Of a DNA stretch of 64,000 nucleotides, positions 1 through 64,000 are shown piece by piece. Location: contig JAUNOA010000002.1 of assembly GCA_030531245.1 (NCBI GenBank), forward strand, positions 1-64,000, given 5' to 3'. The position numbers and the translations under genes are program-made. The notes beneath the pieces were generated by a model. It saw only the letters and a program-made list of their open reading frames with translations. It did not search any database and was not told the DNA's origin. This stretch comes from Lachnospiraceae bacterium (GTDB lineage: Bacteria > Bacillota > Clostridia > Lachnospirales > Lachnospiraceae). The number at the start of each line of letters is the position of its first letter. Positions within the stretch are counted from its first letter, which is position 1.

Positions 1-1
1 G

Positions 2-1579
2 GTTCCTGTTTCAGCAGACAATAATAAATATGTGTTGACAGAGGATCTGATTCTGGCATTCGCTCCGATTATTTTCGGACAGTATAGTGTTGTAAACAGT
101 ACCCTGATCCGCCTTGTAAGAAATGCAGACATCTCCATTGATGATGATCGTCCGGATGACCTTGAGCTGAAGAGCAAGGATTACCGCAAGGCAATGGAGA
201 AAATGATTGCCACCAGAAAACGCATGGGTGCGATCAAAATGGAATATACCGGAAAAATCGATGCGAACCTGATTGCTGTCATCTGCGAATATCTGAAGCT
301 TCCGAAGAAACATGCTTTTTATTCTGATGCGCCGCTTGATTTAGGATTCCTCGGAGACGTTTCGGCAATGCTGTCGGATCGTAAGGAACTCTATTATCCT
401 TTGCGTGTTCCGCAGCCTTCACCGAATGTTTCTGAAGACAGAAGTATGATCGAGCAGATCAAAAAGAAAGACATACTGCTTTCATATCCTTATGAAAGTA
501 TGCGTCCGTTCCTTCGCCTTCTGACAGAGGCGGCAAACGATCCGGATGTCGTATCTATCCGCATTACACTATACCGTGTGGCAAAAACAAGCCAGATTGT
601 TGCGGCACTTGCGCAGGCAGCAGAGAATGGCAAAGACGTACTGGCTCTTGTAGAGCTTCGTGCCCGCTTTGATGAGGCCAATAATGTGGACCAGAGTCTC
701 GAACTGGAGAAATCAGGATGCCGTATTATTTACGGACTGGATAAGATAAAGGTTCACTCCAAGCTTTGTCTCATAACACGCAGAACTGTCAGAGGAGTGG
801 AATATATCACTCAGATAGGAACAGGCAACTATAACGAGAAGACAGCACGTCTTTATACTGATTACAGTCTTATGACGGCAAATCCTGCAATCGGTGAAGA
901 GGCAGCAAGTGTATTTAATGCGCTGGCACTGGGAGATACGGTAAAGCAGACTAATCATCTGCTTGTTGCACCGGACTGTCTGCAGAATGAAATCGTGGAG
1001 AAGATCGATACACAGATCGCAATTGCAAAGGCAGGAAAGCCGGCTTATATCGGATTCAAGATCAACTCACTTACGGATAAGCTGTTGATCGATAAACTGA
1101 TCGAAGCATCGTCCGCAGGGGTAAGAGTACAGATGCTGGTCAGGGGAATCTGCTGTCTGGTTACCGGGGTTCCGGGACTTACAGAGAATATAGAGATCTA
1201 CAGTATCGTCGGAAGATATCTTGAACACGGAAGGATATATATCTTCGGATGTGAAGGCAATGAGGAGGTGTATATCGCCTCGGCCGATCTCATGACAAGA
1301 AACACCACACGCCGGGTGGAAGTAGGCGTACCTGTATTAAATGCAAGAATACGTGCACAACTTCTGAAGATGTTCCGGCTGATGCTGAGCGATACATGTA
1401 AACTTCGTGTTCAGCAGGATGACGGAACATATGTAAAAGTCGTATCTGATGGCAAACCGTTCAATTCTCAGGAGTATTTTGCCGAGAGCAGCTACAGAAG
1501 GGCTAATATACCGCTTCCGGAAGAGGAGAATCCTTCGGTTGCCGAAGAAATACCTGCAGAAAAAATGACCGCAGCATAG
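2..1579 (+). CDS. ppk1: Polyphosphate kinase 1, C-terminal part (5' end outside window)
   Basis: Makes and reverses inorganic polyphosphate from ATP in the cytoplasm. The reading frame is open from base 2, so the gene begins before the window; the GTG at 32 is internal. The visible part holds the two phospholipase-D-like catalytic halves of PPK1: the phospho-acceptor histidine motif KVHSKLCLI, the second histidine motif YLEHGRIYIF, and the SADLMTRNTTRRVEV block typical of the family. The last 30 or so residues are acidic and proline-rich (EEENPSVAEEIPAEK) and lie beyond the usual family end. The frame stops at TAG (1577-1579) and stays open beyond it into a lysine-rich stretch, listed separately. 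Family identity is secure; whether the true protein ends at this TAG is open. Confidence 0.95.
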   Translation, partial: VPVSADNNKYVLTEDLILAFAPIIFGQYSVVNSTLIRLVRNADISIDDDRPDDLELKSKDYRKAMEKMIATRKRMGAIKMEYTGKIDANLIAVICEYLKLPKKHAFYSDAPLDLGFLGDVSAMLSDRKELYYPLRVPQPSPNVSEDRSMIEQIKKKDILLSYPYESMRPFLRLLTEAANDPDVVSIRITLYRVAKTSQIVAALAQAAENGKDVLALVELRARFDEANNVDQSLELEKSGCRIIYGLDKIKVHSKLCLITRRTVRGVEYITQIGTGNYNEKTARLYTDYSLMTANPAIGEEAASVFNALALGDTVKQTNHLLVAPDCLQNEIVEKIDTQIAIAKAGKPAYIGFKINSLTDKLLIDKLIEASSAGVRVQMLVRGICCLVTGVPGLTENIEIYSIVGRYLEHGRIYIFGCEGNEEVYIASADLMTRNTTRRVEVGVPVLNARIRAQLLKMFRLMLSDTCKLRVQQDDGTYVKVVSDGKPFNSQEYFAESSYRRANIPLPEEENPSVAEEIPAEKMTAA

Positions 1580-1747
1580 ACGACATCGAAAAAAAAGACA
1601 GCGACTAAGAAGACAGCAGCAAAGAAAACAACGACAAAGAAAGCGGCATCAAAAAAAACAACAGGCAGGAAACCGGCAAAAACTGCGGGCAGGAAGGCCA
1701 CAGGTTCTACCGTAAAGAAAATAAAAAGAGTCAGAAATAAAAACTAA
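1580..1747 (+). other. Lysine/alanine/threonine-rich in-frame extension after the ppk1 TAG stop
   Basis: The 55 codons directly after the ppk1 TAG, in the same frame, read as a histone-H1-like basic tail up to a TAA at 1745-1747. It is made almost only of Lys, Thr, Ala, Ser, Gly and Arg, with about 18 Lys and 4 Arg, in repeated KKTA and KKTT units (for example KKTATKKTAAKKTTTKK). No start codon or ribosome site opens it separately. The composition is not expected of an untranslated spacer. It is best explained as a C-terminal tail of the kinase that was cut off by a recent nonsense mutation or a sequence error, or that is reached by stop-codon readthrough. No function is known; a polycationic tail on a polyphosphate-making enzyme could bind its product (inference). 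Confidence 0.65.
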
Positions 1748-1799
1748 CTATAGCCGTTCAAAACTAAAATATCAAATAAATAAGGGGGAGGGGTAAAAA

Positions 1800-2777
1800 A
1801 TGGCAGGAAAGTATAATGTTTGTCTGGATATCGGAGGAACAAAGGTACTTGGAGCAATCTTCAATGATCAGAATGAAATAATCTATCGCCTGAAGAAAAG
1901 TACTAAAGAAAACGGAGATGACGTAGTTAATGTTGAGCAGATTATCATCAATACCGTTGCGGAAATGATGAAAGAAGCCAAATTAAAAAAGAGTGATATC
2001 AATGCAATTTCCGCAGGGGCACCGGGTGTCATTGATTCCGATACCGGCATAGTATTTTTCTCTCCGAATCTGCCATGGCGTAATTATGATATCCGCACAC
2101 CTATCGAAAAGAAATTCGGTACAAAGTTCTATATCGGAAATGATGTAAACTGCGGTGTACTTGGTGAGTACAAATACGGAGTCGCGCAGGGTTACAAGAA
2201 TGTTATCGGTATATTCCCGGGAACCGGAATGGGAGGCGGAATCATCATTAATGGTGAGCTTTACACAGGTACAGGTTTCAAGGCAGGAGAAATCGGGCAT
2301 ATGGTACTCGACCCGGAAGGACCCCTCTGCGGATGCGGACAGTGCGGATGCTTAGAGGCATTCTCAAGCAAGAAGGGTATGTCGGCATATATTGTGCAGC
2401 AGGTTGCCAGAGGCCGTGAGTCTTTTCTCGGTGATAAGATCGAGAACGGAGTATTCCGCAGCAAATATTTGAAAAAAGCACTTAAGATGAACGACAAGGT
2501 TGCCATGGAAGCCGTTGAAAGATCATGTCATTATATGGCTGTCGCTTCAGGCAGTCTGATCAACATCTTCAGTCCGGATCTGATTGTATACGGCGGTGGA
2601 ATTATGGAGGCCTGCGGAGAAATCTTCCTTGAGAAAATACTCGATGAAGTGGATAAGTACTGCATGCCTTCTATTCGTCCGACCGTAGAACTTAAACGTG
2701 CAGGTCTGGGAGATGATTCCGTATTATACGGTGCACTGGCTATGATTACTGATTCAGATAAGAAAAAAGCACAATAA
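1800..2777 (+). CDS. glk: ROK-family glucokinase
   Basis: Phosphorylates glucose to glucose 6-phosphate with ATP, feeding glycolysis. The 325-residue length is normal for ROK kinases. Visible motifs are the N-terminal phosphate-binding LDIGGTKVLGAIF, the central GTGMGGGII loop, and the ROK zinc signature GEIGHMVLDPEGPLCGCGQC followed by GCLEAF, in which the histidine and three cysteines bind structural zinc. The C-terminal PDLIVYGGG segment is also typical. The ATG at 1800 follows a strong purine-rich site (GGGGGAGGGG). It stands 31 bases before the deformylase-like gene and probably shares its transcript. Other ROK sugars (mannose, allose, N-acetylmannosamine) cannot be excluded from sequence, but the pattern fits the Gram-positive glucokinase group best. 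Confidence 0.9.
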   Translation: MAGKYNVCLDIGGTKVLGAIFNDQNEIIYRLKKSTKENGDDVVNVEQIIINTVAEMMKEAKLKKSDINAISAGAPGVIDSDTGIVFFSPNLPWRNYDIRTPIEKKFGTKFYIGNDVNCGVLGEYKYGVAQGYKNVIGIFPGTGMGGGIIINGELYTGTGFKAGEIGHMVLDPEGPLCGCGQCGCLEAFSSKKGMSAYIVQQVARGRESFLGDKIENGVFRSKYLKKALKMNDKVAMEAVERSCHYMAVASGSLINIFSPDLIVYGGGIMEACGEIFLEKILDEVDKYCMPSIRPTVELKRAGLGDDSVLYGALAMITDSDKKKAQ

Positions 2778-2808
2778 GAAAGATTATAAGTATTTTGAGA
2801 GAGGTATT

Positions 2809-3297
2809 ATGGTCAGAGAAATACTGAAACTGGGAAATCCGGAATTATACGAGATCAGCGAAAAGGTTGAAGAGCAGGATATGCAGTTTATAAAAAACTG
2901 GGTTGTGGATCTCAGGGATACTTTGCTGGATTACAGAAAAACATACGGAGCCGGTAGGGCAATAGCCGCTCCACAGATAGGAATAAAGAAAAGACTTCTA
3001 TATATGCTTACCGACAGAGAATATGTTTTTATTAATCCGGAACTGATTTTTCCGAATGATGAGTTTATGGAAGTTTTGGACGACTGTATGTCTTTTCCGG
3101 GATTGTGTGTCAAAGTTCTCAGACACAGACAGGCAATCATCAGATACACAGATCCGGACGGAAACAGGCAGGAGATGAAACTGGAGGGAGATTACTCTGA
3201 ATTGCTTCAGCATGAATATGATCACCTTGACGGGATTCTTGCAACGATGCGTGCCATTGATGACAAATCTCTGTTCCTTATGCAGATGAAGCGTTAA
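2809..3297 (+). CDS. Peptide deformylase family protein (divergent)
   Basis: Peptide deformylases remove the formyl group from the initiator methionine using a metal held by one Cys and two His. All three motifs are recognisable in this 162-residue protein: GAGRAIAAPQIG (about 47-58, motif 1), DDCMSFPG (about 91-98, motif 2 with the metal Cys) and HEYDHLDG (about 134-141, the HExxH metal and catalytic site). Motif 2 departs from the usual EGCLS at the first, second and fourth positions, and motif 1 carries two extra residues, so this is the divergent PDF-like branch rather than the canonical housekeeping enzyme. The ATG at 2809 has a GAGAGG site. Catalytic residues are intact, so activity is plausible, but formyl-methionine may not be the only substrate. 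Confidence 0.85.
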   Translation: MVREILKLGNPELYEISEKVEEQDMQFIKNWVVDLRDTLLDYRKTYGAGRAIAAPQIGIKKRLLYMLTDREYVFINPELIFPNDEFMEVLDDCMSFPGLCVKVLRHRQAIIRYTDPDGNRQEMKLEGDYSELLQHEYDHLDGILATMRAIDDKSLFLMQMKR

Positions 3298-3345
3298 TAG
3301 ATAAAGCAGAATGTTGAATTATATGTGTACGGGAAGGTGTAACAG

Positions 3346-3876
3346 ATGAACATAGTTGTATATTTAGGAGCGAATGAAGGCAATGATCCTGAATTTACAC
3401 AAAGGATATGTGAGCTTGGAAAATGGATAGGTGAAAGCGGACATACTCTGGTATACGGAGGTTCCAAAAGCGGACTTATGGGTCATGTGGCGGAAAGTAC
3501 TCTTGACGCGGGCGGTAAAGTCATAGGGGTGGAACCGCAGATGTTCATCGATGCCGGATATCTGTATGACAGGATCGATGAACTCATAATCACTGAGGAT
3601 ATAACCAAAAGGAAATCGAAAATGATAGAGCTCGGAGATGCTTTTATAGCATTTCCCGGAGGTACCGGAACACTGGATGAGATTTCAGAGATTATGGGCA
3701 TGGTAGTTCTGAAGCAGACGACGGCTCCGTGCATCATATACAATATCGGCGGTTATTATGACGGAATAAAATCGCTTCTGGACAATATGGTCAGAAAAAA
3801 TCTGGCCAATCCGGAAAAGCTGAAAGGAATCATTTTTGCGGAGAATCTCGAAGAGATAAAAGAGGTTATAGCCTGA
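3346..3876 (+). CDS. LOG-family (TIGR00730) Rossmann-fold protein
   Basis: A 176-residue protein of the LOG family, many of which hydrolyse purine nucleoside 5'-monophosphates to free base and ribose 5-phosphate. It has the glycine-rich YGGSKSGLMG motif near residue 45 and the diagnostic PGGTGTLDEISE motif near residue 104, which forms the phosphoribose-binding and catalytic site, and a Rossmann-type N-terminal strand (MNIVVYLGANEG). Length is normal. The ATG at 3346 is preceded by GGAAGGTG. It is the last gene before a 44-base palindrome. In plants the family activates cytokinin, but in bacteria it is better read as a nucleotide phosphoribohydrolase; the physiological substrate is not visible. 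Confidence 0.85.
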   Translation: MNIVVYLGANEGNDPEFTQRICELGKWIGESGHTLVYGGSKSGLMGHVAESTLDAGGKVIGVEPQMFIDAGYLYDRIDELIITEDITKRKSKMIELGDAFIAFPGGTGTLDEISEIMGMVVLKQTTAPCIIYNIGGYYDGIKSLLDNMVRKNLANPEKLKGIIFAENLEEIKEVIA

Positions 3877-3895
3877 AAAACTTTACAAACAGCAG

Positions 3896-3939
3896 AAGGT
3901 GTATTATTGTATTAAGTGGTTAATACAATAATACACCTT
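3896..3939. promoter_or_regulatory. Perfect 44-base palindrome: terminator and/or GntR operator
   Basis: Two perfectly complementary 19-base arms (AAGGTGTATTATTGTATTA at 3896-3914 and its complement at 3921-3939) enclose a 6-base loop, followed by only a short T run. It lies between the LOG gene and the GntR regulator. As RNA it would end the upstream transcript. As DNA the inner TGTATTA-N6-TAATACA is the inverted-repeat type bound by YtrA-like GntR regulators, which commonly control their own operon. The double role is inference. Confidence 0.75.
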
Positions 3940-3958
3940 TTTAATTGGAGGTAAACGG

Positions 3959-4315
3959 ATGGATTTTCAACTGAATAATGCACTTCCCATCTGGAAACAG
4001 CTTGCGGAACAGCTGAAAGAAAGGATTGTAACGGGGGAGTATCCTGCAGGGACGCATTTTCCTACAGTCAGGGACCTTGCTGCTGAAGCGGGGGTTAATC
4101 CGAATACGATGCAGAGAGCTATGGTCCAGCTGGAAAACGACGGTCTTATAATTACAAATCGTACATCCGGGAGAGTTGTCACGGATGACAGGAAGATTAT
4201 TGACTCGACAAGGACCCTCCTTGCGCTGGAACGGACCGACAGGTTTTTCAAGGATATGAAAGCACTGGGATATAACAGTGACGCAGCATTAAAATTTGTA
4301 AAGGAAGGAATGTGA
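3959..4315 (+). CDS. GntR family transcriptional regulator, YtrA subfamily
   Basis: A 118-residue DNA-binding repressor. Residues 1-75 form the GntR winged helix (PIWKQLAEQLKERIVTGEYP, then FPTVRDLAAEAGVNPNTMQR as recognition helix region, then a wing with DGLIITNRTSGRVV). The short, all-helical C-terminal tail without an effector domain is the YtrA hallmark. YtrA regulators sit at the head of ABC transporter operons and repress them. Here the next gene is the ABC ATPase, starting one base after the stop codon, and a perfect palindrome with TGTATTA half-sites lies 20 bases upstream, so autoregulation is likely. The ATG at 3959 follows TTGGAGG. The inducing signal is unknown; cell-envelope stress or antibiotics are common in the family. 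Confidence 0.9.
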   Translation: MDFQLNNALPIWKQLAEQLKERIVTGEYPAGTHFPTVRDLAAEAGVNPNTMQRAMVQLENDGLIITNRTSGRVVTDDRKIIDSTRTLLALERTDRFFKDMKALGYNSDAALKFVKEGM

Positions 4316-4316
4316 A

Positions 4317-5039
4317 ATGAGTGAATTATTGCGATGCAGTGCTTTGAGCCGCAGTTTTGGCTCGCTGAAGGCATTGGACAATATTAATCTAAAAATTGAA
4401 GCAGGTAAAATTGTCGGTCTGCTTGGTCCGAACGGGGCCGGGAAGACTACACTTCTGAAGATGATGAACGGTCTTCTGCAGCCTGACAGCGGTGAGATTC
4501 GTATATGTGAGATGAAGCCTGGTGTTGAGACAAAAAAGATAGTAAGCTATCTGCCTGATAAAATGTATTTTGCGGACTGGATGAGAGTCAGGGATATCAA
4601 GGAACTTTTCGCGGACTTTTACACAGACTTTGATAAGAGTAAGTCCACAGAGATGTGCAGAGTGCTGGGCCTTGACGACGGTCAGCTGATCAGAACTCTT
4701 TCCAAGGGGACCAAGGAAAAAATGCAGCTTATGCTTGTCATGAGCAGGAATGCCAGACTGTACCTACTGGATGAACCTATAGGCGGAGTTGATCCGGCGA
4801 CCAGGGATTTCATACTTAAGACTATTATCACCAATTATGCCGAGAACAGTTCAGTACTTATTTCAACGCATCTTATCAGTGATGTCGAGCAGGTGCTGGA
4901 CGAGGTTGTTTTTCTTCAGGACGGAAGAATAACGCTTCAGGATACAGTTGATAATATTCGTGAGAAGAACGGCGAGAGTGTGGATTCGCTTTTCAGAACT
5001 ATGTTTAAATTTGAAAATAAGACCGGAGGTGAGGAATGA
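4317..5039 (+). CDS. ABC transporter ATP-binding protein (YtrB-like)
   Basis: A 240-residue nucleotide-binding subunit that powers the neighbouring membrane permease. Visible motifs are Walker A GPNGAGKTT (about 36-44), a signature region LSKGTKEKMQ replacing the usual LSGGQ, Walker B LYLLDEPIGGVD, and the H-loop STHLISD. The altered signature (SKGTKEKM) is typical of the export-type ATPases paired with GntR/YtrA regulators. Translation is coupled on both sides: ATG one base after the regulator stop, and its own TGA overlaps the permease ATG (ATGA). The substrate is unknown. Because the permease is frameshifted, this ATPase may lack its partner in this strain. Confidence 0.92.
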   Translation: MSELLRCSALSRSFGSLKALDNINLKIEAGKIVGLLGPNGAGKTTLLKMMNGLLQPDSGEIRICEMKPGVETKKIVSYLPDKMYFADWMRVRDIKELFADFYTDFDKSKSTEMCRVLGLDDGQLIRTLSKGTKEKMQLMLVMSRNARLYLLDEPIGGVDPATRDFILKTIITNYAENSSVLISTHLISDVEQVLDEVVFLQDGRITLQDTVDNIREKNGESVDSLFRTMFKFENKTGGEE

Positions 5040-5844
5040 TGCTGGGTAAACTGATAAAATATGATTTCAGATCCTGCTGGAAGAAATTCTGGCCGATATG
5101 GACGGCAGTAATCCTTATATCGTTACTGAACGGATGGTCTTTGTACTATTGCAGGAAGTATAACAACTATACATTTCTTCCCAATACACTTCCGAAGCTT
5201 CTGCTTTCCGGAGTTGCGATTGCGGCAGCAGTCATAGCGATTATTTATATTTACAGTGAGTTCTGTCACGGACTTTTGGGAGAGCAGGGTTATCTGAGTT
5301 TACCCTTCCTGTCAGAACCGAGGAACTTATAGCCTCAAAGGCTTTAACGGCACTCATTCTGGAAGCGGTCAGTACGATTGTTGTTGCGATATCTGCCATG
5401 ATTATGGTATTTATGTATGACCCGATAAATAATATCAAAGGCATGGGGGAAGTATTCAAATGGCTTTCCGGCTGTGACGGGATAGGACTTCTGGTTTTAT
5501 TCGGTCTTGAAGTGTTGATTTTTGCAATATGCACGGCAACGGTAATGAATCTTCATATATACTCATCTGTATCTTTCGGTCATATCGTTCCGAAATACAG
5601 AAGAATAGTATCGGTTATGGTATTTATTCTGATAAGTGTATTATCTGTTTTTCTCTGCATCAGTGTTCTTGGCCCGATACTCGACAAGATAGGTATTTGC
5701 TGTACAGAAGACTGGAGTTGGAAAAAAGACGTGTATAATTCTATGATTCAGACCGGAGTAGTAATACTCGGAGAGATAATTTACGGGGCTGTCATGTTCT
5801 TTTTTGTAAGATTTGTGCTTAAAAACAAGCTGAATCTTGAGTAA
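5036..5844 (+). pseudogene. ABC transporter permease, broken by a one-base frameshift
   Basis: Membrane partner of the ATPase before it. The first frame (from ATG 5036) gives an N-terminal cytoplasmic part and two hydrophobic segments, then runs into a stop at 5332. The rest of the protein continues in another frame to TAA at 5842-5844, with four further membrane segments. The break is at the TTT at 5299-5301: with one extra T the sequence reads GYLSFTLPVRTEEL, matching the GYLxFTLPV motif usual at this place in YtrC/D-like permeases, and continues without interruption (SKALTALILEAV). The repaired protein would be about 269 residues. The cause is either a real one-base deletion in a homopolymer or a sequencing error. 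If real, the transporter is inactive. Confidence 0.85.
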
Positions 5845-5896
5845 TTATTTATTGTCTGCGGATGTAAAAATACAAAACAGGGTTCGGATATTTTTT

Positions 5897-5930
5897 AAGG
5901 GAGTGCGATGATAAAAATCTCACTCCCTTT
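5897..5930 (+). terminator. Stem-loop after the GntR-ABC operon
   Basis: Arms AAGGGAGTG (5897-5905) and CACTCCCTT (5921-5929) with extra pairing toward the loop form a stable stem about 50 bases after the permease stop. The downstream T tract is short and broken (TTTAAGTTT), so it is a moderate terminator candidate. Confidence 0.6.
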
Positions 5931-5970
5931 AAGTTTGGCAAAATGGGTGTGTAGGGGGACGCATTTCTGC

Positions 5971-5976
5971 TATAAT
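5971..5976 (+). promoter_or_regulatory. -10 element upstream of the MATE gene
   Basis: A perfect TATAAT lies 38 bases before the chosen MATE start, right after the upstream stem-loop. No good -35 box is seen at 16-18 bases, so this is a candidate only. Confidence 0.45.
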
Positions 5977-6013
5977 ATATATATAAGACTAAATAGAAAT
6001 GGAGAATTATATA

Positions 6014-7393
6014 GTGCATAATCAGCAGAATAGTTCGGCAGTAGATTCTTTCAGGACAGACCCCGTTCCGAAGATTATAATCAGGAACAGTATACCTGCC
6101 CTTATAGCGATGATTATGGTCATGGTTTACAACATCGCAGATACTTTTTTCCTGGGGCTTACACATAATGATCTTTATGTGACAGCAGTATCATTTGCAA
6201 CGCCGTTGTTTATGATTTTTATGTCTTTGGGTACACTTTTCGGTGTAGGAGGCACATCGGTGATTTCCAGAGCACTTGGTGCAGGCAGAAAGGATTATGC
6301 CAGAAGTGTCAGTTCATTCTGTATGTGGTCATGTGTTGCAGTGGGAGCAGTATTCATGGCAATACTGTGGGTTTTCCTGGACAGGATTACAGTAATGCTG
6401 GGAGCGAGCGAAGAGAGCATGGGCCTTACCAGGGATTACCTCCGTATTGCTATCGGGTGCGGGGTGTTCTCGATGATTTCCAACTGCTTCTCCAGCATAG
6501 TCCGTACTGAGGGTGAAGCGATGAAGGCTATGACCGGAACGCTCATAGGAAATCTTATCAATATGGTTCTGGATCCGATATTTATCCTGGTATTCAAGTG
6601 GGGAGTTGCAGGAGCGGCGATAGCGACTGTTATCGGTAATGCGATAGCAGCAGGGTATTATATCCTGTATTTTATTAGAGGAAAATCAACACTGAGTATC
6701 AGTCCAAAGTATTTTTCGATGAAGGAAGGAATTCTGACGGGAGTTCTGTCGGTCGGTATATCGGCATCTCTTGCAAATCTTCTCGTGAGCGTATCGTCGA
6801 TAGTTGTGAACTCACAGCTGGGGCATTATCCGAACGGAGATATGCTTGTTGCAGGATATGGTGTTACGGCCAAAATAATAATGATAGTTACGCTTATCGG
6901 TATAGGTATCGGAAGCGGAGTTCAGCCGTTCCTGGGATATTGCTATGGTGCAAAGGAAAAACTAAGACTGGAACAGGGAATCAGATTTTCAGCAGGATTC
7001 GGACTGGTATTGTGCTTTATAGTTTCCGCCCTTTGCTTTATATTTGCAAAACCTGTAGTAAGGGTGTTCCTGACAGATATGACTGCGCTGGATTCCGGAG
7101 TGCATTTTACAAGGATACTGATGACTACTGCATGGCTTATCGGTGCTTTTGCAATATGTCAGAATACGCTCCAGGCCATCGGAGCCGCTACCTCCGCTCT
7201 TCTTGCTTCTGTTTTTCGTCAGGGAGTCATCTTTATACCCGCAGTATTTATTATGAAAGCTATAATGGGTATTGATGGACTTATTTGGGCACAACCGGTC
7301 GCAGATGTGTTATCATTGATAATAGTAATTATAATGTTAAAATCAAAAATAGATAAAACGGATTTTACTAAAGCAAAAACGGAAGATGATTAA
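6014..7393 (+). CDS. MATE family efflux transporter
   Basis: A 12-helix multidrug and toxin extrusion pump that exports organic cations with sodium or proton antiport. Two MatE repeats are visible; the first begins IRNSIPALIAMIMVMVYNIADTFFLG and the repeats are joined near the middle (ISPKYFSMKEGILTGVL). The nearby motifs GVGGTSVISRALGAG and NLINMVLDPIFILVFKWG are family standards. I start at GTG 6014 because a GGAG site (6001-6004) sits nine bases before it; the in-frame ATG at 5999 would add five residues but has no ribosome site. The gene has its own TATAAT and is followed 23 bases later by a small-protein cluster. Substrate unknown. A second MATE gene is on the other strand at 22076-23440. 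Confidence 0.92.
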   Translation: MHNQQNSSAVDSFRTDPVPKIIIRNSIPALIAMIMVMVYNIADTFFLGLTHNDLYVTAVSFATPLFMIFMSLGTLFGVGGTSVISRALGAGRKDYARSVSSFCMWSCVAVGAVFMAILWVFLDRITVMLGASEESMGLTRDYLRIAIGCGVFSMISNCFSSIVRTEGEAMKAMTGTLIGNLINMVLDPIFILVFKWGVAGAAIATVIGNAIAAGYYILYFIRGKSTLSISPKYFSMKEGILTGVLSVGISASLANLLVSVSSIVVNSQLGHYPNGDMLVAGYGVTAKIIMIVTLIGIGIGSGVQPFLGYCYGAKEKLRLEQGIRFSAGFGLVLCFIVSALCFIFAKPVVRVFLTDMTALDSGVHFTRILMTTAWLIGAFAICQNTLQAIGAATSALLASVFRQGVIFIPAVFIMKAIMGIDGLIWAQPVADVLSLIIVIIMLKSKIDKTDFTKAKTEDD

Positions 7394-7416
7394 AGAAGTT
7401 ATAAAAAGGAGAAAAA

Positions 7417-7920
7417 ATGTTTGCGGATAAATACAGAGAAGCTTTGGCACATAGCAGACTGATACCCGGAGATGTTTTTAAGCATGCGGAGCTTGAGGTT
7501 GACAGGAAGATGAGTTCGGTGATGGCTGAACAGTATTCTGAATATGTTGTCAGTCATAAGGATGAGTCTGCTGCTTTGACGGATCTGGCGAAGAAATGTT
7601 TTGGCGGAGCGCTGCTTCTGAGACTTATGGCCATAGATGAACAGAAAGATATCAGCGCACTTTCACAGGATGAAATCGGACAGGTCATCGGTTCATATAT
7701 AAATGCAGATACTTTCAGAGCTGTTTTTGATGCGATTCCGAGTTTAAAGGAGACCGGAAAGCTGATAGAAGCAGCCATAGAAGAAATTGCAGGAAAAGTT
7801 GAAATCGATAAGGAAGCTGTTGCAGATTATATGCAACAGAGCTACAACCAGGAATTACATTTTTTGAAGAGTTTCCGAGGATGGGTTGATTTCAGGATCA
7901 ATGTCGAACAGAGGCTTTAA
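7417..7920 (+). CDS. Hypothetical protein, predicted helical, 167 aa
   Basis: I do not recognise this family. The 167-residue product is soluble, rich in Ala, Glu, Asp and Lys, and predicted by eye to be almost all alpha-helical, without a signal peptide or membrane segment. Its start (ATG 7417) has a clear AAAAGGAG site, and the gene heads four genes that overlap or nearly touch (secreted C39-like protein, another small unknown, prepilin peptidase). The C39-like gene begins inside its last 20 bases, so translation of the two is probably coupled. Codon use looks like the neighbours, so it appears to be a genuine resident gene. No function can be assigned. Confidence 0.75.
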   Translation: MFADKYREALAHSRLIPGDVFKHAELEVDRKMSSVMAEQYSEYVVSHKDESAALTDLAKKCFGGALLLRLMAIDEQKDISALSQDEIGQVIGSYINADTFRAVFDAIPSLKETGKLIEAAIEEIAGKVEIDKEAVADYMQQSYNQELHFLKSFRGWVDFRINVEQRL

Positions 7921-8572
7921 AATAACAGTTTTTCTCCTGTGCCTGGTGTCAGCATTTGTGCTGGTCGGTTTTACGCAAAAGGGTGAGTCGGAACGTGAAC
8001 AGAAAATTTATTCTTTTGTTCAGGTTCCCGAAGAGTACTGTAATGATGAGAAATGGACAGGCGACTGGGTGGAGATGGAGTGCGGAGGACAGAAGTTCTT
8101 CTATTTCGGATGTGGTATATGCTGTCTTTCGAATGTTTACAGTACGTTTTATGATGTGCCGCTAAGACCCGATGCGATGTTTGAATGGGCGAGAAAATAC
8201 GGAGATTATCATCCGGAATCAGGACGCGGAGCTCTGAGCTGGAAGCAGCTGAGGAAGATGTATGAACATTTCGGATGCGTGGTTCAGACGAAGCACAAAC
8301 CGGAGAATTATGCGGATTTTCAGAATGATGTGCAGAACTCTGAAACGACGATGGTCCTTGTGTGTAAATACAATGATGATAAGCTTTGGTTCTACACACT
8401 TGGACACTATGTAAATCTGTGGGAGTACAATCCGCAGGATGACACAGTCTTTGTTACGGATTCAAGCGGAATGTTCAACAGGCAGAGAGTGAACCTTGAG
8501 GATGTTTATAGTGCTCTAAAGACCTCCAGTGATGCACAGTATATGTGTATAGATCGGAAAGAAAATGAGTAA
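7901..8572 (+). CDS. Secreted C39-like (papain-fold) protein
   Basis: A 223-residue protein with an N-terminal signal or anchor (about 7-24, ITVFLLCLVSAFVLVGF) and a C39-like cysteine peptidase domain. The expected catalytic set is visible in order: Cys71 in FGCGICCLSNVYS (matching the GCGPT-type motif), His169 in LGHYVNLW and Asp187 in VFVTDSSG. C39-like domains outside bacteriocin exporters are often secreted peptidases or inactive binding modules; the usual Pro-Thr after GCG is Ile-Cys here. I chose ATG 7901, preceded by AGGA and giving a normal signal peptide; an upstream TTG at 7886 would put extra residues before it. It overlaps the genes on both sides, so it is translated as part of a four-gene set. 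Substrate unknown. Confidence 0.75.
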   Translation: MSNRGFKITVFLLCLVSAFVLVGFTQKGESEREQKIYSFVQVPEEYCNDEKWTGDWVEMECGGQKFFYFGCGICCLSNVYSTFYDVPLRPDAMFEWARKYGDYHPESGRGALSWKQLRKMYEHFGCVVQTKHKPENYADFQNDVQNSETTMVLVCKYNDDKLWFYTLGHYVNLWEYNPQDDTVFVTDSSGMFNRQRVNLEDVYSALKTSSDAQYMCIDRKENE

Positions 8573-9077
8573 GGATGCTGTCATAAAATACTGCCGGGAC
8601 AATGAAGGGCTGGAAATCAGGGATGTTTTTAAGTTTCTGTACCAGTCGTGTTTCGGATGTGAACATCTTATTTCAGATCCGGAAACAGTACATGACAGAA
8701 TAAGGGATGAAATGCAGTATGCAGAGTCGGATGACCTTCCGGACATAGAGATGCTGGACGGAGATTTCTGCCGCGTTCATCTCAAGGCCTTTAATGAAGA
8801 TAACGGTGTGGAAACACTGACCGGGATGTTTCTGCTTTCAGCGCAGAAGCAGGAGGACGGGATGGCCAGGCTGCAGGATAGTCTTGAAGAACTCCCGGAG
8901 CTGGCATATAAAGGTCTTATTCCGTTTGATAAAGACGATATACAGAAGGCAGTTACTGAATGGCAGGATAATGGTTTTTCTCCGGTTCATCATTCAGTGA
9001 CATTCAGGGAACGGCATCACCCGGCATATCGTGTTGTAAAAAAAGAATTGCTGAAGGATCTGCATCATCGTGTCTGA
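8565..9077 (+). CDS. Conserved hypothetical protein, 170 aa
   Basis: A 170-residue soluble protein without signal peptide. Its N-terminal half has a pattern that looks conserved (RDVFKFLYQSCFGCEHLISD, then DGDFCRVHLKAFN), with a Cys-x-x-His pair and another Cys and His that could bind metal; the C-terminal end is rich in His and Arg (HHSVTFRERHHPAYR). I cannot name the family with confidence. The start ATG (8565) overlaps the stop of the C39-like gene by eight bases, and the prepilin peptidase starts 25 bases after its end, so it belongs to the same transcript. A redox or metal-related role is only a guess from the Cys/His pattern. Confidence 0.7.
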   Translation: MSKDAVIKYCRDNEGLEIRDVFKFLYQSCFGCEHLISDPETVHDRIRDEMQYAESDDLPDIEMLDGDFCRVHLKAFNEDNGVETLTGMFLLSAQKQEDGMARLQDSLEELPELAYKGLIPFDKDDIQKAVTEWQDNGFSPVHHSVTFRERHHPAYRVVKKELLKDLHHRV

Positions 9078-9102
9078 AAAGTATATTCTTATCTGATTAG
9101 AT

Positions 9103-9585
9103 ATGAAAAAACTGAATATAGAGATTATGATCATGTACTGGGTTTCGGTCCTGATATTCCGAGGGGTTGGAATTGAATCACTGAGACTTATGCTTGTCGG
9201 AGCCGTGCTTATGAAGCTTTCAAGGGAAGATATCAAGGGGCACAGGCTGCCGGACAGGATTATCATGATCGGATGTGCGGTTTCGCTGCTGAGGATATTT
9301 GAGGGAGATACAGTCGCGGAGCTTGCATTGGGAGTCATACCGGCGATATCCGTACTGGCAGTGGTGCTGATTCTTGATATGATAAGGAACAGAAGCACCC
9401 TGGGAGGCGGGGATATTAAAATGATGTTTATGATAGGACTGAACTTCGGGATGTACAGGACATTCGTAATAATACTGATAGCCGGGATATTGTTTGTAGC
9501 AGTAGATCTTCTGCATGACAGACAACATAATCTGCCGTTTGGTCCGATGCTTGCATTGGCATCATGGATGGCGATAATAAAATGA
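9103..9585 (+). CDS. Prepilin peptidase, A24 family (short form)
   Basis: A membrane aspartyl protease that cleaves the leader peptide of type IV pilin-like proteins. The 160-residue protein has only the catalytic half of the family and lacks the N-terminal cysteine-rich methylase part, as in CpaA/TadV enzymes. The two catalytic aspartates are visible: Asp43 in SREDIKGHRLPD and Asp104 in the GxGD motif LGGGDIKMM. Four or five membrane segments surround them. No pilin, assembly ATPase or tad genes lie in this window, so its substrate must be encoded elsewhere. ATG 9103 has only a weak ribosome site. The stop codon lies inside a terminator hairpin shared with the convergent membrane-protein gene. 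Confidence 0.85.
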   Translation: MKKLNIEIMIMYWVSVLIFRGVGIESLRLMLVGAVLMKLSREDIKGHRLPDRIIMIGCAVSLLRIFEGDTVAELALGVIPAISVLAVVLILDMIRNRSTLGGGDIKMMFMIGLNFGMYRTFVIILIAGILFVAVDLLHDRQHNLPFGPMLALASWMAIIK

Positions 9586-9607
9586 CAAGGTCCGTGACCT
9601 TGTCATT
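9581..9607. terminator. Shared bidirectional terminator containing both stop codons
   Basis: Perfect 12-base arms (AATGACAAGGTC at 9581-9592 and its complement at 9596-9607) with a CGT loop. The left arm contains the TGA of the prepilin peptidase and the right arm, read on the minus strand, contains the TGA of the convergent gene. T-rich sequence follows in the plus direction (CTTTGTCTTC). Confidence 0.75.
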
Positions 9608-10484
9608 CTTTGTCTTCATCATCACAGAGATCTTCTTCATCGCCAGCACGGTACATTTTATATTCTTCATCTTTGGGTCTGAACAGATTCTCGGGATGGA
9701 TATGAAATATGATAAAAATGGCCGCTATCAGAAAGATGTGAGCAATGAAAACATTTGTTACCACCCCTATATGCTTGATGAGAAATTTGGTTTTGAATCC
9801 CCAGTAGGCCATAACTCCTGTGCAGGCAAGCGCCAGAAGCATGATGGGGAAATTTTTCAGTGCATGCCCGACATTGACGGCAAAATCTTTAAATGATGCA
9901 TCGAAATAAACAAAACGGCCTATCATCAGTCCGAGGAAATAGACGATGTACATATCATAGTTATCATTTTCATAAATAAACTTGATATATCCGAATATGA
10001 TGAGCATATAAAGCATACCGAGGATGCGGATAGAGAATCTTTCGGATTCCCTGACATGATTAAGCCGGACAAAAACTCTGTCCAGAAATGTATTCAGTAT
10101 ACAGGAAAACACGATGAGAAGCAGCAGAATAAAACTGGAGTATTTGTTGAAAAATGTCTTTCCGGGTTCATCGGTATAAAAGCGGTTGATCAGGTAATAT
10201 ACTGTCATAAAGAACAGTATGCAGTTGCCGGAAAAAACGATCTCAAAGAATTTTTGTGTGAGGTTCTGAAATTTATGATATACATAGTTTCTTTTTTCAA
10301 AATTGAATCTGCCCTCATAGTCGCGTACACCTTCAACAGCATCAGCCGCGTACCTGCTTTTTCCTATATGTGAAAAAAGGTATAGTATTATGCAGACAAC
10401 GATGACACATGCCAACGCTATACCGAAGAATACAGCGGCCTCCGGCAGACTGATATAATGCTTGAAATAATCTGATACTGTCAT
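9603..10484 (-). CDS. Multi-pass membrane protein of unknown function
   Basis: A 293-residue integral membrane protein with about eight hydrophobic segments, beginning with an N-terminal helix (VFFGIALACVIVVCIILYLF), a cytoplasmic stretch rich in Tyr, Arg and Phe (about 45-80), then seven further segments and a strongly acidic tail (GDEEDLCDDEDKE). I do not recognise the family; no transporter or enzyme signature is evident. The minus-strand start is well supported by a CGGAGGATC site just before ATG 10484 and by a promoter (CTGACT-N18-TATAAT). It converges on the prepilin peptidase and shares its terminator. It stands alone on the minus strand between plus-strand operons, so its context does not suggest a role. 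Confidence 0.8.
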   Translation of the reverse strand: MTVSDYFKHYISLPEAAVFFGIALACVIVVCIILYLFSHIGKSRYAADAVEGVRDYEGRFNFEKRNYVYHKFQNLTQKFFEIVFSGNCILFFMTVYYLINRFYTDEPGKTFFNKYSSFILLLLIVFSCILNTFLDRVFVRLNHVRESERFSIRILGMLYMLIIFGYIKFIYENDNYDMYIVYFLGLMIGRFVYFDASFKDFAVNVGHALKNFPIMLLALACTGVMAYWGFKTKFLIKHIGVVTNVFIAHIFLIAAIFIIFHIHPENLFRPKDEEYKMYRAGDEEDLCDDEDKE

Positions 10485-10512
10485 ATTTGATCCTCCGAAG
10501 AAGTATATACTT

Positions 10513-10542
10513 ATTATAATATAGTTGTATAATATTAGTCAG
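10513..10542 (-). promoter_or_regulatory. Promoter of the minus-strand membrane-protein gene
   Basis: On the minus strand CTGACT (10537-10542) is 18 bases from TATAAT (10513-10518), which lies about 28 bases before the ATG and its GGAGG site. Confidence 0.6.
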
Positions 10543-10552
10543 TACTTTGTTG

Positions 10553-10558
10553 TATAAT
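10553..10558 (+). promoter_or_regulatory. -10 candidate for the HIT transcript
   Basis: A plus-strand TATAAT sits back-to-back with the minus-strand promoter in the A+T-rich part of the 309-base gap 10485-10793. The rest of that gap is the pyruvate kinase remnant. The -35 region is poor. Confidence 0.4.
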
Positions 10559-10576
10559 TCGGGAGCAGTGTTATGA

Positions 10577-10777
10577 GAAAACATCAGTTGTGGTGTCACT
10601 CCTGTTTTAAGTGAGGAATATCATTCTGTTGATGTTATGTTCCACTTCGCAAAGCTGAATGCAAAGACGGTTCTTGATCTGAAAGTCGGGGATAAGGTTA
10701 TTCTGACCGGAGGACCGGCAAACGGACAGGCCGGGACTACAAACATGATAAAACTGGAAACAGTTGAAAAAGTATGA
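10577..10777 (+). pseudogene. 3' remnant of a pyruvate kinase gene
   Basis: The 66 open codons before TGA 10775-10777 read as the C-terminal domain end of pyruvate kinase. NISCGVTPVLSEEYHS corresponds to the family's (L/W)GVxPxxxEE region, and LKVGDKVILTGGPANGQAG plus TTNMIKLETV corresponds to the closing KxGDxVVxTAGxPxGxxGTTNxIKV motif. An in-frame TGA at 10574-10576 closes it upstream, and no start codon with a ribosome site opens it. The segment begins right after an A+T-rich double promoter. It is best explained as a leftover of a deleted or relocated pyk copy. It is not a riboswitch or random spacer, because protein-level similarity extends along the whole segment. Confidence 0.75.
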
Positions 10778-10793
10778 TAAAGGAGATTGAGAG

Positions 10794-11207
10794 ATGATGG
10801 ACAAGAATTGCATTTTCTGTTTACTTGCCAACGGTGAGATACCTACTGCAAAGATATATGAGGATGATGATCTTGCGGTTATTCTTGATGCCGGTCCCGC
10901 CGCTCAGGGACATGCGCTGGTAATTCCAAAGAACCATTTTAAAAACATCACGGAAGTTCCGTGTGATCTTGCCGGAAAGCTGACTTCTGCAGCGGCAAAA
11001 ATCGGTGCGGCTCAGATGAAGGCGCTGGGAGCTGACGGGTTTAATATCATTATCAATACAAATGAAGCCGCAGGTCAGTCTGTGTTCCACGTTCACGTTC
11101 ACGTTATTCCGAGGTTTTCCGGTGATAATGTGCTTCCGCTCTGGAAACCGGGTGAAGCAAAGGACAGCGAAAATATGGCTGCCAGAATCAGGACTGCAAT
11201 GGAATAA
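10794..11207 (+). CDS. HIT family nucleotide-binding protein
   Basis: A 137-residue histidine-triad protein that hydrolyses adenosine phosphoramidates and similar nucleotide conjugates. It shows the N-terminal CIFCLLANGEIPTAKIYEDD region common to the Hint/HinT branch, with two cysteines that bind zinc in many members, and the catalytic HVHVHV triad (His99, His101, His103). Length is typical. Two adjacent ATG codons (10794 and 10797) follow AAAGGAG; either may be used. The gene sits just behind the pyruvate kinase remnant and ahead of a hairpin and the radical SAM gene. The physiological substrate cannot be read from the sequence. Confidence 0.92.
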   Translation: MMDKNCIFCLLANGEIPTAKIYEDDDLAVILDAGPAAQGHALVIPKNHFKNITEVPCDLAGKLTSAAAKIGAAQMKALGADGFNIIINTNEAAGQSVFHVHVHVIPRFSGDNVLPLWKPGEAKDSENMAARIRTAME

Positions 11208-11210
11208 TAC

Positions 11211-11252
11211 AGGAGAGTTGATGCCGCGCCGGAAAGACGCGGCATTTATAAA
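11211..11252 (+). promoter_or_regulatory. Hairpin between ribosome site and start codon of the radical SAM gene
   Basis: AGGAGAG (11211-11217) is followed by a stem of ATGCCGCG (11221-11228) and CGCGGCAT (11238-11245) with a nine-base loop, and the ATG is at 11253. Linear spacing from ribosome site to ATG is over 35 bases, far too long, but folding the stem leaves about 10-12 bases. No other ribosome site is visible for the gene. It is more likely a start-bringing hairpin than a terminator, since only a weak T/A tract follows. Confidence 0.55.
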
Positions 11253-12152
11253 ATGGGTTATTACAGTTTCGACAAAGCAATGAAGGAAAAATACGGCGGT
11301 AAAGTATACCGTCTGTCTTTAAGTACCGGGTGTACCTGTCCTAACCGTGACGGGAAATGCGGCACTGGCGGATGTATATTTTGCAGCGGTGGCGGTTCGG
11401 GTGAGTTTGCCTCTTTGGCCGTTTTGCCGATCAGTAAGCAGATAGAAGCAGCCAAAGAAAAAGTCGCTTCAAAGCTGTCATCCAATTTTGCCGGATATAT
11501 AGCATATTTCCAGTCTTTTTCCAACACATATGTTCACAGCAATGAAGAACGTGCTCATCTTGAGGAGATTTTCACGGAGGCCATAAGCTATCCTGAGATA
11601 TTGGGCCTTGCTGTTGCGACACGTCCGGACTGCCTTTCCGGTGAAATTGTCGATATGCTTAAAAGACTCAACGGGATAAAACCGGTCTGGGTAGAACTCG
11701 GACTTCAGACATCAAATGATGATACTGCCGGGTATATTAACCGTGGATACAGGACAGAAGTGTATGATGAAGCAGTGGGAAGACTTCATGAATCCGGGAT
11801 ATCAGTGGTAACACATGTCATAGTCGGATTGCCGGGAGAAGACGACAAAGATGCTCAGGAGACGGTAAGGCATATTGTCAGCAACAGCTCCGAAGGTGAT
11901 GGTGTAAAAATCACGCTGCTTTATCTCATTGAAGGAACAAAGCTTGCGGATATGGTGAAGCGGGGAGAGACCGTGCTTCACGAGTATTCTCTTGAGGAAT
12001 ATGCCGGGGTGCTTAAAGGACTTCTGGACATGCTTCCTGAAAAAATGGCGGTGCACCGTGTCACCGGAGATCCGCCAAAAGCATCCCTTATTTCTCCACG
12101 GTGGACAGCGGATAAAAAGAAGGTACTTAATTATTTAAATAAGATGTTATAA
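11253..12152 (+). CDS. Radical SAM protein, TIGR01212/YhcC family
   Basis: A 299-residue radical S-adenosylmethionine enzyme of the YhcC group. The [4Fe-4S] cluster cysteines follow the family's CX11CX2C spacing: Cys29 in CTCPNRDGK, Cys41 and Cys44 in GGCIFC. Further family marks are the tyrosine- and serine-rich AYFQSFSNTY, the ATRPDCL segment and WVELGLQTSND. The start at 11253 fits the family N-terminus (GYYSFDKAMKEKYGGKVYRLSL). The closest ribosome site is separated from the start codon by a hairpin, which is described separately. The reaction is not established for the family; some members have been linked to tRNA or cofactor metabolism. DUF2148 follows 18 bases later. Confidence 0.9.
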   Translation: MGYYSFDKAMKEKYGGKVYRLSLSTGCTCPNRDGKCGTGGCIFCSGGGSGEFASLAVLPISKQIEAAKEKVASKLSSNFAGYIAYFQSFSNTYVHSNEERAHLEEIFTEAISYPEILGLAVATRPDCLSGEIVDMLKRLNGIKPVWVELGLQTSNDDTAGYINRGYRTEVYDEAVGRLHESGISVVTHVIVGLPGEDDKDAQETVRHIVSNSSEGDGVKITLLYLIEGTKLADMVKRGETVLHEYSLEEYAGVLKGLLDMLPEKMAVHRVTGDPPKASLISPRWTADKKKVLNYLNKML

Positions 12153-12170
12153 TAAAAACGGAGGTGGGTT

Positions 12171-12698
12171 ATGATTATAAGATCGGAACTGGCCGAGACG
12201 GCAGCGGCATTAAATACTGCCCATATGATGTGTGCAGCAGCACGCACCGCGCCAAAAACCCGCGGGATAGATAATATTGTTACAATGATACTTACGGATG
12301 ATGATGTAAAGAAACTCAGCCAAAAGATGATTGAACTTGCTGACGGCAGAGAGTCCATCATCAGAGACGCAGGAAATGTACTCGGGGCTAAAGCAGTGGT
12401 CATGATAGGAGTTAAACGCGAAACTTACGGACTCAACTGCGGTTATTGCGGACATGAGACCTGCGAGGAATGTATAGCGGCAAAAGGCGCATGCATTTTT
12501 GCGACTACCGATATGGGGATAGCTATCGGATCGGCCGTTGCAACTGCTTCAGAGTTAAAGACTGATAACAGAGTAATGTATTCTATCGGAAAGATTTTCC
12601 GGGAGATGGATGAGTCGGGAGACGAGGATATTATCTGGATGGGTATTCCGCTTTCGGTCAGCGGAAAAAATCCGTTTTTTGACAGAAGGAGGAAATAA
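12171..12698 (+). CDS. Ferredoxin-domain protein, DUF2148
   Basis: A 175-residue iron-sulfur protein of the DUF2148 family, common in clostridia and archaea. The family marks are the N-terminal conserved block with AHMMCAAARTAPKTRGIDNI and a cysteine cluster LNCGYCGHETCEECIAAKG (Cys90, 93, 98, 101 and then Cys108), which probably holds a [4Fe-4S] cluster, and the end motif CIFATTDMGIAIGSAV. ATG 12171 follows CGGAGGTG. Its role is not known; the arrangement suggests electron transfer or a nitroreductase-like fold with its own cluster. It is followed two bases later by the PAP2 gene, so it is probably cotranscribed from the HIT/radical SAM region onward. Confidence 0.9.
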   Translation: MIIRSELAETAAALNTAHMMCAAARTAPKTRGIDNIVTMILTDDDVKKLSQKMIELADGRESIIRDAGNVLGAKAVVMIGVKRETYGLNCGYCGHETCEECIAAKGACIFATTDMGIAIGSAVATASELKTDNRVMYSIGKIFREMDESGDEDIIWMGIPLSVSGKNPFFDRRRK

Positions 12699-12700
12699 TA

Positions 12701-13645
12701 ATGGATCTCCTTTATGCATTGCAGGTTATGCGGGAGAATATTGATCCGTCGGTTACCGAGTTTTTTATGTTTGTTTCCGATGCGATGATTCTTGTTATTC
12801 CGATAGGGATACTGGCTGTTTACTGGTCGGTGGAAAAGGAAATCGGTAAAAAACTGATTACCGAACTGGTGTATTGTTTCTGGTTCAACGGGGTAGCAAA
12901 ACTTACTGCGTGTATTTACAGACCATGGGTGCTGGATAAAAGACTGCATGTATTTGATGCTGCCGCAGAAACCGCTACAGGGTATTCTTTTCCCAGTGCA
13001 CATACATCGGTAACAGTAATCGGTTTTGCTAATCTGGCGATCTGTGCCAGAAAAAAGGTATGGAAGATTATCAGCATTGCTTTAATAATAATGGTTATGA
13101 TCTCGAGAATGTGGCTTGGATGCCACTCAATCTGGGATGTAATCGGAGGTGCGGTAATCAGTCTGATTCTGATGCTGATTGTAAAAATCGCGGACTGGAA
13201 GCTGGATGGGAATAAAAACAAACCGCTGGTGATACTGATTATTGCTGTCGTGCTTTCTGTGCTGACTATCATATATATAGAGAGCAAATCTTATCCGTTG
13301 GATTATGATGCCATGGGGAATCTTATAGTGGACCCGGATGATATGAAACCGGATACATACATGGGAATAGCCATGATTCTTGGATGGGGCATCGGAAATT
13401 TTATCGAAGATAAGTTTATTAAATTCACGACGGACGGAACAAAGTGGCAGAAGGTTCTGAGAACCGTTATCGGTGCTGTTCTTTTCCTGACAGTATATTC
13501 CTCGGTGAAGTATCTGGTTCCTTCACTTAATGCTTCGCTTCAGAAATTTGTGAGGATGTTCGCGGCAAGCATTGTGGGAATGGCTGCATATCCATGGCTT
13601 TTTATGAAATGGAGAAACAGAAAGAATGTTAAAGCTTCTGTATAG
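12701..13645 (+). CDS. PAP2 superfamily membrane phosphatase
   Basis: An integral membrane phosphatase of the lipid phosphate type, 314 residues, with about eight helices. All three PAP2 motifs are present and intact: KLTACIYRP (Lys67 to Pro75), FPSAH (Pro98-His101) and SRMWLGCHSIWD (Arg136, His142, Asp146). Such enzymes remove phosphate from phosphatidic acid, undecaprenyl diphosphate or similar lipids on the outer face of the membrane. A second hydrophobic half follows the catalytic domain. ATG 12701 has an AGGAGG site. The next gene, a CrtO-like acyltransferase, starts inside its last 20 bases, followed by a diacylglycerol glycosyltransferase-type gene, so supply of diacylglycerol for glycolipid making is a reasonable inference. 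Confidence 0.9.
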   Translation: MDLLYALQVMRENIDPSVTEFFMFVSDAMILVIPIGILAVYWSVEKEIGKKLITELVYCFWFNGVAKLTACIYRPWVLDKRLHVFDAAAETATGYSFPSAHTSVTVIGFANLAICARKKVWKIISIALIIMVMISRMWLGCHSIWDVIGGAVISLILMLIVKIADWKLDGNKNKPLVILIIAVVLSVLTIIYIESKSYPLDYDAMGNLIVDPDDMKPDTYMGIAMILGWGIGNFIEDKFIKFTTDGTKWQKVLRTVIGAVLFLTVYSSVKYLVPSLNASLQKFVRMFAASIVGMAAYPWLFMKWRNRKNVKASV

Positions 13646-14123
13646 TTTAATATATCTCAGTTTACTGGGTATACTCGCATTCCCCTTCGGAAGAATGCTC
13701 GCAGGCATAAAATGGAATCCTGACAGATTTCCGTTCAAAGAGTATTCATGGGAAGACGGAGGCCGGTTTTACGACAGGTGCTTTAAGATACGCAAATGGA
13801 AAGACAAAGTGCCGGATGTCAGTAAGTGGGTTTCCGGGATCGTCCCGAAAAAGACACTTAAACGTCCTTCAGCTGCGGAACTTGACGTTATGATTCAGGA
13901 AACCTGCGTTGCAGAACTTACACATTTGATTTTGTGTCCGGTTTCCATACCGGTGATTTTCATCATGAACAATATCGGAGGGATAATCCTTTTTATTATT
14001 GATGTTGTTTTAGGCAACATTCCGTTTGCCATGATTCAGAGATATAACAGATTCAGATACTTGAAAGCAAGGAGAAGATTTGAAGGTTCTAATTCTAAGT
14101 GCCAATACAGGGACCGGTCATAA
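13626..14123 (+). CDS. CrtO-like (glycosyl-diaponeurosporenoate acyltransferase family) membrane protein
   Basis: A 165-residue membrane protein that resembles CrtO, the acyltransferase that finishes staphyloxanthin in Staphylococcus aureus. Shared features are the WEDGGRFYDRCFKIRKWKDK region (CrtO: GKFW/FYxRKWK), a central ETCVAELTHLI helix (CrtO: ETKRAELIHW) and the end NIPFAMIQRYNRFRYLKA (CrtO: NVPIIIVQRYNRPRL). There is a hydrophobic N-terminal segment and a pair of helices near 105-140. No other carotenoid genes are in the window, and the neighbours are a lipid phosphatase and a glycolipid glycosyltransferase, so acylation of a glycolipid is more likely than carotenoid work (inference). 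It overlaps the genes on both sides, by 20 and 44 bases. Confidence 0.75.
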   Translation: MLKLLYSLIYLSLLGILAFPFGRMLAGIKWNPDRFPFKEYSWEDGGRFYDRCFKIRKWKDKVPDVSKWVSGIVPKKTLKRPSAAELDVMIQETCVAELTHLILCPVSIPVIFIMNNIGGIILFIIDVVLGNIPFAMIQRYNRFRYLKARRRFEGSNSKCQYRDRS

Positions 14124-15192
14124 TTCTGTGGCCATGGCGGTCAGGGAGAGATTTGAGGAACGAGGCGATGAGTGTGTGGTCGAGGACTGCCTCAGATTTG
14201 TTTCGCCTGCGGTTTCCAAAATAATTGAATCCGGGCATAATGTTTTATACAAATATCTCCAGCCGGTTAACCATATAGGATGGGAGCTGTGTGCCAATAA
14301 CAGATCAGCTATCAATGAGGACCATCCAATGTACAAACTGGTAATGCAGGGATGCACTAAGCTGGCGATATATCTGCTGCAGGAAAAATATGATGCCGTG
14401 GTATGTTCGCATATTTTTGCGGGATGGATGACGGGTGCTGCGGTTAAAAAGTATAATATACCGGTTAAAACCGGGATCATAGAGACAGACTATATGGCTT
14501 CGCTGGGGTGCGAGTTTGTGGATGTGGATTATCACTTTGTGCCTACAAAGGAAATTGCGGAAACAGTCAGGGGACTGGGAGTTCCGGGAGAAAAAGTCAT
14601 TGTAAGCGGAATTCCGGTCAAGAAAGAGATATATGATAAGATCTCTATCAGTGAAGCAAAGGAAAAGCTCAATATCATGTCTGATAAAAAGCATGTTATT
14701 GTTATGCTTGGAAGCATGGGCGGCGGACCTATGCTAAGTATTACTCATCACCTGATCAAGACGCTGGGTAATCGGATATATCTTACGATTATATGCGGAT
14801 CAAACAGGAAACTGTACCGTGATCTCAAGCTGGCCTACGGACGTAAAAACAATGTGCGCATCACGAAATTTATTAAGGATATTTCTCTTTGGATGGACAG
14901 CGCGGATGCATTTGTTACAAAGCCCGGAGGAATCAGTGTTACAGAGGCTGCGGCCAAAAAACTGCCGATGATATTGATAAATACCGTCGGAGGCTGCGAA
15001 AACGGGAATCTGGACTATTTTGTACAGAAGGGCGGAGCACTCAGTGCAAGTAATCCGAAAAATGCCGCAGAGGTCTGCAGTAATCTTCTGAATGATGACG
15101 GACAGAGAAAACGTATGGCAGAAGCTCTGTCTGAAATTGCAGAGCAGAATGATACAGAACTTATAGTAAGGACTTTTCATGAAAAACTTTGA
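14080..15192 (+). CDS. MGDG synthase/UgtP-type glycosyltransferase
   Basis: A 370-residue GT28-type glycosyltransferase. The N-terminal MGDG-synthase domain begins VLILSANTGTGHNSVAMAVRE, and the C-terminal nucleotide-sugar domain has VIVMLGSMGGGP and the acceptor/donor motif FVTKPGGISVTEAAAKKLP, as in UgtP and plant MGD enzymes that add glucose or galactose to diacylglycerol on the inner membrane face. The start is a TTG at 14080 with an AAGGAG site, 44 bases inside the previous gene; this gives the expected family N-terminus. With the PAP2 phosphatase (possible diacylglycerol source) and the CrtO-like acyltransferase, it makes a plausible acylated glycolipid cassette. Sugar and lipid acceptor are unknown. 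Confidence 0.88.
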   Translation: MKVLILSANTGTGHNSVAMAVRERFEERGDECVVEDCLRFVSPAVSKIIESGHNVLYKYLQPVNHIGWELCANNRSAINEDHPMYKLVMQGCTKLAIYLLQEKYDAVVCSHIFAGWMTGAAVKKYNIPVKTGIIETDYMASLGCEFVDVDYHFVPTKEIAETVRGLGVPGEKVIVSGIPVKKEIYDKISISEAKEKLNIMSDKKHVIVMLGSMGGGPMLSITHHLIKTLGNRIYLTIICGSNRKLYRDLKLAYGRKNNVRITKFIKDISLWMDSADAFVTKPGGISVTEAAAKKLPMILINTVGGCENGNLDYFVQKGGALSASNPKNAAEVCSNLLNDDGQRKRMAEALSEIAEQNDTELIVRTFHEKL

Positions 15193-15967
15193 TATTCAAC
15201 AGATTGCCGACAGCGGACAGATTTTCAGATTCAACAAGACAGATGACAGCCACTATGAACTGATTGCAGGAGATAAGAGACTCGTTCTGGACGAAAACGG
15301 GGAACCGGATCTCTCTGATCCGTTCTGGTGGCATTATTTTGACATGGATACAGATTACGGTAAGTTTATTGAATCTGTCCCGCCATCGGATAAATTCCTC
15401 AGTGCGGCAGTCAGATGTGCCGGAGGGATCAGGATACTGAACCAGGATCCCTGGGAGATGCTCATAAGCTTTATTGTTTCGCAGAGGAAGAGTATACCGG
15501 CCATCAAGACAAGCATTGAGAAGCTTTGTGAACGGTACGGAAGCAGGATGGACGGATATTATGCGTTTCCTACCCCCGATGAGCTTGCAAAGGCTGATAT
15601 GGATGGATTAAAGGCCTGTTCGCTGGGTTACCGGGCAGAATACATCTATGAGTGTGCCGGCAGGACGGCAGCGGGAGAATATGACCCGTGGGGATGGCAG
15701 GTGTTAAATGATGATGATCTGCGGGAAAAGCTTATGTCCATAAAGGGAGTAGGCATTAAGGTCGCTAACTGCACAATGCTTTTCGGATATCACAGAACAG
15801 GGGCTTTTCCGGTGGATGTGTGGATCAAAAGGATAGAGGACGAGTATTATGACGGCGCTTTTCCTGTAGACAGGTATCCCGGGTATGCCGGAATCATACA
15901 GCAGTATATGTTTTATTACGGGAGAGGGGTGGCAAAAGCCGGTTCGTCAAAAATTGACAGATTTTGA
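15179..15967 (+). CDS. 8-oxoguanine DNA glycosylase/AP lyase (OGG type)
   Basis: A 262-residue base-excision repair enzyme of the HhH-GPD superfamily. The N-terminal OGG part has DSGQIFRFN (in OGG1, GQxFRW), the middle has QDPWEMLISFIVSQRKSIPA (matching the conserved region before the helix-hairpin-helix), and the catalytic motif is SIKGVGIKVANCTMLF with the Schiff-base lysine at Lys194, followed by AFPVDVWIKR with the catalytic Asp213. All catalytic residues are present, so it should remove oxidised guanine and nick the strand. It overlaps the glycosyltransferase gene by 14 bases, but the function is unrelated to its neighbour. The next gene, gap, has its own strong promoter. Confidence 0.88.
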   Translation: MKNFDIQQIADSGQIFRFNKTDDSHYELIAGDKRLVLDENGEPDLSDPFWWHYFDMDTDYGKFIESVPPSDKFLSAAVRCAGGIRILNQDPWEMLISFIVSQRKSIPAIKTSIEKLCERYGSRMDGYYAFPTPDELAKADMDGLKACSLGYRAEYIYECAGRTAAGEYDPWGWQVLNDDDLREKLMSIKGVGIKVANCTMLFGYHRTGAFPVDVWIKRIEDEYYDGAFPVDRYPGYAGIIQQYMFYYGRGVAKAGSSKIDRF

Positions 15968-15978
15968 GGCTTCTGCCC

Positions 15979-16007
15979 TTGCAAGTTGGCATTAAATTTC
16001 GTATAAT
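15979..16007 (+). promoter_or_regulatory. Strong promoter of the gap gene
   Basis: TTGCAA (15979-15984) is separated by exactly 17 bases from TATAAT (16002-16007). The start codon is 57 bases further on, preceded by AGGAGG. The box pair resembles that of nifJ (TTGCAA-N16-TATAAT). Confidence 0.8.
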
Positions 16008-16063
16008 ATTCCCGTTGTTCATAAATAATTGAAATATATATATATTTTCAGGAGGATTTTAAA

Positions 16064-17095
16064 ATGTCAGTTAAAGTTGCGATTAATGGATTTGGTCGTA
16101 TCGGACGTCTTGCTTTCAGACAGATGTTTGAGGCAGAGGGTTACGAAGTAGTAGCAATCAACGATCTTACAAAGCCTGAGATGCTTGCTCATCTTCTTAA
16201 GTATGATACCGCTCAGGGCGGATTCATGGGCAGAATCGGTGAAGGAAAGCACACTGTAGAAGCAGGCGAAGACAACATCGTTGTTGACGGCAAGAAGATC
16301 ACTATCTACAAAGAAGCAGATGCAAACAACCTTCCATGGGGAGAAATCGGTGTTGATGTAGTTCTCGAGTGCACAGGTTTCTATACATCAAAAGAGAAGG
16401 CTATGGCTCATGTAAATGCAGGCGCAAAGAAAGTTGTTATTTCTGCACCGGCAGGAAATGACCTTCCTACAATCGTATTCAATACAAACCATAAGACACT
16501 TACACCTGCAGACCAGGTTATCTCTGCAGCATCATGTACAACAAACTGCCTCGCTCCTATGGCTGATGCTCTTAATAAGTTCGCTCCTATCCAGAGCGGT
16601 ATCATGAGCACAATCCATGCTTACACAGGCGATCAGATGATCCTTGACGGACCGCAGAGAAAGGGTGACCTCCGCAGAGCACGTGCAGGCGCTGCTAACA
16701 TCGTTCCTAACTCAACAGGTGCAGCAAAGGCTATCGGTCTTGTAATTCCGGAGCTTAACGGCAAGCTTATCGGTTCAGCACAGCGTGTTCCTACATTCAC
16801 AGGTTCAACAACTATCCTTGTTGCTGTAGTTAAGGGCAAAGATATCACAAAAGAGGGTATCAATGCTGCAATGAAGGCTGCACAGACTGAGTCATTCGGT
16901 TACACAGAGGAGCAGCTTGTTTCTTCAGACGTTATCGGCATGAGATTCGGTTCACTCTTCGATGCAACACAGACAATGGTTGCAAAGATCGATGAGGACA
17001 CATATCAGGTACAGGTTGTTTCATGGTATGACAATGAGAACTCTTACACATCACAGATGGTAAGAACAATCAAGTACTTCGCTGAGCTTCAGTAA
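16064..17095 (+). CDS. gap: Glyceraldehyde-3-phosphate dehydrogenase, type I
   Basis: Oxidises glyceraldehyde 3-phosphate with NAD and phosphate to 1,3-bisphosphoglycerate in glycolysis. The 343 residues begin with the NAD-binding [16 protein letters not shown], contain the catalytic cysteine motif [12 protein letters not shown], the [13 protein letters not shown] helix and the ending [13 protein letters not shown]. Codon use is strongly biased (Ala GCA/GCT, Thr ACA, Ser TCA), a sign of high expression, and it has the best promoter seen here plus a strong terminator directly behind it, so much of its transcription probably stops before pgk. ATG 16064 is preceded by TTCAGGAGG. Confidence 0.98.
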
Positions 17096-17125
17096 TCAGA
17101 TATCGACATTAGAAATAATGACCTT

Positions 17126-17163
17126 CAGGGTCCGGTCCAGAGCGGACCGGGCCCTGATTTTTC
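17126..17163 (+). terminator. Terminator between gap and pgk
   Basis: Thirteen-base arms CAGGGTCCGGTCC (17126-17138) and GGACCGGGCCCTG (17144-17156) with one G-U pair, a five-base loop and a T run (ATTTTTCT). It should set gap expression apart from the genes downstream. Confidence 0.85.
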
Positions 17164-17187
17164 TAACAGGATTAAAGGAGATGGATT

Positions 17188-18420
17188 ATGTTAAACAAGA
17201 AAACTGTTGATGATTTAAAGGACATAAAGGGAAAAAGAGTTCTCGTTCGCTGTGACTTCAATGTTCCCCTTAAAGCAGGAGAAATCACCGATGAGACAAG
17301 AATCGTAGCTGCGCTCCCGACAATCAAGAAGCTTATGGATGACGGAGCCAAAGTTATACTCTGCTCACATCTCGGAAAAGTTAAGAATGGCCCGAACGAG
17401 GGAGAATCACTTGCTCCGGTTGCAAAGAGACTTTCAGAGAAGCTTGGCAAGGAAGTTGTTTTCGTGGCTGATTATAACGTAACAGGCGAAGCAGCAACAA
17501 AGGCTGTAGCAGATATGAATGAAGGTGATGTGGTACTTCTTCAGAACACACGTTTCCGCGGAAAAGAAGAGACAAAGCCGGAAGATGCAGGAGAGGGATT
17601 TGCAAAGGAACTTGCCGATCTTGCAGATGATTATGTATGTGATGCTTTTGGTTCGGCACACAGGGCACATGCTTCTGTAGCAGTAGTTACGAAGTATATC
17701 AAAGCAAAGGGCGGAGAGAATGCAGTAGGTTATCTTATGCAGAAAGAAATCGATTTCCTCGGAAATGCCGTTGAAAATCCTGTACGTCCGTTCGTAGCTA
17801 TCCTTGGTGGTGCAAAGGTTGCTGATAAGCTTAATGTAATCTCTAACCTGCTTGAGAAGTGCGATACGCTCATCATCGGCGGTGGAATGGCTTATACATT
17901 CCTTAAGGCTCAGGGATATACAGTAGGAACATCACTTGTTGACGATGAGAAGGTATCATACTGCAAGGAAATGATGGACAAAGCAGCCAAACTCGGAAAG
18001 CAGATGCTTCTTCCGATAGATACAGTTATCGCTGCTCAGTTCCCTGATCCGATCGACGGACCTATTGAGACAGAAGTAGTTCCTTCAAATGCTATCCCGG
18101 CAGATAAGATGGGACTTGATATCGGACCGAAGACACGTGAACTTTTCGCTGATGCAGTCAAATCAGCCAAGACAGTTGTATGGAACGGACCTATGGGTGT
18201 ATTTGAGAATCCTACACTTGCGGCAGGAACCGTAGCAGTAGCTCAGGCTCTTGCAGATACAGATGCAACAACGATTATCGGCGGAGGTGATTCTGCAGCA
18301 GCTGTAAATCAGCTTGGATTCGCAGCATCAATGAGCCATATCTCAACAGGCGGCGGCGCTTCTCTTGAGTTCCTCGAGGGCAAGGCTCTTCCGGGTGTTG
18401 TGGCAGCAGACGATAAGTGA
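17188..18420 (+). CDS. pgk: Phosphoglycerate kinase
   Basis: Transfers phosphate from 1,3-bisphosphoglycerate to ADP, the first ATP-yielding step of glycolysis. The 410-residue length is normal. Visible are the N-terminal substrate motif [13 protein letters not shown], the HLG and RAHAS basic patch residues, the nucleotide-domain [12 protein letters not shown], and the C-terminal [10 protein letters not shown] and GGGDSAAA motifs. ATG 17188 follows AAAGGAGAT. It is the second of four consecutive glycolysis genes in pathway order except for the isomerase position (gap, pgk, tpiA, gpmI). Confidence 0.98.
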
Positions 18421-18560
18421 GACCTGACTGAATCCGGGCTGAAGGGCGAAGGATGAAGATAGTTCGAACTTACGCAGCGACAACTTAACGAAAACGAGCG
18501 AGAGTTTATGAGCGAAATTTGAGTTTAGTTGAAGACGTGAAAATAATAGGAGAAAATAAA
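18421..18560 (+). other. 140-base spacer between pgk and tpiA
   Basis: No gene is seen here. The spacer contains repeated GAGCGA units (GAGCGAGAG, GAGCGAAAT) and the pair CAACTTAA / TTTAGTTG, which could fold, but no T run follows. It ends in the tpiA ribosome site (TAGGAGA). It may be a processing or stability region of the glycolytic mRNA; this is only inferred from its length within an operon of otherwise short gaps. Confidence 0.3.
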
Positions 18561-19307
18561 ATGGCAAGAAAGAAAATTATCGCAGGTAACTGGAAGATGA
18601 ACAAAACTCCGAGCGAGGCAGTTGAGCTTTGCAAAGAGCTTATCCCGCTGGTAAAGAATGATGATGTTGACGTGGTATTCTGTGTACCGGCAATCGATAT
18701 CATTCCTGTAATCGATGCAGTTAAAGGGACAAATATCCAGGTTGGCGCAGAAGACATGAGTTTTGAAGACAAGGGTGCTTTCACAGGCCAGATTTCAGCA
18801 GCTATGCTTGTTGATGCGGGAGTTAAGTATGTTATTCTCGGTCATTCAGAGCGTCGCGAGTACAATCACGAGACCTCTGAAGAGATCAACAAGAAGGTTC
18901 TTAAGGCATTTGAAAATGGTCTTACACCGATTATGTGCTGCGGCGAGACACTTGCTCAGAGAGAGCAGGGTATCACTCTTGACTGGATCCGTCAGCAGGT
19001 AAAGGTTGGTTTCCAGAATGTAACAGCTGATCAGGCAAAGCAGGCAGTGATCGCTTATGAGCCTATCTGGGCTATCGGCACAGGAAAGACAGCTACTACA
19101 GAGCAGGCAGAGGAAGTTTGCAAGGGCATCCGCGAGTGCATCGCTGAAATCTATGATGATGCAACGGCAGCAGCCATCCGCATTCAGTATGGCGGTTCCG
19201 TAAACGGCGGCAATGCAGCAGAGCTCTTTGCACAGGCAGATATCGACGGAGGCCTTGTAGGCGGTGCTTCGCTCAAGGCTGACTTTGGGAAAATTGTAAA
19301 CTACTAA
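18561..19307 (+). CDS. tpiA: Triosephosphate isomerase
   Basis: Interconverts dihydroxyacetone phosphate and glyceraldehyde 3-phosphate. The 248-residue TIM barrel shows IAGNWKMNK with the catalytic lysine, the electrophilic histidine in ILGHSERR, the catalytic glutamate in [14 protein letters not shown], and the phosphate-binding QYGGSVN and GGASL turns. I chose ATG 18561 because the protein then begins [12 protein letters not shown] like other family members and a TAGGAGA site precedes it; an in-frame TTG 42 bases upstream would only add unsupported residues. Confidence 0.98.
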
Positions 19308-19320
19308 TAAAAAGAATAGC

Positions 19321-19390
19321 GTAACATTTCAGTCACTTGCAAAATTGATAACAGGCAGCAGGATTGCAGTAGTTCTGAACAGTTACTTTT
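19321..19390 (+). promoter_or_regulatory. Structured leader, possible attenuator, between tpiA and gpmI
   Basis: Outer arms GTAACATTTCAG (19321-19332) and CTGAACAGTTAC (19375-19386) pair at 10 of 12 positions. Inside them ACTTGCAA and TTGCAGT pair again. The outer arm is followed directly by TTTTT and then by the gpmI ribosome site AGGAG. The layout is that of a terminator-like stem placed just before a gene of the same operon. No known riboswitch core was recognised. Confidence 0.45.
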
Positions 19391-19402
19391 TAGGAGAAAC
19401 AA

Positions 19403-20944
19403 ATGGTTAAGAAACCTGTAGTATTATGTATCCTTGACGGATACGGCATAAATGAAAATCACGAGCATAATGCAATCTATGAGGCAAAGACTCCGGTAAT
19501 GGACATGCTGATGAAAGAGTACCCGTGGGTAAAGGGCGGCGCAAGCGGACTTGATGTAGGTCTCCCGGACGGACAGATGGGTAACTCCGAGGTCGGACAT
19601 CTCAACATAGGTGCAGGAAGAGTAGTATATCAGGAACTCACCAGGATTACAAAATCTATTGAAGGCGGTGATTTCTTTACGAACGAGGCTCTGCTTGCTG
19701 CAGTTGAGAACTGCAAAAAGAATGACAGCGCAATCCATTTTTACGGACTGGTAGGACCGGGCGGTGTGCATTCACATCAGAATCATCTGTACGGTCTGCT
19801 TGAACTTGCAAAAAGAAACGGACTTAAGAAAGTTTATGTTCATTGCTTCCTGGACGGACGTGATACACCTCCGACATCTGCAAAGGGATTCGTAAAAGAG
19901 CTGCTTGATAAGATGGAAGAACTCGGAGTGGGCGAGGTAGCAACCGTATCAGGACGTTACTATGCTATGGACCGTGATAAGAGATGGGACAGAGTTCAGA
20001 AAGCATATGATAATCTGACGAAGGCAACAGGCAAGCAGTATGCCTGCCCGCTTTGCGGAATCCAGGCTTCATATGATGAAGGCGTAAATGATGAGTTTGT
20101 AGTACCTTTCGTAGTTGCAAAGGATGGCAAGCCGGTAGCAACAATAAAGGATAATGATTCGGTTGTTTTCTTCAACTTCAGACCTGACCGTGCCCGTGAG
20201 ATTACACGCTGCTTCTGTGATGATGAATTCGACGGATTCGACCGCGGACCCAGAGTAAAGACAACCTACGTATGCTTCACGGATTATGATGAGACGATTC
20301 AGAACAAGCTCGTTGCTTTCAAAAAGGAAAGACTGGAGAATACGCTTCATGAGTACGTGGCAGGTAAAGGACTGAAGCAGATTCATACAGCCGAGACGGA
20401 GAAGTACGCACATGTTACATTCTTCTTCAACGGCGGTGTTGAAGAAAAATCAGAAGGCGAAGAGTGGGTACTTGTTGATTCACCTAAGGATGTTGCAACT
20501 TATGACCTTAAGCCGGAAATGAGCGCTTACAAGGTAAAGGACAAACTTGTTGAAGCTATAAAGAGCGGAAAATATGATCTTATCATCTGCAATTTTGCCA
20601 ACTCTGATATGGTTGGACATACAGGTGTGGAGTCGGCAGCTATCGCTGCAGTAGAGGCGGTTGACAGCTGTGTAGGTGAAGCTTATGAAGCTCTTAAGGA
20701 AGTTGACGGAGTTATGTTCATCTGTGCCGATCACGGAAATTCTGATCAGATGGTGGATTATTCGACAGGTCTTCCTCATACTGCTCATACAACCAATCCG
20801 GTTCCGTTTGTTCTTGTGAATGCCGATCCGGACTGTAAGCTTGCGGAAGACGGTAAACTCTGTGATATAGCACCGACTTTGCTGGAACTTCTCGGACTGC
20901 CGCAGCCGAAAGAAATGACCGGTAGAAGTCTGATTATTAAATGA
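19403..20944 (+). CDS. gpmI: 2,3-bisphosphoglycerate-independent phosphoglycerate mutase
   Basis: Interconverts 3- and 2-phosphoglycerate through a phosphoserine intermediate with manganese. The 513-residue protein has the metal motif CILDGYGIN, the catalytic serine in GQMGNSEVGHLNIGAG, the HFYGLVGPGGVHSHQNHL and FLDGRDTPP blocks, the NFRPDRAREITR segment, and the second metal set NFANSDMVGHTG and CADHGNSDQM. ATG 19403 follows TTAGGAG. It closes the glycolysis run and is followed by a long bidirectional terminator. No enolase gene is found in the window. Confidence 0.97.
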   Translation: MVKKPVVLCILDGYGINENHEHNAIYEAKTPVMDMLMKEYPWVKGGASGLDVGLPDGQMGNSEVGHLNIGAGRVVYQELTRITKSIEGGDFFTNEALLAAVENCKKNDSAIHFYGLVGPGGVHSHQNHLYGLLELAKRNGLKKVYVHCFLDGRDTPPTSAKGFVKELLDKMEELGVGEVATVSGRYYAMDRDKRWDRVQKAYDNLTKATGKQYACPLCGIQASYDEGVNDEFVVPFVVAKDGKPVATIKDNDSVVFFNFRPDRAREITRCFCDDEFDGFDRGPRVKTTYVCFTDYDETIQNKLVAFKKERLENTLHEYVAGKGLKQIHTAETEKYAHVTFFFNGGVEEKSEGEEWVLVDSPKDVATYDLKPEMSAYKVKDKLVEAIKSGKYDLIICNFANSDMVGHTGVESAAIAAVEAVDSCVGEAYEALKEVDGVMFICADHGNSDQMVDYSTGLPHTAHTTNPVPFVLVNADPDCKLAEDGKLCDIAPTLLELLGLPQPKEMTGRSLIIK

Positions 20945-20987
20945 TTCGTAACCGACTTTCGGCATCCGCATCATAATATTTAAATAA

Positions 20988-21079
20988 GACTAAAACAGTC
21001 CCCCGTTTGGAGTTTTCGTCAGGACAGGCTCATCGCAGATGTCCTTATCTGAAACCCGAAGCGGGGGACTGTTTTAGTC
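20988..21079. terminator. Long perfect-arm palindrome between convergent gpmI and holA
   Basis: Eighteen-base perfect arms, GACTAAAACAGTCCCCCG (20988-21005) and its complement (21062-21079), enclose 56 bases that contain a second stem (AGGACA/TGTCCT) and partial pairing between. Each strand ends the G+C-rich stem with TTTTAGTC. It is suited to stop both the plus-strand glycolysis transcript and the minus-strand holA transcript. Arm length is unusual for a simple terminator. Confidence 0.85.
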
Positions 21080-21120
21080 TGACAGGATACTTTGTTCCTG
21101 TTTATATATTCATTTGATTA

Positions 21121-22089
21121 TCAGGCACCGCAGATAAGCAGTTCCACTGCCAGTCTCTCGGGCATATCACCGGTTTTGAAAGCTTCCTCCAGTTCCAGAC
21201 AACGGTTTATGTTGTTCATAAGGGCGTGGCGGTCATAACCGCGTGCCTGCTGTATGAGACGTCCTGCAACGAATGAGGGGATGTGGAGTCGGGACATGAT
21301 CGCATCCTGCCGGTTACCGCTGTCTATAAGATCCTTTACATCAAGAAGCTGTTTGAACTGACGGGAAATCTTATACAGTATGCTCATCGGAGACTCCCGC
21401 AGTGCCAGAAGATCTTCGTAATACTGCATTGCTTCAGTGTATTTCTTCTGGGTTATTGCACGGCACATGTCATAGACTTTATTTGTCAAGGTTACTGTAG
21501 TGACTGCTTCTATATCTTCACGCGATACAAAATCCTTATCACCGACATAGGAGATAAGTTTATCGAGCTCATTTTTTACCAGTTCCATATCGTTTCCGGT
21601 TGTTCCGAGAAACATTTCCAGATCTGAACGGGTTATCTTTTTACCGGATTGCATAAGCATTCCCGCGGCCCAGTTTACCATGTCGTCCGCCTTCGGATGA
21701 TTCATTTCGCAGACATAACCGAGTTCGGATATTTTTTTATACAGCTTATTTCGCTTGTCGGTTTCAGCTTCAACAAAGATGAAATAAGTGCTGTCACACG
21801 GCTGGTCAAAATAAGCGGCCATTTCAGCCCCTCCGGTTTTGCACCATCCGGAGTTTTCTATTATGATCAGTTTCCTGTCCGAGAAGAAAGGAAGGGTCTC
21901 CGCATTGTCTATTACTGAGCCTGCATCAGTGTCTTTTCCCTCCCAGTAGCTATAATTCATATCGTCATCACCGATTATCGCGGACTTTAATCTTTTCTTA
22001 TAGCTGCGAAGAAGAAAAGCCTCATCACCTGTCAGTAAGTAGACTTTCTTAAATTCGTTATTTTTGATGTCCTGATTAAGCTGTTTCAA
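21121..22089 (-). CDS. holA: DNA polymerase III subunit delta
   Basis: Opens the sliding clamp as part of the clamp-loader complex. The 322-residue protein has the family pattern: the N-terminal VYLLTGDEAFLLRSYKKRLK Walker-like region (degenerate, as expected for delta), the central NELDKLISYVGDKDFVSREDIEAV, and the C-terminal MSILYKISRQFKQLLDVKDL collar region. It is the last gene of a leftward operon (comEC part 1, comEC part 2, MATE, holA); its start overlaps the MATE stop by 14 bases. The linkage comEC-holA-rpsT is common in Firmicutes, and rpsT is indeed close by at 26.6 kb. Confidence 0.93.
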   Translation of the reverse strand: MKQLNQDIKNNEFKKVYLLTGDEAFLLRSYKKRLKSAIIGDDDMNYSYWEGKDTDAGSVIDNAETLPFFSDRKLIIIENSGWCKTGGAEMAAYFDQPCDSTYFIFVEAETDKRNKLYKKISELGYVCEMNHPKADDMVNWAAGMLMQSGKKITRSDLEMFLGTTGNDMELVKNELDKLISYVGDKDFVSREDIEAVTTVTLTNKVYDMCRAITQKKYTEAMQYYEDLLALRESPMSILYKISRQFKQLLDVKDLIDSGNRQDAIMSRLHIPSFVAGRLIQQARGYDRHALMNNINRCLELEEAFKTGDMPERLAVELLICGA

Positions 22090-23440
22090 TTGACAGTTTC
22101 TTCCTGACCTTCTTTCTTACTATCATGAATGCTATGAATTGCAGAATAGAAGTGATAACCCATGAAATCGGGAATGACAGTATCAGCACCTCGAGTGTAT
22201 GAGAAATCTTAAATGCCGTGCCCATCCATATGTATCTGAATATTACGACACCGAAAAGGTGAATCAGCATAGGTACAGTCGAATAACCCATACCCCTCAT
22301 ACATCCGGGCAGGGTATCCATGATTCCGCACAGTCCGTATGGAAGTGCCATAAGTGGAATGATGGAAAGAGCGATTTCAGCGACCTGTGCATCCTTTGAA
22401 TAGATTCCGCAGATAGCCGGTCCGAAAAACCAGATGATTCCTCCGACTATCTCTCCGCCTATGAAGCTGAGCAGTACGCATTGGGCACATATTTTATCGA
22501 CACGTTTCAGATCCTTTATGCCGTAGTTCTGGCCTACAAAAGTCATGGCAGTCTGTGTAACGGCATTCACGGTGACATATATGAAGCCGTTGACATTCAT
22601 ATATACGCCGTAGCCTGCCATAGCCAGAGAACCGAAAGAATTTATATTGGACTGAATGGTGGCATTTGCTATGTTGACAACCATCGACTGCAGACCTGCA
22701 GGAACTCCGATTGAAAGAATCTTTTTAAGTATTTGAACATTGATACGCAATCTTTTCGGTATAAGTCTGTATGAAGCATCGGATTTAAGAAGCGTGATCA
22801 CTACAAGTACACATGAAATGAACTGTGATGTTATGGTTGAGATTGCGACTCCGGCGACTCCCAGGTTCCATCGAACCACCAGATAAACATTGAATACTGC
22901 ATTAATGATTCCGGCGATGAGTAGGAAAAGCAGAGGTCTCTTTGTATCACCTATTGCTTTCAGTACAGCTGCACCGAAATTATACACCATGAAAAACGGC
23001 ATACCGATGAAGTATATCTTTAAATAGAGAGCCGAGAGTTCGATCACGTCATCGGGAACTCCCATTATAATGAGTAGTTTGCGTCCGATACAGATTCCCA
23101 GAATCCCTATGGCAAATCCGGAGATGATGGCTGAAAGGATAGCGGTATGGACGGTTTCGGATACATTTTTTTCATCATTGACGGCAAAATGCTGTGCTAC
23201 GACTACATTGACTCCGAGTGAGATACCTATAAAGAGAGTCGTAAATATATTTATCAGGGATGTATTGGAACTTACGGCAGCCAGTGCCTGACTTCCTACA
23301 AATCTTCCTACTACTATAACGTCTACAGCATTGAAAAGGAGCTGCAGCATACTCGAAAGCATGAGCGGTACCGCAAACTGAATCAGTTTGACGAATATCG
23401 GTCCATGCGTCATATCTATTTCATATTGCTTAGAATTCAT
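22076..23440 (-). CDS. MATE family efflux transporter
   Basis: A 454-residue, 12-helix exporter of the NorM/DinF-like group. Its family start is DMTHGPIFVKLIQFAVPLMLSSMLQ followed by NAVDVIVVGRFVGSQALAAV, typical of MATE genes in clostridia; the second repeat begins near ILSIGVPAGLQSMVVNIANA. The minus-strand ATG at 23440 is preceded by GAGGCGGG. It is inserted between comEC and holA and overlaps holA, so it rides on the competence/replication transcript. It differs clearly from the other MATE gene at 6014-7393, so the two are not a recent duplication. Substrate unknown. Confidence 0.92.
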   Translation of the reverse strand: MNSKQYEIDMTHGPIFVKLIQFAVPLMLSSMLQLLFNAVDVIVVGRFVGSQALAAVSSNTSLINIFTTLFIGISLGVNVVVAQHFAVNDEKNVSETVHTAILSAIISGFAIGILGICIGRKLLIIMGVPDDVIELSALYLKIYFIGMPFFMVYNFGAAVLKAIGDTKRPLLFLLIAGIINAVFNVYLVVRWNLGVAGVAISTITSQFISCVLVVITLLKSDASYRLIPKRLRINVQILKKILSIGVPAGLQSMVVNIANATIQSNINSFGSLAMAGYGVYMNVNGFIYVTVNAVTQTAMTFVGQNYGIKDLKRVDKICAQCVLLSFIGGEIVGGIIWFFGPAICGIYSKDAQVAEIALSIIPLMALPYGLCGIMDTLPGCMRGMGYSTVPMLIHLFGVVIFRYIWMGTAFKISHTLEVLILSFPISWVITSILQFIAFMIVRKKVRKKLSIETA

Positions 23441-23479
23441 GTCCCGCCTCGCTTAAAAACTATACAAAAGTATATCACA

Positions 23480-24334
23480 TTATCGTGTCAAATACTCTTT
23501 TATTTGCGCATAATGTCCGTCTGTATACACGGAAATAGCACCGCTTTCGGCAGTATCCAGATGCGGTATGCCGTATTCGGACAGTTTTTCCAGTGTTTCA
23601 CGATGCGGATGTCCGTAGCGGTTCTCTTTCCCGTATGAAAGGATGGCAAGACGGGGAGACACCGTCGTAAGAAGCTCAGGACATGTCGATGTACTGCTGC
23701 CGTGATGTCCGGCTTTCAGTATTGTGAGATCATAAGGAAGAATGTCAGCATCGGGCGAAATACGATCAAGCATGGCCTGTTCGGATGCAACAGGGGCGTC
23801 TCCCATGAAAAGTGCTGAAAACTGCCCGTGCTTATACAACAGTATCAGACTGTGTTCGTTAGTGTCGGAAGTATCGGAGACGGTACCATCCACAGGCCCG
23901 AGCACACTGATGCTTCCGACGTTTAATTTCACTTCGTCTCCGGCTTTCAGATAGGTTATATTCCGGCATATTTTACGCAGCTTATCATATTTTTTATTGT
24001 TAATGGCGCAATAAGGAAGGAAAAGCTGTCGTATACATACTCTGCCGTTTTCGGCCAGATAGACAATTCCTGAGGTATGGTCATTGTCAGCATGAGTAAC
24101 GAAAACTTTGTCCAGTTCAGTGATTCCCTTGCTGAGAAGAAACGGTTCGACGGTATACTGCCCGATATGTCGGGAAGAGGAACTTCCTGAATCAATCAGG
24201 ATATCCTCCCCGCTGTTTAAGTAGATTCCGTCTCCCTGCCCGACATCAATAAACGTGATTTCAGTTCCCGGATTCTTGAAGGGGACAAGTATAAGAACGC
24301 AAAGAACAATAAGTAATAAGCGATGATTTGCCAA
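23480..24334 (-). CDS. ComEC C-terminal metallo-beta-lactamase domain, separate protein
   Basis: The extracytoplasmic hydrolase part of ComEC, here in its own reading frame. After one membrane helix (ANHRLLLIVLCVLILVPF) comes the domain with TFIDVGQGDGI, the metal motif THADNDHTSG, FMGDAP, and AGHHGSSTST. In ComEC this domain is thought to degrade the non-transported DNA strand. The frame is open to 24493, but I start at TTG 24334, which follows a perfect GGGAGG by eight bases on the minus strand and gives a clean signal-anchor. It overlaps the end of the comEC channel gene by 118 bases in a different frame. It may be a true split gene with coupled translation, or a frameshifted comEC in which a short linker has been lost. 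Confidence 0.8.
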   Translation of the reverse strand: MANHRLLLIVLCVLILVPFKNPGTEITFIDVGQGDGIYLNSGEDILIDSGSSSSRHIGQYTVEPFLLSKGITELDKVFVTHADNDHTSGIVYLAENGRVCIRQLFLPYCAINNKKYDKLRKICRNITYLKAGDEVKLNVGSISVLGPVDGTVSDTSDTNEHSLILLYKHGQFSALFMGDAPVASEQAMLDRISPDADILPYDLTILKAGHHGSSTSTCPELLTTVSPRLAILSYGKENRYGHPHRETLEKLSEYGIPHLDTAESGAISVYTDGHYAQIKEYLTR

Positions 24335-25695
24335 GCTCTGGGCCTCCCGATAGTTATGGTTGCAAACGGCAGTTTCTGTGATAATATGCCGATGTATGTG
24401 TAGAACTTCAGTATGTAATGTCCGCTTCCTGCGGCAATGAGTGCAGCCTGCCGGGACAGATAACTTAATACTGTCGCAGCGAGACCTGACCATACAACAT
24501 ATGTCATAAGAGGAATTACTATCATATTGATAAGTGTTGCATAAAGCGGTATTTCAAAATAGAAATATGCAGTTATGGGCATAGAAAAGAGAGAAACGCA
24601 AAGACTTATGACAAGTGCCTGAAGAATATGATTTTTCACATCCAGTTCTTTTATGATAAATGCTGCAGGACCGCCTATAGCCGCAACCGCCGAAAACGAA
24701 AGCAGAAAACCGCAGCTGAAAAGCTGATACGGACTCACACATAAAATACAGACAGCGGCGAGACCTGCGGAATTGAGCATATCATTTTTGCGGCCTGCCG
24801 TACCCGCTGTGAATACGAGGATGAGCATGAGCACTGCCCTTACAGTACTGACGCCGTTTCCTGTCAGTATGCTGTAAGCGGATATAAGTACGGAAGCTGT
24901 GATGCCGCTGAGCATAAAAGAAAGTTTCAGTTTTTCACGCAGCAGTTTATAAAGACTCATACCCAGTATTCCGACATGCAGTCCGCTTATCGCCAGAAGA
25001 TGGGCAAATCCGCTGCGCTGATACAGATGCAGCAGATCCTCATCCAGAAGTGTTTTGTCTCCGAGCAGAGCGGCACGCAGTATACCGGCATCATCGGCAT
25101 CATAAATACTGCTTATGTGAGAAAGCATATTCTGACGAACTTCAAGGATATACTGTGCAATTCTGCGGGTGTTGGACCCGGTGACGGCTATGCGGTCGGC
25201 AAAACATTTATGTGTGATACCGAGTGAGCGATAGTAGAGTCTGAAATCCGACTCTCCGGGATTTCGCGGTGCCTCGATTCCGGAAAACTCTCCGGATACA
25301 TTTATGGTGTTACCAAGTTTCAAATCAGGCAGGTCCGCGGTATCGCAGTAAACCATGACCTGACCGCAGGTGATAACGGCCCGGTCGCCCTTTAGCTCAA
25401 TATCATCGACGGTCAGCAGGAGGGATGCATTATCGGATGCTTCCGCTGCGGTAAGCTCCGACGGACGAAGATAAACGGCATCGGATATTTTGAGACGAAG
25501 AATTCCAAACAAAAAGGCGATGCACATCACGATGACGGCCCGCCTCTTATCTGTCTCTTTATGATTCAAATACAAAATACCGGTCACGATCAATACAGGA
25601 AGGAGAATCGCAATCGGCCAAAGACCTTTTAAAAGATATGCGGCCGCCTCTCCAAGCGCTGTTCCTGCGGCAATGCATAACCATGGTCTTTTCAT
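24217..25695 (-). CDS. comEC: ComEC channel protein (N-terminal and competence domains)
   Basis: The inner-membrane DNA uptake channel. The 492 residues contain the N-terminal helices, the DUF4131-like soluble domain (GNTINVSGEFSGIEAPRNPGE) and the competence domain with FAHLLAISGLHVGILG, STVRAVLML and the following helices to YYLLFFAFL. The metallo-beta-lactamase part found at the end of most Gram-positive ComEC proteins (total usually near 700-800 residues) is missing from this frame and is encoded by the next gene, which overlaps it. The final 22 residues after the last helix are out-of-frame reading of the next gene. Start ATG 25695. No other competence gene is in the window. Function as a channel depends on whether the two pieces assemble. 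Confidence 0.85.
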   Translation of the reverse strand: MKRPWLCIAAGTALGEAAAYLLKGLWPIAILLPVLIVTGILYLNHKETDKRRAVIVMCIAFLFGILRLKISDAVYLRPSELTAAEASDNASLLLTVDDIELKGDRAVITCGQVMVYCDTADLPDLKLGNTINVSGEFSGIEAPRNPGESDFRLYYRSLGITHKCFADRIAVTGSNTRRIAQYILEVRQNMLSHISSIYDADDAGILRAALLGDKTLLDEDLLHLYQRSGFAHLLAISGLHVGILGMSLYKLLREKLKLSFMLSGITASVLISAYSILTGNGVSTVRAVLMLILVFTAGTAGRKNDMLNSAGLAAVCILCVSPYQLFSCGFLLSFSAVAAIGGPAAFIIKELDVKNHILQALVISLCVSLFSMPITAYFYFEIPLYATLINMIVIPLMTYVVWSGLAATVLSYLSRQAALIAAGSGHYILKFYTYIGILSQKLPFATITIGRPRAWQIIAYYLLFFAFLYLSPSRIRELKSRLLMSGRETEST

Positions 25696-25718
25696 GATTA
25701 TATTGTATCTTAAAACAA

Positions 25719-25747
25719 TTGAAAATGCTACCGTCTTAGCTTACAAT
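25719..25747 (+). promoter_or_regulatory. Promoter of the zinc-ribbon membrane protein
   Basis: TTGAAA (25719-25724), 17 bases, TACAAT (25742-25747), followed by GAGGAGATTGAGG and ATG at 25783. Confidence 0.7.
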
Positions 25748-25782
25748 TGAGTCAGCAAAAACAAAGATGAGGAGATTGAGGT

Positions 25783-26496
25783 ATGTACTGTCCTGAATGT
25801 GATATGGAATTCGTTGACGGAGTCACAGTCTGCACGGACTGCAAAAGTCCGCTTGTAGATAAACTGACATGGATGGCGCAGGAGGAGGAAGCTGCAGCCA
25901 GAGCCGAACAGGAAGAAAAAGAAAAAGAGGAACAGAAAGAGAAAATCAAAGCCATAAAAGAAGAGTTTGATAATCTTACGGATGAGGACAGGGCAGAGAT
26001 GATGAAGAGGCGGGAAGCACTTCATGAGATGATGACGGAACCTGCAGTCTATGTAAATAAAAAGGACAAATACGCAGACAACAAATCATCAGCGACAGCA
26101 CTCTTATTTGTAGGAATCCTGCTTGCAGCTGCATCAGTACTTATGTGGACAGGAATACTTCCTGATCTCGGAATAATCATGAAGATAGCACTTACGGCAT
26201 TTGCTGTCATTTGTCTAGCCGGAGCGGTGATTTCAAACAGGAAGGCAAAAGAATATCAATCCACCATCACGGCAGAAGAAGATGAGGAAAAGAATATTAT
26301 CGAGGGCTTTCTTGAAGAACATTCAAAAGAAGAAATAGATGAATCCGTCAACACGGATTCACTTGCGGATGAGGAAGCGGTCATTGAAAAAATGAATTAT
26401 ATTCAGGACCTTATCATGACAGAAAACGATATCGCCGATAAAGCATATGCCGCAATGCTGGCAGAAGAGATTTATAACAGAATTTACGAGGAATAA
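25783..26496 (+). CDS. Zinc-ribbon membrane protein of unknown function
   Basis: A 237-residue protein built from clear modules: an N-terminal zinc ribbon (CPEC at 3-6 and CTDC at 17-20), a charged coiled-coil (about 30-85, rich in Glu, Lys, Arg), two membrane helices (about 104-124 and 130-150) with a short loop between, and an acidic C-terminal helix region (about 165-237). I do not recognise a named family; zinc-ribbon proteins of this kind are widespread in clostridia. It has its own promoter and a good terminator, so it is a single-gene unit. The terminator also serves the convergent rpsT. A role in sensing or membrane scaffolding is possible, but only from its shape. Confidence 0.75.
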   Translation: MYCPECDMEFVDGVTVCTDCKSPLVDKLTWMAQEEEAAARAEQEEKEKEEQKEKIKAIKEEFDNLTDEDRAEMMKRREALHEMMTEPAVYVNKKDKYADNKSSATALLFVGILLAAASVLMWTGILPDLGIIMKIALTAFAVICLAGAVISNRKAKEYQSTITAEEDEEKNIIEGFLEEHSKEEIDESVNTDSLADEEAVIEKMNYIQDLIMTENDIADKAYAAMLAEEIYNRIYEE

Positions 26497-26503
26497 GAAA
26501 TAA

Positions 26504-26540
26504 AAAACCGGACTCTCATTACAGAAAGTCCGGTTTTTTT
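26504..26540. terminator. Bidirectional terminator between the zinc-ribbon gene and rpsT
   Basis: Arms AAACCGGACT (26504-26513) and AGTCCGGTTT (26527-26536), then a run of T in the plus direction and a matching A run upstream that serves the minus strand. Confidence 0.85.
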
Positions 26541-26556
26541 GATTATATGGTAAGAG

Positions 26557-26820
26557 TTACTCCATGGCATTTACGGCCTTAGCAAGTCTGGAAACTTTTC
26601 TTGAAGTTGTCTGCTTCTTGAGAACACCCTTTGTAGAAGCCTTCTTAAGTTCCTTCTCTGCTTCACGTAAATTTGCCTGAGCTAAAGCCTTATCGCCTGC
26701 TGCTACAGCTGCATCAACTTTCTTGACAACTGTCTTAACTGAAGACTTAACAGATTTATTCTTTGCTTCGTTAGCCTGAGCAACAAGGACTCTCTTCTTA
26801 GCAGATTTAATGTTAGCCAA
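26557..26820 (-). CDS. rpsT: 30S ribosomal protein S20
   Basis: A basic 87-residue protein of the small ribosomal subunit that binds 16S rRNA. It begins MANIKSAKKRVLVAQ, rich in Lys and Ala as in all S20 proteins, and ends near SRLAKAVNAME. The start codon is TTG (minus strand, first base 26820), preceded by a perfect AGGAGG nine bases upstream. Its promoter overlaps that of divergent lepA. Like most S20 genes of Firmicutes it lies beside holA/comEC and lepA. Confidence 0.97.
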   Translation of the reverse strand: MANIKSAKKRVLVAQANEAKNKSVKSSVKTVVKKVDAAVAAGDKALAQANLREAEKELKKASTKGVLKKQTTSRKVSRLAKAVNAME

Positions 26821-26870
26821 TGTATTGTACCTCCTGATTCATAAAAACAAACGCCTGAACGCGCCTATTT

Positions 26871-26921
26871 ATTCTATTCTATTAGGATAAGATTGTCAAG
26901 AATTATCTTTTTTGTTAAGAT
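26871..26921. promoter_or_regulatory. Overlapping divergent promoters of rpsT and lepA
   Basis: Minus strand: TTGACA (26894-26899), 17 bases, TAGAAT (26871-26876), for rpsT. Plus strand: TTGTCA (26893-26898), 17 bases, TAAGAT (26916-26921), for lepA. Both -35 boxes are read from the same seven bases TTGTCAA, so the two polymerases should exclude each other. The rpsT promoter is the better match. Confidence 0.65.
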
Positions 26922-26929
26922 GATTATCA

Positions 26930-27019
26930 GGGCCGGAAGGTCTGTGGTGGAATTGTGAGGGTGCGAAGCACGGAGCGATTCGTAATTAAAAGGGAAATAA
27001 ACCGGGGCCGGAAGGTCTG
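26930..27019 (+). repeat. 15-base direct repeat in the lepA leader
   Basis: GGGCCGGAAGGTCTG occurs at about 26930-26944 and again at about 27005-27019, some 74 bases apart, in the spacer between the lepA promoter and its start. The spacer between them contains GTGCGAAGCACGGAGCGATTC. No protein frame explains it. Role unknown. Confidence 0.6.
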
Positions 27020-27041
27020 AAAATAGAATAGAGAATTCATT

Positions 27042-28847
27042 ATGGATAAAAATAAAATCAGAAATTTCTGTATAATAGCACATATTGATCACGGCAAATC
27101 CACTCTGGCTGACAGAATCATTGAGCAGACGGGTCTTTTGACGAGCCGTGAGATGCAGAACCAGGTTCTTGACAATATGGATCTTGAGAGGGAAAGGGGT
27201 ATAACCATCAAGAGCCAGGCGGTTAGAACCGTATACAAGGCAAAAGACGGACAGGAGTATATCTTTAACCTTATCGATACTCCCGGGCATGTGGATTTCA
27301 ATTATGAGGTCAGCCGCTCCCTTGCTGCCTGCGACGGAGCGATACTGGTTGTTGATGCGGCACAGGGTATAGAGGCACAGACTCTTGCAAATGTCTATCT
27401 TGCACTGGATCATGATCTTGAGATACTGACTGTGATAAACAAGATAGATCTTCCGAGCGCACAGCCGGATGAGGTTGCAAAGGAAATCGAGGATGTCATC
27501 GGAATTGAGGCGATGGACGCTCCGAGGATTTCAGCCAAGAACGGTATCGGCATCGATGAGGTGCTCGAGGGCATAGTTCAAAAGCTTCCGGCACCGGCCG
27601 GTGATGAGAATGCTCCGCTCAAGGCATTGATTTTTGATTCCCTCTATGATTCCTACAGAGGTGTAATCGTGTTCATCAGAGTTTTCGACGGCACGGTTAA
27701 GAAAGGGACAAAGATTCACATGTGCGCTACAGGTGCAGATGAGGAAGTAGTGGAGGTAGGATATTTCGGAGCAGGTCAGTTTATTCCGTGTGAAGAACTG
27801 AGTGCAGGTATGGTAGGTTATATTACTGCCAGCATAAAAGATGTCCGTGAGACCATGGTAGGAGATACCGTAACCGAAACAACCAGACCATGTGCGGAAG
27901 CACTTCCGGGATATAAGAAAGTTACTCCTATGGTTTACTGCGGACTTTATCCCTCGGACGGAAGAAAATATCCGGATCTCAGGGATGCGCTTGAAAAGCT
28001 TCAGCTGAATGATGCAAGTCTGTCTTATGAACCTGAAACATCGATCGCCCTCGGATTCGGGTTCAGATGCGGCTTTTTAGGACTGCTTCATCTGGAGATA
28101 ATTCAGGAGAGACTGGAAAGAGAATACAATCTTGATCTTGTAACGACCGCACCGAGTGTTATCTACAAAATCTACAAGACTGACGGTGAACTGATTGAGC
28201 TTACCAATCCGACCAATATGCCTGATCCGAGCGAGATAGAGCATATGGAAGAACCGATAGTAAATGCTGAAATTATGGTCACCTCGGAATATGTCGGGTC
28301 GATCATGACTCTGTGCCAGGAGAGAAGAGGGCGTTATCTCGGAACGGAATATATCGAGATGAACAGGGCCATACTGAAATATGAACTACCGCTTAATGAA
28401 ATCATTTACGATTTCTTTGATGCTTTAAAGAGCAGATCACGGGGATATGCATCACTGGATTATGACCTCAAGGGATATGAGACATCCAAACTTGTCAAAC
28501 TGGATATTCTTGTAAACAAAGAAGAAGTGGATGCACTTTCGTTTATTGTTCCCGCGGAATCGGCATATGAAAGAGGCCGTAAAATGTGTGAGAAACTCAA
28601 GGATGAGATTCCGAGACATTTGTTTGAGATTCCGATTCAGGCAGCGGTCAACGGGAAGGTTGTTGCCAGAGAGACTGTCAAAGCCATGCGCAAGGATGTT
28701 CTTGCAAAGTGTTACGGCGGTGATATCACACGAAAGAAGAAACTTCTGGAAAAACAGAAGGAAGGCAAGAAACGTATGCGTCAGATAGGAAATGTAGAAA
28801 TACCGCAGAAAGCCTTCATGAGCGTTCTGAAACTTGATGAGGAGTAA
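27042..28847 (+). CDS. lepA: Elongation factor 4 (LepA)
   Basis: A ribosome-bound translational GTPase that back-translocates stalled ribosomes or helps initiation. The 601-residue length is normal. GTPase motifs are in order: G1 [10 protein letters not shown]2 [13 protein letters not shown]3 DTPGHVDF, G4 NKIDLP, and G5 SAKNG; the LepA-specific C-terminal end follows ([17 protein letters not shown]). The ATG at 27042 has a weak site. hemW starts immediately after its TAA with no gap, the usual Firmicutes pairing. Confidence 0.97.
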
Positions 28848-29996
28848 ATGGATAAGAGGATAGAATTATATATTCATATTCCGTTCTGTGTAAAGAAGTG
28901 CAAGTACTGCGACTTCCTTTCCATGCCTGCCGAAGAATACATACAGGATATGTACATCAGGCAGCTGATCGAGGAGATTAAGGTACAGAGTCAGTTCTAT
29001 CAGGATTATGTAGTCTCCACGATTTTTTTCGGTGGGGGCACACCATCCATCCTCAAGTCCGTCCATATAACAAATATAATGAGCGCTGTATATGCTCACT
29101 GGAGAGTTGAGGCCAGTGCCGAGATATCGCTTGAAGCCAATCCGGGCACGCTTTCGCAGGAAAGACTTCTGAATTATAAAGCTGCAGGTATCAACAGACT
29201 CAGTATAGGTCTGCAGTCTGCCAATGATTCGGAACTGAAAGTCCTGGGACGCATCCATACGTTTGCGGATTTTCTTGAGAGTTATGAAAATGCCAGGACA
29301 GCCGGCTTCTCCAACATCAATGTTGATCTGATCAGTGCCATCCCGGGGCAGACACTTTCGGGCTGGAAGAATACAGTGAAGAGAACGGCGATGCTTAAAC
29401 CGGAGCATATTTCGGCATATTCGCTTATCATTGAAGAGGGGACGGAATTTCATGATCTGTATTCTACGAAAATAGGCAAGAAGCTTCTTCCCGACGAGGA
29501 AACAGACCGTGCAATGTATCACGCAACGAACGATATTCTTGAAATATACGGATATAAAAGATATGAGATAAGTAATTTTGCACGCCCCGGATATGAGTGC
29601 AGGCATAATATCGGTTACTGGACGGGCACCGAGTATCTCGGACTGGGATTAGGTGCATCAAGTTATACGATGGGAAGACGATTCCATGTTGAGAGAGATT
29701 TAGACAATTACTTACATATGAATATGAATAAGGACATAACCCCGTTGTATGAAGACATCCAGGAACTTACTCCGGAGGAAAAAATGGGTGAATTCATGAT
29801 TCTTGGACTCAGGATGACTCAAGGGGTATCAGCGGCAGAGTTTCATGATCGTTTCGGTATGAATATGATGGAAAAATATGCAGAGGAAATCGAAAAGCAT
29901 GTCAGACAGGGACTGCTGGATATTGATATGCCGTATGTCAGACTGACAGAAAAGGGACTGGATCTGGCCAACGTGGTAATGCAGGACTTCATATAA
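28848..29996 (+). CDS. hemW: HemW-type radical SAM protein
   Basis: A 382-residue radical SAM protein annotated in older databases as oxygen-independent coproporphyrinogen III oxidase but now seen as a heme chaperone or insertion factor. The cluster motif is FCVKKCKYCDF (Cys14, 18, 21), followed by FFGGGTPS, the ANPGT block, RLSIGLQSAND, and the HemW marker HNIGYW. Because the HNxxYW motif is present and a fourth N-terminal cysteine typical of HemN is absent, HemW is the better name. ATG is adjacent to the lepA stop, so translation is coupled. Confidence 0.92.
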   Translation: MDKRIELYIHIPFCVKKCKYCDFLSMPAEEYIQDMYIRQLIEEIKVQSQFYQDYVVSTIFFGGGTPSILKSVHITNIMSAVYAHWRVEASAEISLEANPGTLSQERLLNYKAAGINRLSIGLQSANDSELKVLGRIHTFADFLESYENARTAGFSNINVDLISAIPGQTLSGWKNTVKRTAMLKPEHISAYSLIIEEGTEFHDLYSTKIGKKLLPDEETDRAMYHATNDILEIYGYKRYEISNFARPGYECRHNIGYWTGTEYLGLGLGASSYTMGRRFHVERDLDNYLHMNMNKDITPLYEDIQELTPEEKMGEFMILGLRMTQGVSAAEFHDRFGMNMMEKYAEEIEKHVRQGLLDIDMPYVRLTEKGLDLANVVMQDFI

Positions 29997-30003
29997 AAAA
30001 CTC

Positions 30004-30032
30004 TTGCATTATTTATACGATTGTGCTAATAT
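30004..30032 (+). promoter_or_regulatory. Promoter of tRNA-Gln
   Basis: TTGCAT (30004-30009), 17 bases, TAATAT (30027-30032), starting transcription about ten bases before the tRNA. Confidence 0.7.
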
Positions 30033-30049
30033 AGCAAGGTCGCGTAGAT

Positions 30050-30122
30050 TGGGCTATCGCCAAATGGTAAGGCAACGGACTCTGACTCCGTCATTCTGAA
30101 GGTTCGAATCCTTCTAGCCCAG
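30050..30122 (+). tRNA. tRNA-Gln (anticodon CTG)
   Basis: A 73-base cloverleaf: acceptor TGGGCTA/TAGCCCA, anticodon stem ACGGA/TCCGT with loop CTCTGAC, giving anticodon CTG (30082-30084) for CAG codons, and T arm GAAGG-TTCGAAT-CCTTC. The discriminator is G; CCA is not encoded. It is a single gene with its own promoter and terminator. No integrase or att-like repeat of its 3' end was found, so there is no sign of an element inserted here. Confidence 0.97.
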
Positions 30123-30128
30123 CTTAAG

Positions 30129-30160
30129 AAAAAAGATGCTTTTAAGGCATCTTTTTTTTA
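30129..30160 (+). terminator. Terminator of tRNA-Gln
   Basis: Stem AAAGATGC / GCATCTTT with a short A/T loop, ending in a run of eight T, directly behind the tRNA. Confidence 0.85.
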
Positions 30161-30189
30161 TTGTTTTACTATACCTTGTATGATATTAT
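30161..30189 (+). promoter_or_regulatory. Promoter of the VanW gene
   Basis: TTGTTT (30161-30166), 17 bases, TATTAT (30184-30189). It starts right at the end of the tRNA terminator. Confidence 0.6.
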
Positions 30190-30255
30190 GTATCTGAAGT
30201 GATTTATACACAATATATTCAGCTATAACAGAAAGATTGAGAGATTAATACATAA

Positions 30256-31971
30256 ATGTCAAACGGAGATTTTGAAGGTCGCTCCTCATCATATAAACAG
30301 CAATCGTCATCAAGAAAGCAATCAGGATCAAGAAAGAAAAAACGCAAAAACAATCAGTTTTCCCCGGTCAAAGTCATGATTGCCGTGCTGATTCTTCTGT
30401 CAGCGATCGCGTTGATAATTCTTGGTGTGAAACTGATAAAGAAAGCAGTGGATAAACCTGCAGCGGAAGAAGTTGAAACTGAAGTCCCGGAAGAGACTCT
30501 GGAAAAAGACGTGACTGTTGACGGAGTCAGCATCAGCAGTCTGGGCAGGACACAGGCCAGGGTTGCAATCGAAAAAAAATACAACTGGTCCATGAAGGCA
30601 AAGCTTGCATCGGGTGAACCGGATTCATATGATATTTCCAGTCTGATTGTATCGAGTATAGACAGAACCCTTGATATGATTTATTCAGGTGCGGACCCGG
30701 AAGAGAGTTATACAATCAGTTTTGAAATCGATGATTCTCTGCTTGATACCGAAATAGAAAACATGAAGGCTCTCTGGAACAAAGATGCAAAGAACGGATC
30801 AATTTCGGGTTTCGATAAAGAGACAGGACATTTTACATATTCTGAATCGGAACCGGGTATATCAATCGATGAAGAGAAGCTTCGCAATGATATAAGAACT
30901 GCATTTGCCGCAAAAAAGTTTTCTGAGCAGATCAGTGTAAATGCCGAAACAATCCAGCCTGACTTTGACGAAGAAAAGGCCAGAGAGATGTATAAGACTA
31001 TCGGAACTTATACAACCAAGTCAACCAATAACGCAGATAGAAACAACAATCTTAATCTTGCCTGCAATGCCATCGACGGCTTAGTGCTTCAGGTCGGAGA
31101 AGAATTTTCGTTCAATCACACTACCGGAAAGAGAAGCGCTGACCGGGGCTATAAGGAAGCGGCTGCTTATCAGAACGGTGAGGTCGTAAATGAACCCGGA
31201 GGCGGTGTATGCCAGGTTGCATCCACGCTTTACAATGCCGTTATTTTTTCAGGACTGGAGGTCACTGAAAGACATCCGCACACATATGCTCCGACATATG
31301 TTACACCGGGCGAGGACGCGACTGTAAGTTTTGACGGATATCAGGGACCGGATCTGAGATTTACCAATACGACAAGTTCCGCCATCGTGATACGGGCGCA
31401 TTATGCAGACAGGACAGTCACCTGTTCGGTTATAGGTATTCCGATACTTGAAGAGGGTGAGAAGATATCGCTTCATTCCGAAAAAGTCGGAGAAACGGAT
31501 GTTCCGGCTCCTGCAGTCGAGGACGATCCCTCTCTCGAACCGGGAATTCAGGTTCAGGTTTCAAGCGGTGACAAAGGCAGTACATGGAATACATATCTTA
31601 AGCATGAATATCCTGACGGACGGGTTACCGATGAACTTTTCCATGTCAGCAAATATAGGGGGCATACTCCTAAGGTCAGAAGAAATCAGGCGACATGGGA
31701 TCCGGCATATGAACTGCTGACACCTCAGACGGGAAAGAACGAGGCCGGAGAAACCATACTGATATACTCCAATGCCGAGACAGCCACCGAGGAGGAACCT
31801 GATATAATTGAGGTCGGTCCGGGTCAGACGGAGACACGGGAGAGTGAAGCGCAGTATCCGGCACCGTCCGGGGATCAGAGTCCGCAGGAAGGCCCGGGTG
31901 GGGGCACGGATGAGGGAAGTTCTCCTGTTCCGGGAGATATACCTCTGGTTCCGGTGGTGCCTGTTCCGTAA
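30256..31971 (+). CDS. VanW family membrane-anchored protein
   Basis: A 571-residue protein of the cell surface. A Ser/Lys/Arg-rich cytoplasmic N-terminus (1-34) is followed by one membrane helix (about 38-61). The outside part has a putative peptidoglycan-binding (PF12229-type) region (about 85-235), and the VanW domain (about 270-385) with FSFNHTTGKRSADRGYKEAA and GGGVCQVASTLYNAV. A small beta-rich domain after it (about 425-495) resembles a G5 domain. The last 60 residues are a Pro/Gly/Glu-rich tail ending PLVPVVPVP. VanW proteins are found with some vancomycin-resistance clusters, but most members are ordinary clostridial cell-wall proteins of unknown action. It has its own promoter and terminator. 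The ATG at 30256 has a weak site (GAGAGATT). Confidence 0.88.
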   Translation: MSNGDFEGRSSSYKQQSSSRKQSGSRKKKRKNNQFSPVKVMIAVLILLSAIALIILGVKLIKKAVDKPAAEEVETEVPEETLEKDVTVDGVSISSLGRTQARVAIEKKYNWSMKAKLASGEPDSYDISSLIVSSIDRTLDMIYSGADPEESYTISFEIDDSLLDTEIENMKALWNKDAKNGSISGFDKETGHFTYSESEPGISIDEEKLRNDIRTAFAAKKFSEQISVNAETIQPDFDEEKAREMYKTIGTYTTKSTNNADRNNNLNLACNAIDGLVLQVGEEFSFNHTTGKRSADRGYKEAAAYQNGEVVNEPGGGVCQVASTLYNAVIFSGLEVTERHPHTYAPTYVTPGEDATVSFDGYQGPDLRFTNTTSSAIVIRAHYADRTVTCSVIGIPILEEGEKISLHSEKVGETDVPAPAVEDDPSLEPGIQVQVSSGDKGSTWNTYLKHEYPDGRVTDELFHVSKYRGHTPKVRRNQATWDPAYELLTPQTGKNEAGETILIYSNAETATEEEPDIIEVGPGQTETRESEAQYPAPSGDQSPQEGPGGGTDEGSSPVPGDIPLVPVVPVP

Positions 31972-31985
31972 AAAACACAAAGAAA

Positions 31986-32042
31986 TAATACCTTTTCATT
32001 TGCAAAGATGCATAATCTTGCTATAATGAAAGGGTATTTTTT
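31986..32042 (+). promoter_or_regulatory. VanW terminator with the nifJ promoter inside it
   Basis: Arms AATACCTTTTCATT and AATGAAAGGGTATT (G-U allowed) plus seven T form the VanW terminator. TTGCAA (32000-32005), 16 bases, TATAAT (32022-32027) lies within the loop and the start of the right arm. The nifJ transcript therefore begins in the right arm and cannot form the stem. Confidence 0.65.
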
Positions 32043-32070
32043 TGTTAATAATATGTAGGAGGATTTTATT

Positions 32071-35000
32071 ATGGCAAAGAGAAAAATGGCTACTATGGAT
32101 GGTAACCAGGCAGCGGCACATGCTTCCTATGCGTATACCGAAGTAGCAGCAATGTACCCGATTACTCCTTCATCAGTTATGCCGGAGCATGTTGATGAGT
32201 GGGCGACAGAAGGTAGAAAGAACATTTTCGGGCGCCCTGTACAGATTACAGAAATGCAGTCTGAAGCAGGTGCAGCAGGTGCAGTTCACGGTATGTTATC
32301 TGCAGGTGCTCTTACAGCAACTTATACTGCTTCACAGGGTCTTCTTCTGATGATCCCTAACCTTTATAAGATTGCAGGTGAGCAGCTTCCGGGCGTTTTC
32401 AATGTTTCAGCCCGTGCAGTATCATCACATGCACTTTCAATTTTCGGTGATCACTCGGATATTTACGCTTGCCGTCAGACAGGCTGCGCAATGCTTTGTG
32501 AATCATCCGTACAGGAAGTTATGGATCTTACTCCGGTAGCTCATCTTGCAGCTATCAAGGGCAGAGTTCCTTTTATCAACTTCTTTGACGGTTTCAGAAC
32601 ATCACACGAGATTCAGAAGATTGAAGAGTGGGATTATGAAACACTTAAGGGATTCGCAGATATGGATGCCATTGCACAGTTCAAGGCAACTTGTATGAAT
32701 CCTAATCATCCTAACCAGAAAGGTTCAGCTCAGAACCCGGATATCTTCTTCCAGGCACGTGAAGCATGCAACCCGTATTACGATGCACTTCCTGCAATCG
32801 TTCAGGATTATATGGACAAGATCAATGCAGAGATCGGTACACATTATCAGCTCTTCAACTACTACGGGGCAGAAGATGCCGAGTCTGTAATCGTTGCAAT
32901 GGGTTCTGTAAATGATACTATCGAAGAAACCATCGATTACTTGCTTGCAAAGGGTGAGAAGGTAGGTCTTGTCAAAGTTCGTCTGTACAGACCTTTCGCA
33001 GTTGATGCATTTGTTAAGAAGCTTCCGAAGACTGTTAAGAGAATTTCCGTTCTTGACAGAACGAAGGAGCCGGGTTCAATCGGAGAGCCGTTATTCCTTG
33101 ATGTTGTTGCAGCACTCAAGGGAACAGAGTTCAACGATATTCCTGTTTATTCAGGCCGTTACGGACTTGGTTCAAAGGATACAACACCGGCACAGATCGT
33201 TGCTGTATTTGAGAACACAGAAAAGCCGCATTTCACAATCGGTATCAATGATGACGTTACAAACCTTTCACTGAAGACAGGTGCTCCGCTGGTTACAACA
33301 CCGAAGGGAACAACAAACTGTAAGTTCTGGGGTCTTGGTGCAGACGGTACTGTAGGCGCAAACAAGAACTCTATCAAGATTATCGGTGACAACACGGATA
33401 TGTTCGCACAGGCTTACTTTGATTATGACTCAAAGAAGTCAGGCGGTGTAACAATGTCACACCTCAGATTCGGACATACTCCTATCAAGTCAACGTACCT
33501 TATTACAAAGGCTGATTTCGTAGCTTGCCATAATCCTTCATACGTTCGTAAATATAACATGGTGCAGGAACTTGTTGACGGAGGAACTTTCCTGCTCAAC
33601 TGTGCATGGCCGGCTGACGAGGTTGGCAGTCATCTTCCGGGACAGGTTAAGAAGTTCATGGCAGATCACAATATCAAGTTCTACATCATAGATGGTGTTA
33701 AGATCGGTATCGAGACAGGCATGGGCCCGACACGTATCAATACTATCCTTCAGTCTGCATTCTTCAAGCTTACAGGAATCATTCCTGAGGCTAAGGCTAT
33801 CGAACTTATGAAGAAAGCTGCTCAGAAGACATACGGACGTAAGGGCGAAGATGTTGTTAAGAAGAACTGGGATGCAATCGATGCAGGCGCTCACGGTGTT
33901 GTAGAAGTAAAGATTCCTGCAGAGTGGGCAAACTGTGCAGATGAGGGTCTTAATACCACAAAGGTAGAGGGCGATTCAGATGTTGCAAAGTTTGTAAATA
34001 CAATCCAGGCAGCAGTCAACTCTCAGACAGGAAACCAGCTTCCTGTATCTGCATTCAAGGATTATGTTGACGGTTCGACACCTTCAGGTGCCGCTGCATT
34101 TGAGAAACGTGGTATCGCAGTTTCAGTTCCTGTTTGGAATCCTGTAAACTGTATCCAGTGTAACTTCTGTGCTTATGTATGTCCTCATGCAGCTATCCGT
34201 CCGGTTGCAATGACAGCTGACGAAGTAGCAAAGGCTCCGGAAGGAATGCCGATGAAGGATATGATGGTTATGACGAACTACAAGTTCGCTATCGTAACAT
34301 CAGCACTTGATTGTACAGGATGCGGTTCATGTGCAAACGTATGTCCGGGCATGAAGGGCGAGAAGGCTCTTGAGATGAAGAACTGCGAAGAGAACGTAGG
34401 CATCCAGAAATATTTCGATTATGCGGTTACTCTTGGTGAGAAGGAAGATGTTGTCAACCAGTTCAAGGTTGCAACAGTCAAGGGTTCACAGTTCAAGAAA
34501 CCACTGCTTGAGTTCTCAGGCGCCTGTGCAGGATGCGGTGAAACACCGTATGCTAAACTGGTTACTCAGCTCTTCGGAGATAAGATGTACATTGCAAATG
34601 CTACAGGTTGTTCATCAATCTGGGGCAACTCATCACCTTCAACTCCTTACACAAAGAACGAGAAGGGACAGGGACCTGCATGGAATAACTCACTGTTCGA
34701 GGATAATGCAGAGTTCGGTTACGGAATGTTCCTGGGACAGCAGGCTATACGTGATGCTATCAAGGCCAATGTTGAGGTAATTGCTGCAAATACAGATATT
34801 GACAGTATCAAGGAAGCTTGCCAGGATTACATCGAGACATTTACATCAACAGAGAAGAACGGTCCTGCAGCGGACAAGATGTTCGATGCAATCAAGGGTA
34901 TTGATTGTCCTGAGAAGGATTACATCTTTGCAAACAAGGATTTCGCAGCAAAGAAGAGCCAGTGGATCTTCGGCGGTGACGGATGGGCTTATGATATCGG

Positions 35001-35598
35001 ATTCGGCGGACTTGATCATGTACTCGCATCAGGCAGAGATATCAATGTTCTTGTATTTGATACAGAAGTTTACTCAAATACAGGCGGTCAGTCATCCAAG
35101 TCTACAAAGACAGGTGCAGTTGCGCAGTTCGCAGCAGGCGGTAAAGAGACAAAGAAGAAAGATCTTGCATCTATCGCTATGAGCTATGGCTATGTATATG
35201 TTGCACAGGTATCAATGGGTGCTGATATGGCTCAGACAGTCAAGGCATTCAAAGAAGCAGAAGCTTATAACGGACCTTCACTTATCCTCGCATATGCTCC
35301 GTGTATCAACCATGGCATCAAGAAGGGCATGAGCAAGGCTATGACAGAGGAGAAGCTTGCCGTTGAGACAGGATACTGGAATAACTTCAGATACAATCCT
35401 GACCTTGATACAAAGAAGTTTGTTCTTGATTCAAAGGAGCCGACAGGTGATTATCAGGAGTTTCTTAAGGGAGAGGTTCGTTATGCATCACTTGTTCTGA
35501 AGAATCCTGAGAGAGCAGCCAAACTATTCAAGATCAATGAGAATGATGCAAAGGCTCGTTATGAGTATCTGAAGAAACTTGTAGATCTGTATAATTAA
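32071..35598 (+). CDS. nifJ: Pyruvate:ferredoxin (flavodoxin) oxidoreductase
   Basis: Turns pyruvate and CoA into acetyl-CoA, CO2 and reduced ferredoxin, the central reaction of clostridial fermentation. All domains are in one 1175-residue chain: domain I (YPITPSSVMPEHVDEWA), domain II and the CoA region, a gamma domain (MSHLRFGHTPIKSTYLI), two [4Fe-4S] ferredoxin motifs (NCIQCNFCAYVCPHA and DCTGCGSCANVCPG), and the thiamine-diphosphate domain (GACAGCGETPYAKL with its own cluster Cys, and GGDGWAYDIGFGGLDH with LVFDTEVYSNTGGQ). Length and motif order are normal. Codon use is strongly biased, indicating very high expression, as does AGGAGG before ATG 32071. It shows the organism to be anaerobic. 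Confidence 0.98.
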   Translation: MAKRKMATMDGNQAAAHASYAYTEVAAMYPITPSSVMPEHVDEWATEGRKNIFGRPVQITEMQSEAGAAGAVHGMLSAGALTATYTASQGLLLMIPNLYKIAGEQLPGVFNVSARAVSSHALSIFGDHSDIYACRQTGCAMLCESSVQEVMDLTPVAHLAAIKGRVPFINFFDGFRTSHEIQKIEEWDYETLKGFADMDAIAQFKATCMNPNHPNQKGSAQNPDIFFQAREACNPYYDALPAIVQDYMDKINAEIGTHYQLFNYYGAEDAESVIVAMGSVNDTIEETIDYLLAKGEKVGLVKVRLYRPFAVDAFVKKLPKTVKRISVLDRTKEPGSIGEPLFLDVVAALKGTEFNDIPVYSGRYGLGSKDTTPAQIVAVFENTEKPHFTIGINDDVTNLSLKTGAPLVTTPKGTTNCKFWGLGADGTVGANKNSIKIIGDNTDMFAQAYFDYDSKKSGGVTMSHLRFGHTPIKSTYLITKADFVACHNPSYVRKYNMVQELVDGGTFLLNCAWPADEVGSHLPGQVKKFMADHNIKFYIIDGVKIGIETGMGPTRINTILQSAFFKLTGIIPEAKAIELMKKAAQKTYGRKGEDVVKKNWDAIDAGAHGVVEVKIPAEWANCADEGLNTTKVEGDSDVAKFVNTIQAAVNSQTGNQLPVSAFKDYVDGSTPSGAAAFEKRGIAVSVPVWNPVNCIQCNFCAYVCPHAAIRPVAMTADEVAKAPEGMPMKDMMVMTNYKFAIVTSALDCTGCGSCANVCPGMKGEKALEMKNCEENVGIQKYFDYAVTLGEKEDVVNQFKVATVKGSQFKKPLLEFSGACAGCGETPYAKLVTQLFGDKMYIANATGCSSIWGNSSPSTPYTKNEKGQGPAWNNSLFEDNAEFGYGMFLGQQAIRDAIKANVEVIAANTDIDSIKEACQDYIETFTSTEKNGPAADKMFDAIKGIDCPEKDYIFANKDFAAKKSQWIFGGDGWAYDIGFGGLDHVLASGRDINVLVFDTEVYSNTGGQSSKSTKTGAVAQFAAGGKETKKKDLASIAMSYGYVYVAQVSMGADMAQTVKAFKEAEAYNGPSLILAYAPCINHGIKKGMSKAMTEEKLAVETGYWNNFRYNPDLDTKKFVLDSKEPTGDYQEFLKGEVRYASLVLKNPERAAKLFKINENDAKARYEYLKKLVDLYN

Positions 35599-35701
35599 GT
35601 TTAGGAGATACAACTAAAATTTAGCGAAATAAACTAAACTAAAATAATGGACGTTGTGCAAAATGCACTAAAAATCATCAAAGTTTAGGATTATTTCACA
35701 G

Positions 35702-35745
35702 TAGTCAAAAACCCACTATTTCAATATAATATTGGATAGTGGGTT
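35702..35745 (+). promoter_or_regulatory. nifJ terminator with the binding-protein promoter inside it
   Basis: Arms AACCCACTAT (35710-35719) and ATAGTGGGTT (35736-35745) form a terminator-like stem. TATAAT (35725-35730) lies in the loop, 17 bases from TAGTCA (35702-35707), a weak -35 box. The preceding spacer (35599-35700) holds repeated ACTAAA/TTTAG units and no gene. Confidence 0.55.
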
Positions 35746-35789
35746 TGCTGTATATATACAGTAAAACAAATATTTTAGGAGGAAAAAAC

Positions 35790-37070
35790 ATGAAGAAGAT
35801 TTTTGCAATCGCACTGGCAGCTGTTATGGTTCTTTCTCTTGCAGCATGCGGTGGCTCAGCAGCACCTGCAGCAGAGGCAGCAGCACCTGCAGCAGAAGCA
35901 GCTGTTGAAGAAGCAGCTCCGGCTGAGAACGTAGCTCAGGAAAAAGTTGAGATGGCAGCACCTGCAGCAGCAGAAGCTGAGGACGCTGTATCAGGACCTC
36001 TTTCAGAGGAAGAAGCAGCAGCAGCACGTGATGCAGGAACACTTGTATCAGATGCTACAACAGGTTACGAGTACAGTGAGAACACAAAGTACTGGTACTA
36101 TTCAAACTATCCTAACTATAAGGATTTCAAGGCTGACGGAGCAGTTAAGGTTGCATTCGTTTGCAAGTTCTCAGGCGCATGGTTCACACCAAAGCAGGAG
36201 TCACTTGGCGAGACAGTTAAGGCTGCAGGTTATGAGTACCTTTACATCGATGCAAACTCAGATGAGGGTGCATGGCTTGACGGTATCCAGAACATCATCA
36301 ACCAGGATTTCGATGCAGTTGTTATGACACCTGTAAACACAGCTCTCCTTCCGGACGCTATGGCTATGCTTCAGGATGCAGGTATCGCTTATCTTACAAC
36401 TGATGACCCGGGTGCAGATGCATACGGATTCTATTCACCACACTATGGTCTTGATGACTACTATCTCCACAATGAGCTTGGTAAGCTTACAGCTAAGGCA
36501 GCAGAGGACAGAGGTTTCTTTGACGGCGTAGCTGATGATTACAGCGATTTCAGACTTGTATTCTGTGATTCACCTGCAGTTGAGGCCATTCACCTTCGTA
36601 ACGTAGGTTTCTCAGATGCATTCATGGCTGCATATCCTGATATTCCGGAGTCATCAATCGAGTGGCTTGATTGCGGCGGATCACTTGGTGACGAAGTTAT
36701 CGCTAAATTCGCTCCTTACGTAGAGGCTAACAAGGCTAACGTTAAGAAGTGGGTTGTATCTTCAGGTGGTGCTGCATCTGTAGCTCCAAACGTAACAGTA
36801 TTCAAAGAGAACGGTATCGCAGCTGAGGATTGCCTCATTGCTGACTGCTTCTCAACAGAAGAGCCTATCCAGGTTATGCAGGAGAATCCTGATGACTGGA
36901 AGAACAGCTGCTTCGGAGCATTCCTTGCATCAGCTCCTTCAGGAGTTGGTATGGGCGAGATCATCATCGACCTTGTTGAAAACGGAACACCGATCCCATG
37001 CTTCACAGGATATGCATTCATTCCTTGTGATGCTACAACAGCAGACGAGATCCAGGCTACATATTTCTAA
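35790..37070 (+). CDS. Sugar-type ABC transporter substrate-binding lipoprotein
   Basis: A 426-residue extracellular solute-binding lipoprotein. Signal peptide MKKIFAIALAAVMVLSLAAC with lipid-modified Cys20, then an Ala/Glu/Pro-rich linker (about 24-90) made of near-repeated AAPAAEA units, then a type I periplasmic-binding-protein fold (VKVAFVCKFSGAWFTPKQES, NIINQDFDAVVMTPVN) as in ribose/xylose binding proteins. Codon bias is as strong as in nifJ and gap, so it should be abundant. A terminator separates it from the ATPase, allowing excess of binding protein. I start at ATG 35790 with AGGAGG; the open frame upstream is unsupported. The ligand is not predictable: downstream genes suggest an acylated amino acid or amino sugar rather than a plain sugar. 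Confidence 0.9.
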   Translation: MKKIFAIALAAVMVLSLAACGGSAAPAAEAAAPAAEAAVEEAAPAENVAQEKVEMAAPAAAEAEDAVSGPLSEEEAAAARDAGTLVSDATTGYEYSENTKYWYYSNYPNYKDFKADGAVKVAFVCKFSGAWFTPKQESLGETVKAAGYEYLYIDANSDEGAWLDGIQNIINQDFDAVVMTPVNTALLPDAMAMLQDAGIAYLTTDDPGADAYGFYSPHYGLDDYYLHNELGKLTAKAAEDRGFFDGVADDYSDFRLVFCDSPAVEAIHLRNVGFSDAFMAAYPDIPESSIEWLDCGGSLGDEVIAKFAPYVEANKANVKKWVVSSGGAASVAPNVTVFKENGIAAEDCLIADCFSTEEPIQVMQENPDDWKNSCFGAFLASAPSGVGMGEIIIDLVENGTPIPCFTGYAFIPCDATTADEIQATYF

Positions 37071-37108
37071 TAAGAAATACAAAGATTTGATAACTATTTA
37101 GTTATAAA

Positions 37109-37139
37109 AAGGGCGGCGACCATGTCGCCGCCCGATTTT
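37109..37139 (+). terminator. Terminator between binding protein and ATPase
   Basis: Ten-base perfect arms GGGCGGCGAC (37111-37120) and GTCGCCGCCC (37124-37133) with a CAT loop, preceded by A and followed by ATTTTT. Likely leaky, giving less ATPase and permease than binding protein. Confidence 0.85.
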
Positions 37140-37199
37140 TATCTCACAGGAATTGTGTCCTGTCGAATTAGTAATAATAATAAACAGCGAGGTTAGTAT

Positions 37200-38711
37200 A
37201 TGGGTGACGTTATTTTAAGAGCAGAACATATTTCCAAGTCTTTCTATGGAAACCAGGTTCTGGATAACGTTGAACTTTCTCTTGAGCCCGGTAAGGTCCA
37301 TGCGCTTTGCGGCGAGAACGGTGCCGGTAAGTCCACTGTACTTAAGATTATTACAGGTATTTACACCAAGGATGCCGGTGAAATCTATCTTGAGGGAAAA
37401 GAAATCGACGTTCCAAACGTAGACACCGCTAAAAAGTATGGTATTCATGTAGTACCTCAGGAAATGCAGATGCTTCCTGAACTTTCAGTAGCGGAGAATA
37501 TCTTCATAGGAAACCTGCCGAGAACAAAAGCAGGATTCATCGATTGGAAGACACTTTACAAAAGAGCAGAAGAAGTAAAAGCCATGCTTGGAGCTGCAGG
37601 TGAGAAGATCGACCTGAAGAAGAAAGCCGGCGATTACGGAATGGGTACATGGCAGCTGATAGAAATCATGCGTGCCTTTACTACAGATACAATCAAGGTA
37701 ATAGCGTTTGATGAGCCTACATCATCTCTGTCAGATAAGGAAGTTGAAGTTCTTTTCGATCTCATCAGAGGTCTTCGTGAAAAAGGACTTGCCATCGTGT
37801 ATGTAAGCCACAGACTTAAAGAAGTATTCGAACTTTGCGATCAGGTTTCCGTATTCCGTGACGGTAAATATATCGGAACACGTGAAGTTAAGGATATCAA
37901 TACAAACGACCTCATCGCCATGATGATCGGTCGTGACCTCAATATGTTCGGTGATGTAACATTCGGAGCCGATGTTCAGGATGAAGTTGCTGTAAAGGCA
38001 ACAAACTACTCACACGGAAAATTCTATCAGGATATCAACATTGAGGTTCATAAGGGAGAAATCCTCGGAATGTACGGACTGGTTGGTGCCGGACGTACTG
38101 AGTTCGTAAGAGGTCTTTTCGGAGCCGATCCGAAAGACTCCGGTGAGCTTGAGATTTTCGGAAAGAAAGTCAACATCAAGATTCCGCGTGATGCTATCGC
38201 AGCCGGTATCGGCCTTGTAACAGAGGACCGTCGTCAGGAAGGACTTTTACTGATACAGTCTATTAAATGGAATATCAGTATGACAAACTTCCCTGCAATC
38301 ACCGGTGCACTCGGAATGCTTGATATGAAGAAAGAAAAAGCATATGCCGAAGAAGGTATGACAAAGTTCCGTGTTAAGGCAACAGGTATCGAGCAGGTTG
38401 CAGGAGGCCTTTCAGGCGGTAATCAGCAGAAGGTTGTTCTTGCAAAATGGGTCAATGCCGATTGTCAGGTACTCATCGTCGATGAGCCTACACGTGGTAT
38501 CGATGTCGGTGCCAAGGCAGAAGTTTATGCAGCACTGCATGCTCTTGCAAAACAGGGCAAGGCAATAATCATGGTTTCATCTGAGTTACCTGAGATACTC
38601 GGTGTTTCTGACAGAATCGTTGTTATGTGCGAAGGAAAGCAGACAGCAGAGATAGTCAACAGGCCGGGTCTTTCAGAAGAAGAAGTAATTCAGTATGCAT
38701 TCTCAAAGTAA
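37200..38711 (+). CDS. Sugar-type ABC transporter ATP-binding protein (two nucleotide-binding domains)
   Basis: A 503-residue ATPase of the RbsA/MglA type, with two fused nucleotide-binding domains. The first domain has GENGAGKSTVLKI, MGTWQLIEIMRAFTTD (altered signature) and VIAFDEPTSSLS; the second has YGLVGAGRTEFVRGL in place of a full Walker A, the signature LSGGNQQK and LIVDEPTRGIDVG. It powers the two permeases that follow. ATG 37200 follows GAGGTTAG. The degenerate second Walker A is normal for the family. The transporter is of the class used for pentoses, galactose and autoinducer-2, but some members carry nucleosides or other compounds. Confidence 0.93.
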   Translation: MGDVILRAEHISKSFYGNQVLDNVELSLEPGKVHALCGENGAGKSTVLKIITGIYTKDAGEIYLEGKEIDVPNVDTAKKYGIHVVPQEMQMLPELSVAENIFIGNLPRTKAGFIDWKTLYKRAEEVKAMLGAAGEKIDLKKKAGDYGMGTWQLIEIMRAFTTDTIKVIAFDEPTSSLSDKEVEVLFDLIRGLREKGLAIVYVSHRLKEVFELCDQVSVFRDGKYIGTREVKDINTNDLIAMMIGRDLNMFGDVTFGADVQDEVAVKATNYSHGKFYQDINIEVHKGEILGMYGLVGAGRTEFVRGLFGADPKDSGELEIFGKKVNIKIPRDAIAAGIGLVTEDRRQEGLLLIQSIKWNISMTNFPAITGALGMLDMKKEKAYAEEGMTKFRVKATGIEQVAGGLSGGNQQKVVLAKWVNADCQVLIVDEPTRGIDVGAKAEVYAALHALAKQGKAIIMVSSELPEILGVSDRIVVMCEGKQTAEIVNRPGLSEEEVIQYAFSK

Positions 38712-38733
38712 GTCTGGAAAGGGGAGAAATTAT

Positions 38734-39681
38734 ATGGAAAAGAAAAAATTAGATATATCCCGTGATACCAGACAGAACCTGATTATCATCGGTGTATTGT
38801 TGCTTGCAATCATTATTTTTTCAACATTATCAAAGTATTTCCTTAAATGGGATAATATCGTTGCCATTTTAGTAGCAGCAGTTCCTCTCGGACTGGTTGC
38901 TATTTCAGAGAGCAACTGTCTTATGGTCGGTGGTTTCGATATGTCGGTAGGTTATGTGGCCTGCTTCTCCGGAATCATCTGGACAACACTTATTTCAGTA
39001 AATCACTGGAGCACATATCCGGCACTTCTGATCGCACTTCTTTTCGGACTCGCATCAGGTACGCTGGCAGGTGCTTCCGTAGCACTTCTTAATATGCCGC
39101 CGTGGATGACGACGTTTGCTCTTATGAATATCTGGCAGGGCTGCTCGCTTATCGTCACAAGCGGTGAAGCTGTAAGAATGACAAAATTCAAGGATTTCAA
39201 GTGGCTTGGTCAGGCTGATCTTGTAGCAAAGATCCCTCCGATGGTAATACTTCTTATCCTGATTTATGTCATTATGTACTGTGTTCATAAATACACAAAA
39301 CTCGGTCGTGACCTTTTCGTAGTCGGAGGTAACCCCGAAGCAGCAAAGAATGCAGGTATCAATATCGTAAGAGCAAAAATGTTTGCCTTTATGGTTTCCG
39401 GATTCCTGGCAGCTCTTGCAGGAGCACTCTTTGCATCACGTTCAGGTTCAGGTCAGCCGAAGGTAGGTACTATGTACGCAATGCAGGGTATCGCAGCTGC
39501 TACAATCGGTGGAACCAAGGCAGGTAAGACAAACCTGGCGATGACATTCGTAGGTGCCGTCTTTATCATGCTTGTACAGAACGGACTGAATATGATTCAG
39601 GTTCCGGCATTCTACCAGTACATCACAACCGGTGTCATCCTGGTACTTGCCATCCTGCTTCAGACAGATAAGAGAAAATAA
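38734..39681 (+). CDS. ABC transporter permease (RbsC type), first copy
   Basis: A 315-residue permease with about eight to ten helices, of the branched-chain/ribose permease superfamily. Marks are NCLMVGGFDMSVGYVACFSG (in RbsC-type: GGIDLSVG) and the cytoplasmic loop GRDLFVVGGNPEAAKNAGIN, which touches the ATPase. I start at ATG 38734 with a GGGGAGA site; the open frame reaches back 13 codons into the ATPase gene but lacks a site there. It is followed by a second permease of the same family, so the membrane part is probably a heterodimer. Confidence 0.92.
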   Translation: MEKKKLDISRDTRQNLIIIGVLLLAIIIFSTLSKYFLKWDNIVAILVAAVPLGLVAISESNCLMVGGFDMSVGYVACFSGIIWTTLISVNHWSTYPALLIALLFGLASGTLAGASVALLNMPPWMTTFALMNIWQGCSLIVTSGEAVRMTKFKDFKWLGQADLVAKIPPMVILLILIYVIMYCVHKYTKLGRDLFVVGGNPEAAKNAGINIVRAKMFAFMVSGFLAALAGALFASRSGSGQPKVGTMYAMQGIAAATIGGTKAGKTNLAMTFVGAVFIMLVQNGLNMIQVPAFYQYITTGVILVLAILLQTDKRK

Positions 39682-39694
39682 GGAGGAGAAAATC

Positions 39695-40651
39695 ATGAAT
39701 AAAATCAAAACAATGACTCGTGAACAGCTTCTGCCTTATATTCTTATCGCAGTATTCATTATTCTGTTTGCGATTTTCACAGCATTTAACCCGGTATTCC
39801 TTTCATGGGATAGTTTTCATTCTATTCTGCTTACTGCAGTTCCTGTAGGTATCATGGCTATCGGTGAGTGTACTGCTATTACGGCAGGATACTTCGATAT
39901 GTCGGTCGGCCTTATCGCTTCACTGGCAGGATCTTTTGCAGCAAGAGTATGTAACGCAACAGGAAGTGCAGCCCTTGCAATCCTGGTAGGTATCTGTGTA
40001 GGTCTTGTATGCGGTATGATCAACGGATGTCTGGTTTCGTTCCTTCACATGAATGCATTCATCACAACATATGCAATGCAGCTTGTATTCAGAGGAATAC
40101 AGTACATCATAACAGACGGTATGCCGGTTAAGCTTACGCTGGGTATCTGTAACGATTACCTGAAATTCGGTCAGGCTAAGCTTTTCGGTGTTATACAGGG
40201 ACCGATCGTTGTAATGATCTGCCTGTACATACTGGTGGGATTGTTCCTGAAATACAGGAAACTCGGTCGAAGCATTTACCTGGTAGGATCAAATGCAGCC
40301 TGTGCCCATATCAGCGGTATCAATGTAAGAATGGTACAGTTCTTCGTATTCCTTCTTACAGGTTTCCTTGCGTCTATAGCAGGTATGCTTTACGGAGCCC
40401 GTACAGGATCAGCTCCTGCATTTATGGGTGAGAACCTCTGTCTTGAGGGAATCGCTTCATCTATCGTCGGTGGTACATCAATGGCAGGTGGTAAATCTAA
40501 CCTCGCACTCACCTTCCTTGGTGTAGTAATCGTCTATGTTGTTAAGCAGGGTCTGGTAATGATAGGACTTGATGATAACTATCAGTACATCGCAACAGGT
40601 GTCATCCTGTTCCTCGGTGTACTTATGCAGATGGACAGAAAGAAGGCATAA
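39695..40651 (+). CDS. ABC transporter permease (RbsC type), second copy
   Basis: A 318-residue permease of the same family as the gene before it, with GECTAITAGYFDMSVGLIASLAG and the ATPase-contact loop GRSIYLVGSNAACAHISGIN. The two are clearly diverged, so they are old paralogues forming a heterodimer rather than a recent duplication. I start at ATG 39695, which follows AAGGAGGAG; the open frame 21 codons upstream lies inside the first permease gene. Only two bases separate its stop from the PIG-L gene, linking transport directly with a deacetylase. Confidence 0.92.
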   Translation: MNKIKTMTREQLLPYILIAVFIILFAIFTAFNPVFLSWDSFHSILLTAVPVGIMAIGECTAITAGYFDMSVGLIASLAGSFAARVCNATGSAALAILVGICVGLVCGMINGCLVSFLHMNAFITTYAMQLVFRGIQYIITDGMPVKLTLGICNDYLKFGQAKLFGVIQGPIVVMICLYILVGLFLKYRKLGRSIYLVGSNAACAHISGINVRMVQFFVFLLTGFLASIAGMLYGARTGSAPAFMGENLCLEGIASSIVGGTSMAGGKSNLALTFLGVVIVYVVKQGLVMIGLDDNYQYIATGVILFLGVLMQMDRKKA

Positions 40652-40653
40652 TT

Positions 40654-41379
40654 ATGAATATTCTTGCAGTTGGTGCACATCCGGATGATGTCGAGACCAT
40701 GTGCGCAGGCACACTGGCAAAGTATGCATCATTGGGACATAAAGTTTTTATAGCAACAGCAACAAACGGTGATATCGGTTCTGCAACACTTCCGATGGAA
40801 GAGATAGGAAGGATCAGAAAGCAGGAGGCTGCCAATTCAGCAGCTGTTATCGGTGCAGAGTATATCTGTCTGGATTATCACGATGAGATGTTTTTTGAGG
40901 AGCCGAGGAAGACAAGACTTGATTTTATCAATCTTGTACGTTACTGCAAAGCAGATGTAATCTTCACACATTATCCTGAGGATTATAATCCTGATCATGA
41001 ACTTACAGGTAAGATTATCAATGATATCGCGGTCATGATCCCGATTGCTAAGCTTGAGACTCCGTCAGCACCGTATGATGTTATTCCTTCAATATGGTAT
41101 TTCGAGCCGTCTTGTTCAATGAGATTTGTTCCTACAGATTATGTTGACATAACAGATTTCTATGAGACAAAGATGAAGATGCTTAACTGTATGGAATCAC
41201 AGAGAGCATGGATGGCAGACAATTACGCATCAATGCGTGGCGATGAGGACAGATTCTTCGATACAATCAGAATCACTTCTGAGTTCAGAGGAATGCAGGC
41301 TCAGTGCAAGTATGCCGAGGGCTTCGTCCGTGCACTTGACGGTATGAGAACACGTATGACAGAGCGTGTACTCCCGTAA
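40654..41379 (+). CDS. PIG-L (LmbE) family deacetylase
   Basis: A 241-residue zinc enzyme of the LmbE/PIG-L family, which removes acetyl groups from N-acetylglucosamine conjugates and related amides; one branch (GalB) is instead a hydratase of 4-oxalomesaconate. The zinc motif AHPDDVE (His9, Asp12 region) and the second site DYNPDHELTG are intact. ATG 40654 comes two bases after the permease stop, so it is translated with the transporter. In this context deamidation of the imported ligand is the simplest job. A hairpin (41398-41425) separates it from the first deacylase. Confidence 0.88.
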   Translation: MNILAVGAHPDDVETMCAGTLAKYASLGHKVFIATATNGDIGSATLPMEEIGRIRKQEAANSAAVIGAEYICLDYHDEMFFEEPRKTRLDFINLVRYCKADVIFTHYPEDYNPDHELTGKIINDIAVMIPIAKLETPSAPYDVIPSIWYFEPSCSMRFVPTDYVDITDFYETKMKMLNCMESQRAWMADNYASMRGDEDRFFDTIRITSEFRGMQAQCKYAEGFVRALDGMRTRMTERVLP

Positions 41380-41397
41380 GTAACAAAGCCAGACACC

Positions 41398-41425
41398 GGC
41401 GGGTCTATCAGATGATAGGCCCGCC
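41398..41425 (+). terminator. Stem-loop between PIG-L and the first deacylase
   Basis: Twelve-base arms GGCGGGTCTATC and GATAGGCCCGCC (one G-U pair) with a four-base loop, followed by TTTAT only. A weak terminator or an RNA-processing stem within the operon. Confidence 0.5.
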
Positions 41426-41456
41426 TTTATGCAGATTATGAAAAAGAGGCACAAAA

Positions 41457-43100
41457 ATGGGAATTTACAAAAGAAAACCGGACATCATTATCAGGAACGG
41501 CTGTATCGTAGACGGAACGGGAAAACTTCCGTACTATGCAGACATTGCAATAATCGGAGAGAAAATTGACTATATCGGAGATCTTAAGGACGTGACAGCG
41601 CCTCTTGATATCGACGCTCATCATAAATATGTAACAAACGGATTTATCGATGCACATTCACATGCAGATCAGACTATCTGGTCGGCACCTGAAGCAAAGA
41701 ATGTCATCGCTCAGGGTGTAACCACGGAAATAGTCGGTAACTGTGGCTTTTCAATGAGAACATCGATTGCACCGGAGGATTTTGATAAGGCAGGAGACGG
41801 AATAGACTGTGTATATAATCTTCCGGGCCCAAAGTATCCGAAAGGGGCTATGGCGGCAACTCTTGATCGTGCGGAAAAGCAGGGATGCGGAGTAAATACA
41901 GCATGGCATTGCGGACACAATGATATCCGAATGATGGTCGGATGCATGCAGTCAGTTCCTACCAAAGAACAGATGGATGAAATGAAGGAATGGATCAGAG
42001 AATGTATGGAAGCCGGATATATCGGATTCTCTACAGGACTGGAATTTGTTCCGGGTATCGTAAGTAAACCCGAGGAAGTCGAGGAACTTGCGATGGTTGC
42101 CGCAGAGTATGATGCCAACTATTCCACTCATATGAGGGACGAGGGAACGTATATTCTTGAAGCAGTAAATGAGTTTCTGAATGTAATCAGGAAAACAGGA
42201 ATGAGAGGAACTGTTTCTCACCTGAATGTTAAGTATGATAACGGTATTCCGAATGATTATCTTCAGAAGGGTATGCAGATGCTTAAGGATGCAAGAGATG
42301 TAGAACATCTGAACGTATACTGTGATATGCTTCCGACAACATTTGCTACAGGCGGAGCTATGGCTATGCTTCCTCCGTGGCTTTATGCAAACGGATGGGA
42401 TGAAGCAAGAAGAATTCTTGCCAGCAAAGAAGGAAGAATAAAAGTCAAAGGGGATCTTAACAGATACTGGAGATTCCTTGCAGCCGGTCAGTGGGAGAGA
42501 CTTCTGTTTATTATGCCGCCGTATGACGCACACATTGCAATCACTCCGTTTGCTGATCTGGTGAAGGAATATGATAAGGAACCTGCAGATGTATTTCTGG
42601 ATGTAATGATGGGATGCTCAACAATCAAGGAAGCCAATGCAACAGGAATCACAGGAACGGTATTTTTTGAGCAGCAGCTGATAGACAGTGTTGTTACAGA
42701 TCCGATATATATGTGGCAGATGGATGTCGGATTTGTGGACCTTGACAACCCGAAAGGCAGAGTCGGTATGCGTCAGACATATATGAGCATGAGTCAGTTC
42801 ATAATCAGATATGTACGTGAACTCGGGGTAATCTCTATTCAGGATGCATGTAAAAAACTCGGTTCTGTTCCGGCTCAGCATTTCATGCTGGAAGACAGAG
42901 GAACTATCGAGCCCGGCAAGTATGCAGATATCAATGTTTTTGATATCAATGCACTTAAGATCAATTCGACATTTACAGATCCTATGCAGTATTCAACGGG
43001 AATGGATTATGTATTTGTAAACGGAAGACCTGTTATTGCAAACGGACAGTTTACCGGTGATAGGGCAGGAAAAGTATTGAGACACCTGCGGAAAAACTGA
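41457..43100 (+). CDS. N-acyl-D-amino-acid deacylase family protein, copy 1
   Basis: A 547-residue amidohydrolase of the D-aminoacylase type, which removes acyl groups from N-acyl-D-amino acids. The metal set of this family (in the Alcaligenes enzyme His67, His69, Cys96, His220, His250) is present at His67 and His69 (DAHSHAD), Cys96 (GNCGFS), His225 (THMRDEGT) and His255 (SHLNV). The usual GSDG motif with the catalytic aspartate is not found; VVTDPIYMW (Asp415) is the likely stand-in, and the family's closing HPR-G motif is replaced. It therefore belongs to a divergent subfamily with unknown substrate. ATG 41457 follows AAGAGGC. Two close paralogues follow in tandem. Confidence 0.85.
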   Translation: MGIYKRKPDIIIRNGCIVDGTGKLPYYADIAIIGEKIDYIGDLKDVTAPLDIDAHHKYVTNGFIDAHSHADQTIWSAPEAKNVIAQGVTTEIVGNCGFSMRTSIAPEDFDKAGDGIDCVYNLPGPKYPKGAMAATLDRAEKQGCGVNTAWHCGHNDIRMMVGCMQSVPTKEQMDEMKEWIRECMEAGYIGFSTGLEFVPGIVSKPEEVEELAMVAAEYDANYSTHMRDEGTYILEAVNEFLNVIRKTGMRGTVSHLNVKYDNGIPNDYLQKGMQMLKDARDVEHLNVYCDMLPTTFATGGAMAMLPPWLYANGWDEARRILASKEGRIKVKGDLNRYWRFLAAGQWERLLFIMPPYDAHIAITPFADLVKEYDKEPADVFLDVMMGCSTIKEANATGITGTVFFEQQLIDSVVTDPIYMWQMDVGFVDLDNPKGRVGMRQTYMSMSQFIIRYVRELGVISIQDACKKLGSVPAQHFMLEDRGTIEPGKYADINVFDINALKINSTFTDPMQYSTGMDYVFVNGRPVIANGQFTGDRAGKVLRHLRKN

Positions 43101-43191
43101 AACGATGTAAGACATTCCGACATTGAAATCATAAAATAAAAATTACATTACAGACATTGCAAATCAGATATTATACAAAGGAGAGTAAAAG

Positions 43192-44844
43192 ATGGGTATT
43201 TACAACAGAAAACCTGATGTCATCATCAGAAACGGATGTATCGTAGACGGAACAGGAAAGATGCCGTATTATGCAGACCTTGCTATCATCGGCGATAAGA
43301 TTGATTATATCGGAGATCTTAAAGGTGTAACAGCACCTCTTGATATTGATGCACATCACAAATATGTAACTAACGGATTTATTGATTCACATACACATTC
43401 TGACCGTTCACTCTGGACTGCACCGGAGGCATACAGCTTTGTCACACAGGGTATTACAACTCAGGTTGCGGGAAACTGCGGATATTCAATGAGAACGATC
43501 ATGGACGGATGCGAGTTCGACCCTGCAGGTGATGGGATCGACTGCGTATACAATCTCCCGGGTCCGACATATCCTAAGGGAAGTCTGGCAGCTACGCTTG
43601 ATAAGGCTGAGAAAATGGGAATGGGAAATAACGTTGCATTTCTTTGCGGGCATAACGATCTGAGAGTTATGGCACAATGCTACGGTGTAACACCTACAGA
43701 AGAGCAGTATAAGATCATGGAGGATTTTATTGATGAGGCTATGCAGGCCGGATTTATCGGATTTTCAACAGGTCTTGAGTTTGTTCCCGGTATCAATTCA
43801 AAGCCTGATGAAGTCGTAAGACTTGCAAAGGTTGCCGCAAAGTACGATGCAAACTATTCAACTCATATGAGAGATGAGGGAACATATATTCTTGAAGCAA
43901 TCAATGAGTTCCTTACTGTCATCCGTGCAACTGGAATGAGAGGAACCGTTTCTCATCTTAATGTCAAGTATGATAACGGTGTTCCGAATGATTACCTGCA
44001 GAAGGGTATGGATATGCTTAAGAAAGCACGTGAGGTTGAACATCTCAATGTAATGTGTGATATGCTTCCGACAACATTTGCAACAGGCGGGGCTATGGCT
44101 CTTCTTCCTCCATGGGTTTATGCAGGAGGCTGGGATGCGGCAAAGAAGATTCTTGCTGATCCGAACGGAAGAGAAAAGGTTAAAGGAGACTTCTGCAGAT
44201 ACTGGAGATTTTTATCATATGGTCAGTGGGACAGACTGCTTTATGTTCAGCCTGAGTATATGCCTGAGATATGTACGGTACCGTTCAAGGATCTGGTTGA
44301 AAAATCGGGCAAAGAACCTATCGACGTATTCCTTGATATTATGCAGGCCGCTCCGACACTTGAAGATGCAAATGCAGTACATATTCAGGGCAATGTATTC
44401 TTTGAGCAGCAGCTTATCGACTCTGTAGTGACAGATCCTATCTATATGTGGATGACGGATGCAAGCAATACATATGAGCCGCAGGAAGGACCGCTTGCAA
44501 AGAACACCGCCAATGTTCAGGAATATATGAGCATGATTTATTTCTTCATCAGATATGTCCGCGAGCTTGGTGTTATATCGATTCAGGATGCATGTAAGAA
44601 GGTCGGATCTGTTCCTGCAGCACACTTTATGCTTGAAGACAGAGGAACTCTCGAGGTCGGTAAATATGCTGATATCAATGTATTTGATATCAATGAGCTT
44701 AAGATCAATTCGACATTTACGGAGCCGTGCAAGTACTCATCCGGTATGAGCTATGTATTTGTAAACGGAAAACCGGTTATTGCAAACGGTGAGCGTACAG
44801 GTGCCAGAGTAGGAAAAGTCCTCAGACATCTTCCGAAGAACTAA
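43192..44844 (+). CDS. N-acyl-D-amino-acid deacylase family protein, copy 2
   Basis: A 550-residue paralogue of the genes on both sides. Metal ligands are all present: DSHTHSD (His67, His69), GNCGYS (Cys96), THMRDEGT and SHLNV. Its first 65 residues differ from copy 3 at one position only, while the rest is far more diverged. The pocket-facing segments differ from copy 1, for instance HTHSDRSLWTAPEA against HSHADQTIWSAPEA and NGCVT-type loops near 160, as expected for a different acyl or amino-acid preference. ATG 43192 follows AAAGGAGAG. The 91-base spacer before it contains three GACATT units. Confidence 0.85.
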   Translation: MGIYNRKPDVIIRNGCIVDGTGKMPYYADLAIIGDKIDYIGDLKGVTAPLDIDAHHKYVTNGFIDSHTHSDRSLWTAPEAYSFVTQGITTQVAGNCGYSMRTIMDGCEFDPAGDGIDCVYNLPGPTYPKGSLAATLDKAEKMGMGNNVAFLCGHNDLRVMAQCYGVTPTEEQYKIMEDFIDEAMQAGFIGFSTGLEFVPGINSKPDEVVRLAKVAAKYDANYSTHMRDEGTYILEAINEFLTVIRATGMRGTVSHLNVKYDNGVPNDYLQKGMDMLKKAREVEHLNVMCDMLPTTFATGGAMALLPPWVYAGGWDAAKKILADPNGREKVKGDFCRYWRFLSYGQWDRLLYVQPEYMPEICTVPFKDLVEKSGKEPIDVFLDIMQAAPTLEDANAVHIQGNVFFEQQLIDSVVTDPIYMWMTDASNTYEPQEGPLAKNTANVQEYMSMIYFFIRYVRELGVISIQDACKKVGSVPAAHFMLEDRGTLEVGKYADINVFDINELKINSTFTEPCKYSSGMSYVFVNGKPVIANGERTGARVGKVLRHLPKN

Positions 44845-44941
44845 GCATCATAATAATTGTAATATCAGAGGATTAGTTATTTAATTATCTGAGCATGCTG
44901 AGTTATAGTATATAATTTGATTAATACAAAGAGGTACTAAA

Positions 44942-46588
44942 ATGGGTATTTACAATAGAAAGCCTGATATCATAATCAGAAACGGCTGTATCGTAGACGG
45001 TACAGGAAAGATGCCTTATTATGCTGATCTCGCTATAATCGGCGATAAGATAGATTACATCGGAGATCTTAAGGGAGTTACAGCTCCGCTGGATATCGAT
45101 GCGCATCATAAGTATGTAACTAACGGATTTATTGATGCCCATTCACATTCGGATTATACAATCTGGGGTAATCCTGAGGCAGTGTCTTCTGTCAGACAGG
45201 GCGTGACTACAGAAGTGGTCGGCAACTGCGGCTTTTCAAAGAGAAGTTATGTAGCTCCGGAATATTTCGATCATGCCGGTGACGGAGTTCAGGGAGCGTA
45301 TGAGGTACCTGATTATAATGTCCCGAAAGGTGCGATGGCAGGTACGCTGGATAAGGCCGAAAAGATGGGAATATCCATCAATATGGCATGGCTCTGCGGA
45401 CATAATGACCTGAGAAACATAGCACACTGTAATACCAGAGAGGTTTCCGAGGAACAGTATAAGATAATGGAAAGCTTCCTTCGGGAAGCGATGGAGGCCG
45501 GTTATGTTGGATTCTCGACGGGTCTGGAATTTGAGCCGGGTATAGTAAGCAAACCTGAAGAGGTTGAAAGACTTGCTAAGATAGCAGCGGAATATGATGC
45601 AAATTATTCAACTCACATGAGAGATGAAGGAACATACATCCTTGAAGCCGTGAATGAATTTCTGAACGTTATCCGCAAAACCGGACTTAGAGGAACTGTT
45701 TCGCATCTTAACGTTAAAGATGATAACGGTGTTCCCAATGACTACCTTCAGAAGGCTATGCAGATGCTTAAGGATGCAAGAGAGGTTGAACATCTTAATG
45801 TAATGTGTGATATGCTTCCTACTCCTTTTGCGACAGGTGATGCAATCGCCATCTTACCACCATGGCTTTATGAGAATGGATGGGATGAAGCAAGAAAGAT
45901 ACTTGCAGATCCGGTGGGAAGAGAAAAGGTGAAAGCGGACAGCAACAGATATTGGAGATTCCTTCAGGCCGGACAGTGGGAGAGACTTCTTTTTGTTCAG
46001 CCGCAGTACAGCAGAGAGATAAGCACGACTCCTTTCGCAGAGCTGGTAAAAAAGAGCGGCAAGGAGCCTTTCGACTGCTTCCTCGATATAGTTATGGAAG
46101 CACCTACGATGTACGACGCCGGCAGGATACTGATGCAGGGAACCTGTTTTGCAGAGCAGACTCTTGTTGACAGTGTAGTTAAGGATCCGATTTATATGTG
46201 GCAGACAGACGGCTTTACAACAACAGAGCATGGACCGGTTGCCGATGCTACTGCAAATATGCAGAACTACATGAGCATGACATATTTCTTTGCAAGATAT
46301 GTCAGAGATCTTGGAGCTATTTCAATTCAGGATGCATGCAAGAAGGTGGGTATGGTACCGGCTCAGCATTTCATGCTTGAGAAAAGAGGAACTCTTGAGG
46401 TCGGTAATTATGCCGATGTAAATGTATTTGATCTGAATGCACTGAAAATCAATGCTACATTCACTGAAGTCAATAAATATTCTACAGGTATGGATTATGT
46501 AATAGTAAACGGTGTGCCTGTAGTTGTACGTGATGAGCATACAGGTGCAAGAGCAGGAAAAGTCTTAAGGCATCTTCCCCGAAAATAA
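44942..46588 (+). CDS. N-acyl-D-amino-acid deacylase family protein, copy 3
   Basis: A 548-residue third paralogue. Ligands are DAHSHSD (His67, His69), GNCGFS (Cys96), THMRDEGT and SHLNV; the substitute for the catalytic aspartate region is VVKDPIYMW. It lacks the DGIDCVYNLPGP loop of the other two and has VQGAYEVPDYNVP instead, so its pocket is different. ATG 44942 follows AAAGAGGT, and a TATAAT (44911-44916) stands in the 97-base spacer before it, a possible internal promoter. It is followed by a transporter of the AEC family. Distinct substrates for the three copies are an inference. Confidence 0.85.
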   Translation: MGIYNRKPDIIIRNGCIVDGTGKMPYYADLAIIGDKIDYIGDLKGVTAPLDIDAHHKYVTNGFIDAHSHSDYTIWGNPEAVSSVRQGVTTEVVGNCGFSKRSYVAPEYFDHAGDGVQGAYEVPDYNVPKGAMAGTLDKAEKMGISINMAWLCGHNDLRNIAHCNTREVSEEQYKIMESFLREAMEAGYVGFSTGLEFEPGIVSKPEEVERLAKIAAEYDANYSTHMRDEGTYILEAVNEFLNVIRKTGLRGTVSHLNVKDDNGVPNDYLQKAMQMLKDAREVEHLNVMCDMLPTPFATGDAIAILPPWLYENGWDEARKILADPVGREKVKADSNRYWRFLQAGQWERLLFVQPQYSREISTTPFAELVKKSGKEPFDCFLDIVMEAPTMYDAGRILMQGTCFAEQTLVDSVVKDPIYMWQTDGFTTTEHGPVADATANMQNYMSMTYFFARYVRDLGAISIQDACKKVGMVPAQHFMLEKRGTLEVGNYADVNVFDLNALKINATFTEVNKYSTGMDYVIVNGVPVVVRDEHTGARAGKVLRHLPRK

Positions 46589-46607
46589 AGAATAAGAGAG
46601 ACATTAT

Positions 46608-47531
46608 ATGGGTGAAATCTTTTTACTGGCATTGTCACAGATCATAGTTCTGTTTGTTTTTATTATCATAGGATATCTGCTCAGAAAACTGAACATACTT
46701 CCGGATAATGCAGCCATGGTCATAAGTAAACTGATCATGTGGGTATTTCTCACAGCGATGGCGTTTAAGACCTTTGCCGTGAATTTTACCATTCAGAATC
46801 TCAGAGAAAACATGGGATATCTGACAGCGGGACTTGTATGCACGATAGTATTTTTCTTCATTGGAAATTATCTTGGAGAGAAGTTCGGCAAAGTTCCTGT
46901 CACCAAGGGAATATATAAGTATTCTTTTGTTATCCCGAATACAGGTTATATGGGATATCCTATCATCACGGGTTTGTTCGGAGAAGAGGCTCTGTGCCAT
47001 TTTATGGTCTTTACGATTCCGCTTCTGATACTGACTTATTCATGGGGTGTAGCTGTATTGAACGGAGGCGGAAAGGTTTCCGTTAAGTCTATGAAGAATC
47101 CGATGCTGATCGGTATGTTTGCTGGAATTGTATTCGGACTTATAGGAATTCCTGTTCCTGAACTGCCGATGAACATACTTACAACTGCTGCAAACTGTAT
47201 GGCTCCGTGTGCTATGATCCTTGCTGGAATTGTAGTCGCTAAGAAACCGCTGAAGAAGGCTTTTTCACATCCGAGAGCATATTTTGCCACATTGATTCGT
47301 CTGATTGCCATACCGGCAGTTGTGATGATCGCATTCAAACTTCTGAATGTGGATCACGATATCATGACAATAGGCACTTTGGCATTCGCCATGCCGATGG
47401 GGATGAATTCCATAATATACCCGGAGGCAAACGGACAGGACTCTTCGGCAGGAGCAAGTACGGTCATGATTTCACATGTCTTGGGAGGAATTACGATACC
47501 GCTTTTTGTAGCTGTTCTTTCAGTTCTTTAA
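46608..47531 (+). CDS. AEC family transporter
   Basis: A 307-residue auxin-efflux-carrier family protein with ten helices in two five-helix repeats. Family marks are the NTGYMGYPI motif in the first repeat and the MILAGIVVAKKP region between repeats; the closing YPEANGQDSSAGASTVMISH is typical of the bacterial malonate/malate branch. Such proteins carry organic acid or amino-acid anions. It sits between the deacylases and the amidohydrolase pair, so it could move a product (an acyl acid or amino acid) of the deacylase reaction. ATG 46608; the site is weak (AGAGA). Confidence 0.85.
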   Translation: MGEIFLLALSQIIVLFVFIIIGYLLRKLNILPDNAAMVISKLIMWVFLTAMAFKTFAVNFTIQNLRENMGYLTAGLVCTIVFFFIGNYLGEKFGKVPVTKGIYKYSFVIPNTGYMGYPIITGLFGEEALCHFMVFTIPLLILTYSWGVAVLNGGGKVSVKSMKNPMLIGMFAGIVFGLIGIPVPELPMNILTTAANCMAPCAMILAGIVVAKKPLKKAFSHPRAYFATLIRLIAIPAVVMIAFKLLNVDHDIMTIGTLAFAMPMGMNSIIYPEANGQDSSAGASTVMISHVLGGITIPLFVAVLSVL

Positions 47532-47547
47532 TCAGGAGGAGATCAAA

Positions 47548-48276
47548 GTGATATTCAAAGATATTAACTGTAATTTCTTCGTACAGCCGCAGCCGCTTCA
47601 GTACGCAAGTACACATGATGAGGTGGCCGGAATATGCGAAGACAACAACATCGTAACCAGAGCTATCTACAATATGGACAAGGCAGCTGATGCCAATGCT
47701 GTCACATTAAAGTACGCAAAAGAATCCGGAGGTAAAGAGTATCCTGTAATCAGGCTGATGCCTCCTGTTTATCCGGAAGAGACATACACGAAGGATGAGA
47801 TGATAAAGCTTATAGAGAATGACAAAGCACTTTTCAGAATCCATCCGGCAAATTATGCGGCACCGCTTCATACCTGGGTTTATGACTGGATGCTGGATAT
47901 ACTTACGGAGAGCAGAACTCCGCTCCTCGTGTCACTTCAGGAACTTAATCTGAATGATGCGGCAGCGGTAAAAGAAAAGTATCCGGATTTGAGAATGATA
48001 ATTACCAATACTGATCAGTGGCTCAACAGACAGTATGTCGGCTTCTGTCAGTATTATAAAAATGTATATTTCGATACCTGCAATACTATAGAGTATTACG
48101 GAATCGAGAATATGGTGGAGCTTATCGGTGCGGATAAGTTCCTGTTCGGAACATATATGCCGGAGAAGGAACCATATGACAAGACATTCCAGATTCTGTT
48201 CTGTGAGCTTTCGCAGGAAGAAAAGGAATTGATAGCACACGGTAACTTCGAGAGACTTGTGGAGGTGAGAGCATGA
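47548..48276 (+). CDS. Amidohydrolase-2 family protein without metal ligands (probable pseudoenzyme)
   Basis: A 242-residue TIM-barrel protein of the amidohydrolase-2 type, related to the next gene. Where active members have the HxH motif, this has INCNF (Asn7, Asn9); the barrel histidines that fellow gene 48273 keeps as ACHTW and CHMGG are here VSLQE and TNTDQ; the final GSD aspartate is GTYMP. Only RIHP remains. It thus lacks all expected metal ligands and cannot work as the usual hydrolase. The gene starts with GTG (AGGAGGAG site) and overlaps the active-looking neighbour by four bases, which suggests a catalytic/non-catalytic heterodimer (inference). Confidence 0.75.
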   Translation: MIFKDINCNFFVQPQPLQYASTHDEVAGICEDNNIVTRAIYNMDKAADANAVTLKYAKESGGKEYPVIRLMPPVYPEETYTKDEMIKLIENDKALFRIHPANYAAPLHTWVYDWMLDILTESRTPLLVSLQELNLNDAAAVKEKYPDLRMIITNTDQWLNRQYVGFCQYYKNVYFDTCNTIEYYGIENMVELIGADKFLFGTYMPEKEPYDKTFQILFCELSQEEKELIAHGNFERLVEVRA

Positions 48277-49085
48277 TGACTATCAAGGAATATGCAATGA
48301 ACGGTCAGATCAAACCGGGACTTAGAATCATCGACTCACACGCACACCTCGGTGACGGTGAACAGGGAGCTTTATATATCAAGACTTTACCGGCAGCAGA
48401 AAGTGTGAGACTGTCAAAGAGAATAGGTATCAATGCCATGGTGGCAAGTTCTCTTAAGGCTTTGTACGGAGGTGCTCCTGCAGGGAACGAACGTATGATG
48501 GAAATGACAAGACTCTTTCCCGGATATGTCTATGCATCGATTTTTTATGATCCGCATTATCACGATGAGTGTATATCACAGATAGAGAAGTATAAGGAAG
48601 ATCCGGGCTTCGTGGGAGTCAAGATTCATCCGAGAGAGACGCATACCTGCATCGCTACAGCAGATTACGACAGACTGTATAAATACTGTATAGATAATGA
48701 TATTCTGGTTGCCTGTCATACCTGGGAGACAGAACCGGCAAATAATCCGGCGGATTACTTTCCGGTCATGGATAGATTCCCGCAGCTGAAGCTTCAGCTT
48801 TGTCATATGGGCGGAACATACAGGGGATGTATAGATTCCATCAATCTCGCGAATAAATATAAAAATGTTTATCTGGATTTCAACGGATCATTGTATTCGC
48901 AGATCTGGATTGAGGAACTCATAAAGGAAGCTCCTATAGAGAAATTTGTATTCGGATCGGATCAGACCTTCAACGATCCGAGAATCATGGTTGGACGCGT
49001 GCTGATGGCGGATTTTGATGATGAGATCAAACAGAAACTGCTTGCAGAAAATTTTGAAAAAATCATTGGCAGAAAACTTGTATAA
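48273..49085 (+). CDS. Amidohydrolase-2 family metal-dependent hydrolase
   Basis: A 270-residue TIM-barrel hydrolase or decarboxylase. Complete metal set: His23 and His25 (DSHAH), His119 (KIHP), His149 (ACHTW), His178 (LCHMGG) and Asp230 (FGSDQT). The family includes lactonases, decarboxylases and amide hydrolases acting on small cyclic or aromatic acids. The start ATG overlaps the previous gene by four bases (ATGATG following GTGAGAGC). Its role is likely ring or amide hydrolysis of an intermediate of the island. It is followed 14 bases later by an MFS transporter. Confidence 0.85.
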   Translation: MMTIKEYAMNGQIKPGLRIIDSHAHLGDGEQGALYIKTLPAAESVRLSKRIGINAMVASSLKALYGGAPAGNERMMEMTRLFPGYVYASIFYDPHYHDECISQIEKYKEDPGFVGVKIHPRETHTCIATADYDRLYKYCIDNDILVACHTWETEPANNPADYFPVMDRFPQLKLQLCHMGGTYRGCIDSINLANKYKNVYLDFNGSLYSQIWIEELIKEAPIEKFVFGSDQTFNDPRIMVGRVLMADFDDEIKQKLLAENFEKIIGRKLV

Positions 49086-49099
49086 AGAGACTTGAGAAA

Positions 49100-50383
49100 A
49101 TGGATGCTGATACAGAATTAAAACAACATAAGATACATCACGCATGGCTTGTTATGATCGCATGCTGTGCCTTATATGCAACAGTCGGACTGTTAAACAA
49201 TACGCAGGGGTTATACTACCCTGCGATTTGTGCTGATTTGGGATGCAAAACTTCACAGTTTACGATCACTACCGTGTTCAACGGACTGGCCGCAATGGTG
49301 ACTCTTGGTATAGTAGATAAGGTGTATAAGAGATTCCCGACAAGGATAGTTTTGTTCTTAATGGTAACTCTGTTCTCATTATCATTTGTCCTCAGATCTT
49401 TTGCGAGAAGCTTCGTGCAGTTCTGCGTAGTATATATCATAATGGGTATCGCGAGTGCATTTATTATTTATGTTCCTATACCTATGCTGATCAACAAGTG
49501 GTTCGTAAGGCGCAGAGGGCTGGCACTGGGTGTGTCGCTTCTGATGTCAGGTGTTGCTGCATCTGTCAGCAGTCCGATCATCAACCATTTCATTGATACT
49601 ATCGGATGGCAGAAGACAGGAGTAATCAATGCAGTAGCGGCATTTCTTATTTCGGGTCCGGTGATATTGCTCTTTGTCCGTACAAGCCCTGAAGATGTGG
49701 GACTTTTACCTTATGGTATGAAAGAGCGTGACGTAAGGGTTTGGAGAAACGAAAATCAGAATGATCCGGAAACACCGGAAAAGATTCGTGAAAAGAATAA
49801 AGCAAAGACAGAACGCTCAAAGGAAGAGACAATAAAATTTGTGATATGTTTTGTAATGGCGGTTGCCCTGATGCTTATCGCAGGAATATATCATCAGTTC
49901 TCCAACTTCTCGGTAAGCATAGGAGTCGGAACTGCCGTAGGTGCTACCTTGCTGTCGCTGAATATGATAGGGAATATGGTAAGCAAGGCCGTCATCGGAC
50001 CGTGTGTAGACAGGTTCGGTGGAAAAAAGACAATGCTTTGTGCATTTCTTCTTGTCATACTCTCATTTATTATGATGACTTTATACATTGTTCCCGGATT
50101 TTTATATATCGGTGCATTTCTTACAGGAATCGCTGCCGCTACAAACGGTATCGCGCTGCCGATAATGATAGGTTCTTTTGCAGAAGGTGATGACTATGTC
50201 TACTACACCTCCAAAGTAGCAATGGGGACAATGCTGTCAACGGCCTTCATCACTTATATCGGAAGCGCAATATATGATCTCTGCGGAACTTATGCAGTTG
50301 AGTTTATCATTTATGCAGTGATGCAGTTCATATGCATCATACTCATGTTTATATTACTAAAAGACAAAGAAGAAAAGAAATGA
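49100..50383 (+). CDS. MFS transporter (OFA-like), first copy
   Basis: A 427-residue, 12-helix major-facilitator transporter, with a central hydrophilic loop (about 205-240). The first-helix pattern HHAWLVMIACCALYATVGLLN and the RRRGLALGVSLLMSG segment after helix 4 resemble the oxalate/formate and monocarboxylate-type families. It probably carries an organic anion. ATG 49100; the site is AGAGACTTGAG. Its TGA overlaps the next MFS gene in ATGA, so the two are made together. Confidence 0.88.
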   Translation: MDADTELKQHKIHHAWLVMIACCALYATVGLLNNTQGLYYPAICADLGCKTSQFTITTVFNGLAAMVTLGIVDKVYKRFPTRIVLFLMVTLFSLSFVLRSFARSFVQFCVVYIIMGIASAFIIYVPIPMLINKWFVRRRGLALGVSLLMSGVAASVSSPIINHFIDTIGWQKTGVINAVAAFLISGPVILLFVRTSPEDVGLLPYGMKERDVRVWRNENQNDPETPEKIREKNKAKTERSKEETIKFVICFVMAVALMLIAGIYHQFSNFSVSIGVGTAVGATLLSLNMIGNMVSKAVIGPCVDRFGGKKTMLCAFLLVILSFIMMTLYIVPGFLYIGAFLTGIAAATNGIALPIMIGSFAEGDDYVYYTSKVAMGTMLSTAFITYIGSAIYDLCGTYAVEFIIYAVMQFICIILMFILLKDKEEKK

Positions 50384-51681
50384 CGGAAAATAAGACCAGG
50401 AACAATAAGATACATTATGCGTGGTACATACTTATACTTGTGTGTGTACTTAATGCGACTACGATGGGATTTCTTGTAAACTGCAATGGCGTATATTACC
50501 AGCCGATAATCAAAGAGATGGGATGGGAACTGTCGCAGTATACATTTATGATGATTTTCATCGGTCTCGCCGCATTTTTCACATTACCGTTTGTGGATAA
50601 GATATTTGCCAGGTATCCGATCAAATTAGTGCTGACAGTCACTCTGATCGGATATGCGGTTTGTTTTGCACTTAAAGGAGCTATGTACTCTCTGTTGGGA
50701 TTCGGTATCCTTTTTGTTTTCACCGGTATTTTTTCTGCATTTTTACTCTACGTTCCCGGACCGATGCTTATAAATGCCTGGTTTGCAAAAAAAAGAGGCA
50801 TGGCACTGGGAATAGCCATGATGTCGATGGGAATCGGAGGAGCAGTGATGAATCCCATACTCGGGGCTGTAATTGAAAGTGCCGGGTGGAGAACAGCGAC
50901 TTATATTCAGGGAGGTCTGTCGATACTGATAGCGGTTCCGTGCATACTTCTGATTGCCAGAAAGACGCCGGAAGAAATTGGTCTGAAACCATACGGAGCC
51001 GAAGAACTGGAGGCGGAAAGAAGAAAAGCCATAGAAGATGCCATGGCAGGAAAAGTTCCGGCAAATGATGCCGGTTCACAGGTGTTTGACCGACATAAAA
51101 TCTCAAAAAAGGAAAAATCAATCAGATTTACTATGTGCTTTGTACTGGCAATCCTTGCAAATCTCATGTCGGCTATACCGCAGCAGCTTCCGAGCTATGC
51201 CACGACATGCGGATTTGCATCAATGATAGGTGCAACACTGGTTTCGGTAAATATGATAGGAAATACCACTGTCAAGGCTATAATGGGAGTCTGTGTAGAT
51301 AAGTTCGGTGAGAGAAAGGTATACACAGTCACGATGCTTCTGATCCTTGCCGGCCTGGTATTTGCAATAATAGGAGGTCAGAATATAATCTTCCTGTATA
51401 TTGCGGCAGCGATACTGGGACTTACGGCAGCAGATAATGTCATGCTTCCGCCCATGTCAGTCAGGACATTTGCAGACGGAACGGAATATGCACATTATAT
51501 GTCCAGAGTCTCGATGGGAACGATGTTTGCTACAGCTATCGGTACATTTCTGATCAGCTGGCTGTATGATGTTTCCGGAAGTTATATAAATGTTTTTCTG
51601 ATTTACGGAGTAATACAGATTGCCGCACTGATACTGATGTTGTTTATATTCAGTAAACGAATAGATAATGAGAGGAAGTAA
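50380..51681 (+). CDS. MFS transporter (OFA-like), second copy
   Basis: A 433-residue paralogue of the gene before it, starting at ATG 50380 that overlaps the previous TGA. It matches helix by helix (HYAWYILILVCVLNATTMGF; KKRGMALGIAMMSMGIGG) but at modest identity, so the duplication is old. The loop between helices 6 and 7 carries AEELEAERRKAIEDAMAGK. Two related transporters in one operon suggest two related substrates, or a substrate and product. Substrate unknown. Confidence 0.88.
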   Translation: MTENKTRNNKIHYAWYILILVCVLNATTMGFLVNCNGVYYQPIIKEMGWELSQYTFMMIFIGLAAFFTLPFVDKIFARYPIKLVLTVTLIGYAVCFALKGAMYSLLGFGILFVFTGIFSAFLLYVPGPMLINAWFAKKRGMALGIAMMSMGIGGAVMNPILGAVIESAGWRTATYIQGGLSILIAVPCILLIARKTPEEIGLKPYGAEELEAERRKAIEDAMAGKVPANDAGSQVFDRHKISKKEKSIRFTMCFVLAILANLMSAIPQQLPSYATTCGFASMIGATLVSVNMIGNTTVKAIMGVCVDKFGERKVYTVTMLLILAGLVFAIIGGQNIIFLYIAAAILGLTAADNVMLPPMSVRTFADGTEYAHYMSRVSMGTMFATAIGTFLISWLYDVSGSYINVFLIYGVIQIAALILMLFIFSKRIDNERK

Positions 51682-51685
51682 AGTA

Positions 51686-52435
51686 ATGGCTGTTTCAAAA
51701 CTTTTTAATGGAAATGAACCGAGCATAGGAATGATCACAGACTGGACAGAGATCCCGATGCTTGAGATGGCTGCAATGGCAGGAGTGCATTATATTGTGC
51801 TTGATAATGAACACAGAGCAGCTTCACCGGAAGGAATGGAGAGAGTGCTGGCAACCGCCCAGGGATGTGATGTTCCGACACTTATCCGTGTACCGGAATT
51901 TGAGATCAATTCCATCGGTCGCGTGCTTGATCAGGGATTTGACGGAATCATCATCCCGCATATTGAGCAGGCGGCAGATCTTGATGAGGTCATGAAGTAT
52001 GTATATTTCCCTCCTCGCGGTGAAAGAGGGATAGGACAGGCAAGAGGAAACAACTATGTCATCCCTATGACAACGGCTGAGTACGTTGATTACGTAAATA
52101 TGGAAGACTTTATAGTTGCTCAGATTGAAAGCCCTCTCGGAGTAAAGAATGCAGAAGAGATAGCTTCGCATCCGGGAGTTGCTGCAGTTATGGTGGGACC
52201 GAGAGATCTGTCTACAGAACTCGGAAAACCCGGTGACTTCTTTGATGACGAAGTTCAGGGAATGATCTCCGAAGTAAACGAGGCATGCAGGAAGTACGGA
52301 AAGAAACTGATAATGCCTTGCGGAACGGCAGCATTTGAAAGATATCAGAATAAGGGTATCAATAACTTCCTGGTATCGGCCGGTCCTGCATTTTTCGGAG
52401 CGATCAGGAATGCAGTGAAGCTGGCAACGGAATAA
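51686..52435 (+). CDS. HpcH/HpaI aldolase family protein
   Basis: A 249-residue class II aldolase of the HpcH/HpaI type that splits 4-hydroxy-2-oxo acids to pyruvate (or another oxo acid) and an aldehyde. Catalytic and metal residues are in place: DNEHRAA (His base), TLIRVPE (Arg), QIESPLGVKNAEEI (Glu) and VGPRDLSTELG (Asp); the PPRGERGIGQARGNNY segment is also family-typical. ATG 51686 follows AGAGGAAGT; an upstream ATG at 51668 overlaps the transporter gene and is less likely. The acceptor aldehyde is unknown. Together with the aminotransferase it could finish degradation of a hydroxylated amino acid (inference). Confidence 0.88.
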   Translation: MAVSKLFNGNEPSIGMITDWTEIPMLEMAAMAGVHYIVLDNEHRAASPEGMERVLATAQGCDVPTLIRVPEFEINSIGRVLDQGFDGIIIPHIEQAADLDEVMKYVYFPPRGERGIGQARGNNYVIPMTTAEYVDYVNMEDFIVAQIESPLGVKNAEEIASHPGVAAVMVGPRDLSTELGKPGDFFDDEVQGMISEVNEACRKYGKKLIMPCGTAAFERYQNKGINNFLVSAGPAFFGAIRNAVKLATE

Positions 52436-52498
52436 ATCAGGTACGTGCAGCCGGCAAGATAGATCGGCGGTTCAGGCTATTATAAAACGGCGGGAAAA

Positions 52499-54175
52499 AT
52501 GTCATATAAATTTCTTACAGCAGGCGAGTGCTGTGTGACTGTAAGCTTCGGAAACGAAGTAAGTATCGAAATGAATACAAAAGTCAGGATGCTGAAAAAA
52601 GAACTGGAAGAAAATCCGGTCAAAGGAGTGATTGAAACAGTTCCTACTTACTGTGCTCTTTCGGTGCATTACAGACCGGATGTGATAAGGCGTACCGGGC
52701 TGGAGGATGAACTGAGAAAAAGTATCGCGCGTATGAAACCGATAGCGGAATCGACAGAAACATACAAAGAAGTGCCGGTTTATTACGGAGGCGAGACAGG
52801 ACCTGATTTAGAGGACTGCGCTGAACTGGAAGGAATAAGCACAGAAGAATTTATAAAAAAGCATACGGAACATGAATATTATGTATATCAGCTGGGTTTT
52901 TCACCGGGACATCCTTATATGGCAAGAAGCGAAGAGCCGTTTTCATTTAAGAGAAGACAGACTCCGAGAGTTGAGATTCCCGCCCATTCGGTGGTTGTTC
53001 AGACAAACCTGACAAATATCACTCCGTTTTCACAGCCGAGCGGATGGAACATAATCGGTTCAACTCCTCTGAATATTACAGACTATACAAAAGATGATCC
53101 TTTTTTCTTCAAATCCGGTGATCATGTAAGACTGATACCCGTCGATAAGAAAGAGTATGACAGAATAAAAAACGAGCAGGAAAATGCTGCCGAAATCCGA
53201 CGCAGAAGTAAACCCGGAAAAACCGATGAGTCAGTCGGAGGATTCATAGTTGAAAATGGCGGACTGCTGACTACGATCCAGGATGAGGGGCGTATCGGAT
53301 ATCAGGCAAGCGGTGTAACTCCGGCCGGACCGATGGATCACAGAGCTTTTCATCTGGCCAATATTCTGGTTGGAAACGAATCGGGAGCACCTGCATTGGA
53401 GGCGACGATACTGGGACCATCACTGAGGTTTCTAAAGAGTAATTTTATAGCTGTGACCGGTGCCGATCTTTCACCGGAGATAAACGGCAGACCTGTAAAA
53501 ATGTACTCTACTCTAAGCGTCAGGGAAGGTGATGTGCTGAGTTTCGGAAAGAGAAAGTGCGGATGCAGAGCCTATATAGCATTTGCCGGAGGAATCAAAG
53601 AAAAGCAGGTGATGGGCAGCTGTGCTGCAGATCTTAAAAACCGGCTCGGAGGACACGAAGGCAGGGAGCTTAAAGCAGGAGATGAGATACAGACCGGAGT
53701 AAGCATCGGACATGTCAGGATGATGACACTGCCGGTCGGGATATATGATGACAGGGATATAACAGTCAGGGCTGTGACAGGTCCGCAGGATGACAGATTC
53801 ACAAAGCAAGGCATCAGAAAATTTTTTAACTATTCTGCAACAGTAACAGACAAATGTGACAGACAGGGTATCAGACTGGACTGTGAACCGCTGGAGTTTG
53901 TCACGGATTGCAACATAATCAGTGACGGTATTTCATTCGGCGCAATACAGGTCACGGGAGACGGAAGACCTATCATACTTCTTGCCGACAGGCAGAGTGT
54001 AGGCGGTTACACGAAAATAGCAAATGTTATTTATACAGATCTTCCGAAACTGGCGCAGGCGATGCCCGGATGCAGAGTCAGATTTGTAGAAGTCAGTGTG
54101 GGACTGGCAGAGGAATTATATATCAGAGAGATGGACGCATTAAAGAAAGCGGAGGAAGAATATGCACAGTATTGA
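52499..54175 (+). CDS. 5-oxoprolinase subunits B and C fused (PxpB-PxpC; KipI-KipA)
   Basis: A 558-residue fusion of two subunits of the ATP-dependent 5-oxoprolinase, which opens pyroglutamate to glutamate. Residues 1 to about 225 are the PxpB/KipI part with QLGFSPGHPYM (about 131-141), RRQTPRVEIPAHSV, and SGWNIIGSTPL; residues about 247-558 are the PxpC/KipA part with ENGGLLTTIQDEGRIGYQ, GPMDHRAFHLANILVG, and the late GGYTKIANV. A charged linker (DRIKNEQENAAEIRRRSKPG) joins them. The Arg found in the usual GRTP is Ser (GSTP), so substrate range may differ. ATG 52499 has a weak site (GGCGGG). PxpA overlaps its end by 14 bases. Confidence 0.9.
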   Translation: MSYKFLTAGECCVTVSFGNEVSIEMNTKVRMLKKELEENPVKGVIETVPTYCALSVHYRPDVIRRTGLEDELRKSIARMKPIAESTETYKEVPVYYGGETGPDLEDCAELEGISTEEFIKKHTEHEYYVYQLGFSPGHPYMARSEEPFSFKRRQTPRVEIPAHSVVVQTNLTNITPFSQPSGWNIIGSTPLNITDYTKDDPFFFKSGDHVRLIPVDKKEYDRIKNEQENAAEIRRRSKPGKTDESVGGFIVENGGLLTTIQDEGRIGYQASGVTPAGPMDHRAFHLANILVGNESGAPALEATILGPSLRFLKSNFIAVTGADLSPEINGRPVKMYSTLSVREGDVLSFGKRKCGCRAYIAFAGGIKEKQVMGSCAADLKNRLGGHEGRELKAGDEIQTGVSIGHVRMMTLPVGIYDDRDITVRAVTGPQDDRFTKQGIRKFFNYSATVTDKCDRQGIRLDCEPLEFVTDCNIISDGISFGAIQVTGDGRPIILLADRQSVGGYTKIANVIYTDLPKLAQAMPGCRVRFVEVSVGLAEELYIREMDALKKAEEEYAQY

Positions 54176-54908
54176 TCTGAACAGTGATCTGGGCGAAAGC
54201 TTCGGAGCATATAAGCTGGGATGCGATGAAGAGATAATAAAATACGTGACTGCTGCCAATATAGCATGCGGATGGCATGCAGGAGATCCTATGGTCATGA
54301 CAAAGACCGTCAGGATGGCCAAAGAACACGGAGCAGATGTCGGTGCTCATCCGGGGCTTCCGGACCTTATGGGATTCGGCAGAAGAAAAATGATGGTATC
54401 CGGGGAGGAACTAAAATCATATGTCAAGTATCAGCTTGGCGCCATGTCGGCATTTACAAGAGCAGAGAAGATACCGCTTCATCATATGGTTCCTCACGGT
54501 GCGATCAGCCAGTTCAACGAGGAGTGGGCTCACGCAATATGCGAAGCAGTAGGCGAAGTAGATGACAATATAATCATATATGCGATCGCAGGTTCTGCGC
54601 TGGATAAAATCGCAAGAGCCGAGGGACTGAAAGTGGCTTCCGAAATATTTGCGGACAGAGCACTGATGGATGATCTTTCACTGGCCCCGCGCAGCATGCC
54701 GGGATCGATGATAACCGATGAGGATATTGCAATCGAAAGATGTATAAGGATGGTCAAGGAAGGAAGGGTGACAGGACTGTCAGGCAAGGAACTGGAGATA
54801 CAGGGTGATACTTTGTGCGTACACGGTGACGGACCCAAAGCACTCGCTTTCGTACGGAAAATAAGTGAAGCATTCAGACAGGAAGGAATACAGATACATG
54901 GAATTTAA
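54162..54908 (+). CDS. pxpA: 5-oxoprolinase subunit A (PxpA; LamB/YcsF family)
   Basis: A 248-residue subunit that completes the 5-oxoprolinase with the PxpB-PxpC fusion. Family marks are DLNSDLGESFGAYKLG, AANIACGWHAGDP, VGAHPGLPDLMGFGRR and VPHGAISQFNEEWA (usually KPHGALYN: the Lys is Val here and LYN is ISQ). The altered KPHGALYN motif and the altered PxpB suggest a substrate related to, but not identical with, pyroglutamate (inference). ATG 54162 lies 14 bases inside the previous gene with AGGAAG. Confidence 0.9.
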   Translation: MHSIDLNSDLGESFGAYKLGCDEEIIKYVTAANIACGWHAGDPMVMTKTVRMAKEHGADVGAHPGLPDLMGFGRRKMMVSGEELKSYVKYQLGAMSAFTRAEKIPLHHMVPHGAISQFNEEWAHAICEAVGEVDDNIIIYAIAGSALDKIARAEGLKVASEIFADRALMDDLSLAPRSMPGSMITDEDIAIERCIRMVKEGRVTGLSGKELEIQGDTLCVHGDGPKALAFVRKISEAFRQEGIQIHGI

Positions 54909-56076
54909 TCCGGCAAAAAGAATGGAAGCTCTTCCGTTTTCGGGGATAAGAGCGATACTTGAAAAAGCAAATAAGATGCAGGCGGCGGGAGATAATATAA
55001 TACATCTTGAGATCGGACGCCCGGATTTTGATTCGCCGCGGAAGGTCAAAGAGACAGCGTATGAAGAGATAGAAAAAGGAAATGTATTCTATACATCGAA
55101 TTACGGAACTCCGGAGCTGCGCTCGGCTATCGCAGAATTTGAAAAGAAAAAGAATGGTGTGCAGTACGATCCGTCAGAGGTACTGGTGACGGTGGGAGTA
55201 TGTGAGGCGACATGGAACTGTATGTTTGCCTGTCTTGACCCGGAGGATGAGGTTCTGGTTCCGAATCCGGTGTGGCTAAACTATATACATGTACCTACAG
55301 CTTTCGGAGCAAAGCCGGTATCATACAGCCTTAAAGAGGAAAACGATTTTCAGATAGATGTCGACGAACTTGAAAGACTGGTGACAGAAAAAACCAAAAT
55401 GCTTGTCATAGTCGATCCGAGTAATCCGATAGGCGGAGTGTTCTCAGGAGAGACACTTGAGAAGGTGGCAGCATTTGCCATTAAGCATGATCTGATCGTG
55501 CTGTCAGATGAGATATATGAACATCTGGTTTATGACGGAGCAAAGCATACAAGTATCGGTTCACTTCCGGGTATGAAGGAAAGGACGATGAAGCTCGGAG
55601 GATTTTCCAAAGCATATTCCATGACGGGCTGGAGACTCGGCTATATGTGTGCTCCTAAGGAGTTTATCGCTGCTGTGGTCAGAGTACACCAGTACAATAC
55701 GGTATGCGCTTCTTCTTTCGTTCAGAAGGCAGCAGTCACCGCTCTTAAGGAGTGTGACGATGATGTTGAGAATATGCGCCGAGAATATGAGCGCAGAAAG
55801 AATTATCTGGTCAGGACGCTGAATGAAATCGACGGTATCAGCTGCAATGATCCAAAGGGTGCATTTTACATTCTGGTAAATATCAAGGCACTCGGTATGA
55901 GTTCTATGGATGTATCGGATTATCTGCTTGAAAAAGCAAAAATCGCAACAGTACCGGGATCGGCTTTCGGAAGTGAGGGAGAGGGATATATCAGAATATC
56001 ATATGCAACGGCATATGAGCAGCTGGTGGAAGCATGTGAGAGGATCCGGAAAGCGGTGGTTGAACTGAATAAGTAA
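54898..56076 (+). CDS. Class I/II aminotransferase
   Basis: A 392-residue pyridoxal-phosphate aminotransferase of fold type I. It has the substrate-binding ILEKANKMQAAGDNIIHLEIGRPDF, DPSNPIGGV (Asn contact), SDEIYEHLVYDG (Asp and Tyr contacts), and the lysine motif GGFSKAYSMTGWRLGYM. It resembles aspartate/aromatic aminotransferase-like proteins of clostridia. I start at ATG 54898, which overlaps the end of pxpA by 11 bases and gives the family N-terminus; the longer frame has no support. As last gene of the island, it probably converts the freed amino acid to its 2-oxo acid. Amino-acid preference is unknown. Confidence 0.9.
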   Translation: MEFNPAKRMEALPFSGIRAILEKANKMQAAGDNIIHLEIGRPDFDSPRKVKETAYEEIEKGNVFYTSNYGTPELRSAIAEFEKKKNGVQYDPSEVLVTVGVCEATWNCMFACLDPEDEVLVPNPVWLNYIHVPTAFGAKPVSYSLKEENDFQIDVDELERLVTEKTKMLVIVDPSNPIGGVFSGETLEKVAAFAIKHDLIVLSDEIYEHLVYDGAKHTSIGSLPGMKERTMKLGGFSKAYSMTGWRLGYMCAPKEFIAAVVRVHQYNTVCASSFVQKAAVTALKECDDDVENMRREYERRKNYLVRTLNEIDGISCNDPKGAFYILVNIKALGMSSMDVSDYLLEKAKIATVPGSAFGSEGEGYIRISYATAYEQLVEACERIRKAVVELNK

Positions 56077-56147
56077 TTATGCAGGAAAATGTGATCATTC
56101 ATCCGGGCATTGCTCCGGGAAAATGTGATACATACCGGTATATAGAT

Positions 56148-56190
56148 GGCCTTATGACAGAAGCTGTTGTCATAAGGCCGTTTCTTCTTT
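56148..56190. terminator. Bidirectional terminator between aminotransferase and LysR genes
   Basis: Perfect 11-base arms GGCCTTATGAC (56148-56158) and its complement (56169-56179) with a T-rich run behind (TTTCTTCTTTTTTATT). It ends the 20-kb plus-strand island. Confidence 0.85.
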
Positions 56191-56191
56191 T

Positions 56192-57076
56192 TTATTTTAA
56201 TTCGGTTTTACAAAACTCAAGAAGTTTTTCGAATAATAAGTTCCATTCAGAGGGAACCGCCTTTTTCCCCGACCAGTATGCATATATAGTCTGGGTTATT
56301 TCAGCATCCATTTTTATGAAGCTTAAATTCCTGTCGGCCATATCCATCCAGGAATACGAAGTAGTAACCGTTACACCGGCTCCGGATAAGATGTATCGCT
56401 GAAGTCCCTGAAAATCATCACAGGTGATAACGATATTGGGATCAAAACCGTTTTTTTTGCAAAGCGACTCAAATGCATCCAGAATCGAACTCGGTACAAG
56501 AGCGACAAAAGGAAGTCCCTTAACGTCCTTGATCCTTATCTGTGACAGTGCGGAAAAAGGATTATTATTCGGTACGGCGAGATACAGGCTTTCGTTTCTT
56601 GTTATTATCGGAATGGACATATCATATTCCGGTGAAGGTCTGTCCACACATATACACAGGTCATAATATGCTTCTGTGTCCGTATGCAGCGGGTATTTGG
56701 ATGTTTCAAATGATATATCCGGATGATTATTATGGAAGCTTGCCAGAAAATCAGACATGGGAGCCTGCAATGCCGAAATCATAAGATTAAATCTGATATT
56801 ATTATCTTTATTGCAGGCTGCATCCGAACGTATGCCGGATGAGGCTTCATCTATAAGGGATAAGGCTTTGACCACATTTTTATAGAATGCTTTTCCTTCA
56901 GATGTCAGGTAGATGTGATTTTTCTGGCGTGTGAAAAGCTTAACGCCCAGCTCATCTTCCAGCTTTGATATGGTTTTGCTCATAGCAGGCTGCGGAATGG
57001 AATGAAATATCGCCGCATGGGAAATATTAAGCATACGGGCCGCAGTGCAGAAATATCTTAATTGAAGCAGTTCCAT
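56192..57076 (-). CDS. LysR family transcriptional regulator
   Basis: A 294-residue regulator with an N-terminal winged helix (LLQLRYFCTAARMLNISHAA, then QPAMSKTISKLEDELGVKLF) and a periplasmic-binding-like effector domain. I start at 57076, after GCGGAGG on the minus strand; five more codons upstream are open but not needed. It is divergent from the FAD-enzyme operon and so should control it in response to a pathway intermediate. The palindrome 57108-57129 overlaps its own -10 box, so it is also likely to repress itself. The usual helix residue pattern is intact. Confidence 0.93.
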   Translation of the reverse strand: MELLQLRYFCTAARMLNISHAAIFHSIPQPAMSKTISKLEDELGVKLFTRQKNHIYLTSEGKAFYKNVVKALSLIDEASSGIRSDAACNKDNNIRFNLMISALQAPMSDFLASFHNNHPDISFETSKYPLHTDTEAYYDLCICVDRPSPEYDMSIPIITRNESLYLAVPNNNPFSALSQIRIKDVKGLPFVALVPSSILDAFESLCKKNGFDPNIVITCDDFQGLQRYILSGAGVTVTTSYSWMDMADRNLSFIKMDAEITQTIYAYWSGKKAVPSEWNLLFEKLLEFCKTELK

Positions 57077-57107
57077 GATATACCTCCGCATAAAAGTTTT
57101 GATATCA

Positions 57108-57148
57108 GGTATATATTACAATATATACCTATAATATACTATTTTGAA
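57108..57148. promoter_or_regulatory. LysR operator palindrome and LysR promoter
   Basis: Perfect 10-base arms GGTATATATT (57108-57117) and AATATATACC (57120-57129) around two bases, with the T-N11-A spacing used by LysR proteins. On the minus strand TTCAAA (57143-57148), 17 bases, TATATT (57120-57125) forms the regulator's promoter; its -10 box is one arm of the palindrome, so binding would block it. Confidence 0.75.
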
Positions 57149-57206
57149 GTGTTATCTGCAAGAGACGGGTGGTATTATTATCCTGCAGGAGACCGTCGTA
57201 TTGCGG

Positions 57207-57212
57207 TATAAT
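57207..57212 (+). promoter_or_regulatory. -10 element of the FAD-enzyme operon
   Basis: TATAAT 41 bases before the start codon, with no recognisable -35 box at the right distance, as is common for promoters needing a LysR activator. Confidence 0.5.
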
Positions 57213-57252
57213 AACAAAAGAGTAAGTAAGAGCTTATACAGAGGTGACGACT

Positions 57253-58707
57253 ATGTATAAAAACTACGATGTGATAATCATCGGATCAGGGGTTATCGGA
57301 TCATCTGTTGCAAGGGAACTGTCAAAATATAAACTCAAAACAGCTGTTCTTGAAAAAATGCCGGATGTATGCTGCGGAACAAGTGCAAGAAATTCCGGAG
57401 TGCTGCATGCAGGATTTAACAATAAACCCGGGTCAAAGATGGCAAGATTCTGTGTTGAAGGCAATGCAGGATTTGATAAACTTGCCGCAGAACTGGACAT
57501 TCCGTTCAGGAGAACGGGAAAACTTATTGTCGGCTTTACTCCTGAGGACAGAGAGAAGCTCGAGCAGCTTAAGGAGCAGGGAGAGAAAAACGGAGTTCCT
57601 GGACTTAAGATAGTAGATAAAGCGTTTATCAAGTCAAAGCTTCCTTATGTAGAGGGCGAGTTTGCCATGTGGTCGGGAAGCACAGCGATACTGAGCCCCT
57701 TTGAATACACGATAGCTCTGGCCGAGAATGCCTGTATGAACGGAGTGGATTTTTTCTTCGGGCATGAAGTAACAGGTATCAGTGACAATGATGGACAGTA
57801 TATTATAACAGCCGGTACGGAAGATTTCAGAGCAAAGTATGTTATTAACTGCGCAGGGCTTTACTCGGATAAGATAGCGCGTATGCTGGGAACTGATGAA
57901 TACACTATCTATCCGTGCAAGGGAGAATACTATATCTTTGATAAAAAACTCGGAGCAAAACTTCCTGTACCTGCTTATCCCGTACCGAACATTAAGACAG
58001 GCGGGCTTGGAATACATCTTACGCCTTCCGTTGAAGGCAATGTTTTCGTAGGCCCCAGCAATGAATATATAGATGATACGGAGGATTATGCCACAGAAAA
58101 AGATGTTCTTGAAATGCTGATAAGGGACGGATTAAAAATCTTCCCGTATCTGACAAGAGACATGTTCATAAGAAATTTTACAGGTATCAGACCGAAGCTG
58201 GTTTCAAAATCCGAGGGAGGATATCATGACTTTGTAATCGAAAGACGTGAAGAAACTCCCAGAGCAATCAATCTGATAGGAATCGAATCGCCGGGACTTA
58301 CGAGTGCTCAGCCTATAGCAAGAGAAGTCGCCGGGCTGCTTGGAGAAGTATGCAAGCTTGTTCCTGATCCTGATTTCAACCCGTACAGAAAAGGCATCGT
58401 GACCTTCAGGGACAAAACTCCCGAAGAGCAGGCGAAACTTATAGAAGAAAATCCCGATTACGGTGAGATAATCTGCAGATGTGAGACTATAACCAAAGCG
58501 GAAGTTCTGGCTGCCATCAATAATCCTCTCGGAGTGCACACCGTGACAGGAATCAAATACAGATGCAGGACAATGATGGGCAGATGTCAGGGCGGTTATT
58601 GTCAGATGAGAGTAACCGATCTGATTCAGCAGGAAACAGGATGTAAACCCGAAGAAGTGATCTATAACAGGAAAGGTGCCTATATATTTACGGGCAGGGT
58701 GAGATGA
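57253..58707 (+). CDS. GlpA/LhgO-like FAD oxidoreductase with BFD-type [2Fe-2S] domain
   Basis: A 484-residue flavoprotein. It begins with the FAD dinucleotide-binding motif YDVIIIGSGVIGSSVARELS, has the substrate-domain RNSGVLHAGFNNKPGS typical of the L-2-hydroxyglutarate/glycerol-3-phosphate oxidase group, and ends with a bacterioferritin-associated-ferredoxin-like domain whose four cysteines are Cys408 and Cys410 (ICRCE), Cys445 and Cys450 (GRCQGGYC). It oxidises a hydroxy acid or polyol phosphate and passes electrons through the flavoprotein encoded next. I start at ATG 57253, five bases after GAGGTGA. Glycerol 3-phosphate is less likely because the neighbours are hydro-lyase and AtuA genes. 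Confidence 0.85.
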   Translation: MYKNYDVIIIGSGVIGSSVARELSKYKLKTAVLEKMPDVCCGTSARNSGVLHAGFNNKPGSKMARFCVEGNAGFDKLAAELDIPFRRTGKLIVGFTPEDREKLEQLKEQGEKNGVPGLKIVDKAFIKSKLPYVEGEFAMWSGSTAILSPFEYTIALAENACMNGVDFFFGHEVTGISDNDGQYIITAGTEDFRAKYVINCAGLYSDKIARMLGTDEYTIYPCKGEYYIFDKKLGAKLPVPAYPVPNIKTGGLGIHLTPSVEGNVFVGPSNEYIDDTEDYATEKDVLEMLIRDGLKIFPYLTRDMFIRNFTGIRPKLVSKSEGGYHDFVIERREETPRAINLIGIESPGLTSAQPIAREVAGLLGEVCKLVPDPDFNPYRKGIVTFRDKTPEEQAKLIEENPDYGEIICRCETITKAEVLAAINNPLGVHTVTGIKYRCRTMMGRCQGGYCQMRVTDLIQQETGCKPEEVIYNRKGAYIFTGRVR

Positions 58708-60161
58708 TGGAAATGTTGAAGAAAAAAGCCGCCATTATCGGAGGAGGACCTGCCGGACTTTCTGCTGCGGTAAAACTGTATGAATCAGGTGTGAAAGATA
58801 TAATAATCCTTGAAAGAGAGCCCAGACTGGGAGGAATACTTAATCAGTGCATCCATGACGGATTCGGACTGGCAAGATTCAGAGAAGCTCTGTCCGGACC
58901 GGAGTATGCCGGAAGATACATAGATAAAGTACATGAATACGGAATAGAATATCTTACAGATTGTATGGTTATCAATCTTACGGGTGATAAAGAGATTACA
59001 GCCGATACATCAAAAGGACTTGTGCATATCAAAGCAGATGCAGTCATTCTGGCTATGGGATGCAGAGAAAGACCCCGAGGTGCCATGAGCATACCCGGAG
59101 ACAGACCAAGCGGAGTATTTACCGCCGGAGTCGCTCAGAATTACATAAATATCAGAAATGAAGCAATAGGTAAAAATATAGTTATCCTTGGCTCGGGAGA
59201 TATAGGGCTTATAATGGCAAGAAGGCTCACCCTTGAGGGTGCAAAGGTTCTTGGAGTATATGAGATAGCGAAATACCCCGGAGGACTTCCGAGAAATATA
59301 GAGCAATGCCTGAATGATTATGATATTCCGCTGTACCTGAATACAACGGTGACGAGAATCAAAGGACGAAGCCGTTTAGAGTCGGTTGTGGTGAGCGAAG
59401 TTGATGAGAACTTTAATCCGGTTGCCGGAAGTGAAAGAGAAATCAAATGCGATACGCTGATACTTTCCGTAGGGCTTATTCCGGAAAATGAAATTTCTCT
59501 CATGGCAGGAGTCGAACTTGATCCCAGGACACAGGGTCCTAAGATAGATGCCTACGGACAGAGCAGCGTTCCGGGAATTTTTGCTGTAGGGAATGCACTC
59601 AAGGTCTATGACCTTGTAGATAATGTTTCCGTTGAGGCTGAGAGGATAGCGGAAGCTGTGAAAGCATATCTGGATGGTGCACTCTCAGGGGCAAAGGCAG
59701 CGGTAGACCTGGACAGGTTCATCATACCAAAGCCGAAATACCTTCCGGGAAAAGCGGAGTCGGATACCGAGCGCCAGATAGTATGCATCATGTGTCCGAA
59801 CGGATGCCTGATGGATGTAAAGCATGAAGGAAATAAACTCATAAGCTGCGAAGGATACTCCTGCCCCAGGGGACTGGAGTATGCCGGAGAAGAAATAAGC
59901 GCTCCCAGGAGAAATTTTGCCAGTCTTGTAAAAGTCAACGGAGGAGAACTGCCGCTTGTAAGCGTGAGACTGACAGGAGTAATACCGAAAGAAAAGATAT
60001 TTGAAGTAGAATCTGAAATACAGAAAGCAGAAACAGATGCACCGGTCAAACGCGGGCAGGTGATAATAAGCAATGTACTGTCTCTGGGAGTAGATGTAAT
60101 TGCAACCAAAGATATTCAGATATGCAGAAATTTTGATAAAAACAGTCAGGAGATGAAATAA
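58704..60161 (+). CDS. FAD/NAD-dependent oxidoreductase fused to DUF1667
   Basis: A 485-residue fusion. Residues 1 to about 330 form a pyridine-nucleotide disulfide-type flavoprotein (AAIIGGGPAGLSAAVKL; second nucleotide motif VILGSGDIGLIMARRL; closing FAVGNAL). Residues about 355-475 are DUF1667, with cysteines 361, 364, 368 (CIMCPNGC) and 382, 387 (SCEGYSCPRG) that may hold an iron-sulfur cluster. In glycerol-3-phosphate-like sets of many clostridia and Thermotogales these are two separate genes after a GlpA-like gene. Here they are joined. It overlaps its GlpA-like partner by four bases (ATGA). The complex probably carries electrons to NAD or ferredoxin. Confidence 0.88.
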   Translation: MMEMLKKKAAIIGGGPAGLSAAVKLYESGVKDIIILEREPRLGGILNQCIHDGFGLARFREALSGPEYAGRYIDKVHEYGIEYLTDCMVINLTGDKEITADTSKGLVHIKADAVILAMGCRERPRGAMSIPGDRPSGVFTAGVAQNYINIRNEAIGKNIVILGSGDIGLIMARRLTLEGAKVLGVYEIAKYPGGLPRNIEQCLNDYDIPLYLNTTVTRIKGRSRLESVVVSEVDENFNPVAGSEREIKCDTLILSVGLIPENEISLMAGVELDPRTQGPKIDAYGQSSVPGIFAVGNALKVYDLVDNVSVEAERIAEAVKAYLDGALSGAKAAVDLDRFIIPKPKYLPGKAESDTERQIVCIMCPNGCLMDVKHEGNKLISCEGYSCPRGLEYAGEEISAPRRNFASLVKVNGGELPLVSVRLTGVIPKEKIFEVESEIQKAETDAPVKRGQVIISNVLSLGVDVIATKDIQICRNFDKNSQEMK

Positions 60162-61538
60162 ATGCTGAAAGAATACAGAATACTCTCACCATCGGGAATA
60201 GTGGGATATGGATTCCCGGAAGAAAGCTGGAATATAGGAATGGCACAAAAGCCGGACCTTATCGCGTGTGATGCAGGATCTACAGATCCGGGTCCTTATT
60301 ACCTGGGAGCAGGAAAGCCGTTTACCACTCCAAGTGCGGTAAAAAGAGATATGGGTCTGATGCTTAAAGGAGCTCTTGAACTGGGGATTCCGATGATAAT
60401 AGGATCCTGCGGAGGATCGGGAGGAACCCCTCATCTTGAAAGAGAAATAGGAATACTCAGGGAATTGGCCAGGGAGAATGGATATTCATTCAGGATGGCA
60501 GCAATTTCTTCAGAGTTCGATAAAGAATTCCTGATTGAAGAATGCAATAAAGGCAATATTGTACGTCTCGGTGCGGCACCACAGGTAACGCCCGAAGATA
60601 TACAGGGATGTCGTCGCATTGTTGCTCAGATGGGAGTTGAATCCATAATAAAGGCACTGGATCAGGGTGCACAGGTGGTGCTCTGCGGAAGAGCATATGA
60701 TCCATCGGCTTTTGCTGCTGATCCGATAAGAAAGGGATACAGTGAAGCACTGGCAACGCACCTTGGAAAGATTCTTGAATGCTCATGTATCGCAGCAGTT
60801 CCGGGAAGTGCATCGGACTGCATAATGGGATATCTTTATGAGGACAGTTTTGCCGTGGAACCGTGTGCATCCGGAAGAATCTGTACTACTACTTCTGTTG
60901 CAGCCCATACACTTTACGAAAAATCCAATCCATACATGCTTCCGGGTCCCGGAGGAACACTTAATCTTCATGACTGCAGATTTGTTCAGGAGACTGCCAG
61001 AAGAGTACGAGTATACGGTTCAAAATTCATTCCGCAGAAAAAAAAGAATGTTAAGCTGGAAGGTGTAAAATCTGTCGGATTCCGTACTATTTCAATCTGT
61101 GGAAACCGCGATTCGATATTTATATCACATATCGATGAAATCCTTGACGGAGTGAAAAAAAGAACAGCCGAGAACATATCAGGAACGGGAATAGAGTACA
61201 ATCTGGATTTCATCGTCTATGGTAAGAACGGAGTAATGGGTGCACTGGAACCACTGAAGGAAATCACTTCGCATGAAATAGGAATTGTTATTGATGCAGT
61301 CGCAGATACCCAGGAGCATGCCAACACAGTCTGCTCCGTAGCCCGTTCAACCATGCTTCATTACGGATATGAAGGAAGAATAGCCACAGCAGGTAATCTT
61401 GCATTTCCTTTTTCACCTTCGGATATCGCTGTAGGAGAGGTGTTCAATTTTTCTGCATACAGTCTGCTGGAAAATGCTGACCCGGCAGAACTGTTCCCGA
61501 GAACATTTATCGAATTTTGTAACGGAGAGGAGATTTAA
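60162..61538 (+). CDS. AtuA family protein (DUF1446)
   Basis: A 458-residue protein of the family named after AtuA of acyclic terpene use; the biochemical reaction is not established. Family marks are LIACDAGSTDPGPYYLG, GSCGGSGG, LGAAPQVTPEDI and LCGRAYDPSAFAA, plus GFRTISICG and a C-terminal half with RIATAGNLAFPFSPSDI. ATG directly follows the previous stop. The next gene encodes its usual partner DUF4387, and the pair often stands beside enzymes of organic-acid metabolism. The intact motifs suggest an enzyme, perhaps a hydro-lyase or isomerase, but this is a guess. Confidence 0.88.
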   Translation: MLKEYRILSPSGIVGYGFPEESWNIGMAQKPDLIACDAGSTDPGPYYLGAGKPFTTPSAVKRDMGLMLKGALELGIPMIIGSCGGSGGTPHLEREIGILRELARENGYSFRMAAISSEFDKEFLIEECNKGNIVRLGAAPQVTPEDIQGCRRIVAQMGVESIIKALDQGAQVVLCGRAYDPSAFAADPIRKGYSEALATHLGKILECSCIAAVPGSASDCIMGYLYEDSFAVEPCASGRICTTTSVAAHTLYEKSNPYMLPGPGGTLNLHDCRFVQETARRVRVYGSKFIPQKKKNVKLEGVKSVGFRTISICGNRDSIFISHIDEILDGVKKRTAENISGTGIEYNLDFIVYGKNGVMGALEPLKEITSHEIGIVIDAVADTQEHANTVCSVARSTMLHYGYEGRIATAGNLAFPFSPSDIAVGEVFNFSAYSLLENADPAELFPRTFIEFCNGEEI

Positions 61539-61540
61539 TT

Positions 61541-61855
61541 ATGAGAAAGCTTAAAGATGTCGCAAAAATAATCCGTTCAAAAAATTCGGGACCGTTTGAA
61601 CTTACACTTGACGTGATATTTGCAGATGATGAAATGTTTGAAAAGGCAAGCAGATCAAAGATAATTACAAAAGACAGGATTGCGGAAATATACGGAATAG
61701 ACAGAGATACCATCATTGATATCATAGAATACCCGGTAGCCAGAGCAATCAAGACAACCCTTGTAAGACCGATTGCTTCAGGGGCATTGGGAGAAAGAGA
61801 TGTATACGGCGCACAGCAGCATGCTCCGCTCATGGAGATGGAGGTTGATTTATGA
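61541..61855 (+). CDS. DUF4387 protein (AtuA partner)
   Basis: A 104-residue small protein of DUF4387, which accompanies AtuA in nearly every cluster I know of. The start KLKDVAKIIRSKNSGPFELT and the end ASGALGERDVYGAQQHAPLM are the family marks. It is most likely a small subunit of the AtuA enzyme. The ATG lies two bases after the AtuA stop, with GGAGAGGAG just before, and its own TGA overlaps the ATG of the hydro-lyase alpha gene, so all are translated together. Confidence 0.9.
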   Translation: MRKLKDVAKIIRSKNSGPFELTLDVIFADDEMFEKASRSKIITKDRIAEIYGIDRDTIIDIIEYPVARAIKTTLVRPIASGALGERDVYGAQQHAPLMEMEVDL

Positions 61856-62769
61856 TAACATCAAAAAGAATTGAAGAAGCCGCTTTTCAGGCAATTAAAA
61901 GCGGGTCGACTGACATTTCCTCAGATGTCAGGGAAGCTTTCATTAAAGCAATTTCAAGGGAATCCGACTCAGGAGCAAGGGATGGACTGGAAAAGACTTT
62001 GGAGAGTATTAAACTGGCAGAGGAATATGAGCGTCCGTCATGTGCTGATACAGGCTGGCCGATTTTTTATATCAAAGCCGGAAATGAAGCACAGATAGAA
62101 GGCGGGTTTATGGCACTTGAGGAGGCAATACGTGATGGCGTCCGCAGAGCAACAAAAGAAGGTTATATCAGAAAAACCATGAAGCATCCGCTTACGGGTT
62201 TTGATCCGGGTGATAATATTGGAGCCAACATTCCGGATTTTACATATCAGTTTGTTCCCGGTGATTCAATTGAAATCACATACTGCGCAAAGGGTGGAGG
62301 ATCGGAGTGCTTCGGTGGAACAAGGCAGAAAGTTGTAGCATTTGCAGATGGTACTAAAGGGATAGAGAAATTCGTAATCGATGCATTTGCCGATGCGGCA
62401 AGAGCAGGTGCGATATGTCCTCCTTCAATTGTCGGTGTGGGAATCGGAGGAACAGCCAATGTTGCTGCAAATCTGGCAAAAGAAGCGGCATGTTTAAGAC
62501 TTGTGGGTTCGCATCATCCGGAAGAGAATATAAGGACGATTGAAGAAAGATTGTATAAGGGAATCAACGGGCTTGGTTTCGGAATCCTCGGTGCCGGAGG
62601 CAGCACTTCAGCACTGGCAGTGAATGTTGAATATGCATATACACATATTGCAGGAATAGTTGTTGCTATAAGCTGTAATTGTATGGTGGCAAGAAGAGCG
62701 ACTTACAGAATCAGTGCGGATGACAGTATTATAAAGCTTGCGTGCGCCAACTGGTTCGGTGACAGATAA
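61852..62769 (+). CDS. Class I fumarase/L-tartrate dehydratase-type hydro-lyase, alpha subunit
   Basis: A 305-residue iron-sulfur subunit that activates the hydroxyl of a hydroxy acid with an open [4Fe-4S] cluster. Likely cluster cysteines are Cys64 (SCADTGWP, matching CQDTG), Cys189 (CPPSIVGVGIGG) and one of the pair in ISCNCMVARRA. The usual GGGSEN is GGGSECFGG, and the alpha subunit's PKG is AKG. Cluster ligands are complete, so it should be active. Fumarate, mesaconate, tartrate and their kin are possible substrates; the odd beta subunit speaks against plain fumarase. ATG 61852 overlaps the DUF4387 stop. Confidence 0.85.
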   Translation: MITSKRIEEAAFQAIKSGSTDISSDVREAFIKAISRESDSGARDGLEKTLESIKLAEEYERPSCADTGWPIFYIKAGNEAQIEGGFMALEEAIRDGVRRATKEGYIRKTMKHPLTGFDPGDNIGANIPDFTYQFVPGDSIEITYCAKGGGSECFGGTRQKVVAFADGTKGIEKFVIDAFADAARAGAICPPSIVGVGIGGTANVAANLAKEAACLRLVGSHHPEENIRTIEERLYKGINGLGFGILGAGGSTSALAVNVEYAYTHIAGIVVAISCNCMVARRATYRISADDSIIKLACANWFGDR

Positions 62770-62786
62770 GACAAGGAGGAATAATA

Positions 62787-63434
62787 ATGGCAGAATATCA
62801 TCTGACCGCTCCGCTTCAGGATGAAGATGTATTACAGCTTCACATCGGAGATACGGTTTATCTCTCAGGACCTGCATTTACCTGCAGATCAAAACTGCAG
62901 AGATATATATTCGATGAAGGACATGAACTGCCCTTTATACCTGAGGAAGGAAGCATACTTATACATAACGGTCCGATAGTTGTGAAAAGAGAAGACGGAT
63001 GGGAACTGATGAGTTTTATGCCGACTTCAAGCATAAGGTTTGAGAAATGGGGAGCAGATTCCGTTGAGAAATGGAACCTTAAGCTTATCTGCGGAAAGAC
63101 GACAATGGGAGATAACACTTCAAAGGCAATGAAAAAGTTTCATTGCGTTCATGTATCACCAAGAAGCGTAAGCCCGCTGTTATGGCTTAAGTCCATCAGC
63201 ATCGAAGGGGTTGATCTCTTTGAAGAGATGGGATCGATAGAGGCACCGTGGCATTTTGTCTTAAATGAACTCGGACCTTTTGTTGTCGATATGGACTGTT
63301 ACGGCAACAATCTTTTTGATAAAATAGATGAGATAGTTGCAGACAACAAACAGAAAGTGTACCGGGACCTGGATATTCCATCGGATTTCAGGTACACAAA
63401 ACTGTATGATAATAAGAACACATGTGAACCATAA
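62787..63434 (+). CDS. Class I fumarase/L-tartrate dehydratase-type hydro-lyase, beta subunit (divergent)
   Basis: A 215-residue partner subunit. The frame of the family is visible: GDTVYLSGPAFTCRS (usual GDxVxLSG..TARD), HNGPIVVK (usual HCGPVV), SSIRFEKW and GKTTMGDNTSKA (usual GKGGM). But the RDxAH motif is RSKLQ, HCGP is HNGP, and GKGGM is GKTTM, so several residues that hold the substrate or act as acid/base in fumarases are changed. The enzyme probably acts on another acid. The ATG at 62787 follows ACAAGGAGG. It is followed by a metal-ligand-less amidohydrolase gene. Confidence 0.82.
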   Translation: MAEYHLTAPLQDEDVLQLHIGDTVYLSGPAFTCRSKLQRYIFDEGHELPFIPEEGSILIHNGPIVVKREDGWELMSFMPTSSIRFEKWGADSVEKWNLKLICGKTTMGDNTSKAMKKFHCVHVSPRSVSPLLWLKSISIEGVDLFEEMGSIEAPWHFVLNELGPFVVDMDCYGNNLFDKIDEIVADNKQKVYRDLDIPSDFRYTKLYDNKNTCEP

Positions 63435-63446
63435 GCGGAGGCAGAA

Positions 63447-64000
63447 ATGAAAAGTCCATACTATATCAATGTTAACGGAGCATACGGAAGAGGTGCATAT
63501 GCGGCACCGGAGTTTCCGGAGCTTTCTGATCTGATTTCACATATGGACAGACTGGGTATAGGCCAGTCTGTCGTTTATCATAATCTTGCAAGAGACCTTC
63601 ACCCTGTTCACGGAAACAGATATCTCATGGAGGATATTAAGGCAAATCCTGAATATGCCGGACGGATCATCCCGGCATTTGCTGTCAATCCGAGTATGCT
63701 TGCAGGAGAAGGAGAGATAGAGTCGGTTGAAGAAGCTTTAAAAAGCGGTGAGGTAAGCTGTCTTGTACTTTTTCCGAAAACCAACCGGTATACCATTGTG
63801 GAAATCGAAAGAGTGCTTGAGAAGTTCAGGGCATATAAACCCGTCGTGCTGGTTGATGTGACAGAACTGAACGATGTCATCAATGCACCTGACAGAGCTC
63901 CTTCCATGGATCTTGAAATGCTGGTTACGGCGGCCGGGCATTTTCCCGAAATAAATTTTGTCGTCAGAAAAGTCATGTGGTGGCAGTTTTCACATATGCT
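63447..64000 (+). CDS. Amidohydrolase-2 family protein lacking metal ligands, partial (runs off window)
   Basis: The first 184 codons of a TIM-barrel protein of the amidohydrolase-2 type, cut by the window end. ATG 63447 follows GCGGAGGC. Its beginning INVNGAYG aligns with the family's IDxHxHxG, giving Asn, Asn and Ala at the Asp, His and His positions. Later strands read LVLFPKTN, VVLVDVTE and FVVRKVMW where active members have KxHP, xCHT and xxHMGG. As far as visible it therefore has none of the usual metal ligands. It follows the hydro-lyase genes closely and seems part of the same operon. Its likeness to the ligand-less protein at 47548 is in the losses, not in close sequence. Confidence 0.7.
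   Translation, partial: MKSPYYINVNGAYGRGAYAAPEFPELSDLISHMDRLGIGQSVVYHNLARDLHPVHGNRYLMEDIKANPEYAGRIIPAFAVNPSMLAGEGEIESVEEALKSGEVSCLVLFPKTNRYTIVEIERVLEKFRAYKPVVLVDVTELNDVINAPDRAPSMDLEMLVTAAGHFPEINFVVRKVMWWQFSHM

Follow-up and report, generated by a model that had tools for sequence, protein, structure and literature searches.

AlgP of Pseudomonas aeruginosa possesses a disordered, histone H1-like tail rich in KPAA repeats and is reported to associate with polyphosphate (polyP) granules (PMC9239181). In Escherichia coli, polyP binding was mapped to Lys-rich sequences of YihI and Rnr, and the PASK motif is defined as at least 75% D/E/S/K within 20 residues, with at least one K (PMC12345225). Here we describe a polyphosphate kinase 1 gene (ppk1) whose frame continues, past an in-frame TAG, into a Lys-rich tail comparable with both systems. 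The PPK1 tail shares with AlgP, a protein found at polyP granules, a Lys/Ala-rich repeat composition and, presumably, disorder; unlike it, AlgP is a separate DNA-binding protein with KPAA repeats that is not fused to a kinase (PMC9239181). The tail also resembles the polyP-binding regions of YihI and Rnr in being a Lys-rich stretch, whereas it falls outside the PASK definition, its best 20-residue segment containing 10 D/E/S/K (PMC12345225). By analogy with AlgP at granules and with Lys-rich polyP binding in YihI and Rnr, product tethering is plausible for intact tails. No description of Lys-rich tails on PPK1 itself was found among the matches listed in a search of the open-access literature.

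The stretch of DNA analysed (the window) spans the first 64 kb of C58, one of the 101 contigs of a 1.84-Mb assembly with completeness rated at 98.4%. The 5' end of ppk1 is lost to the contig edge, and the PPK1 frame is visible from base 2 onwards. In this visible part, PF02503, PF17941 and PF13090 all score above their cut-offs, which identifies the middle and the two C-terminal PLD-like domains of a PPK1 family member, and the core matches the solved polyphosphate kinases 2o8r and 1xdo (phmmer). The original observation that 55 same-frame codons rich in Lys, Ala and Thr, with 18 Lys, follow the TAG was correct in both coordinates and content; the acidic linker that it placed ahead of them is present, although only mildly acidic. 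The Lys-rich stretch is in frame with the PPK1 core, whereas the frame through it is interrupted by the TAG. The coordinates are given in Table 1.

Table 1. Features at the ppk1 end of the window.
Feature	Coordinates	Strand	Basis
ppk1, polyphosphate kinase 1; middle domain (partial), C-terminal domains 1 and 2	2..1576	+	Pfam PF02503, PF17941, PF13090
Linker, residues 499-525, net charge -3, mildly acidic, final MTAA	1496..1576	+	Translation and charge computation
In-frame TAG within Lys/Thr/Ala repeat	1577..1579	+	Sequence
Polycationic frame, 55 codons, net charge +22, partly period-5 (xxxKK) units	1580..1744	+	Translation, shuffles
TAA closing the tail frame, 52 nt ahead of the next gene	1745..1747	+	Sequence
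ROK-family gene (presumably glucokinase-like); also adjoins ppk1 in L002 and L003	1800..2777	+	Gene-order comparison

Read in the same frame, the codons after the TAG translate as TTSKKKTATKKTAAKKTTTKKAASKKTTGRKPAKTAGRKATGSTVKKIKRVRNKN and end at the TAA. Besides the Lys residues, this tail frame contains 13 Thr, 8 Ala and 4 Arg and neither Asp nor Glu, and it raises the calculated pI of the visible PPK1 fragment from 6.05 to 9.30. The repeat runs across the stop (MTAA-stop-TTSKKKTATKKTAAKK), and because the MTAA before the TAG already fits the Thr/Ala repeat, the stop lies inside the tail and not at its border. A copy of another Lys-rich gene of the same genome was considered as a source of the tail and rejected, since KK[TA]3KK is confined to the tail, where it occurs three times, and to a single short ORF of contig C26.

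A scan of GTDB 220 genome contigs returned four PPK1 loci, and the nearest PPK1s are those of L003 (82% identical) and L002 (78% identical). Both resemble the window in keeping the order ppk1 then ROK gene and in a PPK1 frame that runs on beyond the position of the window's TAG. The tail stop precedes the ROK start by 25 nt in L002 and 58 nt in L003, and the spacing in the window is 52 nt with the tail versus 220 nt without it. The in-frame continuation and this spacing in the two relatives support an assignment of the 55 codons to the C-terminus of PPK1 itself. The tails themselves differ from that of the window: they are long, with many acidic and Ala residues, finish in a short basic-hydrophobic segment and lack Lys repeats. 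The L002 tail has about 92 mostly acidic residues and ends in ...SAVKYFGKTAKAIGRRIAELLKK, while that of L003 exceeds 200 residues, its length being inexact because a run of N splits it, and carries a long acidic repeat before ending in ...GIGFIRKLIGIFKK. Thus the expectation that relatives would continue past this position was borne out for the frame and not for the Lys repeats, the Lys tail is specific to the window's lineage, and no orthologous intact Lys tail was seen in either relative. Two same-genus genomes (80% and 73% complete) gave neither a PPK1 match nor a close ROK match, and no same-species or close relative carrying the stop was found among the family, G302-group and relatives' genomes searched. 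The order ppk1 then ROK is also present in the distant relatives L049, L050, L052, L058, L067 and L068, and its occurrence in close and distant relatives alike suggests a conserved operon.

To place the tail among other PPK1s, overlapping sets of genomes were searched, with matches in 244 of 299 family genomes, 60 of 101 genomes around G302 and 288 of 395 relatives; the draw from the genus of G302 yielded only distant PPK1s besides G301 and G302. The C-termini were read from 184 PPK1 loci, giving 161 distinct ones including that of the window, and these comprise best matches and hand-picked extras, not a random sample. Four of the 161 (L020, L095, L015 and L098) contain a 30-residue segment in which Lys makes up 30% or more; of these, L098 has a short C-terminus and looks closer to the basic-hydrophobic ends described below. 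L072 and L177 end in Lys/Arg-rich stretches preceded by acidic linkers.

The closest match in style is L095 (G070:C18), from the same family, whose 163-residue C-terminus carries (STAKK)n in an unbroken frame (KKSTAKKSTAKKSTAKK...). As in the window, the PPK1 core leads into a long tail that is rich in Lys and partly of the xxxKK period 5. Unlike the window, L095 has no internal stop, its tail is longer and includes Ser and acidic residues, and its core is only about 49% identical and lies elsewhere on the tree. The STAKK array (L095:1615-1750) is a nearly perfect 15-bp tandem repeat, and tail length could therefore change by repeat slippage. When L095 with its tail was used as the query, 277 of 392 genomes of the order matched, and among the matches listed only the window runs well into the Lys tail with its frame largely open (query 4-592, one TAG). 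The match in G198:C39 reaches 602 only through 13 stops, and the PPK1 C-terminus there is short; G530 reaches 549, again among the matches listed.

In a tree of 86 PPK1 rows, Lys- or Lys/Arg-rich tails stand in four places. The window groups with L002 and L003, whose tails are different (100/100), L015 with L020 (100/100) and L072 with L177 (100/99), while the position of L095 is unsure owing to its long branch. From these sequence comparisons we infer several independent gains of polycationic PPK1 tails, and the uninterrupted Lys-rich tails at other places of the tree indicate that the tail module recurs. The same-genus pair L071/L172, examined for another instance of a cut tail, does not provide one.

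Other kinds of PPK1 C-termini were also encountered. Short basic-hydrophobic ends after a variable linker (SFWSRLRKAFFG, FLRRLRKLFR; L048-L070, L098-L132) were counted by a loose pattern in 36 of 127 C-termini, a count that leaves out L114 (one of 128 rows, without the anchor, and recovered later with an earlier anchor). Such an end could be an amphipathic helix binding membrane or polyP. Long acidic or Ala/Glu-rich tails extend 131 residues past the anchor in L080, 116 in L096 and 173 in L114, and PPK1 C-termini thus differ widely in charge.

The age of the stop was approached by simulating neutral substitutions over tail codons 1 to 44 (132 nt), with T, S, K, A, G, R and P as the allowed residue set; the Val at position 45 is outside this set. 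The residue set was kept in 8.7% of simulations at six substitutions (4.5%) and in 4% at eight (6.1%), whereas no new stop arose with a probability of 0.88 after six substitutions in the same 132 nt. An open frame alone is weak evidence of translation, and the kept residue set is stronger evidence. The earlier argument that a Lys-rich frame of this length would not survive untranslated was therefore overstated for the open frame and holds better for the residue set. Because survival of the residue set is rare in simulation, the drift of an untranslated tail is probably limited to about 6%, which would make the stop recent.

Taken together, the best explanation (probability about 0.8) is a real polycationic PPK1 tail cut either by a recent nonsense change or polymorphism or by a consensus error in the metagenome-assembled genome (MAG). 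The 55 codons very probably are PPK1's own tail, as judged from the translated sequences, because close relatives continue in frame and other PPK1s have uninterrupted Lys-rich tails. The original assignment of the tail to the PPK1 frame is upheld on the same grounds and by the lack of a separate start. Similar uninterrupted tails in related bacteria likewise point to a genuine tail that was lost recently or has been misread, rather than to a special readthrough signal. The tail may once have been translated, or may still be translated in other cells, as part of one protein consisting of the catalytic core, the short acidic linker and a presumably disordered Lys/Thr/Ala tail. The intact tail would bind its polyanionic product electrostatically and hold the synthase on polyP or the granule; binding of nucleic acid is an equal chemical possibility. 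The single TAG, now in the first repeat unit, would have arisen by a recent nonsense substitution or polymorphism, or would be a consensus error. If the TAG is real, ordinary termination there would yield a tail-less enzyme with its catalytic domains intact.

One branch of this explanation holds that the TAG is absent from the organism, being a base-call or strain-mixture consensus error over a real, uninterrupted tail. This is a tentative possibility. The genome is a 101-contig assembly, intact Lys-rich PPK1 tails occur elsewhere, and one wrong base would be enough, since PPK1 and the tail share a frame. Against it, no other sign of error is visible in the stretch, and short-read contigs with good coverage seldom contain substitution errors. 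An indel or frameshift error was tried separately and rejected: the alternative frame does not keep register with PPK1, runs into a TAA (1606-1608) and yields no Lys-repeat tail, and such an error is not needed because core and tail lie in one frame.

Readthrough of the TAG at a useful rate, with a minority of PPK1 bearing the polycationic tail as a regulated product-binding isoform, is unlikely. The tail is intact and its residue set is kept, as expected under continued translation, and a search of the ppk1-ROK interval detected neither a terminator-like site nor an RNA element, the former lack also fitting readthrough. However, TAG is an ordinary stop in this genome: it ends two of 57 ORFs of at least 100 aa in the window and 21 of 231 ORFs of at least 150 aa in 303 kb of the genome, window included (mechanical counts in both cases). 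The two PylS matches in the genome score 25.1 and 23.2 bits versus a cut-off of 178.15. A pattern search of the genome found no CUA-anticodon tRNA, its four matches being tRNA-Arg(UCU) and three sequences that ARAGORN does not call tRNAs; the real tRNA-Arg serves as an internal control, and the pattern would miss a CUA tRNA that lacks A37 or is encoded in genome parts absent from the assembly. On stop usage, the tRNA pattern and the PylS search, UAG recoding by pyrrolysine or a suppressor tRNA was rejected. Rfam gave no match in 1-4000, the fold around the stop is weak (z -1.42), and among the 25 longest post-stop extensions of the 161 C-termini plus five chosen rows, only that of the window is a Lys repeat. 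Of the three origins first proposed for the stop (nonsense mutation, sequence error or readthrough), the first two are thus retained, whereas no special decoding was found for the third. As separate observations, the window carries its own tRNA-Gln; a 20-kb stretch of another contig (L147, G000:C1:1-20000) contains a tRNA gene cluster and four TAG-ended ORFs and is possibly a mobile element; and one in-frame TGA lies within a match to a ROK-family paralogue of the same genome (L039, G000:C4:3529-4353).

A broader proposal is also improbable, and slightly more so. It holds that some Clostridia-type PPK1s repeatedly evolve disordered polycationic product tethers and that in this lineage the in-frame stop switches the tail on and off, as a standing polymorphism or a leaky UAG, which would give granule-bound and free enzyme from one gene.

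An origin of the Lys-rich frame in chance or in low-complexity intergenic DNA, never part of PPK1, is very improbable. A-rich DNA favours Lys codons, and when the 165 nt were shuffled 20,000 times with dinucleotides preserved, an open frame resulted in 3,793 cases, 33 of which also reached 18 Lys or more. Yet none of the 3,793 open shuffles had a residue set as small as that of the tail, with 10 kinds of amino acid, both nearest relatives continue in frame with synteny, the repeat pattern starts upstream of the TAG, and parallel tails exist on other PPK1s; the tail composition is not due to chance. Five of the 57 non-overlapping ORFs of at least 100 aa in the window have an in-frame extension beyond their stop that is longer than the tail (188-458 codons); in four of them it runs on, without a change of frame, into the following gene, and in the remaining one it overlies an opposite-strand ORF.

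The tail might instead be a small basic-protein gene of its own, located after ppk1 and ahead of the ROK gene, and the existence of small Lys/Ala-rich nucleoid proteins could be cited for this. That reading was rejected as very improbable for want of a usable start codon, as the search for a separate start found no ATG, GTG or TTG in 1577-1799 in any of the three forward frames.

With the 55 codons read as PPK1's own cut tail, the stop codon as such is most likely of little consequence, and the repeated rise of polycationic PPK1 tails is the wider pattern worth keeping. Little is understood of how polyphosphate kinases remain with, or depart from, growing polyP granules. If gained several times on PPK1, polycationic tails would constitute a simple and testable product-tethering device, for which natural tail-plus and tail-minus PPK1s would provide a ready comparison.

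Follow-up and report, generated by a model that had tools for sequence, protein, structure and literature searches.

A Lachnospiraceae operon for import and probable amide breakdown carries three D-aminoacylase-fold amidohydrolases with replaced substrate anchors

We analyzed the first 64 kb (the window) of the 93.7-kb contig C58 from a gut Lachnospiraceae bacterium (genome 1.84 Mb, 98% complete). Positions 35790-56076 appear to form one catabolic operon, in which a CUT2 importer would feed amide hydrolases, a lactamase, a transaminase and a pyruvate aldolase, and an amino-sugar-like conjugate is our leading guess for the substrate; we regard this reading as a whole as an even call. As an operon it is of an ordinary type; two of its parts are unusual: a clade of amidohydrolases with rebuilt pockets (DAA1–3) that lacks the usual substrate anchors, and an amidohydrolase pair that includes a pseudoenzyme. 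The layout, its conservation, the gene families, the catalytic residues present or absent, and the clade and gene history are direct observations. The original prediction had grouped these genes correctly; the active sites, as far as their sequences can tell, lend no support to the substrate class it proposed.

Open reading frames and family profiles define 17 genes between 35790 and 56076, all on the plus strand, as are the regulatory features below. The original prediction gave the same coordinates and strand and counted sixteen genes; its mostly tiny gaps (-14 to 129 bp) and its list of families (ABC import, deacetylase, D-aminoacylase relatives and so forth) both hold. Larger gaps separate PIG-L from DAA1 and HpcH from PxpBC. 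A promoter-like site, TAGTCA-17-TATAAT (35702..35730; 10/12 matches, by consensus match only), lies 5' of the operon, and a terminator with a 17-pair stem (56144..56183) closes it 3' of the aminotransferase gene. Two strong hairpins are found inside, one between the binding protein and ATPase genes (37111..37133; -23.4 kcal/mol, z -5.6) and one with a short T-run 3' of the PIG-L gene (41398..41425; -23.9 kcal/mol, z -4.9). Hairpins of this kind can set expression ratios. Some transcription may therefore stop within the operon, or the mRNA may be processed there, and the two hairpins could split the transcript. The binding protein gene has a good ribosome-binding site, a promoter-like site in front and a hairpin behind it, all of which would be consistent with strong expression.

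The whole set recurs in UBA1755 (G300), a metagenome-assembled genome (MAG) of a Lachnospiraceae bacterium from the same genus, where all 16 gene families are grouped on one strand (40-98% protein identity) and directly follow the same pyruvate:ferredoxin oxidoreductase (PFOR) gene. Gene order differs little: DAA1 and DAA2 have changed places, DAA3 is found past the AH2 pair, a single MFS gene follows PIG-L, and the gap between HpcH and PxpBC is wider still. Looking for the gene set in relatives had been proposed as a check, and in this genus mate the genes are indeed together and not scattered. Recurrence in nearly the same order argues for a grouping beyond chance, and thus for a real catabolic operon; this is good evidence, at the level of sequence and gene order, that the genes work together. 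A third genome of the genus, only 80% complete, is without DAA genes. Outside the genus, a search with two strict peptide patterns, for which absence is weak evidence, returned DAA homologues in unrelated surroundings and no copy of the operon. These DAA relatives (56-71% identity) occur in other families, single or in tandem, next to different genes (PEPCK-like in L011, TRAP-type transporter in L015, ceramidase-like in L012, all named from sequence starts and not by profile). Six of the eight DAA loci come from MAGs with titles that name hindgut samples of goat, sheep, water deer or water buffalo, and the collection may be biased that way.

Behind the operon lies a divergent LysR gene (56192-57091, minus strand), past which we observed a second catabolic unit (57244-63434, continuing beyond the window to about position 70828 of C58, ∼70.8 kb). 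It encodes two FAD oxidoreductases, AtuA, DUF4387, a two-part class I fumarase, a fused amidohydrolase (AH2c), a ceramidase-like protein, an acetate/butyrate-kinase-like protein, an M20 peptidase, an MscS-like protein and a creatininase. In UBA1755, AtuA, DUF4387, both fumarase parts, AH2c, the kinase and the creatininase share the operon's contig, separated from it by ∼11 kb of other genes. The fumarase and AtuA genes prompted us to consider the methylaspartate route of glutamate (PMC4682846). No methylaspartate ammonia-lyase was found in the 98% complete genome, which speaks against this one onward route from glutamate.

The first gene of the operon encodes SBP (35790..37070), a sugar-type (Peripla_BP_4) lipoprotein binding protein (47.7 bits, over the profile cut-off), whose closest PDB chains are weakly matching sugar-binding proteins. 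SBP is 74% identical in UBA1755, and no relatives were found at E ≤ 1e-30 among 391 sampled genomes of the class. With a ribose/arabinose-type double ATPase (ABCA, 37200..38711) and two permeases (perm1, 38734..39681; perm2, 39695..40651), all assigned by family profile, it completes the double-domain ATPase, BPD_transp_2 permeases and Peripla_BP_4 binding protein of a CUT2 sugar-type ABC importer. PIGL (40654..41379) matches the profile of the PIG-L/LmbE deacetylases, contains both metal motifs (AHPDD and PDH) and is 97.5% identical in UBA1755. Relatives of PIG-L were found adjoining sugar genes, with no operon common to their neighbourhoods. The genome has another PIG-L gene at the end of a different contig (G000:C86:27318-28040, in L054), with 78% identity to that of the island. 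Family profiles identify three further carriers: an auxin-efflux-carrier-type transporter (AEC, Mem_trans; 46608..47531) and two MFS transporters (MFS1, 49100..50383; MFS2, 50380..51681).

DAA1 (41457..43100) was assigned to the D-aminoacylase-fold amidohydrolases by profile, alignment, tree and model, and DAA2 (43192..44844) and DAA3 (44942..46588) are its paralogues by alignment and tree. An AlphaFold2 model calculated from a 14-sequence alignment (pLDDT 83; the three paralogues alone gave a poor model, pLDDT 37) matches D-aminoacylases and OngB with Z-scores of 44-45, compared with 31 for the next amidohydrolases. The zinc and acid-base residues (His-67, His-69, Cys-96, His-220, His-250 and Asp-366) are kept in 14/14 members of the DAA clade. 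The anchors for the acylamido and α-carboxylate groups, whose roles in holding the substrate have been described and which are reported to be strictly conserved among D-aminoacylases and OngB (PMC12017989), are replaced: Y192F, K252N and Y283L in all 14 members and R377Q in 12. Two MAFFT modes agree on these positions, of which Arg-377, following an insertion, is the least certainly aligned. Eleven of 12 other clostridial homologues keep the anchors; the twelfth (L036) is the closest outgroup to the DAA clade, which the tree separates from the other homologues with support 100/100. Plasmid records contained only distant D-aminoacylases (≤31% identical). The loss of anchors for N-acyl amino acids suggests that the substrate is probably something else, so that the acylated amino acids originally proposed are disfavoured; the name ‘D-aminoacylase’ is probably wrong for this clade.

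In the tree, each of the three DAA proteins groups with one UBA1755 copy, and the triplication is thus older than the species split. The paralogues (41457-46588) look mosaic: residues 1–66 share 91-99% identity between copies of one genome versus 86-91% between orthologues, and residues 201–270 are likewise similar between copies (83-96%), whereas segments 67–200 and 301–440 share 48-73% between copies and 61-97% between orthologues. An N-terminal scaffold that is closer within a genome than between orthologues suggests gene conversion. The simplest reading of the sequences would be a scaffold that was exchanged or constrained and a pocket that diverged, and such divergence, together with a triplication predating the split, suggests that the three enzymes act on substrates or bonds that are related but not the same.

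The second unusual part consists of two overlapping Amidohydro_2 genes, AH2a (47548..48276) and AH2b (48273..49085), assigned by profile and alignment. The metal ligands of this family (an HxH motif, two further His and an Asp) are complete in AH2b (5/5: His-23, His-25, His-149, His-178 and Asp-230) and entirely absent from its partner AH2a (0/5), which we classify as a pseudoenzyme. The same arrangement, a ligand-less first and an intact second partner, is present in 9/9 pairs checked, namely AH2a/AH2b, the fused AH2c of the second catabolic unit, and seven further pairs found in other clostridial genomes. As a module the pair occurs in several clostridial families (L017:1447-3105, and pairs in L066-L069, L071, L073 and L074), often adjoining DegT-type aminotransferases and sugar transporters (neighbours recognised from sequence starts); the neighbourhoods of AH2a relatives have only the pair in common, not the whole operon.

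The remaining genes, all assigned by profile, encode an aldolase, a 5-oxoprolinase and an aminotransferase. The HpcH/HpaI-type 2-oxo-acid aldolase (51668..52435) carries the active-site motifs of its family (EH, RxP, QIE and GPxDLS), and its nearest matches are sugar-acid aldolases. PxpA (LamB/YcsF; 54162..54908) and the fused subunits PxpBC (52499..54175) bring PxpA, PxpB and PxpC together in the island, followed by a class I/II PLP aminotransferase (AT, 54898..56076). The Pxp set is the second in the genome: a canonical NRAMP-type transporter-PxpA-PxpB-PxpC cluster lies elsewhere (G000:C99:8274-10923, in L075), to which the island proteins are 53% (PxpA), 39% (PxpB part) and 46% (PxpC part) identical. 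With a diverged set beside the canonical cluster, the island genes are not the housekeeping set and pyroglutamate itself need not be their substrate; it is plausible that PxpBC and PxpA might act on a lactam other than 5-oxoproline.

For the operon as a whole we infer the individual reactions, the sequence of steps and the substrate as follows. The CUT2 importer would bring in a small, probably polar, amide-bearing compound, from which PIG-L may take off an N-acetyl or related group. DAA1–3, with conserved zinc chemistry and a rebuilt pocket, would cut related amide-like bonds in substrates without the usual N-acyl-α-amino-acid handle, and AH2b, probably held by the inactive AH2a, would perform a further hydrolysis. 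PxpBC and PxpA, as a second ATP-dependent lactamase, could then open a 5-oxoproline-like ring, the PLP enzyme could move the amino group, and the aldolase could release pyruvate and an aldehyde by retro-aldol cleavage, with the AEC and MFS carriers moving acids in or out. Import, deacylation, amide cleavage, ring opening, transamination and retro-aldol cleavage would make a chemically sensible route. The original prediction of import, amide cleavage, lactam opening, transamination and aldol cleavage thus stands as a conserved catabolic operon with an importer, amide and lactam hydrolases, a PLP enzyme and a pyruvate-type aldolase; its linear order of steps is conjectural. Literature searches found no described pathway with this gene set, in line with what had been stated.

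Sugar-type import, PIG-L and a sugar-acid aldolase family lead us to lean towards an amino-sugar-like compound, perhaps a conjugate; further hints are the sugar genes beside PIG-L relatives and the DegT-type aminotransferases and sugar transporters beside AH2 pairs. The lost DAA anchors lead us away from N-acyl amino acids and from N-acetyl-glucosaminate (GlcNAc1A). It is quite unlikely, in our view, that the operon serves the uptake of N-acylated (D-)amino acids or cyclised glutamate analogues, with DAA1–3 as ordinary N-acyl-D-amino-acid deacylases of differing side-chain preference: the closest characterized relatives of DAA are D-aminoacylases, three pocket variants would suit several side chains, and 5-oxoprolinase and aminotransferase suit amino-acid products, but the strictly conserved acylamido and α-carboxylate residues (PMC12017989) are replaced and the importer is of the sugar type. 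That same importer, the presence of PIG-L, the match of HpcH to sugar-acid aldolases and the fold shared by OngB and DAA would fit the breakdown of an oxidised amino sugar, for instance GlcNAc1A, with Ong-like deacetylation and deamination and a 2-oxo-3-deoxy-acid aldolase yielding pyruvate. We consider this analogy more doubtful still, since the DAA clade lacks the OngB carboxylate anchors (K254, Y285 and R379; PMC12017989) and since none of the ong cluster genes for an SSS transporter, the OngC-type deaminase, a RidA protein and the KdgK kinase (PMC9537276) is annotated among the 17 genes.

The locus might also be a composite of mere neighbours (ABC-PIG-L, a DAA-to-HpcH block and pxp-aminotransferase), expressed separately for unrelated substrates. 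The strong hairpin 3' of PIG-L, the larger gaps, one of them wider in the genus mate, and DAA genes standing alone in other Clostridia would fit such an arrangement, which is nevertheless unlikely given that all pieces lie together on the same strand in UBA1755 despite local shuffling and that a separate canonical pxp cluster exists. Against our main reading speak the weak matches of SBP to sugar-binding proteins and the internal hairpins, which could split the operon, and the pxp-aminotransferase genes could serve another substrate. A bolder reading, possible though rather doubtful, would be an undescribed anaerobic pathway: a new, triplicated DAA subfamily, freed from the N-acyl-amino-acid handle and with diversified pockets, would cleave gut amides that have no known dedicated pathway, alongside an amidohydrolase pair of pseudoenzyme and enzyme and an additional 5-oxoprolinase that serves another lactam.

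Amidohydrolases of the family PF07969 are numerous in gut bacteria, mostly uncharacterized and often automatically named ‘D-aminoacylase’. The DAA locus offers three natural pocket variants on one shared scaffold; their coupling to a matched binding protein means that the ligand can be looked for directly. The locus also brings to light an amidohydrolase module of two genes, present in several clostridial families, whose first partner lacks any metal ligand.

Compared with D-aminoacylase, a subtype V amidohydrolase, and N-acyl-D-glutamate deacylase (PDB IDs 1m7j and 3gip), the DAA enzymes share the fold, the HxH motif, the Cys/His/His zinc site and the catalytic Asp, but they are without the anchors Tyr-192, Lys-252, Tyr-283 and Arg-377, are ∼65 residues longer and form a separate clade. 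The GlcNAc1A deacetylase OngB is likewise a D-aminoacylase-fold de-N-acylase, encoded in a sugar-linked catabolic cluster (PMC12017989, PMC9537276); it keeps all anchors, whereas the DAA clade has Asn, Leu and Gln in place of Lys254, Tyr285 and Arg379 (PMC12017989). UacY of the reductive uric acid pathway also represents a D-aminoacylase-family enzyme in an anaerobic catabolic cluster and is reported to cleave a ureido group and, unlike the DAA clade, to keep the D-aminoacyl-binding residues (PMC12507026); no member of the XdhD/SsnA/HyuA/YgeX set is annotated among the 17 genes. We also considered a bile salt hydrolase that is metal-dependent and belongs to the same Pfam family; it is described as dinuclear, with an extra C-terminal domain (PMC13081902, preprint). 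Finally, the island has the PxpA, PxpB and PxpC subunit families of the 5-oxoproline utilisation system pxpT-pxpABC, whose layout was reported for C. glutamicum and compared with B. subtilis and C. difficile (PMC13274462). In the island B and C are fused and an NRAMP-type PxpT is missing, while the canonical C99 cluster resembles the C. glutamicum layout.
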